The translations under genes and the position numbers were made by a program. Below are positions 1-64,000 of a stretch of 64,000 nucleotides of DNA, piece by piece (positions within the stretch are counted from its first letter, which is position 1; each line of letters opens with the position of its first letter). Origin of the DNA: Amphirosellinia nigrospora. Its lineage: Eukaryota; Ascomycota; Sordariomycetes; Xylariales; Xylariaceae. The stretch spans positions 930,001 through 994,000 of the forward strand of contig SCHM01000004.1 of the NCBI GenBank assembly GCA_004123355.1. The letters run 5' to 3'. Under the pieces are notes generated by a model. That model ran no database searches. It had not been told where the DNA came from and saw only the letters and a list, made by a program, of their open reading frames with translations.

Positions 1-3000
1 TAAAGTGGTTTTCTGGTCTAATATTGGGCACTGGGTGGAAACCCGTAAGGATCCGCGATGGAACGATGGTGGGCTTTCCAGGTGGACGGGTGGCCCTAGC
101 CGTGACCCATAACGTGGTGTATTGGTGTTGGGCTTGGCTCTGGTTCTGTTCTAGCAGGTGGCATTCTTACAAAAGTGATGCAGATGTCGAGATGGTTCGA
201 GGTTGAGATTGGGTTTGTTTTTCTTCTATGCCTCAACACATCCCTGGAAGTTTCAAGCGAAATACATCGGTTGGGTAGTATTCCTTCTCTTGAGCTGCGT
301 CCTCCCTCTCGTTTATTAGCCTGTTCCCGTTCCCGCCCGTACTAGTGTGAAAAAACCCTCCGTCTCGAGATCTTCAAGACGTCGTTCGTTCTCTTGCCTC
401 GGTGTTGCCAGCCACCCTGGCTAAAGACGACTTGGCAGGCTTGTTGGTGGCACGCATTGTTGGATACCCTGGTTTGCATGGGCGTGCTGGACTGCGCACC
501 CATGCATTGTGCTTCTCCCCCATGCCACTTGCCCTTCTCGTCTACGCCAGATTCATCGACCTGCATGGCTAGAGTGCCCTTTGACTCTGGGTGAAATGCA
601 GGCTGCTGCATGTTTTTCTTTTTCTTTTGCAGCGGGAGACCGCATCGTCCATTGGTCAGCTGGTGGCTCCCCCCTTCGATCATGGGACCTGAGCCTGAGC
701 TGACATGACACCTTTCTTCGTTCGTTTCTTCGGACACCTGGGGACTGACCTGGGGACTGGGGACTGGGACACCCCCAACGCCTCGACGAAAAGACTATGT
801 CTTACTGCGCTTCTAGAAGCTTTCAACGCTTCCGACCCCACGAAAAACGCGTTTCGGCTGCTCGCCTACGCCTGAGTCGTTGCACAGACTTCGGTAGCGC
901 CATGTGTCTCAGCAACGAGTTATAGAAGAGCTAAGTACCTTCGTAAACTAGGTATCATTGTATCTATCTACAATGTGCATAAAACCTACCTATGGGCATT
1001 GACGTATGCATAGACGAACCTGAAGATCCTACGGGTTCTCCGACACGGCCATCTGCGGAGCAACGCATCGTGCAGTTTTGTCAAACCTACGCGCGCTTGC
1101 TTACAAAATGTGGGCGAATCGCTAATTACTCTCGCAAGCACCAGTAATCTTGAGCTGCCCGGCCGGGCATTTGTGTAAAGACGTCAGTCAGTCAGTCAGC
1201 CTTCGCCTCGTCAGTTCGATCTAAATTTCAGGATGGCGATCAGGTGAAGATCCTGGTTACCGACCCTGTGGTACCTTCATTTCCTTCACATGGGGGTTTG
1301 GGGGTCAATGGCTTGAAGGAAGCGGTTGCGCTACCGCTAATGGACGGGCGATTATTCCTTGTCAAGACTTTCAAAGCTCAAATGCGCGCCTTAGCTGTGG
1401 CGCCTAACCCGTCGATTGGGCTGCCATGCCAATTCAACTAGATCGACACATACTCAATAATAGGGCTCAAACCACCGGAGATGTTCGTTACGGACAAGGA
1501 TTGCCTTGGGAAGCTGGTCCATGACTGTCTTTGTTTTTCTAGTATCGGGAGGAGAAGATTGTCAAATACCGGTCTATTGAAATGAGTGCTAGGTAAAAAT
1601 AAAGGGACGTAGCGAGAAACAGAACCCGAAGGACATGCGGTTAAATCTCATCACAACTCCGATATCTTCCTACCATCCCTGTTGTCGGTGTTGTTGGATC
1701 GCATCCATATAACGTCAATGTATAACGCCATATTCACATTATCCGTTACGTATGATATTCTGACAAAAGTCAATTAGGTACCGTCTTAGCTAAAGGACCT
1801 AGGCGGCCTTCAAGGTTCCCGGTACATCAGTAATAACACGAACATACGTGAGAGCTATAGATGCAAAACAATGACGATCGAGTGGATTGCTGTCGGTGCC
1901 TTGCATCTACCAACTCGACGACTCGATCTATCTGGCCCATTTGACCGACGTACCTTTATCAATTATCTTAGTGGATGTTGTATAGATATAATCTTTACCT
2001 ATAGAGCTTGCCCGACACCTGCACATATACTCCACCCACACCTTTCCCGTCTCATTATGGTATTTTTATGGTTCAGTCTCTATCGTCGATACACCGGTGC
2101 ACTCTCCATCTCGTCTCCAAACCTGGCCCCATGCATATATGGACGTGCATCTCCATCGAGGGGCCCTCATACCCTGGATGACAGGACGACTAACGCAACC
2201 TCCATTTCGAATCACCCTTAGTAACGGTGAAGAAACGAGGGTGTCCCGGTCATTCACAGTGTCAAGCATAGAAGGGACTGTTATCAATCTAACCTCCCTG
2301 CGCCTCTGTCCATACCTAATAAAGTAAACCGCTAATTTGATCTGCTGTAGAGGGGTCTCGTGGGATTACGCGTGTCTGAACGCATTGCGGTTGCTAACAA
2401 CATATATGAGGACGAATAGCGTGGCGGTTCAATCATCCATGAATTGGTGGCACGACACGACTTATACGGAGTTGGAGGCCCGTATTACCTCAATTCCACA
2501 TTGTCCAGCCTATGAACTGGCAGGAACAATAAACCAATTACCACCGATACCGAGTGAAGAGGGGTCCTCCGACCCCAGGCGCCGTCATGGTTCATTCAAT
2601 AAATGAAGTTACAGGATGGTAGTCATCCCGAAGTCTTGTACTAATTCGGCAAGCCGTCCGTGCCAACTACCAAGATGGGTTGTCAACTCTTTGCAAACTT
2701 CCAAGGCCGGGGAATTCGACTTGAAAGACAAGGGAAGTTTAACACGTATAGAATATTCCGGTTTCAATAGGTGACTAAACATATATCGACATATGAGTTG
2801 GAATTGTGAACTAGATACGATCTAATGTTATTTTCTCTTCCTTGCATGTGAATTTACTACTAGCGCCTATATAGTTAGCTTAAGTAAGTAAAGGCTTATT
2901 AGGCGGGCTGGGGATATCGTGAGTATTTTGAAAATAGCATTTCTGAAACTTAGTCGTTTTATTCCCGGAGACAATACCAACCTACAGACTACGTAGTTAA

Positions 3001-5516
3001 GTACTTACATACGTAAGTTAGCTACCCATGCATTCATTCTCCCCGACTTCCGCCGCCTCCGCCGCCTGGGCACTACGGTGCTACAATTTGTGTACTACGG
3101 TGTGTAAGATGCCGGTTTTGCTTCTTATTTTATTTTATTTTTCTTAGTAACGGACCGGCATGAAGCTGGGGGCTCGACTTGAAGAAAATACAAATGTATA
3201 GTCGAAGATTTTGCCTAGCTGGTAGGTAGGTCTACCGATCCCAAGCCAGGATAATTCCGTGTATTCTTACCGACCTACCTAATAGGCACGGAAATGTGAG
3301 CACACCCCTACCTACCTAGGTCGGAACCAGCTTACCAGAAGTCTAGGTAGGTCAAGCTCGTCGAGTTGGGATGCCCGGAGCTGAGCAGGTCCAGGTAGTG
3401 TACACTACATACTGCTGCAGTACCTACAGACAGACAGCACTGCTTGCCCCAGGATTCCTCCACCTCCACCATGTTGTGTGATCTTAGCATCCATCCCTGT
3501 ACGCTGCCCTGTGCTGTATTAGTACACTACATTAATACTGCAGTAGTCTGTCGTGTACTAGAACGGTACCCATCCGCCACCCTGCCCCGACGCCAACCCA
3601 GGCAAACCCAGGCTGTACTAATGTGGTACCTACTGCAGCCTACCCAGCTAGCGTCTTTACGCACAGCAGTTAGCGGTCCAGGGCTGGGATGGGCCGGTGG
3701 GCGGTATTAAAGTGATGAAAACCCCCACACCAAGCGCTTTTGTTCTTGTCGTCCCCCGGGTTTGGACACACGATCCGACGCATTGCATCCTCGAACACAC
3801 TGCAATCTCGTGCGCGCAAGTGTGTTCTCCGACGCGGAGCAGAGGCCTACGACTGACTACTGACTGATCGAAATTGTTTATAGTGCCTGAACTAGCCCGC
3901 CCAGACCAGCGACGTCGTCTTTGCCGTCGTCGCCGTTGTCGTACGCGTTACCTATTCCAGTCCCCTGGGTTTCCTCTTAACCGTCTGCAGCCGAACCAAT
4001 CGTGCAGCTGATATTCGCCGGCGCCGACGAGACGACCGCCGACTAGTCGCCCTGCACTTCTATTGAATACCTGATTCTTAAGTCTAATGGTCTATATCTT
4101 CGAGCTATCGCGCGTGGTGTCGTCTCTTTGCTTTTGAGAGTATGTATTGCTATCTATCATTCATCCATATCCACCCGGAGGCGATATAATTCTTCATGAT
4201 ACACTCCAGCTTATTCCCCGACCCCTGATCCTCGACGATTCTGGGTTGCTGTGTCTCATATTTCTGCCACCTCCGGTTCCTTCAAATCTGGCCCTATGAG
4301 TTCGTGGCAGGTTGCTGGGGCTGTGCGACGTTGGCTGAGACCGAGACCGAGACTGGCTGAGCAAGTGCTTGTACCGTACCTAAGCGTTCTCAGGTTACGT
4401 ACCCAGTCTCTTCCCATGGCTGTGTAGGCGCGAGGTTACATAACGAGCCAGTAGATGTTGGCTTGTCTACAACTCGATCCGCGATGCTTCGTGTTGCGCT
4501 GCGCGTCGGCCGTAACCCTCGCCCAGCCCAGTCGGAATCTTTGGGTTTAGATCAGCTTCGCATGGCACTGCAGCTCCGCAAGTTCGCCTGCATTTCTTTC
4601 CCCATCATTGCTACCTACGAGTCCGAACGCCCGAAACTTGCGTGGGTTTTCAACAACACCGTCGACACCATCCGACATGACTGACAGGGCCCATGAATGA
4701 TAGCTCCACTTCTTGTCCTAGTTTAGTCTTCCCGCCTCTTGAAGTCCGTCTCCTGCCCTCACTCCTCCGTCTCTTGATAGTCCCAATCCCCAAAAGCTCC
4801 CTTGCCCCTAGAGCAAGCTCACGGAGGCTTGCTATTGGATCCAGCGTGCCTTAGTCGCTTGGAGTTCATTGTTCACTACCGCAACGACGAAAATGATTCA
4901 TCACACTTCCCCAGATCTACCAGGGACCTCTGTGACTGATAATCATATTGATCTCACTCTTTTACCCTCACCTGTGAACTCTTCGCATCAGCTGCTGATC
5001 ACGCCGCTTCCCTTTAGGCGCTCCGCTCTGATTATTGTCGCAAATACCACAAGCACATACCAATCTGGTCACATTAAGGCAGCGTCGACATTGCCAGCTT
5101 CATTTGCCAGTGATGCAGTGATTAACAGGCATTATTATTCTATTCACGAGCAACCTGGTGTCCAGCACTTGGAATTTCTTCTCGGACGGCCTTCAATCCC
5201 TGTCAACGCGGGGAAGCACCCGCCCCCAGGATTTTGCTTATTGTAACGGATGTATTGGGCTTCCCCGGATTGTGTGGTACGCGACACGTTATTGGCCGCT
5301 AACACCCAACACGACATACAACTGCATCAATAGCCACGCCACCAAACCATTATCGAATCTTACGGGACGTTGCCCACTGGAAAGCAATTTCGAGACTTCA
5401 CCACTGCGTAATTGATGCTGCATCATCATGAGCCTCCTTAGACCATGACTTCTGTTCTCGTAGTTCAGCCTAGAGACATCAGGTCATCATTGCCTACTAC
5501 TCAACCATTCTCTATC
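1..5516. other. Long region without a supported gene, upstream of the C2H2 factor
   Basis: No open frame here shows a recognisable domain, a convincing splice structure or coding-like composition. Open frames are short (60-125 codons) and occur on both strands. Landmarks are a GTCA tetranucleotide run near 1185-1200, an A/T-rich TTTTA run near 3125, and a cluster of CCTAGGTAGG-like motifs at about 3200-3700 (listed separately). A 125-codon frame at 4869-5246 and an 85-codon frame at 5158-5415 lie just before the zinc-finger gene. They could be leader exons or an upstream part of that gene, but I cannot join them convincingly. The whole stretch may be a large promoter plus leader, which is common for fungal regulators. 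Confidence 0.5.
3200..3710. repeat. Cluster of CCTAGGTAGG / TACCTACC motifs, partly inverted
   Basis: The stretch holds many copies of TAGGTAGGT and its complement ACCTACCTA, for example around 3220-3235, 3270-3282, 3305-3320 and 3340-3350. A second family of similar words, CTGCAGTA and GTACACTACAT, recurs near 3395-3425 and 3520-3545. The arrangement allows local hairpins. Isolated copies of the TACCTAGGTA word also occur elsewhere in intergenic DNA of this window (9640, 15420, 47700). Function unknown. It looks like low-complexity intergenic sequence rather than a mobile element. Confidence 0.45.
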
Positions 5517-8500
5517 ATGCCGCAAACACGCAGGCCACGCCGCCATCACGGGTCAAGGCGGAAGAGGACCCTGAGCATCTCCATAGGCCGCCGAGCCAGG
5601 CTGGTGATTACGATGTAGACGACATGGACACTGATGACGGTGAAGGTGACATGAAGAATGGAAATTCATCCAACTCGGAAGGCCCGGTAAAGAAGCGGAG
5701 GCGGAGCCGGAAAGGGCTTGACAAGAAATTTGAGTGTCCCACAGAAGGTTGCGGTAAAAGCTACTCGAGAGCAGAACATCTGTAAGTGCTGTGCCAGAGC
5801 TGATATGAGCTTTGAGAAGTGTAAGCATTGCTGATGAGTCGACAGTCATCGTCACCAGCTGAATCACACTCCTAAGCAGATCTATAGATGCAACTTTCCA
5901 GATTGCAATCGCGAATTTGTCCGACTCGACCTGTGCAACCGCCATAGGGATCGTCACACTGCAAAGGGATCCGCGTTGAGCCGGAAAGATTCTCTGATTA
6001 GTCAAACCTCTCCGGTCGACAACGTAAGATCTCCGTACCCTACCCTGCTTCGACGACCACATCCCCCAAGCACACCAAGCTAGGAGCGTCGCGTTGAGAA
6101 CAGAACACGCAGCTCACTCTCAATACCAGTCACCGAAGGACGGTGTTGGTATTGGCACACCATACACCCCCATAGCCAGCACATCCCCGGCCATCTTTCC
6201 TCATTCTGGGTCTTCTAATGTTCCTGATGCATATGTGCATTCTGAGCAGGGAACGAGCTACAATGCAAGACTTCCTCAACAATCCCGAGTGGTCATCACC
6301 GACTACATGCACATCCGGGTGCCAACGTTTATGGTGTCATGTCACCCGTGTCAAACCACCCCGGTAGTTACCACTTACAGCCTACTCACACTCCACAGTC
6401 CGTTCCCACGATGCCATTTGTCGTGCCGAATAACTTCCCTGCCTTTTCGCTTCCTCCTTCAGACTTCAATTCTGCGACTGGTCCCAATGCGGGTTCCGGA
6501 TCTACCAATCAATATGCGCCCAACCTCGAGCGAGTATGGCGAACAGTCGCACGGCCAGACATCGACCAATTTAATGCTACTAGATCAAATGACGGCACAA
6601 GCTACAATGCCTGTATTCGCCGCGGACGGCATTTTGAATAAATCGCCGTATATATCGCTTCCCGAAGATTTTGTGGCTTACCTGTTCAACACTACATCCC
6701 TAACACTTCACCGTCGGCTGTGGCCATATCATACAACAAAATCTATATTCAAAGTGAGTGTTAATTCTAGGATTATTAATGAATGTCATGCTAATCCAAG
6801 CAAGTTATGGAGATTATCAACATCCGTACAACGTGCACTACCCCGGAGCTGAGGCCGCTCCTCTTGGCTGCTTTCCACCTGGCCAGGTTATGGCAGTTAC
6901 GAACCTTCTTCATCCCAATCTACCAGAATCTATTCTATCCGACGAGAAAAGTCAAGAACTATTCGATTTAATTAGGGAGAGATTTCACGAGGATAATTAC
7001 ACTCCCGTTGATCGACAGAAAGAGAGTCTCTTGGAGGGAGACAGAAATGATGATGAGCACATGCTGAGTCGCAAGATGATGCAAGTATACATAGGCTCTT
7101 ACTGGCTGCATTTAGTGACCAGGTACCAATACTCCACAAGCCGACCTTCTCGCCAGATAGGACACCAAACCTTCTCCTAATAGCCGTCATGGCCATTGGC
7201 GCCGCTTGTCTTGACCAGAGCTATGGAGCTAAGATTACTCAAGCTGCGGCGAACCTCTCCAACTTTTTGGCATGGAGTTTGAGGTGGGAAACTTTCAGGA
7301 TCCGACCTGTCAGCCACCTGCGAAATTATGGACTTTCCAGACCTTATTACTACTCGAACTATATGAAAGATGTACTCTACGCGGAAGCTTCACGAGCGAG
7401 CTCATATACATCATGCGACCACAATAACCCTCATGCGAAGAGGCCGGTCATTAATAGGAAATCGCCCTTGGACTCGCCCCCCAGTGCACGAGAGGATCGG
7501 TCAACTAGTGCCGGATCTCGGCAATCTTCCACATCCGGCCCGGCGCACACACCAGATGAATGGTGGAATACTTGGATAACCAATGAGGCACTCGGCGTGC
7601 CGCTTTTATAGCATTTTTGATTGACTCGATTCATGCTACTATGTTCGGACACTCAACGGTCATGGTAGCACACGAGATGCGCCTTCCTTTACCATGTGAT
7701 GATCAACTCTGGAAAGCTACGAGCGGCGCTGAGGTGGGCCGGATCGAGTCGAACCATATGTCTCGAGGATTGAAGCCTATGCTATTCCTGGAAGGGCTGA
7801 AGCGTACTCTGGCCGGGCAAAATGTACACACCAACCCGTTTGGGCGACAGATCCTTATGGCTGGGCTGTTGAGCGTCAGTTGGCACATGAATCAACGCGA
7901 TCTGCAAATAAGCTCTCTAGGTACGAACATGTCGCAGGCCCTGGGTGGTCGAGATAAATGGCGAGTACTTTGATGAGAGCATTCGATGCCTGGCGAAACG
8001 AATTCGACAAATCACTTCAGCACTCGAATCTATCATACGATCCTTACAGCTCCGACAAACGAACTGACTCTAATGTAGTTTTTGAAAGCCGAACTGTGTT
8101 GCATCATCTGGCCCACATGGCGATGCATGTAGACATTGTGGACTGCCAGATATTTGCTCGAGCGAAGCGCCTCTTGGGACGAGCTATTGGGCCACAGGAC
8201 TTGAGCAGCGCACAGAGAAGGATGAAGGACCACTGGCGCCGTCAGCTAGGGCTCGCGATGCACGTTTTACGCTGCTAAATTTCTGTGCTCGGTGCTACTC
8301 GACGATAAACAGTATTGTGCTAGGGAAGACGTGCTTCTCAATAGGCCTTGGGTTCTTATTTTGCAGCCTTGGTTATTTGGTGTTATGGGTTCGCCATCGC
8401 CGGACGTTGCCAGACAGGATTTACCGAGCAGTCATGATGAGAAGTATAACCAAATGCGCGAGTATCTGCAGAGGCTCGGCTCGATTCAAACACCCGACGA

Positions 8501-8627
8501 TCTAAAGATGATGAGGGATGTCAACCGTAGTACTGCTCTTTTGACAGTCCTGAAGGATGCTTTTGCGTCGACCCGCTGGGAATTACTCCATGAAGCGCCA
8601 CATTGTTGGACAATTGCATCCAACTAA
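5517..8627 (+). CDS. C2H2 zinc-finger plus fungal-specific regulatory domain transcription factor (frame-disrupted)
   Basis: The protein is a sequence-specific regulator with two tandem C2H2 fingers followed by a fungal_trans (PF04082-type) middle region. After an acidic, Asp/Glu-rich leader and a basic VKKRRRSRKG patch, finger 1 (CPTEGC, then HRHQLNH) is split by a 5' GT-AG intron at about 5780-5845. Finger 2 (CNFPDC ... HRDRH) follows. Both have C-x4-C-x12-H-x3-H spacing. A Ser/Pro-rich linker leads to conserved stretches PILHKPTFSPDRTPN, LLLIAVMAIGAACLD, LHERAHIHHATTITLMRRG and FGHSTVMVAHEMRLPLPCD, typical of fungal C2H2/fungal_trans proteins. These stretches lie in different frames. I count roughly ten single-base frame changes, several at clearly short T runs (7111-7113, 7969-7971, 8265-8268). 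The ATG at 5517 is the best start only if one base is missing near 5549. Target genes are unknown. The gene is either full of assembly indels or, less likely, a young pseudogene. Confidence 0.8.
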
Positions 8628-9986
8628 ATAGCGGTGCTATGGTGTAGTACGTTACGATGTCATCCAGTTGTTTCATCACGGGCCTTAGCTTTACCAGTTC
8701 ATATCGCGCCACTTCTCGCGGTGTTGCAAGGCTTGTGGCGCGAAGGGCATAAGGTGGGATAGGTACAAACTGCTGTCGATCTGCAATCCGGCATTTTCAT
8801 TGGAGTACTGGGACGGGTACAAATAATATGTTTTAGCGAACTCGTTTGTATGTTAATGGTTTTCTCGCCATATACCCCCAATGCGATGCATTCATGCGAC
8901 ACTATACCGCGAAACACATTAGGCTGCTCGCTCTGTCATATAACTAGGCGTTTGGACGGATTTGGTAAAATAACAACAACGTTACCCAGAGTTCAATAGT
9001 ATCGGTGGTGTCGTGATAAGGCGAAATAGGAGGCATACACGGAGATACCATGTCGCGACACTACAAGCGAGAGGATGTATATGTAGGTGTGCTGGCAGCA
9101 AGTATAGAAGATGGGCAAATACTAAGTTCATGGCTGCCGATGATTCGGTGATTAATGTTGCGTTGCATTATCCGGGGACCGAGGGAGGGCGCCACTAACC
9201 CGCATCGGGGCCGCCGCGCACTTACTATGCTATTCCGCCGTTGACCTCTACCCCTAACGCCGAGCGGAGTCATGTACTTGAGTCTCACGGTACTGAAGTG
9301 CAGGTGTAAAGGTGTAAGTGGTGATTTTAAAGGTTAGGCTGGGGCAGGCACAAGTTTTTAGATAATGCTTTTCAAGCAGCCCTTGCTGTTTAGGTAAGCA
9401 TGATTCCTCATACCTTACCCTGAGGGTATTTTAAGTAAGTGCATTCATTTCATTGTATGAGGCCGGCAATGGACCGAATCCTGACCGAGGGTGAATGAGC
9501 GGCGGGGCAACGGGGCAGAAAGTAAGTACTGTACTTTCAAACACCATTTGGGTGGCAGAGGGAATTAAATCCGGGGTCGTGATACGCGCATTAACCCGAC
9601 CGGACAATGTAAACTCCGACTAAAGAAGTCAATATCTAGGTACCTACTTAGGTAGAACTTTGGAGCTCAGTCCTATTATTGATTATTCACTATTACATTA
9701 CTACATACATCAAGTCCCGTCTCATTCAATGAAGCAAGATCCGGGTTATGGGGCTTAAAACTGCCGCCTCTCCCCCCCAGTGCGCACGTGTGGTGCGTGT
9801 CACCATTTCCCATGATTCTTCTCCTACCTACGGCACGTAGCTACCGGTAGCTACTTACATAAGTACCTAACCCATCAACTTTACTTCTCCGATCTCTGCC
9901 GTCGTGACATCCACCTTCTACACCTATCTACATACCTACTTGATACAAAACCACCTCCATCTGGATGCGACTGTACAGACCTCACA
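8628..9986. other. Intergenic region before the F-box gene
   Basis: This holds the 3' flank of the zinc-finger factor and the promoter of the F-box gene. Near 9630-9660 and 9830-9870 there are TACCTAGGTA/CGGTAGCTACCG-like palindromic words. A CA/CT-rich stretch with ACCTATCTACATACCTACTTG lies just before the F-box ATG, as expected of a fungal leader. No gene seen. Confidence 0.5.
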
Positions 9987-12066
9987 ATGCTTCTCTTAAC
10001 AGATCTCCCGCCCGAGATCGTCCATCATATTTTGGCATATGTTGATCCACAGGACCTAGCTTGGATCCCCCGCACCTGCAAGAGCCTCTACCACGCCGTC
10101 AGCGCCAACAACCCGCTGTTCAAGCAAGTCTATCTCAACCACCTGGATGCGCCATCCCAAGGCCCCATCGACTGGGAACAGTCATTGAAGCGTCTTGTTC
10201 GGCTCCAGGCTTTGTGTAAACGCGAGGAAGTCGATGACAAGGTACGTCCCTTTTCTTTTTTTACTATGGCGAGATCTATCTATCTCTCTATCGGATGAGC
10301 TTGAAGGTTAGCTCGTTTGTGGTCGAGCTATGCTTCGCGCACAATGAAGACGCCGACGCCGATGCCGATTTCGGCACCGGCCATGATCCTTGCTCGATTA
10401 GAACTAAGACTTAGACTAAGACTAAGACCAAGACACTGACAAACTTACGCTTCATAGAAGGATGAGCTCGACTTCGTGCACCAGGCCGTATCCGAGCTCC
10501 TAAAGAATGCTTCCAATAAAGGCGCACGGCGGAACTTAACGGCCCAGATTCCCCAGTCTCGCAACGCCGATGTTCTAATCGACATCTTCAGCTCCGAGTC
10601 GAATCAGTCGGCTTTTCTGTGCCGCTCTTTCATCTACGAACGTGCTCGTGCTGAATTTCACTCCCAGGACATCATATTGGCATGGCCCCCTAAGCCAGAG
10701 CATCAGAAGAGTGCTCACCTGCACTGTCTCTATGGCGTGCCGCGGTTGTTCGCCTACCCGTCCGCCCGTCGACAGACCCGCCATAACTTGATGCACCCCT
10801 TCGCTTGCTCCAAGGTCTACGATCTCAGACAATACACCGACAAGAACAAATGGGGCCCTTTCCTGGACGACGGTAGCATGCGTGTTGACTGGGAAAAGGT
10901 CGAAGCCATCATGATTGTGCTTGTCGCGAACATGAATAACCTCGGCGTTTCAAGCATCCAGATGTGCGAAACCTTCTGCTCTGTTCCCTTCGCCGGCACA
11001 TGGCCGAATAGCTGGAAGACACCTCCTATCCACTTGACGCCGCCGCGCGAGCCCGACCCCTGGACCATCTCGATCCCTACGGCGTCGCCGGTGTCTGGCT
11101 GCGTGTCGTCTGCTTCTTGGACTACACCGATTTCTTCGCCTACAATTTCGGCGCCCGCCACTCCGGGCTGCCGCCACATGTCCGCGGCCCGCCATCAACG
11201 CTGGCCAGGCCACGCGTTTTTCTCATGCGTCTTATCACGAGCGTCGAAAAGCCCGGCCCGGAAGACGGACAAGAACTTCCCGTCGTGCATTTCAGAGGCG
11301 TTTTAGATCGTTGGATCAGAGCTTCGACGAGAAGCCGATCAGATCTCAGGTACAGTCCTTGTGAGGTGTGAATGGAACTTCATTTCTGTGTCATCTTGCT
11401 ACTAGCAAGAGGACACGACACTACATGAGCGAGAATTTAATGCTAACGAAGAGGAATTTATTATAGGTACCGTACGCTTGACGCCCGAGGGCGAAGTTCG
11501 CTGGACAACATTCTCCATTTTCGGTGGCGTGGAACGCTGGCGTAGCAGAGTGTGCAGGTCGGCGGTATCAGAGCGCCAAAGGCGTGCTGGGTCATTGGTT
11601 CGACAAGTGTTGATTTTTGCTATTTCTTATGTTTTCTACTCTCTTACTTATTACTCTGCTTATCTGGTCTTTCTGGTATTTGATGTATGATTTTCATTTC
11701 TCTATGAGCCGATGACATTTTACACGGCAACTCTACCATTGGTATCCACAGGGACGATCCGCGTGGACCAGCCGGACCCACGGCATTCTGGAAGGTTTCA
11801 GACAGGAACCAGCCCAATTACGGCATGGAAAATGAGAAGAGCTTGCCGGCGATTACGAGTCCTACGAGGACGGAGACGGAGAAGACCCTAGCGATGAAGA
11901 TGAAGACGAAGTGATGTCTGTCGACGAATCTATACCGGAGCGTAGGTCGGTTGGGTTTAGATCTGCTTTCGGGGGCGATGACGATGATGACGACGATGAC
12001 GATGGTGATCTTGTCTTCCAAAACCCCCCTTTTAGTGTAGGTCATTGTATACTTCGTGTCGTGTGA
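9987..12066 (+). CDS. F-box domain protein with acidic C-terminal tail
   Basis: Probable substrate-recognition subunit of an SCF-type ubiquitin ligase. The N-terminus opens with an F-box (LPPEIVHHILAYVDPQDL, then CKSLYHAV), the part that would bind Skp1. Exon 1 ends at 10241. A 216-nt intron (10242-10457) precedes the long second exon, which carries the substrate-side region shared by a family of fungal F-box proteins (GVAGVWLRVVCFLDYTDF, GPEDGQELPVVHF, EGEVRWTTFSIFGG). Further introns lie near 11350-11466 and 11610-11750. The protein ends in a very acidic tail with an uninterrupted Asp run (about 11980-12005) before TGA at 12064. The reading frame is broken at several places, for example at a C run at 11058-11061 and near 11180, 11300 and 11530. 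The conserved blocks continue after each break. No substrate can be inferred. Confidence 0.8.
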
Positions 12067-13172
12067 GGTTTGACTTTGAGAGAGTGGGCTATCTCGTCGC
12101 CGTAGCTGAAGGGTGGATCGTGGCGCTCCAGGGCAATCCTTTGATTGCATTGTCTCGTTCTGTTGGACACATTCTTCGCGCGCATAGTAAGGAGTAAGAG
12201 GTTTGTTTGTCTTTTCGTGTAGAATCTTCGTATTCTGGTAATTAATCAAGCACAATTCGTGGTTGGGTAATTCTGGTCCGGACTCGGTGAGAGTGATTTG
12301 AAGTTGAATAGCCTGCGTTAGTCAACACAGAGATTTGAGCATTCATCGTCTTAATAAATCAAATCACAAGTTCTAATATTAATCTAACGTCACAAAAAGC
12401 GCCGGATAATGCTAATAGACAACACCGCACATATTCCTCGGACGTAGATTTAGTAATGGGTGAATCCTGGGGGTTGTCATGTTTTAGAACTTTTTCCGTA
12501 TATCTCCTATCTCTTCTATTTGATCAATAATCTTGTTCCCGCTTTGTCCAAATCATTGCGCCATCCTCAAACCCCCCGGTCTAGATTGTGTAATTCGTCC
12601 TGTTCTGTTCCGCATAACTTCCCCCCCTCCAAAAAATATTGTTTATCGTTTGTCTGCGCGGCTTTTGTTGTTGAGGGGCCGCGATGCGATGTAATACCTA
12701 CATGGCTCTAGATATAGTATTGCTGGCTGGAATTCTAGTCGTTGACCTTCTCCCCCCCATCGACTGTATATGAGGCGTGTTCTTGTCGAGTTTATTTTAG
12801 ATGAGCTAGGTTGGCTTATTTCGTGTTGCCTGATTAATGTGTATGCCGCGTAGCGAGACATGGTGCTTTGAATTCTAGTTCGAGATTTTCCGCATTGTCG
12901 TTCTGTGATTAGGTGAAGATGGTATGTGCCAACATTTTTCTCTGGATTAGTAGTGGGAGGAGGAAAACGGGCTAAAAGGGTTCATTAATGATCTCCGGGT
13001 TAAGGTCCTTCATTCACCCATCTATACCCAGCAGCGCAGCCTGCGTTTATTCATTTGCCGAAGTGGACCACAAACACATATATTAGGGATTTTGGTCAAG
13101 CCTGGTGTTTGAATGCGCCGACGATGTTGGATCGCATACGTATTTGGGTGACAAGGAGAGGTCGAGACCGAA
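12067..13172. other. Convergent intergenic region
   Basis: Lies between the 3' end of the F-box gene (+) and the 3' end of the Mak32-like gene (-). It therefore holds two 3' UTRs. It is T-rich with several AATAAA-like words on both strands. Small open frames here show no family resemblance. Confidence 0.5.
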
Positions 13173-14697
13173 TTAGGGGTTCAAAAAAGACGTATTAACA
13201 ACTGAATGCAAGTCTCGTCTTAAATTCCTCGAACGCTCATCGACACGGATACCGTTCCAGGTCTCGCGACCTTCATCATCATGACCAAGCGTCGGCATAC
13301 CGACCTGTTCGATAGCGAAGCTGGCTGCCACACTACCCCAGGCCGCAGCTTCCTCGATGTTCTTTCCTCTTGCCAACGCGACAGCGAGTCCGCCAAGAAC
13401 GTGTTGCCACCGCCTGTGGGATCAACGACTTTGCCTCTTTTCTTCTTTTCGTCTTCTATTCGTTCCTCTGTCTCCTCTTCGTCTTGTGGGGCTCCATTAC
13501 TATCCCTCGTAGGAATCGGAATGAAAAGCGGGTATCCAACGCTCGACACCAGGGTCTACCTCTATCTCCTCACGGGTAACTGAGCCTTCGGCATCCTGTA
13601 GAAGGCCTGCGAATAGTGCTTCCATATCCGTGTCGTGCCTGAGCCCGCCGTGGAGTAGCGCGGACGGCTTCTTGCCTTTTGTCTTGGACTTGTGTTTATG
13701 TGTGCGTTTGCGGCCACCGTTCCGCGCGAGGTAGCACCTTTCTCGCCAGCTCGTACGACGATGCTGAAAGATTGCAGGGCATCGAACTAAGAGCTGCTCG
13801 CAAGACCGCTCGATGGCTCGTGTGCTAATCTCCCCTGTCTCTGGATCTAGTCCATCATCGCCCATGAAGCCTGCCAGCTCAGCATGGTTGGGGCTTAGGA
13901 TATCAATAAGTGGCAGTACGTTTGTGCAGTTCAGTAGCTCGTCGGGCGTGCAGAGGTCTGGCACGGGTTCCCATATGAAGATGGGGCGTGGAGATGATTG
14001 CCCGTTGTATCTTCATCACCGTTTTCCTTCTTACTTTGCCCGGCGTCGCCGCCATCACGGACCTCTTCCGGGCCATGAAGGACAGAGGCCGGTAAGTCAG
14101 CGCGTTTATCTTTGATTTCTAGTACGAGCTCGCGACACCGTTTAGGAGAGCAAATCAGATGGAAGGTACGCGATGCAAGTAACTCAGGCGTCAGATCCTC
14201 GGCTGTGAGCCGTTTCTTGGGCGTCATGTACCGGAATGCCCGGTTCTGATACTCGTCATAACCGTTCCAGCCGGGTTGTTAGGCGTTCGGGTGTCTCGCG
14301 CAGCAGTACCGACGTTCCCACGACGTAATCACATCCTCCAGGCCCGGAGGGAAGTCAGAACCCTTATCGACAATCCAGCCCACGGATCCGGAGCGTGGAG
14401 GTGGCGACAATAGCCGTGCACCGAGGGCCGAGTATGTCCCGGCACCGCCTAGAGCGTCTTTTACTGGCGGTGTGGGAGGCAAATACTCAATATCATCTTT
14501 GATTGGAGCAGGTTAGCGTAACATGAATTTCTTAAATAGCAACTGGATTGGCTCAATATGTAAGTAATCTGGATTGGTTCGGTAATTTCTTGATAGGGTG
14601 GTGAATAGAATAGAGGCTGGGAGTGACAAGAAGAGGAAGCGTGAGTGAGATGGCTATTCGTGTAGTAGTGGAAATCAAATGTGTCAGGGTTGGTCAT
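13173..14697 (-). CDS. Mak32-like pfkB-family protein (frame-disrupted)
   Basis: This belongs to the ribokinase/pfkB fold and resembles the fungal Mak32 group, whose yeast member is needed for stability of dsRNA killer virus. Its biochemical activity is not established. Seen on the minus strand: the N-terminal glycine motif VKDALGGAGTYSALGARL, the middle IDILSPNHAELAGF block, and the C-terminal signature VDPTGGGNTF. In true kinases that signature is DPTGAGD with a catalytic Asp. Here Asn stands at that position, as I recall for Mak32 relatives, so kinase activity is doubtful. The ATG at 14697 (MTNPDTFDF) looks right, but the joining of the first exon to DDIEYLPPTPP is unresolved. Frame changes occur at short runs near 14315, 14270, 13950 and 13393 (TTGGCGG where TTGGGCGG restores the frame). 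The protein ends ...TSFLNP. Confidence 0.72.
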
Positions 14698-16284
14698 TCA
14701 AGGAGCAAAATATCCATCAGATACAATAAGCAGTCTTGGGCAACCAAACTAAGCTGGTAGGTATACGGCGACGACGACACAAGGATGGCCCTATTGATGA
14801 ACATGCCAAGAGTGACGAAATCTTTCGTGCTGGTATGCCTCCGTCTCCGTCTCCGTCCTTGTCTCTGTCTCTGTCTCTGTTCCAGTGCCGGCTTCTGTTG
14901 CCGCTCTCTGAGACTGGTATTTCTTCACAGGCAACAATAATGGGCTTCCCATTCTCACCGAGTACCTGGTCCTCGGCGGTAGGCCATGGTGATTAATGCC
15001 TGCCTAGGCGACACAGTCTATGTGAGATGTGGTAGTCTAGGGGCTGTATCACGAAAATAGAAAGGTGCCTATGTCTGTCTATGTTTCGTCTCGAGCCGAG
15101 ATAGATGAAGGGGTGATGGTCGGGTCAATAAGGGCGAGATGGGACGCAGAAAACAAGGAGAGAGGGCGTGTGTAAGACAGCCAACCTCGAAGAGGTGGCC
15201 AGAGGGAGAAATGACCCAAAAATATGTTTCGGATACGCGTCTATGCCAGAGTTGGTGGTTTGTGCCTAAGATGGGGCGGTGGACATGTAGGTCCTTCTTA
15301 TGGACGGCTCAGAGGAGAGAAAATTCAAAATCAAAATAAAATTCACGGATGGATGACTGATCTTGACTAGGTTGAAAAGGAGGCTGCACGCTTGAATCAT
15401 AATACATACTTGAAAAGGTAGGTAGATAGCAGATAGTAGATCAGGTACAGGTAGGTAGCCATATGCTGCAGCCTTGCCTTTATTGTGCCCCTAGGTAGAT
15501 ACTTACCGTGTCGGATGGGACGATGCCAGTGGCCTCAGTGCCTGGTCTGAGTAGGTACTGGCGTCAGTGTGCTAACATGATAGCATGATAGCATGATATT
15601 GTTCAGGTACGTATCGTATTATTGTGCATATGTATCATGTAGTGCGGCATGCTTAGGTAATCCGATGCTGATCCTTGGTCCCCACCGAGGGTACCTGTAC
15701 CTGACTCCAACTTGATCTGGCCCTCTATAGGCCCTCTCTAGGTGTAGGGATACTTGTTTAGAGGCGCTTACCAAAAGCCGTTAGCGTTATGTTGGCTTCC
15801 CGAGCACTACACAACAAGCAAGCTCTGGCGGCATTGACGCAGGCATTGACCTGAACAATGATACATGGATGTATGTCTGAGGGCTGTCTTGAGTTCGATC
15901 CGGCCTTGTCATCAACCATATATCGCCGTGGACACTTTGGACTATCAGGCATCAGCATAGACAGACCTCTTTCTAGGTTGCAGTATTTCTTGTCCCGGGG
16001 CACTTGTTCTATCTCTACAATCTCTGTGCCTACTTCTGGTCCGTCCTTACCTAGGTACTTAGTTAAATTGATTGCCTCCCTACATATACTCATTCAGGGG
16101 GCGCAGTTTACCTCGTCTCCCTGCTTCTGTCCCTGCTTCTGTCCCTGCTCCTGTCCCTTGATAAAAAAACGTTAAAACACTCACTCACCACCTTATCACC
16201 TACTACGCCGCCTCCGCATACTCAATCAACCTTGTCCGAACGGACTCGGCACCGACAGCCCAACTCGCCGCACAACCACCCACA
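14698..16284. other. Divergent promoter region between Mak32-like gene and CAP gene
   Basis: This 1.6-kb spacer separates two divergently transcribed genes. It contains a (TCTCCG/TCTCTG) microsatellite at about 14838-14882, a TAGCATGA triplet repeat near 15575-15600, several GTACCTAGGTA-like words (15410-15440, 16050), and a 12-bp CTGCTTCTGTCC tandem repeat at about 16120-16160, shortly before the CAP gene. No supported coding region. Confidence 0.5.
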
Positions 16285-18117
16285 ATGGCGCAGAATAATA
16301 TGTATAATCTTGTCACCTTGATAAAACGGTAAGGCGACCACCCTCATCCCCGACCCAGCCCGACCTGGCCCAAGCCTGACCCAATTATTGCCAGGCTAGA
16401 AGCGGCCACGACGCGGTTGGAAGACATCGCATCGTCCACCATCGAGCTCCCGCACGCCGTTCCCGCCCTGTCACAGCCCATCACCTCGCCCCCGACCAGT
16501 CTGACGGCGCCACCCCTTTAGCCTCGGCCTCATCGTCTGCCTCCCCCGCCGTCTCGACTCCAGTTCCCCAAGAAGCCCTGCCTGAGCCCGTCGAGGAATT
16601 CGACAAGTTCATCAGCAATTCCGTCGAGAAGTATGTCGAGGCGAGTGACAAGATAGGCGGCTTGGTTGCCGAGCAGGCCGCCCAGGTCTACGATGGCTTC
16701 AAGCAGCAGCGCCGTTTCTTGCTCATCTCTACCAAGGCAAAAAAACCAGACATCGCCATTACCGCCGAGATGTCTGTCTACCAGGAGTTGCTTAAGCCCA
16801 TCAACGAGGCTCTCGTAGCCGTCGGCAACCTCAAGGAGGCAATCACCCGTCAATCCCCCATCTTCTCGCACCTGAGCGCCGTAGGCGATGGAATCATGGT
16901 GCTAGCCTGGGTCACCGTAGACAACAAACCGTCCAAGCACGTAGAGGAGTCGTTTGGTTCTGCGCAATTCTTCGGGAACCGGGTTCTGAGCGAGAATAAG
17001 GACAAGTATGGAAGATGACCAATCATGCGGGCGACAGGAGAAATATACTAATAATCTGTATTAGGAACCCCGAGCACGTCCAATGGGTCCAATCATTGTA
17101 CCAGATATTCCGCGACCTCACGGAGTTCGTCAAACAGTACTACCCGAATGGTATCCCTTGGAATCCTAAAGGCGAATCAGCTGCCCAAGTCGCCAAGACA
17201 ATATCATCATCACCATCATCAACGACAGCAGCCGCTGCACCACCACCCCACCTCCACCGGCACCACCAGTCGCCGCCGGTGCGCCACCGCCTCCACCGCC
17301 GCCCGGCCCGCCACCGGTCCTGCAAGTCAAAGAGGAAGCTGCCGCGCCAAAGTCAGATACGGGCTTGGGTGCAGTATTTAGCGACATCAACAAGGGCAGT
17401 GATGTGACGAAGGGGCTGCGAAAGGTGGACAAGTCGCAAATGACACACAAGAACCCATCACTGAGGGCAGGGTCGACAGTGTCTGACCAAGAGACCCCTG
17501 CTCGGGGAGGAGCGCCCCTGGCAAGAAACCAAAGCCCGAAAGCATGCGGGTGAAGAAGCCCCCTAGGAAGGAGCTTGATGGCAACAAATGGACGATAGTG
17601 AGAATCCCCCTACCCTCTAAGTGCGGCGAGCTGGGAAAGACTGCAAAGCTAACCTTGAAACCTTGAATCACAGGAAAACTACGAAAAACACGACGAGCCC
17701 ATCGAAATCGAGGTGTCCATGTCCCAAGCGGTACTGATTAGCAAGTGTAGCCATACAACCATTATTCTCAAAGGCAAGGCCAATGCGGTGACGATTGAGA
17801 ATTCGCAGCGCTTGTCGCTCGTCATCGATAGCCTCGTCTCCACCGTCGACGTAGTCAAGTCGTCCAACTTCGCCCTGCAGGTCCTCGGCCACCTGCCCAC
17901 CGTCTTATTGGACCAGTTGGATGGCGCACAGATCTACCTAAGCAAGGAGAGTACCTCGACCCGAATCTTCACGAGCAAGTCTTCCAGCGTCAATGTCAAC
18001 GTGCTGGCCAGCGATGATGAAGACTACGTGGAGATCCCGCTCCCGTACCAGATTTGCTCTCAGTTCGACGAGAAGAAGGGCGAGATGGTCAATGAGATCG
18101 TAGAACATGCTGGTTAA
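16285..18117 (+). CDS. CAP1: Adenylyl cyclase-associated protein (CAP/Srv2)
   Basis: CAP/Srv2 binds actin monomers, recycles cofilin-ADP-actin and couples adenylyl cyclase to Ras signalling in the cortex. The start codon at 16285 opens a short exon (MAQNNMYNLVTLIKR), then a GT-AG intron to about 16394. The N-terminal CAP helical domain follows, with RLEAATTRLEDIA, EEFDKFISNSVEKYVEASD and MSVYQELLKPINEA. A second intron at about 17007-17064 contains a CTAATAATC branch site. Next come a polyproline segment (about 17240-17320), then EPIEIEVSM and the C-terminal beta-helix CARP domain ending DEKKGEMVNEIVEHAG. A third intron separates KELDGNKWTI from ENYEKHDEPI. The frame slips at three runs that look one base short: C run 16513-16516, C run 17246-17249, and the G run near 17510. 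All domains of the family are otherwise present at normal length. Confidence 0.93.
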
Positions 18118-18836
18118 ACCAAGCTCGCCGCGCCTAAAATGTCAATGGTCGAAATAAGCACATCCTAGGATTTCAAGGTTATTTAGAGCGATGGAAGTGT
18201 AGATATATATAGCGTGTTAGGATTCGAGCCCGATGAAGAAGCGCGGTGGGATTAATCAATCGGATCGCCTGATGCGGCTTTCTCTTCTTCTATTGCGACA
18301 TGTTGTCTAGAGGGAGAGATAGCTGGCTACTCAGAGTGGGTTATATACATAGTCAAGTGGCGTTGCAATGTCCTTTTTCTTCAACTGTCGTCGCCTGTCT
18401 TTAATACTTGTATCCCTTACATAGCATCTACATGTTGGCATCAATCAAGGCATTTATATATAACTCGGGGAATTCCGACTATTCCATATCAAGTCTTGCT
18501 TGATAGGCGGGATCATGATATCCTACAACATGGGTTCATTTACGTTCCTGGGTGTATCTATATTCCAAGTTCGATAGACGGACGGCTATATATCTCATCA
18601 AACATTTCAAAATAGGTTATTCATTTACCTAACATTGCAAAATTTCAATCATGCTGGATCTTATATACAAATATTGTAGACAAAACGGTACGAATGCACC
18701 GTTTCAAGCTTCTAGCTCTTTTTCAATGCTTGAGTCTATCGGGCGTATACACCTACACGCCTATGCATACGCACGCAAAGTAAGTCTATATGATGAAGAC
18801 ATCGCGTCTCTTTGAAGATCTTTATAGTTTTTTGTT
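18118..18836. other. Convergent intergenic region (CAP / carnitine acetyltransferase 3' ends)
   Basis: AT-rich 3' flanks of two converging genes, with several TATATA and AATAAG-like words. No gene or repeat recognised. Confidence 0.5.
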
Positions 18837-20832
18837 TTATAGTTTGGCCTTGGGGGCTTCCAGTGTGGGCAGGAGTAGCTCGCGGAGATCACCCGCGGCC
18901 TCGTTGAGGTAGTAGCTCATCTTCTGGCTGCCGAGGCCCTTGGAGACGATGTTGAAGTTGAGGCTGCGGAGGGAGAATTAATTAGCCATCATATGTCTTG
19001 AAGGGAGGGAGAGAGACTTGTTGTAGGAATTAATTCCGTTACGGTATGATGATTAACTTACCTGTTCTCGTTGATCATGTACGCGATACCGAAGCCGGCA
19101 TCGATGACCTGGCTCCAGCCGTAGCCGTTGAAGAACTCGGAGCTCAGCTGGCTCGTGGACAGGAACCACGAAGAGCTGTAGCCGAAGGCCGGGTCCTTGT
19201 AGATGGCGGGGACCTCCTCGCCGGGCTCGAGCAGCTTCTTGAGGCCGAAGAGGTGGCGGTCCACGCCCTTGCCGTCTGACGCGGCGCCGATGTACTCGCC
19301 ATGCGCGGCAATGGCCTTGCGGAAGAGGCCCACGCGGTCTTCGTCCGAGACGTTCGGGTCCGCCATGGAGTTGCAGAAGGCTACGCTGTCGTCTGATACT
19401 GAGCGGCACGTCTCCGTGCGACCTAGCTGGAACCGCCGTGTCGCGGCCGATTCGTATGTGGGTCTGTTCTTACCATACATCTTGTAGTACGCCAGCTGGA
19501 TGATTATCTGCACATATGCGTCGGGTGAGCACTTGAATTTCTTGATCAGGCCCTTGCCGTAGCCCTGGTACGCTTGGACCGCCAACTCATGCTTGCCAAT
19601 GACAGTGGCGAAATCCTTGATGGCGCGGTCGATCTCAGTCTGCACCTCAGGAGTGATCTCGAAGTTCACGGCCACGGGATCGGGTAGGTTTGACCGTGCG
19701 GACGGGTTGCTGAAGTCCAGTTTGTTGTTAAATATGGCATCGTTGACGTAGTCGTTTAGACGATGTGTCGGTGTTCCATCCATCATGCTGTGCTCACCCA
19801 TGAAACCTGACGTGCCGTTGTCGTTCACGATGAATTGTAGTGGCTTGTCGTACCAACGGTTTTGGCCATCACCGTGCCAGTACTGGCGCGCCCGTTCCTC
19901 GAGAGTCACGGGGGACGCATCATCCAAGCACACGATGAACGAGGCAGACTCGATGGCTTCGAGTACTTCTGCGTTCTTGGGAGAGGCGTCTAGTAGAACC
20001 TTGCGAGCGTCTGTCCAGACATCCCTGTTTTCGCTTGTAAGCGCACCGACGGAGGGTACCCGCTGGGCAAGCTCATAGACCTTGGTAAATTGCGCCTCAA
20101 GCTCCGTTGTGTTTAGCTGCTGCCCATCGGCCTCGTGCGTGATCTTGAAGAACTGGTTCTTGCGGATGGCAATTATGTGTTTGTGGTCCTTGGGGTCGAA
20201 TTTCACAGGGTGGTCAGCGGGGCGGGCTGCGACTCTGCTCGCATTGAACATCCACTTGTAGCTGTCCATGCAGATGGGCAACTTCTTCATGTATTCGGGC
20301 TCGAGCGTGCCGCTGTCAACCTGCTTCTTGAACTCTAACGCGGCAGTCGTGAGGGCGGCGGCACGCTTGGCGGGAAGCCGCCGCGACGGTCATCGCGATG
20401 TGAGTAGAAGTAGCTGACGTAGGGGACGACGGGATCGCGGTAGGACAGATACGCAGCATCGTTCCACCACTCATAGATCCAGTTCTTGGTCTTGGGGTCC
20501 TCCCGCTTTGCGATCAGCTTCTTCTGTAGCTTCTCGCCGACGCCGCCAGGCTTAATGAACTCGTCAACCGCCTTCTTGCTCGCCGCAAATTCGACAGGGC
20601 TCAGCAGGGGATGTATGCTCTTGACGTAGCGCGCCGCGGTCTCTTCGAGGGTCGGGACGGGAAGACGGGGTAGGGACTCCTGAAACCGAAGCATAGGTCC
20701 TTTTGACTTGTCTTCGACATAGCCTGCGTTTTCTGGTAAGCGATTGGGGCCTCAGAGAGATAGACAGCCGGTGGTTGTTAGCGACTAACCTTGGGGCAGG
20801 GAGCTGTTGCTCCGTCGCGCAGGAGGTGCCAT
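18837..20832 (-). CDS. Carnitine O-acetyltransferase, peroxisomal (PTS1 AKL)
   Basis: Catalyses reversible transfer of acetyl groups between CoA and carnitine, letting acetyl units leave peroxisomes and enter mitochondria. It is needed for growth on acetate and fatty acids (acuJ/CAT2 family). Choline/carnitine acyltransferase features are present: YLSYRDPVVPYVSYFY near the N-terminus, the catalytic His in GEHSMMDGTPTHRLND, and the LSTSQ motif near the C-terminus. The last exon ends SYYLNEAAGDLRELLLPTL...AKL, and AKL is a peroxisomal targeting signal. The chosen start (20830-20832) opens a short first exon, MAPPARRSNSSLPQ, spliced to the exon with MLRFQESLPRLPVPTLEETA. An in-frame ATG there (20694) could give a second, shorter product, as is known for yeast CAT2. 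A 3' intron lies at about 18978-19057. One frame change near 20371 (HRDDRRGGFP|AKRAAAL) looks like a missing base. Confidence 0.93.
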
Positions 20833-22733
20833 GAGAGCGATCTATGCAATCCGGTCAATACACTGCTTCATTCTACTAAGACGAGTACATAATTTTTTAT
20901 TATACCTTTCCGGCTGTGGTTCGTCTGGTTAATGATCGGAGAGCAGTACTCTGTGCCCGACTCTTTGCTAGGGAAGCCAACATCACAGCTTATAAGATGA
21001 AGAGGATAGGAGAAAGGAAGAGGTATTACGAGGTGCGGACTCGTTTACTATAATTAACCGTGCCAGGGAAGTGCGTAGTGGTATGGGTCGCACGACAATG
21101 GGTGCGAAAGATGCCGCGGTGGTATGGAGAGAGGTCCTCACAAGACCAGACCAGGTAGCCTAGGCCTAGGTTATTTCATATGTACATGTGTATGCTATAA
21201 GTACCTCTACGCAGGCACAGTACTGTACAGTGCGATCTTCTGCACATGTATACTAACGATTATAGTCGCGGCAAGAGCTGCTGCTAGAAAATAAAGCCGC
21301 TACCGGAATCTTCAGACAATGCGCCAAGTTCTCTCAACTACTCAATACATCTTAATTTGCATACAAGTACAAAATGAGAAAATAGGTAGTTGTAGCGCAG
21401 TACAGGTGTAAGATGCCGAGACGGTAGGTCGGTAACAGAGCCCCTCGATGCCGAGGTAGATTGTTTGGTGGGCTTTCTTCACAGTGTTGCACAGTACATC
21501 TGGCGAGAATTTACACCAGCCGCGCCAGCCGCACAACAAATACCAAAAGGGCTAAAGGACGTTCTTAACCCCGGACGATCCGGGGCAACGGGGAGATTGA
21601 TTTTATGGAGCGTGGCTTGAAGGTTGAAGGCTGAAGCCACAGCCCTCCGACCCAGACCCCGGTCTCTTTCACATGTCATATTGTCTGCACATCATCTCCA
21701 AGTTGTTACATCATTGCTAGAACGCACGTACCATATCACGCGCAGAGAAATTTTCTAGAAACCCTACTATAGATGTCGATATTACAGTCATAGAAGCGCG
21801 TCTTTGCATCTACCCTTAGTCGCGTCACATGAGATCTACAGTTCAACACCGCCCCTATGTTTTGCTAGATACCAATAAGCAGTTATTTCCTAGTTTGAAC
21901 GAACATAAAAGCCGCCTATATCCAATCTGCGCCGGCGTCGGCTAAAAGATTCGTCTAGATGGTAATCTTCGAACCACCCCACCGAAACTATCGCGACGGT
22001 TTACTTAATGTAATGGATTATTAAACTAATCGCAACAATGAATCGTTCTCTAATCCTATGAGAAAAGCGAGCGACGTATTTCCTATACAATTATAAACGT
22101 ATCATTGAAGCACCGTACCAATTCCAGTGACCATTTCCTATAGTATCTATCAGTTTCGGAAAACACATTGTTCTCGCCATATCAAGGAATGTCGTTGTAG
22201 ACTGAGTAGGCAAACCTAATAGTTTGAATAGATTGATATGCAAATCCTTGCCTCGCCTTAAGTTGGCGACGCAGATCTCTGGTATCGATTAGTTAACAGC
22301 GTTTTGTAGCTATATATTTCTTCCTATGTAAATTCGTTACCGATTATAAGACTAGATGCGCGCGGGTACAGTTCCTTAAGACATCCCTCCCGCAAGTGTT
22401 CACTAAAAATCCAGCCGGGCGTCCACGATGTCTCATCCGCGTCGGTATGGGCCGTCACCAACACAAAGTCCAGTCGGCATTCCTCGTCACGGTCCTACGT
22501 GCCGTGGTCGGCATTCAACTCCGTCGCGAAGACGTTGCGCGGCAGACATTGTTCAAATACAGCTCACAGCACCTGCTTGGATTTCTATCTCCAAATGAAG
22601 TTCAACAAGCTCTGTCGTCTTACCTAGTCACTCCTTTGGCCAACCGGCCAGTCTCTCATTTGGATCTCTTCTAGTCACTCCTTGATTATCTCTTTGTCTT
22701 TTGTTTTCTCTTCGTTTTTTCCAAGTTTTCGCC
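20833..22733. other. Divergent promoter region between acetyltransferase and GH16 genes
   Basis: A 1.9-kb spacer with no convincing coding region. The last 60 bases before the GH16 ATG are pyrimidine-rich. Read in the ATG frame they give a hydrophobic Leu/Phe-rich stretch behind a stop. This may be just a CT-rich leader or the remnant view of a signal-peptide exon (see the GH16 entry). Confidence 0.45.
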
Positions 22734-25430
22734 ATGGCGTACTCTCTTTCGACGCATTATGCAGGCCAGGGGCTTCTCGACAGCTTTAACTTTTTCACGG
22801 GCGAAGAACCGAGTAACGGATTCGTCGAGTAAGTGGCTATAGTACAATCCATACCGGCAGTCGACTGAACTTGTGTGTGTGTGTGTCTTAGTTATAAGAG
22901 CAGAGAAGATGCCGTTGATGGCAATCTTGTGTCCGTTGATGAGTTCAACCGAGTAAAACTTGGGGTTGACTCGATCAACACATATTCGACCAGTGACAAA
23001 GGCCGACCAAGTGTCAGGCTCACCAGCAACGACGCCTTCACTCACGGTCTCTTCATCGCCGACTTTGCCCATATGCCTAGTTCGACTTGTGGGACTTGGC
23101 CAGCATGTAATTAAACACCTTCTACCTCAAGCTTCGCTTCAAACTAATTACTTGCAAGTCTGGGCTTTCAACAATGAGGAGGATGGCAAACTCTGGCCTA
23201 TGGGAGGAGAGATCGACATCATTGAGGGGGCCAATACAGCAGAGAAGAATTTGTTCTCTGCTCATACGTGAGTTTTCGAAGACAACTCAACATACAATTC
23301 TAAGCAAGAATAGCACGCCCGGATGCCAGGCCCCGATAACTGGCTTTACCGGAGCACAGGGGAGAGCTGATTGCTCACTGAGTGTAAGTGCTTAATTATC
23401 ACGTCTTATATGCGATGTTATCTAATGCAATCCCCATAGCCCGGGAATGTTGGCTGCAATTACGTACCCGTATCCCATAGCGCCACGTACGGCGACGCTT
23501 TCAACGCTGAAGGAGGCGGCGTGTATGCTTTAGAGTGGGACTCTCAAGACCTCAAGATATGGCATTTTCCTCGAACAGCCATTCCGGACGATATCAGTCG
23601 CGCACCCCTGAGTACACCAGATCCAAGTACTTGGGGCCCACCACAAGCTCTCTTTGGAGGGCCAGGTTGTGAAGCAGATTCTCACTTTTTCAACATGAGT
23701 CTCGTCATCAACACTGTAAGAAAGACTAAAAGGTATCACCGAACCCCAGCATGCTTACTGACACGAAATGTGATAGAACTTTTGCGGTGCATACGCGGGT
23801 AACAACTGGGGCGTCACCGACAAATGTAACGAACTTGCACCGACCTGCGAAGAATACGTGGCTGGAAACCCGAGCAGCTTTATTAATGCCTTCTGGCAAG
23901 TTAACTATATTGACGTCTACAAGAAGTCAGGTCCAGGGAGCAAAACCTTGGCACCTCCCTTCTCGAACAGTACCTTCACGAACAACACTACCTCCTCGGG
24001 CAGCAGTATCCCCTCAAATAGCACTACCCCTCGAACACTACCCTCTCGAACAACATCGTCTCTTCAAACAGTACTACTTTCTTGAAGAATGGTACTACCC
24101 CCAGAGCCCTCCGCTCCCTGCTACCACGAGCCCCTCATTCTTTGGCAACGGCACTGCATTAATAACCAGAACACGGACCATCACGATATCGACCGTGAGG
24201 AAAGTGACCTCAACAGCCGAACCAACCCCACGGGCAATGTGCCTGCTAGTTCCATTGCGATGAACGGGTGGACACTACTGGGTTGTTTTGAGTCTCCCGA
24301 TAGCCACAAGGCATTCTCCCAGGTCCCCTCGTCCTCCACGATGGACAACAAGGCCTGTATGGCCAGCTGCGCCGGACACAGATACGCTGGCATCTCAGGC
24401 GAGTGCGTTACCCCGAGTTCCCGTCCAGACGCTACAAGACACTAACACATGACCTCATAGAACCTGCTACTGCGCCGATACTCTCACGGACGCGACCGCT
24501 GTCGCCAACGAGAAGTGCAGCAGCAGCAGAAATAGTAGCAACGCGCCGTCGACGAAGATGGCCCCTTTCTCGAGGGCGAGCATGGTGCAGACGAACTCGA
24601 CGAAGTTCCACAACGCCGCGATATCAGATACCTCGAAGCCCAACAACAACAACAACAACAACATGCGGCTCAACCCCCTCCTCTCGCGCGCCGCCGACGA
24701 CCCCTCCGACGACATCCTCCTCACGGTCTACGGACACGTCAGCGACGAGGTCCCGCCAGGCTCCCCGGGCATGGGCGGCGGAGGAGGCCCACGCATCAGC
24801 GACAGCGACAAGGATGATCTGTCTGGCTCGCCCAGCAGCAGGATGGGAGGAGGAGGAAATCCCCCCTCTCAGGGTGACGTAAGGATACAAGCACCGACAG
24901 CGACAGCGACGACGGTGACGACGGTGACGAGCGCTGTCACGGTAACTTTCACGACGATATGTCCCACGGACGCGGCGAGGCTCGTCACGCAGGAATACAT
25001 CACCACGCTGACGACGCAGCAGCAGCAGCCATGCCATCTCTGCACCATCACCACCCCACCCCCCGTGCCGATGGCCACCTGCACCGAGACCTGCCGCGCC
25101 TGCGGCCCGCACGGCGAGAGCACCGTCACGCTCACGGTTCCCGAGGCCGTCGTGGCCGGGACGGGAGGGGGTCATGTCGTAGCCTACGCTGTCCAGACGG
25201 TCGTTCCCGTTCTTGCGTTGAATCCGCCAGCATCATCGTCATCATCGTCGTCATCATCATTGACAACCGCCAGGCATGCTACTCCGACCCTATCTATCGC
25301 CAATACACCCGTCGTAGCTGCAGGTGCTTCTACTACCACGGTAGGCGGGAAGACGAGGGGTTTTCTGAAGACACTTGGGTATGGATTCGGTCTCTGGTTT
25401 GTCGTCTTTTGGATTGGTATTGTTTTATGA
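22734..25430 (+). CDS. GH16 beta-glucanase/transglycosylase-like protein fused to a WSC domain, membrane-anchored
   Basis: Likely acts outside the cell on beta-1,3(4)-glucan or a related wall polymer. The GH16 fold is spread over six exons with introns at 22829-22891, 23107-23158, 23268-23313, 23394-23439 and 23716-23776. The catalytic signature GGEIDIIEGANT has the two glutamates of the E-x-D-x-x-E motif. CGTWPAFWAFNN, DCSLSPGNVGCNY and NNWGVTDKCNELAPTCEEYV are further family blocks. A Ser/Thr/Asn-rich linker (about 23940-24240) leads to a WSC domain (GWTLLGCFESPDS ... CMASCAGHRYAGISGE|TCYCAD) split by an intron at 24403-24460. WSC domains bind glycans in wall stress sensors. The tail has a poly-Asn run, a Ser/Thr-rich region and a final hydrophobic segment (FGLWFVVFWIGIVL) suiting a membrane or GPI anchor. 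The ATG at 22734 gives no clear signal peptide, so an upstream exon is likely missing. Linker frame slips fall at C runs 24027-24030, 24098-24102 and 24226-24229. Confidence 0.88.
24647..24664 (+). repeat. AAC trinucleotide repeat encoding poly-Asn
   Basis: A run of AAC codons inside the GH16-WSC gene encodes a stretch of Asn residues directly after the WSC domain. Similar low-complexity coding repeats (TCATCG/TCATCA, poly-Ser) occur near 25229-25262 in the same gene. Such runs vary in length between strains. Confidence 0.7.
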
Positions 25431-25845
25431 TGAAAATATAGAATTATGAGTGTGAGATTAAGGTGATTTTGGTCATGTTATATAGCCAAGTCTTTAGGGA
25501 ATAAAAAAAAATAGAAAGCTAATTAAAATTGAAAGACTACAATTGGAAGTTGTCTTTTCGTTTTGTCTGTATAGAACTCATGGGTTTTCTGACTGCATAC
25601 CTAGGCAACAATCTCTGCCTGCCCCCATGCCCTGTGTGTTCAATTGTGCCTCCATTAAACGTGAGATAACATGCAAACCGTAGACCGTACCAATAACACC
25701 AGTATAAGAAACCTCTGTAAGTATGCTTCATTAAGTATAATCGAAGTTCCCGGCCAGTGATTCTCCGTGTTCCGTTTTATGAACCCTTTAATGTGTCAGT
25801 TACCATTTCCTATCCTGTTTCCAGCGCTGCCTGCACTTCAGACTC

Positions 25846-28178
25846 CTAATTCTTCGGTGGCTTAGCCTGGGAGATGAGTTTTCGGCCGATTGCGATCGTC
25901 TCATCCATCCCCTGTTGGCGTAGCCAAAACCTGCGGGATATGTAAGCAGTGTTTAATGGATTATAACTTCGCGAACTTACATTTGCTCTGGAGTGCCACC
26001 GCTACCTGTAGACAGTTTCCTGGCTTCTTCTTCAAGCGCAGCAAGCGTAATCTTCTCTCCAGTCTTGGGAGTGCGAGGGACAGCCGCTTCCATAGCACCG
26101 GCCCCGAGTGTTTCCTCTAGAAGCTGCTTTCGCATGGCGAACCTCTCTTTCCTCTCTTTCTGAAGGCCTGGGCTGTCCATTTGTCTTAGGGCATATCTGA
26201 CAATGAACTGAGTGCCTAGATATAAATGTTCCGCCAGGAGGATAGTCACCAAAAGTCCAACAACGTGCACGTTTGATGGATCGCCACCAGGGCCCTCGCT
26301 TTCACCGCTAAAGAGGAACACGACAGCTGAACTAACTAGACTTCCCGCCCAAGACAGGAATCCTAAAGCGTTCAACCAAGGACCAATGGAATCAGATCTC
26401 CAAGGAATTGGACGTTGACTACTCATCGCAATCTTCATCGCATCAGATCGTAGCTCGATCCAATTATTGGCCAAGAATGCCAAAGGTGTTAGAGGCCAGA
26501 TCGATGAGAATAGAGATAAGTAGCCAAACTGGACTACCATTTCTCGATAGTCGACGGCAACATCGTATACTCCTAGCTTGGCTTCGTCTCGGGCCCTCTG
26601 TAAGAACTTACGTTCTTCAGGTACGTCCTGAGCAGTTCCACTGTCTTGGCTTGATGCCCGCTTCGCCTGGGCCCTCTCAACCTTTTTGAACACAACTTGC
26701 TTTACGTAAGGTACCACGAATTCAAGGGCGACGTTGACGATTTGGGCGGTGACAGCGAAGTAAACCATCTGAGTCTTAAGTCGATTAGGGTTGACGCGGA
26801 ACTCCTGAGTGGTTATCGGCTTATCCTTATAGAACTTCTGGGATGTAGTTGTGAAGATATGAAGATATGGCAGCATCAAATTCCCGAACGGCATATACAC
26901 AAAGGCGGATAGGAACAAGGGCGTATAGGAGGTGATGAAGTTGATGATGAAAATCTTCCTGATAAGACTAGCTTGATGAGCTGTATTGATTGTTAGCTAG
27001 GCGTTTCTAAAGCGTCTAGGGTTCCCTACCATCGTTTGTTTGATAATTCTCACGCTCTGTCAGTATTTCAGCAAATTTCGTTAGTATAGTCGATAAGACT
27101 GGTAGGATGCTGCTCAGGATGATAGTAGGCGTGAAAGTCTTCCATATGTTAGCTCCTATTTTCCTTATGATGGATTAATTACGCACCAGGTATGATTTGA
27201 ACGGCCCATTATATACCTGGGTAAGGAAAATCTCGACGCCAAAACAGAACACGTATAGTGCCCTAACACCATGACACAAGCGAGTGCGAATGGAATCTGG
27301 AGCAGTTGTGTCTGTAGTCTTTTCGTAGGTGGGTAGTGTTTAACCAGTTCGCCAGTCATCGGATCTGGGGCCTCATGATCCCACTGGAATTGGGTTCGGG
27401 GATGTTGGATGCGCGAGACATTACGGACACCCCACTGCACAGCCAGGTCGACCTCCTTCTTTTTCCACCACTCGAAGAAAACAACGGACCAGAGCGAGTT
27501 GGCGAAGGCATAGAGCCACGAATAACGTCCAAGGATGAGCCACGCGGCAACTCCAAATGCCGCAGGAACAAATTGAAAGGCGAAATATGACTGCAGGAAG
27601 GCGAAGTAGAAAGCGACTTTCTCACCAAACTTGTTGCGTATACGGTCGAGGTCCCCTTCGTCTAAGAAGTATTTTGTGCCCCATGTCTTAATCCAAGTGC
27701 TATTGAAAGCATGATCGTGGAGAGGAAAGATTGAAGTGACCTCTTTCCATTGCCCAACATTGGGTGTGATGCCAGCTCCGCCGTCGTTTTTAGGCTTCGT
27801 GATGAGTAGATACACCAAGCGTAGTCGTTCAGCCTCAGTGACAGGCTCATTTTCGAAGGCCTTAGTGATGTCTTTTTCTGGGGCAGAAGGCCGCACGCCG
27901 TACAGCCAGTCTTGAAGCCGCTCTCGGTATATCTGAGAGGCAAGGTACTGGTTTGACGCTACTTTGACGAACACCAGCACGGAAGAACTGTCGCCATGCC
28001 GCACCTCTGAGGCAAGGCCAACTTTCGTAAGAACTTCAATCAGCCGGGTGAATCCGGCTTCGGCCTCGGCCTTGTCAGAAGGTATGTTATAACTGATTAC
28101 ATAGTCGACATTCATGTTTGACTTGAGCTCTGCGAGGTCGGCACCATCAGATGCGGAGTATTGGTGAGGAGTACTCAT
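25846..28178 (-). CDS. TMEM16/anoctamin-family membrane protein (lipid scramblase or Ist2-like tether)
   Basis: Fungal TMEM16 proteins are calcium-activated phospholipid scramblases and/or ER-plasma membrane tethers (yeast Ist2, Aspergillus and Nectria TMEM16). Seen: a cytosolic N-terminus (MSTPHQYSASDGADL, NVDYVISYNI) and KTWGTKYFLDEGDLDRIRNKFGEKVAFYFAFL leading into membrane segments. Then come the family's EVDLAVQWGVRNVSRIQ linker, FGVEIFLTQVYNGPFKSYL, SAFVYMPFGNLMLPYL, YREMVVQFGYLSLFSSIWPL, LANNWIELRSDAMK and HLYLGTQFIVRYAL. Length is about 730 residues over four exons. Introns lie near 27150-27190, 26985-27030 and 25925-25977. The small last exon encodes QQGMDETIAIGRKLISQ and ends AKPPKN. 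I chose the ATG at 28176-28178 because an upstream in-frame ATG has no homology-like sequence. One frame slip at 27261-27263 (GGG where GGGG restores VLGALYVFCFGVEIF) is probably a sequence error. Confidence 0.9.
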
Positions 28179-29291
28179 CGTGTACAGAATCCCGCAGCAG
28201 GGCTTCTCAGTCAATACTAGCACAATCAAAATATCAAGACAGCTGATAATGTAGCATCAATGGAAATGTAGCACGGAATCCGGCTCGCTATAGGTTCCCC
28301 GATGAGGGGTTGGTAGCGTAAGTTCGGGGAGGGAAGATGGAGATACGATTAGAATCATAAAGAGAAGAAGAAGGAGGAGGGCTAATAGTCAACGTAGAAG
28401 CAATAAATAAAATAACAATGAGATCTCGTGCGAAGCAGGAATTCATTCAGCTGGCCAGTGATGGCCAATGGTAGTGAACAACGTCATACATCTAAGTACT
28501 TAGCTACTTAGCACCTATCCAGAGAGCCTTACCAGGTAGGTGGGCTCTAAACCGAGATAACCGGCTTGGCTGGCTATTGCCTGCCCTGTAGAACCCGCTA
28601 AGCGCTTTTGGCACTAGTGTCCTGGTATCAGATTTGGTGCTGGCAATAGGGCTTCCCGGCAGAGCACGACATAGCTAGCTGATAGGTGGTGAGGCCTATA
28701 CTTACTGCAAATTCAATTTATAAAGCCACGCATTACTTGACTACAGGTATATGTAATAGGTATAAGTTACAGTTACCTAAGGCCAGAATTAAGCGTTTGG
28801 GTTTAGGTCGCATTGTCATTCCCGCATGCTAAACGCGGTAGTCATGAAACTGATGATCGGAATCGCCATCATCATAAATGCTGGCACCATTCATATTTAA
28901 ATAGCTGGGAAATCTATGACAGGCTAGCAAACTACTGGGTTAAAAGCATACCTAGGTACTCTCTTAACCCCCAAAATATAAGGTTTCCCCCTCCCTCCCC
29001 AGGAATGACGTCGGTTCATCTTTTGCCCCACATGCCCGTCAGTAGCTCATCCTGGGCAACAGTGACAGATAAGATGTATCTATCGTGTTACAGCTAGCTT
29101 AGAAGTATATCTTGTAGAAGGCCTGCCAACATACCAGCATGCCTGAAGCGCAACTTAAACATAAGACTTATTTCTAACCCTTCATTTAGAGCTCTTTAGC
29201 GCTCTAGCTTCTCTCATTCATCACCAACGTGTTTGAATTTCACTGAACTTAACCATCAGAGACAGAGATTCATCGCCGATAACTCACAACC
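28179..29291. other. Divergent promoter region (TMEM16 / metallophosphoesterase)
   Basis: 1.1 kb between two divergent start codons. It contains A/G-rich stretches (28355-28400), AGGGG-type words near 28305 and TACTTAGCTACTTAGC repeats near 28496-28512. No coding region is supported. Confidence 0.5.
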
Positions 29292-30544
29292 ATGGGGTTG
29301 CTAGTCAATCTCGGCCTCCGCCGGCGCATCAAATGGGAGCCCCGGACGCCGCTCGACTGGTTCCTGGAATCGCCGCTGCAGGGCCTCATATACTTCCTGT
29401 ACCCCCTCGTCCTCTGGTTACGGGGGAACCCCGTGAAGCCGCCCCGCAACCGGGACCCGATCAAGATCGTGTGCCTCTCGGACACGCACGAGTCCGTCGT
29501 GCAGGACGTCCCGGACGGCGACCTGCTGATCCACTGCGGCGACATGACCAACGACGGCACGGCGGCGTCGATCCAGAAGCAGGTCGACTGGCTCGCCTCG
29601 CTGCCTCACCAGCACAAGGTCCTCGTGTGCGGCAACCACGACAGCTGGTTCGACCAGAACTCGCGCGCCGAGGAGGACACGCTCGCGCGCCGCGCCGTGG
29701 ACCTGAAGACGCTCCATTACCTCGAGCGCAAGTCTGTCACGCTCACGTTCAAGGGCGGTCGGAAACTCAATATTTACGGCGCGCCTGACTTGCCTCAATG
29801 CGGAGGCTCCGATAATGCGTTAGTTGCCTCTAGGAAAAGGAATTGAGTGATACATGCGAAGGGGGAACTAACTGTATGCGTGTCTAGGTTTCAATATACG
29901 ATTGACCAGCATCCGTGGAAAGACGCGATACCCTTAGATACCGATGTGCTCGTTACGCACACACCTCCGGTATGACAAGTGACAACCGGGACTTAGTATG
30001 TTGTGCTGAAGCTGATGAAATCTTCTAGATGCTTCATCGCGACCTCTCGCTTGGCTGTCCCGGCTTATTAGGCGAGATCTGGCGGAAGAAGCCCAAGGTC
30101 CACGTGTTCGGCCACGTCCACTGGGGTCGTGGAATCGAGCCCGTCTATTGGGATGGTAAGAATCCCTAGAATCATTTTCCTCTTGTTTTCGGCAACTCCT
30201 GGAGCACTAGGTATTCTTCTGGGGATAAGATAGGATCTAGAAGCTTACAAGTCCCTCATACACCATGCTCCGAACGACGATAACTGACTTCGGGTGTTAT
30301 AGACTGCCAGAAGGCATACGAGAATCTCATGTCCCGGAAGAAACGTGGCCCGATCTATGATGCGATTCCCAATCCTGGGTGGATCGACGTGCTGAAGCTC
30401 TTTTGTCATGCCTATAAGGCCATTCTCTGGCAATGGTTCTGGCAGGGTGGTGTGGGTGATGGCGGTGTACTGATCAATGCTGCCATGCAAGCTGGGACCT
30501 CTGGGAAGCTAACGAACCAGAAGCCTATCACGATCGAGATATGA
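29292..30544 (+). CDS. Calcineurin-like metallophosphoesterase (MPPED-type)
   Basis: A two-metal phosphoesterase whose substrate I cannot tell. All metal-ligand motifs of the family are present in order: CLSDTHE (D-x-H), HCGDMTNDG (GD), CGNHDSW (GNHD), VLVTHTPP and FGHVHWGRG (GHxH). Exons are 29292-29818, 29888-29969, 30029-30155 and 30303-30544. The three introns are clean GT-AG, and their removal gives an uninterrupted frame of about 325 residues. The N-terminus (MGLLVNLGLRRRIKWEPRTP) precedes a hydrophobic segment (PLQGLIYFLYPLVLWL) that could anchor the protein to a membrane. Exon 1 is strongly GC-rich at third positions. The C-terminus (GDGGVLINAAMQAG ... PITIEI) is also conserved in fungal MPPED-like proteins. 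This is one of the intact genes in the window. Confidence 0.92.
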
Positions 30545-31091
30545 AGTGATAACTCGATTAGTTATGTATACCTTGCCTAGGGGAGGCGTTTCAGATGAAG
30601 AGATGAATTTGATATAAATGGAGTTGTTGTCAATTATGTACATTAACAACTAAACTGGGCACGCGAAGCCCTTGGACGTTTTGCTGGCCGGTGGACTTCT
30701 GGCACCGCTTATCAGGTCTACCGAAGTTTATACCTCTACTTCTCACGGGAGTCACGGCGAAGTAGTGTAATAAGAAAGTAGATTAAATACAAGGGACTAA
30801 ACGCTAAATGACAAAAAAATGTTCTAGCTACCAACTCAAGAAAAGGAGGAAGTATGAACGCGACCCTCATTTCCAATGCATTCTCAGCAACAACAAAACT
30901 CAAAAAGAGACAAATGCTAGGTAAACAGGAACCGCATCTTGAGTAAACCAAAACCGACTTTTCAAAGGGTATTCAAAGCAATCGAGAATTTTGCCGTCCC
31001 GCAATCATCCATCCAACCTCCCCATCTCTTTCCATACCAACATCCCTGAGCACTCAGTCGAACAAGAACTGACCCAAACTGAGACCCCAGT
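30545..31091. other. Convergent intergenic region
   Basis: 3' flanks of the metallophosphoesterase (+) and the DUF4360 gene (-). AT-rich, with no gene, repeat or structured element that I can support. Confidence 0.5.
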
Positions 31092-31803
31092 CTAGCACTG
31101 CCTCCAGACATAGTTCCAGCTCTCAGCGGCCGCCGTGTTGGCGTCCTTGCCGAAGTAGCCATACTGGTTCCCGGGGGCGTCGAGGGCGACGCGGAAGTTG
31201 ACGTTGAGGATGCCGAGGAACCCGTCACCCTTGGCGCAGGGGGACCAAGCCACAGCGCCGGCGTTGGCGGATCGGCTGACGCCCTCGTCGAGGCGCGACG
31301 AGCCCGTGTTGGAGATTGTGCCCGAGATGGTATTCTGGGTATAGGGTGTTAGTTATTTACTCAAGTCGCCTGTTCACGTGTTTCGTACGTACCGTTGCAC
31401 CCGCGTTCTCGCTCCAATAGCTCGTCAAGTACCAGGTGACACTCGCGCCGGGGTCGAGCGTGAGATGACCCTTGACGGTGGCGCTTTGGATGCCAACCTG
31501 CCAGCCAGCGGAGCAGCCCGAGGCCTGTAGGTGGACCTGGCAGTTGGTGTTGGCGGTCTCGATGCTAGGGAGGCTGGCCTGAAAGCTGTTGAGCTGGAAC
31601 CCGATGTCCCCGAACCCGGCTCCCGTGCGCTCGACGCCCGGTGACGACGACGGGCACCCGGTTCCGCTGTACGTGAGGGATGTGACTCTAGGTAACGATA
31701 CTGGCACGGCTGCCTCTCGTGCTGATAGGGGTATCGAGGCCCCCAAGGCAATGGATGTGAAGGGGGCGAGCAAGGAGAGTGAAGAGAAGGCTGATAGATG
31801 CAT
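31092..31803 (-). CDS. Secreted DUF4360-family protein
   Basis: A small secreted protein of unknown function (DUF4360, common in fungi). It begins with a clear signal peptide (MHLSAFSSLSLLAPF ... ALGASIPL). Next come the family blocks TYSGTGCPSSSPGVE, FGDIGFQLNSFQASLPS, NCQVHLQASGCSAGWQVG and GHLTLDPGASVTWYLTSYW. Exon 1 is 31393-31803 and exon 2 is 31092-31334, with a 58-nt intron. Together they give about 217 residues, the usual family size. Exon 2 ends AAAESWNYVWRQC. Cysteines at the start (GTGCP), the middle (NCQ, GCS) and the end (SPCAKG, RQC) probably form disulphides. The frame is intact. It could be a wall-associated or effector-like protein, but nothing in the sequence decides that. 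Confidence 0.88.
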
Positions 31804-32978
31804 TGTGATGGCGGTGGAGGTTGAAGCAGCTGATGCTATAGATTGTGTTTTGGGTATTGCACGATCTTAGAGGTAGAAGATATGAGAATGGATGTTTCTA
31901 ATGGTTGCGTTGATTCAAGTGTTGTCTTGATGTGCGTTTATGTGTGTCGTCTACTTTACTTGTGATTACATCGTGAAGAACGTGTCGTCTTTATAGACGA
32001 TCTGCGGTTGCTGTGATTGTCTCCGCTGTCTATCCTGATGTAAATGGATTTGCGGAGGAAACACTGAGACCGCCGCCACCCAACACCTAGTCATTGCACG
32101 ATAAGTAAGCCGTGATCCAGTCTAGGCCTCGGCCCCTGGCTCGTTCATGACCCTGCAATACTCGCTAGAGTTGTCTCTAGGCGAGTCTTTGTGGGCTAGT
32201 AAACGGGAATCTTGATTGTGTAAAACGAGGGATCCGTAGTTGTCACCAGAAGGGGTTGCTGGAATTGCGAGCTAGACGTGATGGCTAATATGGATAAAGT
32301 GGTGGTCACCTTAGAACTAGTTCCCGGAAAAACCAGAGCTCCCCAGGTACAAGACGTAACCCCGGGAACTCGAATCAAAAATAGCAAGCGAAAGCTTCTG
32401 GTCCTGTCTTCCCTGGGTAGTTGAACCGGCTAATACAACCTGGCTCCGCCTTGACACCAAAGAATGCGTAGGTCTAGACTGAAGAACGCAGTCCAGATGT
32501 CAGCCCTAATAAACATCCAAATCACAGAATATGGCTCTCTCAAAGTCCATGCGTTCGAGATAAAATCGAATAGACCGTATTGAGATAATCGGATGGTTAT
32601 GGCTGTTTGACGTGACTGTCAACCCATTTCCAAGACACGACGTAGACGTCGGGTTCTTGACCTCATTCTCCGATCGTTCTGGACCGTTCGTGGAGCTATT
32701 TATGGAACAGCATAACCTATACCGATTCTTTCTGTTCCATAATTATAGAGTATAGATCTCCCAGGTCAATCCAAATAGGATTGTAGCCCTGCCAACCCCT
32801 TGGAGCCTTACTTTAGGTGTGCTAATTTAGAGTGGTATTAGTCAGCCCCGGGACGGCGACAGCCATTGACCCTGTGCATTGGCTGTCCCGGCTCCTAGAA
32901 GTCGTCTTGGTCTACCTCCTAGTCTCGTGATATCTATCTGGTATATTGAATGCTGCTCATTACGGACCCGCCTGGACT
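31804..32978. other. Promoter of the DUF4360 gene and 3' flank of PEX12
   Basis: 1.2 kb without a supported gene. Proximal to the DUF4360 start lie GT-rich stretches (31915-31960). Farther out the sequence is unremarkable. A 63-codon minus-strand frame at 32196-32387 has no resemblance to a family. Confidence 0.45.
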
Positions 32979-34274
32979 TTAGACCATGATTCGTCGTAAT
33001 CCCTCGGTGCCACCGAGGACGCGTCGTCCCGTAACTGCGCATCGGCCGTGGCCGCTCTCCCATTTCCCAGCTTTATCTGTCATGAACTCTTCTTGTCGGG
33101 GATGAATTCCCTCGAGCCATTTGTGTATACAGGCGTAGCAGTAGACAAACCCGGTCTGACATGCCGTAGCAGTCGTAATCTCGTCTTCGCATATAGGGCA
33201 CAACTCGGAGTCCTCTGGGGCCGACACGGTGAGTATAGGTAGCAACGACGGTGTAGCAATGGGGGCATCCTCCGCCAACGGCACTTCGCTGCCGTTGTCT
33301 TGCTTGTCGCCGTCTTTAGTGGATTCGCTCTCTTTACTCTTCTTGAGCTGGAGCTTAGCGCCAAGTGCTGATAATCCAGATACGATGGGAGGTGGTAGTT
33401 CCAGACTTTCGGCGGCCTTTCTTGATAGTTGTTTCGCAAAATCCGAGGCATACCACCATTCCAGGAATTTCAGAGCAAAAATGCTTGTTGGCAAAAGTAC
33501 GGACAGACTGCCCAGTAGTTTAGGCCCCATCGTCCTGGGATGGAAGATGCTTGTTGGACCAGGTGCATTGCCGGGTTTCGGCTTGCTCAACGCTTCGATC
33601 GCTTGGAAGTCGGCCGAGTTCATGCGACGCATCCTGGTGCCGATGAGCCACAGGAGTGGATTATGGAACTTGGTATTGTCGAATAGATAGGCGAGGTTGA
33701 AGGCAATAATGCTGAAGTAGTAGGCGGCATGTATGCTTGGATAAACATTCCGTATAAACCACTTGTAATAGTGCATGATCCTCTGTTTGATAGTGGGATT
33801 CGGAGGCATGCGTGTGTAGTTGGTGCCAAGCAGCGCCCGTGGCGCCTCGATCTCGTGGCTCTCGTCCAGCTTGCGTTTGAGGTATGGGATAGCGACCATG
33901 ACAGCCAGATTCTTCCACACGTCCTTCTCGCTGAGCTTCAGCGTCTCGCGCACGATGGAGGGCGCCGTGGCGACAGCACGCGGAATCTCGGCCTGCAAAG
34001 CCTTTTCTCGCTTCAAGCCGTAGAAGTGTTCGGTGAAGCTGCCGCCGCGGGTGCGCAGGTAGTGGCGCTCGATGACCAACATGGCCAGGGCGTACAACTC
34101 ATCGAACGAGTTCAGGGCGCGGAGTAGATATCGCGGGTATCGTTGGGTAGCGACTGTTAGGAGGTAACGCAGTGTCGGCGGTAGCAGCGAGTTCAGCTGA
34201 TGCTCCGAAAGCAGTTCGAATAGCGACGGCTTCTGGTCGTCGAAGTTGCCCCGAAGGGCCGTGACGAACTCCAT
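32979..34274 (-). CDS. PEX12: Peroxin-12, RING subunit of the peroxisomal ubiquitin ligase
   Basis: PEX12 is an integral peroxisomal membrane protein. With PEX2 and PEX10 it forms the RING complex that ubiquitinates the receptor PEX5 for recycling. Here it is a single exon of 431 residues with an intact frame. The Pex2/Pex12 N-terminal domain is evident ([74 protein letters not shown]). It is followed by a charged Lys/Glu/Asp linker and a C-terminal degenerate RING ([20 protein letters not shown], then [10 protein letters not shown]). As usual for PEX12, the second metal site lacks the full cysteine set. The protein ends [11 protein letters not shown]. The downstream neighbour (Glo3) lies in the same orientation but is unrelated in function. 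Confidence 0.96.
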
Positions 34275-34915
34275 CTTGAAACTCGGATGATGAACGTGCC
34301 TTTTACTTCGTTATGAGAAGATATGCATGCGAGAATGACAAGGCGCGGGAAACATCATAAGCGGGCCATCTTTGGGCTTGTTAAAGGTCGAGATGGCGAG
34401 AAAGAACTGGCGCGCGTCATGGTGCTGCTCGTTCAAAGTCGCGACAGATAGGGAGCCTAGGTATCCCGGTATGCCGAGGTACTATGTACGGGCTGTACAG
34501 GGAGCTCGGGCCACAAGTGTCAACTGCGGGCCGACCAACTTAAACAATAAATGTGCATGTATTTCCTCGGTGTGGGATAGGTAATGCCACCAAGGAGAGC
34601 CAATTCACACACATACAAGTGCAGTAAAGACATCGAAGTCAACACTAACCATATATTCTACAATGCAAGTAGGGTCACCTTTTTTCGTACCCAGTTCAAT
34701 GAAGGCACAATTCTCAAGTGCATCTTGCCGTACTTACCCCTGGAGCCTGCGCTAGCCTACCATGCGTCCACTTATTCTAGTCGTCAGGTCTATCTCTTAT
34801 ATCCGCTGTTTCCATTGTCCATGTATTCATGCCCGAGCCAGTCATTCTCGAATCAAGTGCGGCATGCTTGCTCCCGAACATTGTTTTCTGTTTATTTACG
34901 AAGCGGTCACGTAAC
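34275..34915. other. Promoter of PEX12 and 3' flank of Glo3
   Basis: 640 bases between two minus-strand genes. Short plus-strand frames (34372-34584, 34584-34919) lack any family resemblance and probably reflect chance. Nothing else recognised. Confidence 0.5.
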
Positions 34916-36652
34916 CTAGCTATTCAAGTAGTTTCGAATAGCTCCTTGTAGGCGAGTAGCTCCTTCGCCCAGTGCACTCGTTAGGTTTTCAAGGTCGTCG
35001 CCAGCGGTGATCCCAAATTTGCGGACGAAATCCTTAGCCGCTGTTTCGAGGTCACCATATTCTTCACCGGCATCTTCCTCCTCAGGCCGGCCAAAGTATG
35101 CGTTGGAAGAGATGGAGGTGGCGCCTTCAAAACCTTGCAGACGTGCCTTTGCCTCTGACTGGGCGTTGGGGTCGAAAGCGCCTTTTCCAAAGAATTCGTC
35201 CGAGGAAATGCCCTTCTGGCTTCCAAACTTGTTCCGCGCATAACGCTCTTCGTCCGCTTTCAACACATAAGTGGATGAGCTAAATCCCTAAAACATGAAT
35301 GTAAACGAAACGTACCTTCAGGAGTAGCTTTGACAGGGCCGACTGAGCCGAAACCACCCGCATTCTTTTTGGCTGTCGCAGAAGCAGCGGCAGGCTTATT
35401 GCCTCCAACCTGGCCAAAACCAAGCCTTCCAAAGCCCATACCCAGTCGTTCCACCTCGGCAGCCGACTTCTGGCGAGTATGGCTTGATCCGTAGCTGCTT
35501 GTACTTGCGGGAGTTGACGAAGTAACATTGGTCGCTTCAACCTTGGATGACGATGTAGCGGCCGCAGTCTTAGCTTCTACTTGCTCCGCTTCCGGGTCGT
35601 AGCCCAGCTTCTCAATGCGTTCAGCTTCCTCTTTCGCCCGCTTTTCTGCTTCATCAAAGTCAATAACATCGGCTACTTTCTTCGCACCGAGTTTCGAGGT
35701 GGTCTTTTTTGCGCCGAGAATATTGGCCTTGCGGGGCCACCAGTAGTGGTCTTTCGGAGCGCGGCAGATGTGGTGATTCTAGCGGCAGGTTTGGCATCAG
35801 ACGTCGAGTCGGATTTTGAAAGAGGCGAGGCAGACCTGGCGATGTCTTTGCCATTGGCGGCGGCATTTAGAAAAGGGGAGGGCGTTCGGCCGACAACAGG
35901 AGGAGTTCCAGTTCGCGATACAGGAGGCGTCGGCTTCTTGATCGAAGGTTTATCCCATGAAGAGAAGAAGTCGTCGGCTGGCTCACCAGCAGGTGTCGAT
36001 GTCCCCCCAGCACCGTCACCCGTGACATCCGTAATAACGACCTCGTTAGGGTATCTAATAAAGTACCCATGTCAGCCACGCTTCGACGCCATCAACACGT
36101 ATATAGACCTACTCAAGAGCATCCCGAGCAGCGCGCTTCTTTAGCTCTTCTTTATACTTCGTAGCTGCGGGTGATTGGTACTTCGTCTTGGGATCCTTGC
36201 TCGCAAGCGCTGCGCTACCTCCGTTGGAACGGAAGAACTTGGTCGCAGACTCATTGCCACCCACTTTCATAACGCGGAGTTGATCCCATTGCCACTCTAT
36301 AGCTCGTCAGTCTTACGTAACGGTATAAATGCAAGCCGAGGGTGACGTCGTCAAGCCGGAAGAACGTACGGTCGAGGTTTGTGGAACGCACGAAGGAGAT
36401 GTGCACACCAAGATTCCGGTGGTTAGATGAGCAATCAAGGCAAAGGTAGATGCCGAAGGGGACCGAGGTCCAGGTCGGATTGTTCTGGCCGCAATCAAAG
36501 CATATCTGGCGGCGCGCCGATGTTAGTAGGGCAGCATACGCGGTATTGAGCCGCATATCCGGATATGGATCCTCGCTTACTTTGTTCGCTTGTTTCGTCT
36601 TCAACTTCTCGAATAACTTCTGGGACTGCTGTTTTGTGGCCAGCGCGCTCAT
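34916..36652 (-). CDS. GLO3: ADP-ribosylation factor GTPase-activating protein, Glo3 type
   Basis: Stimulates GTP hydrolysis by Arf1 on COPI coats in retrograde Golgi-to-ER traffic. Exon 1 ([20 protein letters not shown]) is spliced (intron about 36506-36580) to the ArfGAP zinc finger, [20 protein letters not shown] then [20 protein letters not shown]. It has C-x2-C-x16-C-x2-C ligands and the catalytic Arg near its end. A second intron (about 36297-36369) precedes [18 protein letters not shown], and a third lies near 36055-36110. The middle is low-complexity with a basic, Lys-rich stretch. The C-terminus carries the Glo3-type repeats [30 protein letters not shown] and [16 protein letters not shown], ending AIRNYLNS. 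The frame slips once at 35733-35736, where one more base in the G run would rejoin [13 protein letters not shown] to the upstream part. Normal family length. Confidence 0.94.
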
Positions 36653-37123
36653 TTTGCCCGAATGGTCTGAACGGATATTATTCCCGGTCTTTTGGATGCG
36701 TGATAGCTTGCTGCAAAAAGGTGTGTCTAAGCAGCAGAGGGCATTCGACGTCCTGGAGTTTAGGGGGAGAGCGTTGTTAAGGAGTTGGGCCAGATTTCAG
36801 AAGCAACAGCAGCAGAGCGGAAATGGCAGCGGTCACCAAAAAGCCACATTAAAGAATGTCCCCACCGGGATTATCCCACTATATGGCACTACGACTTAGT
36901 CTATACTATAATGGGGCTAGTGGCGGACCCGCGATAGTTCCCCACAATCGATCAATAGCTACTCACACCTAGAGTTCAAGTTCATGCCAACTCTCCAAGA
37001 TTAAGTGACAACACGACGTCTTCGACGAACCACGGCTCTCCCTTCTAGTTCGGACCAAAAGGAGGCTTCGCCGATTGCTGTCAACAATAACGTGACGGTC
37101 CCAATGGACCCTTTCTCGCCGTC
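36653..37123. promoter_or_regulatory. Divergent promoter between Glo3 and TIM21
   Basis: A 471-bp spacer separates the start codons of two divergently transcribed housekeeping genes, so it must carry both promoters. I see no TATA box at a convincing distance and no palindromic operator. This is inferred from position only. Confidence 0.5.
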
Positions 37124-37962
37124 ATGAAGCTTCTACTGCGGCCGATTACCGCTTCGAGCATCGTTGCGCGTTGCGACCACTCCGCATCCAACGAAGCTAC
37201 GCCACACACCATGATCCAGGCAAGAACTCAACTACATCGCGCCGAAGGGCTGTGACGCCATTCAATGACAATGGATTCGTGCCCTGGAGCGAGCTCTCTG
37301 TAGCTGAGAAGGCGTCGCGCGCTACCCAGCAATCCTTCAACTTTGGAATTGTCGTCGTCGGCATTGTATTGACGGTACGCCGAACATCTCGCTACGGACT
37401 GCACGGCTTCTGCTAAGCTTCGCTTTTCTTAGGGCGGTGTGGGTTACTTTCTCTACCAAGATGTCTTCTCGCCAGACAGCAAAACGGCGTATTTCAACCG
37501 TGCCGTTGATCGGATTAAGAAAGATCCTGCCTGCTTGGCAGTGCTAGGGGAGGCTAAGAAGATCACGGCCCATGGCGAGGAGACGGCTAACAAGTGGCGC
37601 CGGGCGCGGCCAATTGCGTAAGGCTGAATCATATCGATAATCAAAGATCGTAGCTGACCGTGCTAGGTCAACGCTTAAGACAGACGCGCAAGGGACTGAC
37701 CATCTGGTCATGCATTTCTACGTATGCCCCTTGTTTCTCATTTCCGTAGATGATATCTAACACTGCCCAGGTCGAGGGACCGTTAAATAACGGTGTGGTA
37801 AATGTACATCTCGTTAGGCGTGCTGGGCACAGCGAATTCGAGTACAAGTATCTATTCGTAGATGTCAAAGGTCATCAGCGTATATATCTTGAGAACGCTG
37901 ATTCAAAAGCCGCAAGCGGAGACTCTAAAAATTTCAAGCTATTCGGGGTCAAATGGAATTAA
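37124..37962 (+). CDS. TIM21: Mitochondrial import inner membrane translocase subunit Tim21
   Basis: Tim21 links the TOM complex to TIM23 and to the respiratory chain during presequence import. The ATG at 37124 begins a basic presequence (MKLLLRPITASSIVAR). Then come SYATHHDPGKNSTTS, FVPWSELSVAEKASRATQQS, a single membrane segment (FNFGIVVVGIVL|GGVGYFLY) split by an intron at about 37375-37432, and the intermembrane-space Tim21 domain (FSPDSKTAYFNRAVDRIKKD, GEAKKITAHGEETANKW, LKTDAQGTDHLVMHFYVEGP). Two further short introns follow. The C-terminus (EFEYKYLFVDVKGHQRIYLE ... LFGVKWN) matches the family. One frame slip in the presequence near 37165 is needed to join ATG to the rest. Alternatively, translation starts elsewhere. 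Confidence 0.92.
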
Positions 37963-38986
37963 AGTTTAAGTTTCTGGACGGTCACTCCATGGTGTGTACA
38001 TGCGTGAAACTCTAGTCAGTTGTGGTTGAACCTAAGTCTAACGTTATCTACGGTATGGAAATATTGCTAGACGCGGAAAGCTACGAAATGAAGATTATAG
38101 CTTTCTCAAACTGACTTTAGGAGACAACATTCCTCGCCCTTGGGAAACGGAAAGGAGATGATCAGGTGCCTTAGTTTTCATGTTCGTGGACACAGGCTGC
38201 GAGGGTGAGCGCCTAACGCGCCGATGCCTCTAGAGTCTTGATTGTATCATTAAAATATACATGTATACCAACCCAAAGAAAAAGCTACGGACACTTCAAC
38301 TAGCTGCTTCGGAAGCGATAGCATGTGGATATCATATGGCTATTGTCACAGTATTCCTATTAGGAAGTGATGAGCATCGTTTTGACTGATTGACGAATAC
38401 TAAGCATTTTCACTGACCAAATAGCTTAACAATCTCAACTGCTCGTAAAGCTAAGTATTGCCTTTTCCAATTAGGGTTTACTAGACATCTGGCTTGTCAA
38501 GTGTCAAATATTAACTAAGAGTGCGTACCCTTTGTCTCTTGCATGCCGGTTGTTGGGCGGAGCGGTCTGAATTTCCCTAATAAAGTGGTTCTATACATAA
38601 ATATTCGGGTGTATCTATCGCGAAGTCAATACAGACAAAGAGATCATCTGTATATAGCTATATTATATCTAAAGAGGTAGATTTAAAGACTCTTCGCGCA
38701 ACAACAAGTATAGACGGCCTGCCCCATATATCATAAGTCCCCGAGTGTCCATCATAGTAATGGTATCGAAACAACGGGATTCAAGTTCTCTAGTTTAAGT
38801 TAGGTAGTCATTATAATGCATTAGACACACCGCTTTGGCAGTACTATCGTCACCTTCGTAGATAGCTAGTGCTGCCTCACTGGGACTGACAAAGGGACTG
38901 GAATCTGTGTATATAGCTTGGAGTAGCCCATGGGTAGTATTAAGACCCTCGCGCAACGATAGATATCGTGCCATATCCTATCAGGA
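37963..38986. repeat. TIM21 3' flank with degenerate LTR-like repeats
   Basis: No gene. Two segments, about 38634-38720 and 38889-38975, share a scattered pattern with the LTR at 38987-39129: GACAAA, then GTATATAGC, then a block ending in CTC..GCGCAAC.A.AGATAT. They look like older, diverged relatives of the same terminal repeat (solo remnants) lying just upstream of the intact-ended element. Similarity is visible by eye but weak. Confidence 0.45.
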
Positions 38987-39129
38987 TGCCAGGAACAGGG
39001 ATCAGAGATCAGTTAGACAAAAACTCCTCGTATATAGCCATATAGTCACGTAGAGCCCACGGAGATAACTTCACTGGTCCTCTGTGCAACAATAGATATT
39101 TATACCCTACTTTTGCGTAAATTATAACA
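38987..39129 (+). repeat. 5' LTR of the fossil retrotransposon
   Basis: A 143-bp repeat starting TGCCAGGAAC and ending in ACA, matched by the copy at 45795-45939. It is much less AT-shifted than the element interior. It is immediately preceded by the CAGGA target duplication. Confidence 0.9.
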
Positions 39130-42100
39130 GTTTATTGCACCTTAAAAAAAAAGCCTCTCTATCGCCCCTATTACTATTATTACTGTTACTAGTTAGCTAA
39201 CGAAAATATAGGTTTTTATATAAATATTAACCGCTAAAGCATCTAACTTATAAAGTTTTAAAAATAAACACTACGGAAATATATATTATTTTTAGTTATT
39301 AGCTATATATTATTGGATTAATATATACTACTGCTATAAAACTACTAAAAATAAAAAAATAAAAAGTTTAAACTTTTAAAAAAAAAACTTTTTATATAAA
39401 AATATTACTAAAATAAAAAACAAAAATAAAAAAATATTATATAAAACCTTTAAAATAAAACTAACTTTATTTTTTTACGTATTTTTAATAATAAAGCTTA
39501 CTATAGCAAAAATTATTAACTATATATTAAATATATTAATTTTTATAAACTATAGGTTAATTATAAATTAAAAAATATTATTATAATTATTAATATTTTT
39601 AATTTTTATTTAAAAACTTTAAATTATATTATATATTTTTTTAATTTATTTTTAAAATATTATATTTATAAACGTTATTAATATTAAACTTTTTTTAAAT
39701 AATAAATATTTTAAATTATTTTAATTATTTTTTAAAAAAAACATAAATAATAATTTTACTTTATTTTTAATAGTTATATATTTAAATAACGTAATTAATA
39801 TTTAATTATATGCGCTTTTTTTTATTATAAAAGCTAGCATTACTACGTAAAATTAAAAACTAGTATAAATATATAATATAGCAATAAAAGCAAACTAAAT
39901 TGCCGCTTTAATATAAAACTTTGCTAAAATATTAAATAAAATTTAAATATTTAAAAATATAACTATTTAATATTAAAATAGCTGAAAATTAACGATTTAA
40001 TTAAGTTTAATAATAAAAAAAAAAACTAAAACTAACGTTAAATTTAATTTTACGCTTAAAAAGCAGCATATAAGCTAAAACTATATATAAAAAAAAAAAA
40101 ATACTTTATAAACTATAATTAAATCTTATATATATATTAAAATTTAAAAGCTTAATATAACTAATAATCGAACTATATTTTATATAAATTTATAAAAAAC
40201 TTAAAAATAATATTAATTAAATATAATATATAATTAAAAACCTATTTAAAAGCCTAAAAAAACTTATAATATAATTAATAAAATCGCTTTATTAATAAAA
40301 AAATAAACAAACTATTTTAAAAAAACTAATTTTTTAATATATTTTTGTTAATTTTATACGGCTAGTAAAAAACTTTCGTATAAATAATTTCGCAAAAATT
40401 TTAAAACTAAAAAAAAAAATAAAAAAAAACTATAAATATATTTATAAGTATATATTTAAAACTAGTTATAAATAATTTTAATAAGTAAATAGCTTTTTTT
40501 TAATTATTAAAAAAATATTTCGGATTTTAAACATTATAAAAATTATTTCGGAAAAAGTTATACTAGCTTTAGCTAAGCAATAAAACTATTACTTAATATT
40601 TTAAGCGTATTTTAGTAGTTTTTTAATATATTGCTTTTTTAATTATTTAATCTATAAATTACAAACTAACTTTTTATAAAAAACAAATATATAGCGATAA
40701 TAATATAATAGTTATTAATTATAAAAAAATAATAATAAATTATAAAAAAGTTATATTTATATTATAAATAGCTAAAATATATAAAAATAAATACGTAAAA
40801 AAAAAGAATATATATAATTAAAAGTATTAAAAACTAATATATTAAAACTTAATATAAAGTTATTAGTTTTTAAAACTAGTTTTAATATTATTAATTATAA
40901 TTTAGCCCTTTTTTATAAACTAGCTTTTCTTTATAAATAACTTTTACTAAGCAAAGAATATACTTACGTAAAAATACTAACTTTTTATATATAAACTATA
41001 ATAAATTACTTACGAAAAAAATAACGCGCTTTAAAAATTAAACAATTTTATTAATATAAAAAACAATAATAATTATTTAAAAACGTAAGCTTTAGCTTAA
41101 ACCTTAGCTAAAGCTATATATATAAGGTTATTTATTTAAGTTCGGCATAAATAACTAAATATTTATTTTTTTTAAAATAATAATATCTTAAAATAATAAA
41201 ACAGTAAAAATAACTGCGCTACTAAACTCAAAATATATAATAACTACTTTTTTAAACGAACAAAAACATATAAAATAAATTATAATATTTTAATATTAAA
41301 TATACTAAAAAAATTATGTTTTATAAACAAAAATATATTAATAATATTATATAATCTATAAAAATTATATTTATTATTAAAAATATAAAAAACATATTAT
41401 TATATTATTAATTATATTAAAAAAAATATACTTATAATAATTAAACACTTTTAGCTTTAAAAATATAACCTTTATATAAACTAAGCTAATAATATCCTTA
41501 TATTTACGTTAAAAATATATATACGTAAGTATACGCGATTTATACTTTTAGCCTAAAAAAATAGCAAACAAGGATATTATTTTTTTAGTGCGCAAAAACA
41601 ATATAATACTAATCTAAAATATATTTAATAAAAAAAAAAACATATATATATTATTAGCTATAAGTTTTATTATATTTTATAAATAATAAAATATAACTAT
41701 ATTTTGCTTTATTATATAAAACTTCTAATATTTTAATTTTTTAGCGCTTAAAATATTAAACATATTTAACTTAAATATATATATTATTTTAAATATAAAA
41801 TAATAAAAAAAAATATAAACAAAAGCTAAACTTAAAATATTATAGCTTTATTAACAATATATATAATAAGTATTTTTTTAATAAAATAGCGTAAAAAATA
41901 TTAATAAATATATAAAAAATAAACTATTAATTATTTTAGAAAATATTAAAGTAAAATTATTTTATAAATATTATAATTTAATTAAAACGTTTTTACTATT
42001 TAAAGCTATAAAACTATTTTTATATTATATTTATAACTATAAAATTAACGTATTAAAAAAAAAAACCTACTTAGTTATAAAAATAAACCGCTATTTTAGC

Positions 42101-44039
42101 AAAAGTTTAAAGTTATTAAAAAGTTTTTAAACGAAAATTTAAAAAAAAAATTTATTAAACTTTTTAAATTGTTAATATTAGCGCCTTTTTTATTTGCTAA
42201 AAAACCTAGCAAAAACATATAAATTTATATAAACTATAAAAGCTTAAACAATATTATAGTTAAAAACTATTATTTATTATTATTAATTTATAAAACGTTA
42301 AACATATTATTTAGCTTAAAAATCTTTATAAAAATAAACATTATTATAACGTTTAATAAAATCCGCGTAGCTAAAAAAAATAAATAGAAAACTGTTTTTA
42401 TTATAAAATTCGGTTTATATAAAATATTAGTTATTTTGTTTAGCTTATATAATATTTTAAGCATATTTTAACGTTATATTAACGATATTTTATATAAGTT
42501 TTTTTAAAAATTCGTATTAGTTTATTTAAATAATATACTTATATATTCGAAAACTAAAAAAAAGCATATAAAACATATAAAAAAGTACTAATAGCTTTAA
42601 AAGAATCGGGACTATAAATTAATATTAATAAATACGAATTTTATATTACCCGTATTAAATATTTTAGCTTTGTAATTTTTACTAAAAAAATTTTTATAGA
42701 TAAAACTAAAATAAAAATACTAAAATTATAAAAAATATTAATTAATTTTAGTATTAAAAACTTTTAAAAGTTTTTAAGCTTTATTAATTATTATAAAAAG
42801 TTTATTAAAAGCTTTTTAAAAATTGCTAGGCTTTTTATTAACTTTTTTAGTAAAAACTCTAAATAAAAATAAAGAAAAAAACATATTTTTATATTTTAAA
42901 TATTTAAAAACGCTTTTATAACCGTACTAATCTTATAATACTTCGATCTATAAAAGAAAACTATAATAAAAACTAACGTATTAAACTAAGCTACAAAAAA
43001 ATACTATTATAATTTAATAAAGAAAAACATTCCGCTTTATAGCTTATTTTTCCGTAAAACATATAATAGCTAAATCTAATTATAAAATCTATAATAAAAA
43101 ATTACTAAATATTATTAAAATATTTAAAAAATAAAAGCTTAAACTTTAAAATATTAAAAACCCGATCTAAATATTTATAAACTATAAAAACTTTTAATAT
43201 TTTATAACTATTAAAACTTTAAGCTAAAAACAAACTAAATAATCTAAATTCTTTAGCTAATTTAATTTTTAGATTATTTATAAGCTAAAATTAAAAGCTA
43301 TACGGCTAAATATATTAAATTAATAACTTAATGATCTTTTTATAAAAAAAAATATAGTAAACGATAAAATAACTTTAAAAATATAGCAATTATTCTTAAA
43401 TAAAAAATTAATAAAAATAGTATTATTTAATGCTATTTTAAAAAATATATATTTTATTATAATATATAATTATATTAATAAATTAATCGATAGTACTTAT
43501 AACTTTTTTTTAATAACGCACGTTATTACGAACTATTTTTTTATAAAATTATTATAAATAAAACTTTTAAAAAATATATAAACGTTTTATTTATAAAATG
43601 CTAAATTTTTAATAGCAAAATATATTTTAATAAACGCCTATTTTTATTTAAAATCGATTATTTTAAAATATAAGCTTTAATAAAATCGTACGATATATCC
43701 CCGGTTAAATATTAAAGCGAAATAAAAACAGCTAAAATTATAATATAGATATATTAATAGCCAAACATTTATAAAAATGCTATTATTTATATAAAAACGT
43801 ATTATTTATATAAAAAACGAAAATATTTAAAAAACTAGCAGTTAAACTATTATATAGTTTTTTAATACTTTACAAAATAGTTTAATATATTAATAGATTA
43901 TATTGTAAAACTTCTTTTATATATATAGTATAAGCAAAAATATACTAATATATTAATAATAATAAATTAACTAACTAAAATATGCTATTTTATTTTATAT
44001 AAGTTATTAAATATAAAAAAGCTTATTAACGTTTTTATA

Positions 44040-44644
44040 GGCAATTGATACGGGGGCATGAAGAATTGATACGGGGCATGACCTTAGGGGGGCATGACTT
44101 TTATAACCCTTGTATTAGCTATTTAAAAAATTCCGAAAAATATAGACAAAATACTCGAATTTTTGTCATTTCCTGCTCTATATAATGGTATAGTTTAGGG
44201 TTTTATAGCCCTAAGTGTGGCTGAGCTATACTTTACTCTATATTAAAATTTTGCTAAAAGTATAGTTTTTTGCAGTTTAGCCACAATTTAAGCCACTACT
44301 TAAAAGATATAAAAACACACATATTTTTGTTATTTTCCGGGCTATATAACATTACATAGCCCTAAGCTCTAACCACAAAAGTGGCTGAGATATAATATAT
44401 TATGCAACATGATGTAATTAACCGATTTTTTGCTTCAAGTTATATATAATAGGTAATATCTCAGCCACACTTAGGGCTAGGGCTACAGACTTTATACTAT
44501 AAAAAAGAGCAAAAGATAACAAAAATTAGGTGTTTTAACGTTAATTTTATGATTTTTTATGTGGCTGATATGTGGCTAAGTAAAAGTCATGCCCCCTAAG
44601 GTCATGCCCCCGTATCAATTCTTCATGCCCCCGTATCAATTGCC
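44040..44644. mobile_element. Foldback/MITE-like DNA element with about 60-bp terminal inverted repeats
   Basis: A 605-bp insertion of normal composition inside the AT-rich fossil. The left end GGCAATTGATACGGGGGCAT and the right end ATGCCCCCGTATCAATTGCC form inverted arms of about 60 bp. Each arm contains two copies of an AATTGATACGGGG(G)CATGA unit. The arms differ only in the length of G runs. Flanks carry a perfect 8-bp duplication TTTTTATA (44032-44039 and 44645-44652), the length made by hAT-type transposases. Further inside, TAGCCCTAAGTGTGGCTGAG (from about 44199) is mirrored by CTCAGCCACACTTAGGGCTA (near 44460), with a related copy in the middle, so nearly the whole element can fold. 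No coding frame is present, so it is non-autonomous. Confidence 0.88.
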
Positions 44645-45794
44645 TTTTTATATTATAAGTTTATTTATTTTACGGCGTTTTTAATATTATTATTTTAAAT
44701 AAAAAAACTTAGTTTATTTTAAAGTTTTAAAAATAATTTTTAAAGTAATTTGGCTTAATATTAAAACCGTTTATAGCATACTACCCGCAAACGAACAAGC
44801 AAACAAAAGTATTTAATTAAGCTTTTAAACAATATTTATAAATATATATATTAAAAATTAAAACAACTAAATAAATTAGCTATTACTAGTTAAATTTGTT
44901 ATTAATAATATAAAATTATTATTAACAAAAATATTTTTTTTCGCAAACTATAACTATTATTTAAAAATCGGTATAAAATTACTTATACTTTAAAACTTTA
45001 ATTTATTATTATATAATATTAAAAAGTTTAATAAAGCAAATAAAATCGCTAAAACTATAAATTTAATATTAAAAGACTTATAAATTAATATAAGTATAGC
45101 TTAAAAAAATTAGCAATTATACGTTAATAAATATAAATTTAATTTATTTATATATTAACTAAACTAATAAATATAATTAAACATAAAATATATAAAACTA
45201 AAAAAAGCAAAAAAACTAAAGAATAAATAAATAAGCCCCTACTAAATTATAAAATATTATAAAGAAACTTATACTTTAAAATTATAGCACTTATTATTAA
45301 ACGTATTCTTTATATTTTATTATTTTTAACTTTAACCGGCTACTATAAAGGACTACTAAGTTAAAACAAAACAAATAAAAAAGCAAAAATAAAAAATAAA
45401 AGTTTAATTTTAATAAAAAAAATAATAAAAGCACTAAAAAAAATAGTTATATAAAAGAGTCCTAAATAATAAACTATAATAAAGCAGTTTATAATACTTA
45501 ATAAATTAATAATATTATAAACCTACCTAGCAACCTATTGCTAACTTAAAAAAATGTAATTACTACTTATAGAAATTTTATTCTACGAACTTTAACAAAC
45601 TTAGCCTACTTTAATAGTATAGCAAAAAATAAGCTATATAATAATAAGTTGCTTATTAAGCTAATAACGAAAAATACTCGGAAATAGACCCTTTTAGCAA
45701 TTTTAATTAAAATACTATATATAAAACTTTAAATAACGAATAAAGCTTATAAAATAGCTTTATTTAGGACGAAAAAGCATAAGAAAAGGAATAT

Positions 45795-45939
45795 TACTAA
45801 AAACAAAGATCAGAGATTAATTAAACAAAAAAACTCCTTGTATATAGCCATATAGTCACGTAGAGCCTACGGAAATAACTTCACTAGTCCTCTATACAAC
45901 AACAGATGTTTACACCCTACCCTTGCGTGGATCGTGACA
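45795..45939 (+). repeat. 3' LTR of the fossil retrotransposon
   Basis: A 145-bp partner of the 5' LTR, ending GCGTGGATCGTGACA and followed directly by the second CAGGA copy at 45940-45944. It marks the sharp return from AT-rich to normal base composition. Confidence 0.9.
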
Positions 45940-45944
45940 CAGGA

Positions 45945-48900
45945 GCTCACACAAAGGTCCTGACATAGTATATGTGGTCTCTAGATGTTCAAGGATGATC
46001 TCTCGTCACCGGGGACGATGGATGTAGGCAATTACATGAGTTGGTAACCTACCCATTTTACATCATGTTGATGAAGGCCCTGACGAGGATATAGTTCATT
46101 TTCCCTTTCAACAAGTTTAGGTAATGATCTTTAGAGGTTATTACGTGTATAGTCGTGATTTAAAGGCGAGCTATTATCACAACGCTTCCGTAAAGACAGG
46201 TACGTGTAGATGGACCCAGGACCAACCTACAAAGGCGTTTTATGCCCTTGGCGCAACAGCACATATTCAAGACATAACTGAGGTCCGATAGCAATAGGGG
46301 GAGCTTCTAACAGTTATATCGAATCCTTGTATAATTGCTATTCGTACTGACAAAGGGTATTTTCCTGTGGCTTTTTGCTACTATTGTAAATGCAGGGGGA
46401 TCGTTCAGCACTTGATTTGCTTCATTTAAAGGCGTACATCTTAGCTATATCGGTCATCAGGCTCGGCATCCTATGGAGTAGCAAACTATAGGGTAGATGA
46501 AGATCATTGTTGTTGCGCGAGGGGGTGTAATACACCTTCACAGGCTTAGCTAGTTTACTTATGGAAAGCTCTATGTTCTATAGTGCAGTGTCAAGCTTGT
46601 TGGCAAGAGGCAGAAAAATCTCACTAACAATCATGCTTTCAGTTGATATTGGATGGCGGTTTAAACACACTACGCGCATTTACTTGTCATTCGAATCCCT
46701 CGAAGCCCTTCTCCTCAGCAAACGTGTGCATTTAGAAAGAATTAAAACTATGTACACAGATCGAGAAATCAATTTACTGGATCTTTAAAAGCGCAAATAC
46801 AGGCGATAGTAAGTTATATTTCTCTGACAATCTTTAGAAGGCTCTATTGAGCTGTATTTGTGCATACCAAAGACATATTGAAGTATTTTCGAGCTCATAC
46901 TACCACAGAAACCTTCGTCAATGCCTCGTAGGACGTGCAAAGTGACCTGCCTCCGGATAAAAACCTCCGATAAATACCGTGGCTTGTTTCTAAAATGAAT
47001 GGTCTATTAAGGTGAATGAACACCTTGCCTTGCGTTATGGTGTACATAATCTAGATGATTGTAATGTTTAACATGTACGTTGTGACTGATAATCACGGCA
47101 GAGGCTGGACGTCAATTTTTTTAGACAAGTAGCGTGAGCCACGTCATCAAATTAAAATTTCCATCTTCCTACTTCTACCACCAAAAGACTATAGTAGAAT
47201 CAATAGTCAAACAAAAATTTTCAACCCCAGCATTTGGAATTCAGTCTACACATCCAGCCATTTTCTTGAAGGAGGCTTGACTCTCCGGGTGATTCAGTAG
47301 CTAGCAGCTAGCCTGCAACTGCAAAGTACCGAGCCTCGTCCGCATAAAATTAGCTTTCTATGGGCTGTGTCGGATATAGCGGGTCGCGGCATCAACGGTT
47401 ATGGCGGGATCGGCTCGTGGCAGCGAAGCTGGGTTGAGCAAATAGTATGAAACTTGGGTCGCGATAGGTGGGTCAGTATTTTCGGATGAGAGACACTAGA
47501 CACTTAAACCCTTATCTTTTTGCCGTTCTCGTCTGATGTTTTGCTCTAGCTTCTAGCCAACAGCAGGGAGTGAAGCCGTCGAGAGTCGCCTATCGACCAC
47601 AAGTGTCCAAATCACGAGTCGATCGTAAGCTCGGTGAGGCGAGAACTGCATGGCAAAGTAACTGCCAACAAGGCATTCGAATGATCTGCTTGTATTTTTA
47701 CCTACCTAGGCAGACAAGCCTAATTCTCCGTCTCTTAGTACAACAAATTTGTCAACAACAAGGTAGGAAACCTGCTCGGGCCTAAAGCACGCAAGGGATA
47801 CCGGTATATGACAAAACAGCATTTTCTCGGCCTATGTGCAGATTACAAAGTAACTCATATGTACATTCTCGGTCTTATTACGACTAATTGTTAGTTCATC
47901 GATGATGAGATGCATTTCAAGCTGTCAGGAGCCAAGGCAGCGTATCGGAAACAACCCGTCTCCTTCAAACCTACATTTGCAACCTATCATCATGAGTCAA
48001 CTATATCCACTCGTGACATATTGCCCTCCACACTCTCCCCAAAGTGCAGTTTTACAGACCGCAAGAAAGACGGAGATACTACACAACTAGAAGCACACCG
48101 CTCTACGTGGCTGCCCAATCTATAACATTGCGGCTCATGGTTACGTAAGTGTGTCTCTTGAACGAAATGTTGCTGGTTTGGTCTCACAAAGTAGCTAGTG
48201 GAGCGTGAGCCTTGTGGGCTCTGGCCAAGTACATGGGTACGAGGTAAATCACAAGCCTCGATTATGCCAACTGTCTGAGGTACAACTGAGCATTTTGTGT
48301 TTCGAAAGAGTAGTCAGAAATACCCCAGGTTGTCTTTTGCCCCAACACCACTCCGTGAGTTTAAGAGTATAGCCTAGTCTAGGCTCTCTTAGCTTCGGGA
48401 CCGCCTGGCCATTTCCCCAGAAGACATGTGAGAGTACCTCGAGGCCAACATGTTTGCTCGAAATTCTGAAACAAGAACGCCCGGTTGGGGCCCAGCGCAC
48501 GAGAGGTGATGGCTAGGGAGGGACCCAGCCCCGCAGGATTGTCCGGTTTCAATCGTCAACGTTTACGGCCATTTTGGTGCCCATTTTTCTTATTCGAGAA
48601 GATAGAATCGTAATGTAGCAAATGGTGGGCTAGATTCCTCCCGATCCCCCTATTAATCCTCATGACGACGGGAGTGATCGAGATCTCATTGGTGATGACT
48701 TTTGGCTAGCTGGATCATGGCTTGTGAGGTAGATTTTCGTCCCTCGCGGCCGGTGCCGTTCCATGTCATAAGAATCAGTCAAGTTACTCTAGAATAGGGG
48801 GCACCCTAGGAAGGCCGACCTATAAGTGGTGACAGGACTTGCAGTGCCACGTTACAATAGAGCAGGGTGCCAAATGGCTAGAGGGGCTTCGGCATTTGAA

Positions 48901-51900
48901 AACTTTGTGCAGACAGGTCAAATCTTTTTTGGCAACACCCCAAATAGCTAGCTGGCTCTGCATGTATCGCGTGCGAGTTGTCTGAGCTCCAAAGTAAGAA
49001 GCATAATTCTTCCTCAAAGGCCTAAGTATCTTGATCGCTACATAAGTTTGGCAATCCTTCCTGGATACTAAATTATAATTCAGTTAGATAAAGTCATACG
49101 GTCGGCTGCATTGGAGACGAGAGGCAAAACATAATAACAACCTCATACCACAACAGAAAGCGTGATTAAATGACAGATACACAGATCCGAGCCAGGACTG
49201 GAAAACCCAAGCGAAAGGGAAATAGAAGCTCATCGGTCTTTATTATCTACCTTCACCTGGATTTCAAGTAGAGAGGCTCGTCAACATGCAGAAGTACCCA
49301 CTCAGCATGAAGCAGCAGAGGGCAGAGAGACCGAGTCTAGATACTGAGGCCATTCTGATGGCTGTCTACACGTCTTTGATGATTCGGGCCCGAGAATCTT
49401 GGTTAGACTAGAAACCTTTCATGTCTCCGCGACGCAAATGCCGACAGGCCAAAGTAGGGAATTGTAACTTGTCGTGAAAGGAGGCGACCTGACAACATTA
49501 GGTGCGCGGTTGAAAGCACCTTACATGGCTGCTGGCCTGGTGGCTTGACCTCAATGTTTTACAATCCTTGCTATCGATCGACGAGGGCGCTTGCTTTGCC
49601 GCTAAGCAACGTGAGGGTGAACAAAGCAGTACCTATTGTTTATGAGGCTCCCTCCCGCTACAGCAGCGTCCTGTGGCCAGCACACAGATCAGGAACGCCC
49701 CGGCGGCTACCGAACGCGGGTAGATATTCGACGCGTCTGCACTTCGCTAAAGAGGGGAAACAGACCTCTTCGGGTAGGGCCCTCTCTGTGCGACGGCATG
49801 CCCAGTGGACCACGCCATTTGCTTCGGCCCAAGTGGCCGAAATCAGGTCATTCTACCTATTTCCACTTATTCTAACGGCCGAGAAGACAATGTAAATTTG
49901 CTCTCGGCGAAACACTCGTGGCCTGTAATAACCCACCCCGGCAGAAGGTTGACGTAATATAGCATTGGGGCCTTTCGAGGGCCATTCTAATTACCAGGCT
50001 GACTACAACGCATCATCTCCCATGTCCAACTACTTGGAAAGGTTAGTTTTCCGTGATTCACCGTGTTTTGTTTTTCTTTTCTTTCTCGCACATAAACCTA
50101 GCTAGCTAGCAAAGGAATGGGATATTGTTCATAGTCCCTACGTAACTGTTGGTAAAAAAGAAATTTATGAATTATTTATAATTTAGCAAAAAGGGGGGCT
50201 GGCCATTTCGACAGCATCTGGTATGCTCTCCGATAGGACTTTCCTAGATTCAACGGTGATCTCAACAGCCACAGATGTGACTGGCGTCCAGTCCGTTATC
50301 TCGTACATGACAGTGGGTAGGGTGAGAGTGACATAACTCCAAGACCCCGGTAAGGGTGTGTTGAGGCTTCGGCTTGCCATCCCTTCTGCACACACACAGT
50401 GGTTCATACTTACCAAGATCTTACTAAATGCAGCAGTAAGTGAGTTGTCGGTGAGGCCTACTTGTTATCTTCAAATCCCGATGAACCGTGGAGTGGCGAG
50501 GGGTTTGAACGGCCTACACGTACACACATCGAGTAAATGAGTCTCAATAAGGCTGGAAACTACCCTATCCAGTTAAAATCCATGATTATTCTTCTATCAA
50601 GGAACTCGGACGATGTGTCTAAATTGACTCACAGGCAATTTGGAACATCCAACATTGGTGTTGTTCTAGCCAACACTACGTCCCCGGTGTAGGCTAGCTC
50701 TCACCGGTTCATAATATGTCGCCTTAGATGTATTATGCTCTTGACCACACGTCGAGGGCTCCGTTCAAACACGGAACCTGTGAATATTCAGTGACTTAAG
50801 ATGAGACAAAAATATTCTTCTTCATCTTACCCAGCTGTGATAGTCACGCTAACGTTCTGTTACTACTCAGCTACCAGGGTTTGGGCATCTCATTGGGTAG
50901 TCGGAACAGCTTCATCTCGCGCCGACACTGCAATCACACAGTGTGACACGACCCGAGGTGGAGTTGCTTTCCGAAGAAGCACCCCATACCTCTCCTTATG
51001 CGCCCTAGGGTACCTTGAAGATTTCCGTACAAGATGCGCGGGGGCCGGAAGAGCCCTCAGATACGGGCGTAGGCGTGGATCAAGGCAAGATTCCGCGATA
51101 ATGGAGTTACTAAAAGTTAATGCCCTAGATGTTCTCTATTGTGCGTTGGATTGATGGCATTTTCATTCAAGGGCTCCTCGATTACTTTACGGCAAGTGGG
51201 CAAATGGAAGTTGCCGTTTGGAGGACAATGTAAAACTCCATGCCAATATGGTCTAAATGTTGTTCGTGGGGCGTGGGTGTTTAATATCGTGACCAGATAT
51301 ACCCACGATTTGAGGATGCACTATCTCCATAAGGATAACACTAAACTTCGCTACTCGATTCTCTTGTACGCAAAAGGTTCCCTGGGTCAACAGATACAAG
51401 AGAAATCTTGAAGAAATATCAATTGTGGAAAGTTTCTTTTTCAAGGACTGCTCTACCATCGTCAGCATTCAAAAGAAGTGCACTTGAGGTGAGTAGCAAC
51501 AACTTTACTAACCCCCGAATAGGTCGATGCTCCCGACCCCGGCCGAAATTGCTTGGATGGTTGAGTAGAGAGTCCTTTGTTTGGCCAGCTGTTCTCTTCC
51601 CCGCCCCTCAAAATGGAATTCCAAAGCGACCTCACCGGTCAAGCAAGCAGCCAGTGCGCTACACTACTCTGAATGATCTCTGGGTGTTCTTTGACGTTCT
51701 AGATTGCGGTTTCTCGCTTCGAATTAAAATTTGGTCCTGCTACTGGCATGATTGAGTCTACCAATGATAATCCTAGTGTTCCTGAGGGTAAGAGGTGGGT
51801 GGTGAACGGAAGAGGTGACGACAATATAGCAAAGCCCCAAGCACCTATCTCTCGATCGTAGCCAGTCACATGTCATACTAGGCTACCCCGATGCCTGCTT

Positions 51901-54900
51901 ACCCCAGGTACTTACTTTGGCCAAATGTGTTTGTGTTTTCTGCTACCATGTGCCACCCCTGCGCAAGTGGGTGGTATGCATTCTCGCTCTGATCTCGCTA
52001 TTCAATCTGGCAGATACTGATCGCTGTTCCGGTTCCCGAGTGTCCTTGTTAAGTCTCCGTGATGTCTATTAAAGAATAGATCTCTAAGGAAGAATACCTA
52101 GGTTCTGGGCATGCGGATACTGATATGTCACCTCACACAGATCTTCGACTTATGCGACAAGTTATGGGTTGCGCAGCATTCATCGAGCAGATGTGGCGGG
52201 AACACCCTCTCGTGTGTGGTTCACTCGACATGAGATTTGGTACTATGTATCTATTAACCTTTGACCTGAGCCCCGGTGTGGTACAAGTACTTGATGCTCG
52301 TGACATGGATCGACGGCACACAGCAATAGGCCATCGGGCTGGTGCCCTCAAGGTTGGTGCTGCGAGAGAGAAATTTCGGGCCGACCCGACATAAAACTCT
52401 CCCAACGAATTGTAGCGTAAATTTGAGTTGACAACCGATTCTGTTAGTTGGAGACCGCACCGCTTTGAAGGCTTGCGCAGAGTCTTTGCACTCCCGTGAT
52501 TTGGGCTCTTATGACAGAGACCAAAACCAGATCTCCGCAACAGGACTGTACAATTCAAAGATAGCTTTTCTGAAGCACAACTTATTCGAAGGGCTCAAAA
52601 GAATTGTCACCTCCGCCACCGAAACATAATGAAGCTGTAGACCTATAAAGTTCATCGGTGTGGGCCTGTCAACGGCCCAAGTGTTGTGATCTGAAACACG
52701 ACAACGATTCCCGCTCTTTGGCAGATGTCTCATTGTGGGGATGCTGGAGGTTTTTAGATAATCAGACGGCTGCACAGGCCTGTATGGCCGAGACAGACTA
52801 GCAGATGGGCGTGAAGTGAAGACTTTGACTAGTGGCTTACCTATGGGAAGGTGATTGCGGCTGCACGGGAGAGACATCGTATATTATCTATTCAAGTAGT
52901 TATCGGTCCTCCTAAGCCGCAGCGTCAGTATGCTATTTTAATCATCAAATCCCGTCACCTTTTCGAGCCTTGGCCCTATTGTCGATGAGTTCGGGTATCT
53001 GACAAGTCTAATTGGTTGGTAGAGCTACTGTCAAACATCGTGGCCCCAGATACGTAGCTAGATCACTTTGAATCTATCTCTATTCGTTCTTGATTCTAGA
53101 CCTTGTCGCCACGCTCTTCGAGTGGGAAAACAAACAGAGCCGCCGTGTTCGCTTTCGGGCTCGGTAGAAAAAGGACCGAAATCTGGCTAGCCACCTAAGG
53201 TACTAAGTAGTCCAGCCATGCCTTCGGGATCCTGCTTATTTCTCGGTTCTCACTGCCTATGACATGAGGAATCTACTTCCAAAAAATAAATAAATGGGAG
53301 AGTCACGGTTTGATGTATCGGCCTAGGTAGGTGGCGCGATCGATTTCACTAAACATGGAAACTTTACGCAGCGCCTCACACGGCGATGGCCCCAAATATA
53401 GTAGCTCGAGATTTTAAAAACCATTTAGGACTAAGACATTCGAACGTTGGTGGCTTTAGGCTTCAAATGACCTACTGTTACGTGCGTAGCTCGCGCAACC
53501 GAGCCGGCAACCGGCTTAACCTAGCCTACCTAATTTCAATAACCTACTCTCGGTTGGTCGTTCCCAAAATCAAGCAAGAGAGACGATATTTATCAAAATG
53601 ATTTTAGATAGATCTGTCAGCTGGGTGTATCTATTTACTAGAGCTAGAACACTACTGCAAGTTTGCTTGTACTAGTTATTTATCTTTGGGGATCTAGTCA
53701 TCTAAAAACGCAGTGTGGTGAACGATCAGTGATTGAAAAGCAGCTTCACTAAAAGTCGTTGACTGAAACTTGTTATTTCAACCTCAAATGGTGATACCCT
53801 AATACTGAATCTATTGGCCACAACTTACGTAGTGTATGCCATCTACTCTCTGTCGTTCGCTTCCGCCTCCTCCCCTCCATATCTACTTTATCACAACTAC
53901 CGAAGCGCATTCTCGGATTTACCAAGGGAAAATTAGATTGTTCTCGGCTGTCAGAAAAGTAGGTGTGAAAACAACACATGACGACAACCTGGGGCAAATA
54001 CAATCGAATGACGGACATGAACAGCTCAATCGACCGGCTACTTGTAAGCATGTTATGCAAGCAGCCGTCAAATCAAGTGAACTCAGCCAACCAAATTCCT
54101 TGCTAATTACCAGTGGATGTCTGTGGCGTCTCGTAGAGGTACTGAGGGAGGATAGCTGCATACTTGATGCATGGTGTATACGGAGTTCTTTGCTTGTCCG
54201 GAACGGTCCTTGTACGAAACAGAGAGAACCTCGATTTAGTTCATCCTTTGTACTAAACTTGTAGCCCGTATGTTCTTATTAGATCATGATACCTAATAAG
54301 TAATCGGCAAAAAAAATGCAGGAGCCCTCCTGCCTTGGCCCCAATCAGAGATCGGCATCTTAACAGACAAGGATCTTGTATGACACTGGATTCCTAGGGC
54401 AAGAGGATGCCGGGTCGGGAGGATGGCGCTACATGATGAGGGAACGGGTACCCTGGGGGTAACTGGGCATGTTTTGATGTCAACTATGAAGTCAATTTCT
54501 TTAGGCGTGACCTTTGGTACGAAGGATAGTCCAAAATAGAAAGTATAGCTAACGCAGGCGCTGTATCATTTAGCTCACTCCTTTCTATTTACTTAGACGC
54601 CCTGTCTGCTAAGATTTGACGCCCGAATACGCCCCCATAGCTCTTTAGGACTACACCCATCTCTCAACCACAGCTTGAACGACTTTATCTTTTAGTGGAC
54701 TAAGTAGAGATCGAACCTTTGATTAATAAAAAAAGAACAGTGTATTCCTCTAAGCTGTCTCGTCTGCTACAGACGGAAACTACCAATAGCTTTGTCTTAA
54801 ACTCCCAACTTTGCACAACCGCCATCAATTTACTGGGGGTGGTTGCCAGAGAAGGTATAGAGTTTTCCCACATGTTTTCTTTCCATTTATGTCAACGCTT

Positions 54901-55748
54901 CGTCATCTTGTTCTCGAAGTATCAAGCCCGGAGTCTGGCCGACGCCTGATCTCCTTGCCCCTGGTTTGAAGGAATCTTAATGTCTGTCGCTCTCACGCGC
55001 TTTCGTCTGTGCAACTTATCACCTTTATATTCTTGGGCCTTTGCGCTTTCACCCAACCTTTACTCCCCATATGTTTCTTCTTCCTTCTCATTTATAATCG
55101 CCCTATAAACATATCTGGAGACTTAACTCGACAACACTTCTGGAATATATGGAGTTATTGCCGGCTTCATCATAGTTGTTTTCATCTCTCACCTCGTCGG
55201 CGTTACCCCAATACTACGAAGCTCGTTTTCGCACCCGATGTTACCATCTTCCTAGGAGACGATTAGAGTCCAGCTCGCCAAGAAGACAAATAAGGTAGCA
55301 GTATGTTCCCTCCTACTAAACTTGCACAATAATTTGGATCTTTTGGTGGCATTTGAAACACTGCAACCAAAACACTTCCATTCAACATGGCCGCCGTCTT
55401 AAATCAGTTTAGTTGCGCCATCCACGCACCTGTTTTCTTTCGAGTGGCGCGGGAGACTGGGACGTATAAGAGCTGGAAGGCCTGTCGCTTCTCGGAAGCA
55501 TGGGCTGGTCATCACTATATTGGGAATGCGTGGTAGCTGAAAGGGCTCGAGTTGTATTCGATGGGCTATGCTGACCTGTTTCCTAGGTTGAGAGACTGCT
55601 CGGAGTAAGCTACGTGTAAGTGCCCCATTTCCGATGAGGGCGGGTGGAATCATATCGGGTATACGTATATACTGTATTCGGGAACATTGTGCAGGCGCCA
55701 CTACGATCTAGCAGACTTGGCCGCACAGCAAGCTCGGGTATCGGAACA
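45945..55748. other. Gene desert of about 10 kb
   Basis: No frame in this stretch is convincing. The longest (about 90-140 codons at 49545, 50801, 51139, 51408, 52133, 52509 and 53836) lack domains, splice consistency and coding-like third positions. Base composition is intermediate and not the extreme AT of the neighbouring fossil, so this is not a single RIP block. No tRNA-like cloverleaf found. It may be decayed accessory DNA or the long regulatory flank of the downstream regulator. I cannot tell which. Confidence 0.45.
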
Positions 55749-55785
55749 GCGCGCGCGCACACACACACACACACACACGCGCGCG
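55749..55785. repeat. Symmetric (GC)n(AC)n(GC)n microsatellite
   Basis: An alternating purine-pyrimidine tract of 37 bases: GC repeats, then about ten AC repeats, then CGCGCG. Such tracts can adopt Z-DNA and vary in length. It lies about 190 bases upstream of the candidate gene at 55972. Confidence 0.85.
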
Positions 55786-55971
55786 AGCCTCAATATGCGT
55801 ACCGTTCACTTATCTCTATACCTTGGTATCCGACTCATCTTTCTCGCTTGACCATGCCTCGAGCTTTCAGTGTTTGAGTATTACAAACAACGATTATAAC
55901 CCTCTCTCGCAAGCTTCCGCTACTATCTTAATACCTGTTGCTGCCATCGCCTAAACCCTCGTGGGAGGAAG

Positions 55972-56496
55972 ATGACATTCGAAGCTGGCTGTCTTGGTCG
56001 TATCAGTGTTCCGCCTGCACAAACCGTTCTCTATTTTCCTTGTGTCACTTGTGTCAGTGGCTTGGAGTCTACAGTGTTGATTGGTACGCGAGCTAACGGA
56101 GAGATCGAATTGGCCAGAGAATTACCAGGGTTTTCCGGTCGTTACGTGACAGTGCGATTGGAGATCTCCTTCTTGGCAAACCTCTGTAATGGTGACAGCG
56201 GGTCCTGGATCTTCAAAGGTCGGTGTACTATCCCTGAGCTTGTCTTCGTTGATTCTTCTGACGCTCTCTCCGTCAACCTGTCTCTCTGTTTACTCAGCGT
56301 TGCATCTTCTGTCGTGCCATGGTTCTATAGTGCCGTCCTCACATACTTTATCATTACCCCTTGGACTAATATTTCCTTGTTGTTGATCACCAAATCTCCG
56401 TCTGCCAGAATATGGGCTTGGATCCGTTATGTCTACTTCCCTCGAATTATTCCCTGTCTGTATACCCTGTCGCGGCATCTGCAAAATCCGATCTGA
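55972..56496 (+). CDS. Candidate small gene with a GDSGSW motif (uncertain)
   Basis: I do not recognise this gene firmly. The frame opens at ATG 55972 and includes LESTVLIGTRANGEIELARE and NLCNGDSGSWIFK. GDSGSW with preceding hydrophobic strands recalls the active-site serine region of trypsin-like domains in some fungal multidomain proteins. No matching His or Asp region is visible, so if related it is a fragment. A GT donor after TTCAAAG (56219) and an AG at 56297 could shorten the product. Read without splicing it gives 174 residues with Leu/Ser-rich hydrophobic stretches. It might be a relic, a chance frame, or a leader frame of the downstream regulator. Confidence 0.3.
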   Translation: MTFEAGCLGRISVPPAQTVLYFPCVTCVSGLESTVLIGTRANGEIELARELPGFSGRYVTVRLEISFLANLCNGDSGSWIFKGRCTIPELVFVDSSDALSVNLSLCLLSVASSVVPWFYSAVLTYFIITPWTNISLLLITKSPSARIWAWIRYVYFPRIIPCLYTLSRHLQNPI

Positions 56497-56756
56497 AATC
56501 CTTACCTAGTCTGTTCTTGTTTCTCCCACCCGTTCACACGCCCCCAATACGCCCCCCGTCCCCCCGTCTCCATAGGGCTGGTCGCTGGGTTCATAGCCAC
56601 CCACTCGCATTTCACTCAAGATTATGGTGCACGCTCGCATCCCAGCCATGCTTGCCATCTTTTAAGACGAGTTTTGCTGGCGAGCAATAGTCTGATCGAG
56701 TAGGTGGGCGAACAATAGCACCCGAGTGAGCCAGTGCTCGCACTGTATTTGCATCT

Positions 56757-57410
56757 ATGGAGCTGTCTTTGGTGACTGAAGAAGAGCTGAGAAAAACGAG
56801 GGTTGAGTCGAGAGCCGGGGCTGGAGCTGATTATGCTCATCAGATACGGTATCAGCAACCGTTACTCTTCGATCCGCCGTTCACTGGGCTACCCTCACCC
56901 CCGACTGGAGCACCATCACGTCCTCTCCTCCCACCAGCAACACCACCACCGTCTTCTCCACGGCGAAACGAGAGTGACTTGCACCTCTGGCCTCTCGGAC
57001 CAGAGGTTCACCGGATGAATCAACAACCTCTGACTAAGGTATATATATATTCTTCAACTTCGCTCAAGTATTCCGATTGTGGTTTCTTATCTACCCTGCT
57101 TCTATTTTTTTCTCAACATCATCACGCTCCCTCGTTTTGTCACATCCACCGGCCTTAGGTGGGTTTGTACACTGCGAATACCACCACCAGCTCTCTCCAT
57201 CTGTGGGTGGGATTATCTGGATAGGAGCCAGAAGTGGAGTGGCAGATTTCCCAACCGGTCTGCAGGGACGCAGACATTTTAATTAATGGACAACCAATTG
57301 GATCAAAGAGACAACTCGCGCCAGTAATGCTGAAAGGGAAGCGCGGTAGCAACGAAGACAAGCAGATGAAAACCAGAACTGAAGGATTCCAGGAGCTGTC
57401 AACAAGATGA
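56757..57410 (+). CDS. Candidate two-exon small protein, proline-rich, unknown
   Basis: Not recognised. Exon 1 (56757-57038) encodes MELSLVTEEELRKTRVESR, then a Pro-rich segment (LPSPPTGAPSRPLLPPATPP) and ESDLHLWPLGPEVHRMNQQP. It ends LTK at a GTATAT donor. An acceptor (CTGGATAG, 57224) joins it in frame to exon 2 (57225-57410), with VEWQISQPVCRDADILINGQ, PIGSKRQLAPVML and KTRTEGFQELSTR, then TGA. The intron is 185 nt, and the result is an uninterrupted 155-residue frame. The amino-acid mix looks coding rather than random. It lies on the same strand as, and 3 kb before, the NDT80-like gene, so it might instead be an upstream exon or frame in that gene's leader. Confidence 0.4.
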
Positions 57411-60381
57411 ACGGATCCTTCAAGAAGTCGACATTGACTGCAGCTGCAACAATTACCGAAACGTGTAATATCTAGCAAAGAACTAAGCAAAGGTCAGTGT
57501 GATAAGTTGATTCTAATTTCTTTTCCCATCGAGCTCTGATTATCACCAAAGTCTCCTCCCCTGTCATGTATACTTGCACTGGGTACCAACCGTGCAACAT
57601 TTACATCTCACATCTTGCACAACCCTGAGCTGCAAGGGTATCTACAGCGCCAGGCACGCATTTGCTGAAGGGCCCCATACTTGCCCTCATTCGTCATTTA
57701 GTGATGCTTTTAGCAACCTTGATGTTGCGATTCAATTTCTTTTTTTTTTCTTTTCCTTTCAACTCTTTCTCCCGAGAAAACAAAAGATGAGCAGAGCCGG
57801 TGACCGAATCATTCACACTATTTCTATTTTTGCGGCGCGAGAATCGAAACGGCACATGCAGTCCACGGATGGTAAAGTGAGCGCAGGCGCCAGATGCAGA
57901 TGGTGAGGTGAGAGTCAAAACTTTATGAGATGACAAGGGCCACTGGGACCAATGGGCGACGAGATGCTCTCCCAGCCAGTCCAGTCCCGGTGAATCAATC
58001 ATTACTCTCCGTACTAGCAAACGTTTTACGTCAATTCTGGTCTCCCATACTCATACTGGCTTAGTGTTTTCCCACCCAGAGATACCTTTCCCTTGTACAT
58101 CCATCCATCCATCCACCCATCCACCCACGCCTTACACAAACCGTTTTCTAGCCTTGGCGCTACTTCCCCATATTTCTATTTATCACCTACCTCAGGTACT
58201 TTTGTTATTACCTCTATTACCTTACCAATACCAATGTACCTTGGGTATTTTTATTTCAGCCCGTCCCATTTCCCCCCTACTCCTAAGGTCTCTGTGTACC
58301 TGAGCGGGTACCCAGGTACTGATGCATACCTTACACCCTTACACCCTCACACCCAACCGTGCCTGCCTCTCGGTGTTGCTGGTGTTGCTGCTCCTGCAGT
58401 CCAGAATGGCGCTCTTCCCTGCCTGCTTACCTACACCACATGTACATGTACCGTGCCACAGTTGTACATCACTATCATGTACTTGCCTCTACCTGCCGTG
58501 GTATATATGTACCTGGTCCTTTGGCACACAATTCTCTAGTTCTCTGGTCCTCGCTGGTCCTCCACTCTCCCATACCAAATCGCGTGGGCTGCGCCGTGCT
58601 TGATGCTTGTGTCCCAACGCCTTGTACCGGCCATGTACCACATCGAGTTTCTCTCGCATACTGCCTTCCTTGTCTGCCTCTCCGTGTCCCATTGCTCTGG
58701 TAGAGGAAGGGGAAATCCACCAGCACACAAACACTCAGGCTGCCATCTCGTTCACTTATTCGCTGCTGCTGATTCATCATACATTACCAGTCTACGCACA
58801 CTCATTCCGATTCCACTTGACTGTTATTCCTCAATCACTATTTCTCAACCTAGGCCCTAAGCCCTCTTGTGCATTTCTTCGTCTTTCTTATGCCTAGGTA
58901 CTGCGAATTGTTCTCCTAGACACCTCTGTTAGACATACTACATACATTATACATGCTCCTCGAGACCTCTGGACGACCGTCTGCTAACTCGTTCTGACCC
59001 CAGCCGCTGCAGGTCCTCCCCCTACGAGCTGCTGATATCTACTCTTCTTCCTGGTTCTTGGCTACCAATGCCGTAGCCTGGGGCTGCACCTTGAACGGGG
59101 AAGACGGATCACAAAATTAACATAGCAAGGGGAAGCTAAATCGACAAACCACAATTAAACGAATCACCTGCACCAGCATCTTTAACTCTTTACTATCTCC
59201 GTCACCCACAGTACCCAGCATCGTTACTCTCGATCGTCCTTAAACACTGTAGTTGTTTTTTCTCACGATCGTATCATGAACTGACGATAAATCGTTCTTG
59301 ATTCTAACAGGACTTTGAGCCTTCGCCGCCAACTTGCAACGGGCTAGATACATATATCGAGGTCCCAGCTGTAGCTGATATGCGGTATGTTTTCTTCTTC
59401 ACCTCCAATGCTGGCGATGTTATTCGATATACACAAGGCGAAGACAGGAAAATTAGATGCCTTCCTGTATCTGTGTAGTCCACAAGGCGCTTGTTTGTTT
59501 TTATACAGTCTCGCCGACCTCTTCTTTATTCGCGTCCTATGAGGGCGGGTTTGACAATTGGGCACATATTATGCGCTCGTCAGGCATTTCCCGTGCCCTT
59601 TTCTTCTGATCCTCGTTGGTACTCCCACCGGCTATAAAATCACTATAGTTGGTACCATATGGTGCTGCGGCGACTATGGGCAAGATGCAAGGGTGTGTGG
59701 CTGCCCTTGCTGTACAGGCACTGCAACACAATCAAAACTTGTAGTTGTGGCTCTCCCAGCCCTTGCTGCTGCCCCCAGACCCTGAACGCTTGGGCTCTGG
59801 GATCTGGACTTCGGACTATGGGTTATGGGCTGGGGGTGTTTGTGACTCGCTCGCTGTTCCCGATCCTGATCCGCCACCCTGTTTCCCCTGTATGACGGCA
59901 ATATTGTTGTCAGTATCACTACTGCTCCGTCACACTCAGACAGTTGGCGCTGTGGTGCGTTGTGTGTTGGTGTTGTGTGGGAGCACGATACCTACAGCAT
60001 CGTCACGCAAGCTGCCTCGCACAAGAGTCACTTCTCACCCTTTCACGGCCCCCTACTGACCCGTCCGTCTTAGATACAACACGGAATCTTCCAGTATTAC
60101 TTCGCTGAGCTTAGAAACCCCTTCCCAGCCGCCGTCAGTGCTGAGCGGATTTCCTGCCCCCTTACTTAAACAGTACGGGGTACTCCCGGATACCGGGCAC
60201 TACTATCCACCTCCGACTACGCAACTATTCTCCGCCGCCGCCGTCGATCCTAGGTCACGTCTAGGTTCCACGTAAGTTACTCATTACTATACTTCTCCCA
60301 CGTGTGCTCCTCGGCCTCAATGCGCACTCAGCTGGTCTTCGCCGTGCTCACTAAGTCGGCAACAGCAATTCCTCCACGGGC
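57411..60381 (+). promoter_or_regulatory. Long pyrimidine-rich promoter/leader of the NDT80-like gene
   Basis: Nearly 3 kb of C/T-rich sequence without a convincing gene. It has a T run (57738-57750), a CATC tetranucleotide array (about 58099-58125), repeated TACCT/GTACC words and many short upstream ATG frames. VIB-1/XprG-type regulators commonly have long leaders, so this probably contains the transcription start and 5' UTR introns. I cannot place them. Confidence 0.45.
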
Positions 60382-61826
60382 ATGGCACATGTCCCTCGTA
60401 CTGCTACATTACCACACCCGGGTTACAATCCCAGAGACGTTTACGGGGATCGCGGCCGTCGTTTACAAGAACGACGCCTCACATATCTAGATCGTCATCC
60501 TACGGGAGCGGCATACGACGCCATCCGCTATCTCCAACACCCAGTCCCAACATTGGGTTCACCAGTCCTGTAAGGATGGAGGGGGTCCACCAGTATGGCA
60601 AGAACTCGGCAGGGAATACTCCTCCGCTCTTACCCTTAGTTTCCCACGGCCAGCTAGTATACAGTGATGTGGGGACGCCGGGCTCGGGTACGCACGTCAA
60701 AGTCGACATCCAGGGTGTGATTGACAAGGGATTCTTTTGGGCAGATGGAGACTGGACATGTTATCGCCGCAATTATTTCTCTTGTGTGTGCTCCTATAGC
60801 TTGAATCCTCATCTCCCCAATGCGACGATGCAGTATTTTCCCACAGGGTCGACAACCCCTTACCAGGTATTCGGATTTGCGATGAGCATCTCAGCCGTTG
60901 TGTCCGACAGCGACTCCCAGAGTATCGACTTGGTACAGCACACACCTAAGAGAGATAAGGGCCCAACCGCGAAGCCGGAGAAAGTGAGGTTGCTACCCAA
61001 GCCTCCTCAGCAGGCGTCACACTCGATAGGACTTTATCAGGACCATCATGGTATGCCTACCGGCTCTAGGGCAATTTATGAGGGTGGATATAGCCAAAGT
61101 GGACAGGGACCATATGCAACGGAGCATACGTTCGAAAGAATTCAATTTAAACAGGCCACGGCAAATAACGGCAAGCGCAGAGCCGCACAACAATACTACC
61201 ACTTACTCGTAGAGCTTTACGTTGACGTCGGCACACAGAACCCAGGTGGGCAGTATGTTAAGGTTGCAGAACGAAAATCGGCAAAGATGATTGTTCGTGG
61301 TCGTTCCCCTGGGCACTACCAAAATGATCGACGGGGTAGCACAAGCAGTGGGCCTGGAGGGTCAAGCGGCATGGGCAGTTATTCGAGCTCTCAGGTGATC
61401 GGCGGGGACTACGGGCCGGGTTCTTCTAATCTCCTCCCCAGTACGTACTCGGGCATACGAGGCACGAACGGGGCACTACGGAGCAACCCGCCATCCTGAG
61501 ATGGGCTTGGAGCCTATGATCCCGGCGGAGGAGGGCAAGGCAATCGACACAGCCAAGGAATACCAGTACTATCCTGCGCCAATATATGAGAATATCGAGG
61601 CACGCCACGGGATTGAGATGTTCTCCCATCGCCATGAACCAGACAGTATGCTGAACCCGGCGACTTCTAACGTTGACTCGATTTCGAAAGTCAACATGAG
61701 TATGAACAGCACCTACCAAGCATCTACCAGGCTGGGTCTGCATACTACTCTAGGCAATGCGCCCGGTTTGACGGGAGGACATCGTCAAACGGTTATTATC
61801 CCACACCACTTCCTCAATCTGGGTGA
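60382..61826 (+). CDS. NDT80/PhoG-domain transcription factor, VIB-1/XprG-like
   Basis: Ndt80-fold DNA-binding regulator. Neurospora VIB-1 controls heterokaryon incompatibility, protease and cellulase genes, and Aspergillus XprG controls proteases and starvation response. The N-terminal part has HISRSSSYGSGIRRHPLSPT and NIGFTSPVRMEG. The NDT80 domain follows: GVIDKGFFWADGDWTCYRRN, YFSCVCSYSLNP, FAMSISAVVSDSDSQSIDLV, HTPKRDKGPTAKPEKVRLLP, FERIQFKQATANNGKRRAAQ and QYYHLLVELYVDVG, ending in KSAKMIVRGRSPGHY. A Ser/Gly-rich stretch leads to MIPAEEGKAIDTAKEYQYYP and a C-terminus ending TSSNGYYPTPLPQSG (TGA at 61824). Frame changes are needed near 60470, in the 61440-61495 segment, and at a short T run (61682-61684). 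The start at 60382 is a best guess. An upstream first exon is possible. Confidence 0.88.
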
Positions 61827-64000
61827 ATGTGTTTTTCGAGCACAGCTAAGGGGTATGCAAAAAGAAGATCATGGGAGCTTAAGTATCTTTGAAGATATGA
61901 CAAGCTATTTACGACGCTCCGTGATTTATCGCAGCCTGGCTTTGTATCTCGACCTTTGCATCATATCGGCCGCATCGGAGAGAAAAAGCATATTGGAATT
62001 GTTTCGTTCGGATTCAACCCAGCTACCGGAGCTAGGGATAACGGCGTACGGAAATGAATACGGAAAGATCAAAGGTCTGGAGTTTTATTTGCATGGGTTA
62101 TCTCGACATACAAGATGCGAGGCATATGGCAAAACTGATAAGGATTTCTATAACGGTCTCGGTTATACTAAACAAACGAGGTTTACGAAAGAGGGAGAGC
62201 AAAAAGGATTGCGGAGTACGGAAAGGATACCCGGACACCAACACCGATGATTTATTACGTAACAGTCTTGCAAGGTGGTTGACCAGAATGACGTATTCTG
62301 GTAGGAATCCCTGGCCCTCATACCTACTTAGGTGAGAGTCAACATGGGGAAACAATCATGGAAGGCGTTTGGCAAAGACGGACGGATTTGCTAGCAGTAA
62401 GACGTTGACTTTATGTTTCATCTCCTTTGTGCTTTCAATTGGAAGGCCGTGGCGAATGTCTTACTTGTTTCTCTGACTGTTACTGGTGAGAACAACTTCG
62501 TACAAGTCGCTATCTCCGTCTTCACTCAGACTCAGGGATCGTTGGGCGGTATAGTTGTTTGTGAGCTTTCCGCAAGGTGGCAGAGGCTGGTTGCCGAAGG
62601 CTTTAAGACGGACTGGATTCCTTAAGAAATGCCCCAGTCCGGTGAGCAAAGCCTAAACATATGTCACCTTGCGGGCGCTCGAGTTCTTCTTAGCATAGCT
62701 CGTTACCCTAGCAATCGCAACAAGTCCTTCAAGATGATTCCGATTGGTGTTGTGTAGTGGCAGCGGGCCGTGACTTACTTGCATGACAGGTGCAAACCGA
62801 GCCACAAACAACGTCAACGTGGATGATGGGTATGCAAATTATGATGCACCAGATCAAGTGAGTAAAAATCCCGGTCAAAAAGTGTCCATTCACGACGCTA
62901 ATCTGTACTGTGGTAGTGCATCTGCCCAGCCAGCCTCACCCACGGTCCCACAGCGGGAACTAGGGAGCGCTAGGGAGCCATGTCGAATTAGGTGTCACTT
63001 AAAAAAAGAGAGCAACAGTCAAAAGTTGTCACATTACAAGGTACAGACAGTGGGTACGGGGACCCCTGTCCCCATCCTGTTTGCCTCATGGATTCTAACG
63101 CTACTGATATACGCAAACGATTAACCTAGCATACAATACTAGTTATAACCGGGGTACCGATCTAAGTCGGTAACTATTATGGCCTAGTAATTCACGAACG
63201 CTGGGCTCATGACGAGGTAGTAGATAACCATACCGGGCTGCTGGTAACACCTCGTCACTCAGTACCTGCTGATTCTACCCCTTGGACCTCCCGGAAGTTG
63301 CCCGAAATAACAACTGGAACTGTCCTGCTTGAGGGGCCCATCAACGCTACCTTACTTAGATATGCCACTGGTATACGTACAAACACACTACTCGGATAGT
63401 ACTAGTGGTGCATGCTGCAGTAGTGGAGGTCGAATGGAGGCACTACCTCTTACACTGCAGCTACATACCCGCTGTACATAGACCAACCAAAAGCAAACAT
63501 AATCAGTACCTACCATGTATTATTTCGTAATACCATTACTTAGTGATAACATCCTTGCCCCAAACGCATGGGACTAAATAGCGTGCGCACACTATCTCCT
63601 CACCGAGGATCGATAACACAATGTCTACCGAACATTTTGCGTTGGTGGGCCATAGCTTCGATGCGGAGATATACCGAGCAGCCCCCATTAATACTCGTAA
63701 GTGAGGGGACATGTACGAAATACACATCATCTAAGTAAGATTCCAAAAGCGCATTCCTAGGGCACATATCTGCCAGTATACTTTAGTATACTATAATAGA
63801 TGGATATGATACTTGCATGCTTAGGTAGGTACATTAGAATTACATGCGGGCGGAAGAAGTTGACGGTAGGGTGAGCCTAATGGGACCCACCATAAGATAC
63901 TTGGCTGGCGTAGGTACAGCAGGCGGAGGTACATTCCATGTACGGAGTATAGTAGATGGGAAATGGGGGCGGATTACGGTAAGGGATTGGCCCCACGCAG
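61827..64000. other. 3' flank of the NDT80-like gene, no supported gene
   Basis: The remaining 2.2 kb hold short frames only (the largest is about 113 codons at 62783) with no recognisable domain. The end of the window has several GTAC-rich and TAGGTAGGTAC words (63820-63835, 63920-63950), similar to the other intergenic regions. Confidence 0.5.

Follow-up and report, generated by a model that had tools for sequence, protein, structure and literature searches.

Do the many interrupted reading frames in this stretch of the Amphirosellinia nigrospora genome record the decay of genes, or did they arise when the genome was assembled? The window considered here is the whole stretch of 64,000 nucleotides (positions 930001-994000 of the contig numbered C6 in this analysis), taken from a genome assembly of 48,114,038 bases in 11 contigs. 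An initial annotation of the window proposed that at least nine conserved genes are broken by single-base frame changes at shortened mononucleotide runs, and preferred sequencing or assembly error to gene decay as the cause. That preference is upheld by our comparisons, in which losses of this kind recur in chaperone genes, in 5S rRNA genes dispersed through the genome and in copies of a non-coding repeat. Judging from sequence comparison, the frame changes are very probably length errors of the genome assembly and not mutations, a reading to which we assign a probability of roughly 0.96.

The open coding frame does shift at all 13 of the sites listed in that annotation, and at 12 of them the shortfall is a single base as claimed; at 8265, however, the net shortfall is two bases when judged by eye, which we interpret as two separate losses with a few bases between them. 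Mononucleotide runs of 3-5 nt are likewise present at 12 of the 13 sites (four of 3 nt, seven of 4 nt and one of 5 nt), but the site at 13393 is a mere doublet of 2 nt. Because a run of at least 3 is found no more than 10 nt away from 67% of all points in the surveyed parts, proximity to a run is largely free and constitutes weak evidence by itself. The 13 sites are the annotation's own picks and therefore no independent sample, and the breaks in the window were judged from three-frame translations by eye, partly against the expected family sequence. Comparison of proteins narrows the position of a missing base to a stretch of codons at best, such that no loss is assignable to one run, and for this reason we examined sequences that allow a loss to be positioned, namely the 5S rRNA genes and the copies of a repeat element. 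The strong evidence is the dependence on run length in these two sets, not nearness to runs.

In three of the window genes, Pfam or PDB matches fall into two frames and lie too close together for an intron to fit: a Fungal_trans transcription factor, a carnitine acyltransferase and a TMEM16 lipid scramblase. The transcription-factor gene (plus strand, approximately 7.1-8.4 kb) changes frame at a T3 run at 7111..7113, the start of the Fungal_trans domain, where a three-frame reading locates the change and the PF04082 match begins in the later frame. It changes again inside the domain at 7296..7299, a site absent from the initial list, with profile positions 8-80 ending at 7299 in one frame and 80-245 beginning at 7296 in another. 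Further changes were read by eye at a T3 run (7969..7971) and at the T4 run (8265..8268) that is net two short. Pfam support in this gene is confined to the change at 7296-7299 and the match start at 7111; the profile aligns 7296-7919 as a single stretch, 208 residues on 166 positions, which is neutral on the further changes read inside it. In the carnitine acyltransferase gene (minus strand, frame change at 20360..20395, from the PF00755 pieces and a three-frame reading), PF00755 positions 1-91 end at 20389 and positions 99-557 begin at 20377 in another frame, and a match to human carnitine acetyltransferase lies downstream of the break. In the TMEM16 gene (minus strand, 27261..27263, a G3 run on the gene strand) the Anoctamin profile matches in two frames, and an alignment to nhTMEM16 in one frame ends at about 27264, where the other-frame Anoctamin match starts, and resumes downstream. 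The likeness to nhTMEM16 is indicative of an ascomycete, and together with the Fungal_trans and NDT80_PhoG matches it marks the gene content of the window as fungal.

The tally of at least nine broken conserved genes thus has two-frame homology behind it in three, and open frames in the others. Open frames, not homology, are the basis for the breaks in the F-box gene, the 3' parts of the Glo3 and NDT80 genes, the CAP linker and the WSC gene. In the F-box gene a C4 run marks the change (11057..11060, plus strand; frames by eye), with the F-box domain upstream. The doublet at 13393..13394 (minus strand) lies in a PfkB/Mak32-like gene in which the downstream piece alone was matched (PF00294 262-294, from 13397, in the later frame), the upstream frame having been assigned by eye. 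The gene for the cyclase-associated protein, CAP, has a C4 run at the change in its linker (16513..16516, plus strand; frames by eye), with CAP_N-CM and CAP_N in different frames from 16509 to 16599, and a second C4 run at a change read by eye in its proline-rich stretch (17246..17249, plus strand). Three changes read by eye on the plus strand belong to a gene annotated as GH16-WSC: a C4 run upstream of the WSC-like domain (24027..24030), a C5 run (24098..24102) and another C4 run (24226..24229). Its name holds in part, as the WSC match (E=0.0003) falls below the curated cut-off and no match to GH16 appeared at E<=1. In the Glo3-type ArfGAP gene (minus strand), identified by its ArfGap match, the frame read by eye changes downstream of the ArfGap domain at 35733..35736, a G4 run on the plus strand; another frame change in this gene, at about 36369-36296, is an ordinary intron as called by a codon-usage model. 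Finally, a T3 run accompanies a change read by eye at 61682..61684 (plus strand), downstream of an NDT80/PhoG domain that is whole in one frame (NDT80_PhoG 1-180 of 180).

Dispersed 5S rRNA genes give a direct measure of run length. The genome has 33 RF00001 matches, of which 30 were aligned and the 17 with at most five substitutions counted; gaps are present in the 13 more divergent copies as well. In these near-identical copies the C5 run is one short (C4) in 6 of 17. Shorter runs are one short in 2 of 31 instances at length 4, 1 of 50 at length 3 and 0 of 247 at length 2, and single bases are short in 2 of 978, both from one 2-nt loss in one copy. Runs of 4-5 are short significantly more often than runs of 1-3 (Fisher p=2.5e-10), and no insertions were seen in the 17 counted copies.

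The window also contains a non-coding element of 607 bp with terminal inverted repeats (44039..44645), which belongs to a family represented in the genome by at least 84 matches, full or partial. Its 65-nt arms (44039-44103 and 44581-44645) were described in the initial annotation as differing solely in G-run length, and they do: the runs are 5, 4 and 6 in one arm against 5, 5 and 5 in the other. In the 21 copies that were aligned, these runs reach at most 5, 5 and 6, and substitutions account for some that are shorter. Both differing runs of the window copy fall one base below the length most common in the family, with a narrow mode for the third run of the right arm (6 in 8 copies, 5 in 7). 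From 30 fetched loci, these 21 were aligned and the 13 closest copies counted, setting aside any run with a substitution or a changed flank. Length differences between the repeat copies depend on run length and are biased toward loss: among the clean runs, those of at least 5 are short in 22 of 168 instances versus 16 of 4000 for those of 1-4 (Fisher p=7e-22), and 38 runs are shorter and 1 longer. The 16 short runs of length 1-4 among these 38 include 12 single bases. A count of every single-base gap in the alignment, with changed flanks retained, yields 49 deletions and 11 insertions. As the element is non-coding, the effect is not confined to genes.

For coding sequence across the genome, we searched with the Cpn60_TCP1, HSP70 and tRNA-synt_1 profiles and evaluated junctions between pieces adjacent in the profile, with piece coordinates entered by hand for the calculation. 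The rows used were 25 of 25 and 18 of 20 from the chaperone searches and 6 of 14 for tRNA-synt_1, the rest being weak or non-adjacent in the profile. The searches name Pfam families, to which we have ourselves attached the labels CCT, HSP60 and synthetase type. Within 21 gene entries (18 chaperone, 3 synthetase) there are 28 junctions, 15 of which change frame and leave too little space for an intron. Measured against the family profile, these 15 differ in length by -1 (nine), -2 (three), -4, -31 and +4 (one each), so that 12 of the 15 are exactly 1 or 2 nt short; one- and two-base shortfalls of this kind, with no space for an intron, are a plain feature of the chaperone genes. The breaks fall in 10 of the 18 chaperone entries versus 0 of the 3 synthetase entries, the 15 breaks over 31.3 kb of pieces amounting to approximately 0.5 per kb, and the chaperone entries are distributed over contigs C1, C4, C5, C6, C7 and C8. 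Five of the nine chaperone junction spans that could be read have no run over 3. A gene model based on codon usage, with states for frameshifts and introns, recovered most of the CCT breaks and was too weak for the low-bias genes of the window; at one setting it returned no coding segment in the transcription-factor gene, and its counts were set aside.

If the affected genes were instead pseudogenes with accumulated indels, the damage should be restricted to dispensable genes, yet over half of the chaperone entries are hit. Cells need chaperones, and a fungus could scarcely survive damage to so many of its CCT, HSP60 and HSP70 genes. The 5S rRNA genes carry the defect too, and most of the stop codons in the CCT and HSP60 pieces that were read lie at the ends, where the match overruns a frame change or enters an intron; the gene at C1:6115480, with internal stops in two pieces, is outside this pattern. 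What speaks for decay is the transcription-factor gene of the window, in which approximately nine frame changes were read by eye, far in excess of the chaperone and synthetase average. The excess is most simply attributed to low read depth at this locus, and true decay may be present there on top of errors. As an account of the frame changes at large, we consider decay very unlikely.

Introns misread as frameshifts certainly exist as a class of event, since real introns are present in these genes. One such intron, of 59 nt with GT-AG splice sites, lies inside CAP_N (17006..17064, plus strand), is ordinary and not itself an error, and the profile passes from position 129 to 130 across the gap. 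In the genome-wide set the other 13 of the 28 junctions have 38-152 extra nt, roughly intron-sized and in all three phases, and were not counted as breaks. At the 15 no-room junctions, however, there are no extra bases that could supply the at least 40 nt bounded by GT..AG that an intron requires, none of the 28 length differences falls between +4 and +38 nt, and the two-frame pieces abut in the three window genes named above. That introns account for the breaks is accordingly a highly improbable reading.

Equally improbable, in our estimate, is a real mutator lineage (through loss of mismatch repair, for example) in which runs contract and the products are rescued by slippage in transcription or translation. 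Dependence on run length together with a bias toward losses would, taken alone, fit such a lineage. Against it, a run of 3-5 is on the short side for the kinds of slippage rescue that are known, a fungus should not survive chaperone breaks that go unrescued, and this genome has three MutS-family domains in open frames of nearly full length, although repair activity is not thereby demonstrated. The least probable proposal of all is that the short runs are real, with runs contracted genome-wide in a fungal lineage in which many genes still yield working proteins by slippage or programmed frameshifting.

Shortening that is strongly dependent on run length and biased toward loss, and that neither decay nor introns explain, points to the length errors of unpolished long reads. 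The source of the assembly errors is most probably a long-read consensus of nanopore type that did not receive adequate short-read polishing. Such a consensus would drop one base, and sometimes two, far more often as the mononucleotide run lengthens; the errors would fall throughout the 48.1-Mb genome, whether the sequence is coding or not, and each one in coding DNA would break a reading frame. In agreement with this, the indel rate climbs with run length in both the 5S and repeat copies, losses predominate though not absolutely (the 11 insertions in the repeat alignment), and both essential genes and non-coding DNA are affected genome-wide, the synthetase entries excepted. Over the window's first 36 kb the overall run-length distribution showed no truncation, a weak test in which a first-order Markov model, itself fitted to this already affected sequence, predicted the number of runs of at least 6 to within about 1 s.d. 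None of these counter-points (losses in short runs, insertions, absence of truncation and unexplained stops) favours a biological cause.

Similar defects are on record for other assemblies. In nanopore-only assemblies of Drechmeria coniospora, most errors seemingly occur in homopolymers and alter reading frames (PMC7500977), and conserved genes were found broken until short reads allowed their correction (PMC7500977). The parallel is close in that D. coniospora is also a filamentous ascomycete with conserved genes broken by indels in runs (PMC7500977); error rates at the same genes vary widely among its assemblies (PMC7500977). After long-read polishing, however, its runs are more often too long, whereas here they are mostly too short (PMC7500977), an opposite bias which suggests that the direction of error depends on the pipeline. 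Homopolymer indels are also reported to drop with higher coverage (PMC9453082). Bacterial long-read assemblies examined with Kastor contain gene-fragmenting errors that are mostly false deletions associated with homopolymers of 2-8, most of them after 4-5 (PMC12007338). These resemble the present case in the predominance of deletions tied to homopolymers (PMC12007338), and differ in being bacterial and checked with read data, where we have the assembly sequence alone (PMC12007338). For Rosellinia necatrix, nine nanopore draft assemblies have BUSCO scores of 68.2-82.5% (PMC10796067). That fungal genome is, like this one, about 48-50 Mb, with nanopore sequencing stated there and probable here (PMC10796067), and its largest contig is at most 7.1 Mb as compared with 13.8 Mb here (PMC10796067). 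The main text of that report does not contain the word "homopolymer" and does not give a cause for the low BUSCO scores (PMC10796067).

The probable artefact described here is of a kind already known, and its significance is that of a quality warning for this assembly. Gene models, pseudogene counts and selection tests derived from it would mislead; the caution in the initial annotation about pseudogene counts was well placed, given that a frame change which is apparently false is present in 10 of the 18 chaperone entries. Alignment of 5S copies and of repeat copies with one another, as done here, detects the problem without recourse to reads.

Three genes that the initial annotation gave as intact are each matched in a single frame: PEX12, with its domain whole, the metallophosphoesterase, with profile positions 1-159 of 191 covered, and DUF4360, with positions 4-108 of 178 covered. 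Base composition within the window includes a stretch of 13% G+C at bases 40001-44000.

The terminal-inverted-repeat element at 44039-44645 is non-coding and 607 bp long, with the ends GGCAATTGATAC. Among copies from across the assembly that were inspected by eye, 8-bp direct repeats flank the element borders in 15 of 16; in some of these the repeats match only if a terminal base of the element is taken to be missing or a G-to-A or C-to-T substitution is tolerated. The element looks like a miniature element of the hAT type. When the copies are scored against the majority letter, G>A and C>T together make up most of the substitutions (231 of 394), a pattern such as repeat-induced point mutation would be expected to leave. 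Very AT-rich DNA surrounds many of the copies fetched. Within the window, the 4-kb block at 40001-44000 has 13% G+C, and its flanks have 34-40%.

The transcription-factor gene at 7100-8450 carries approximately nine frame changes, counted by eye, which is an excess relative to the roughly 0.5 per kb found in chaperone and synthetase gene pieces elsewhere in the assembly. The 30 5S rRNA loci aligned from across the assembly comprise more than one sequence type: 17 copies lie near one consensus and 13 are more divergent.
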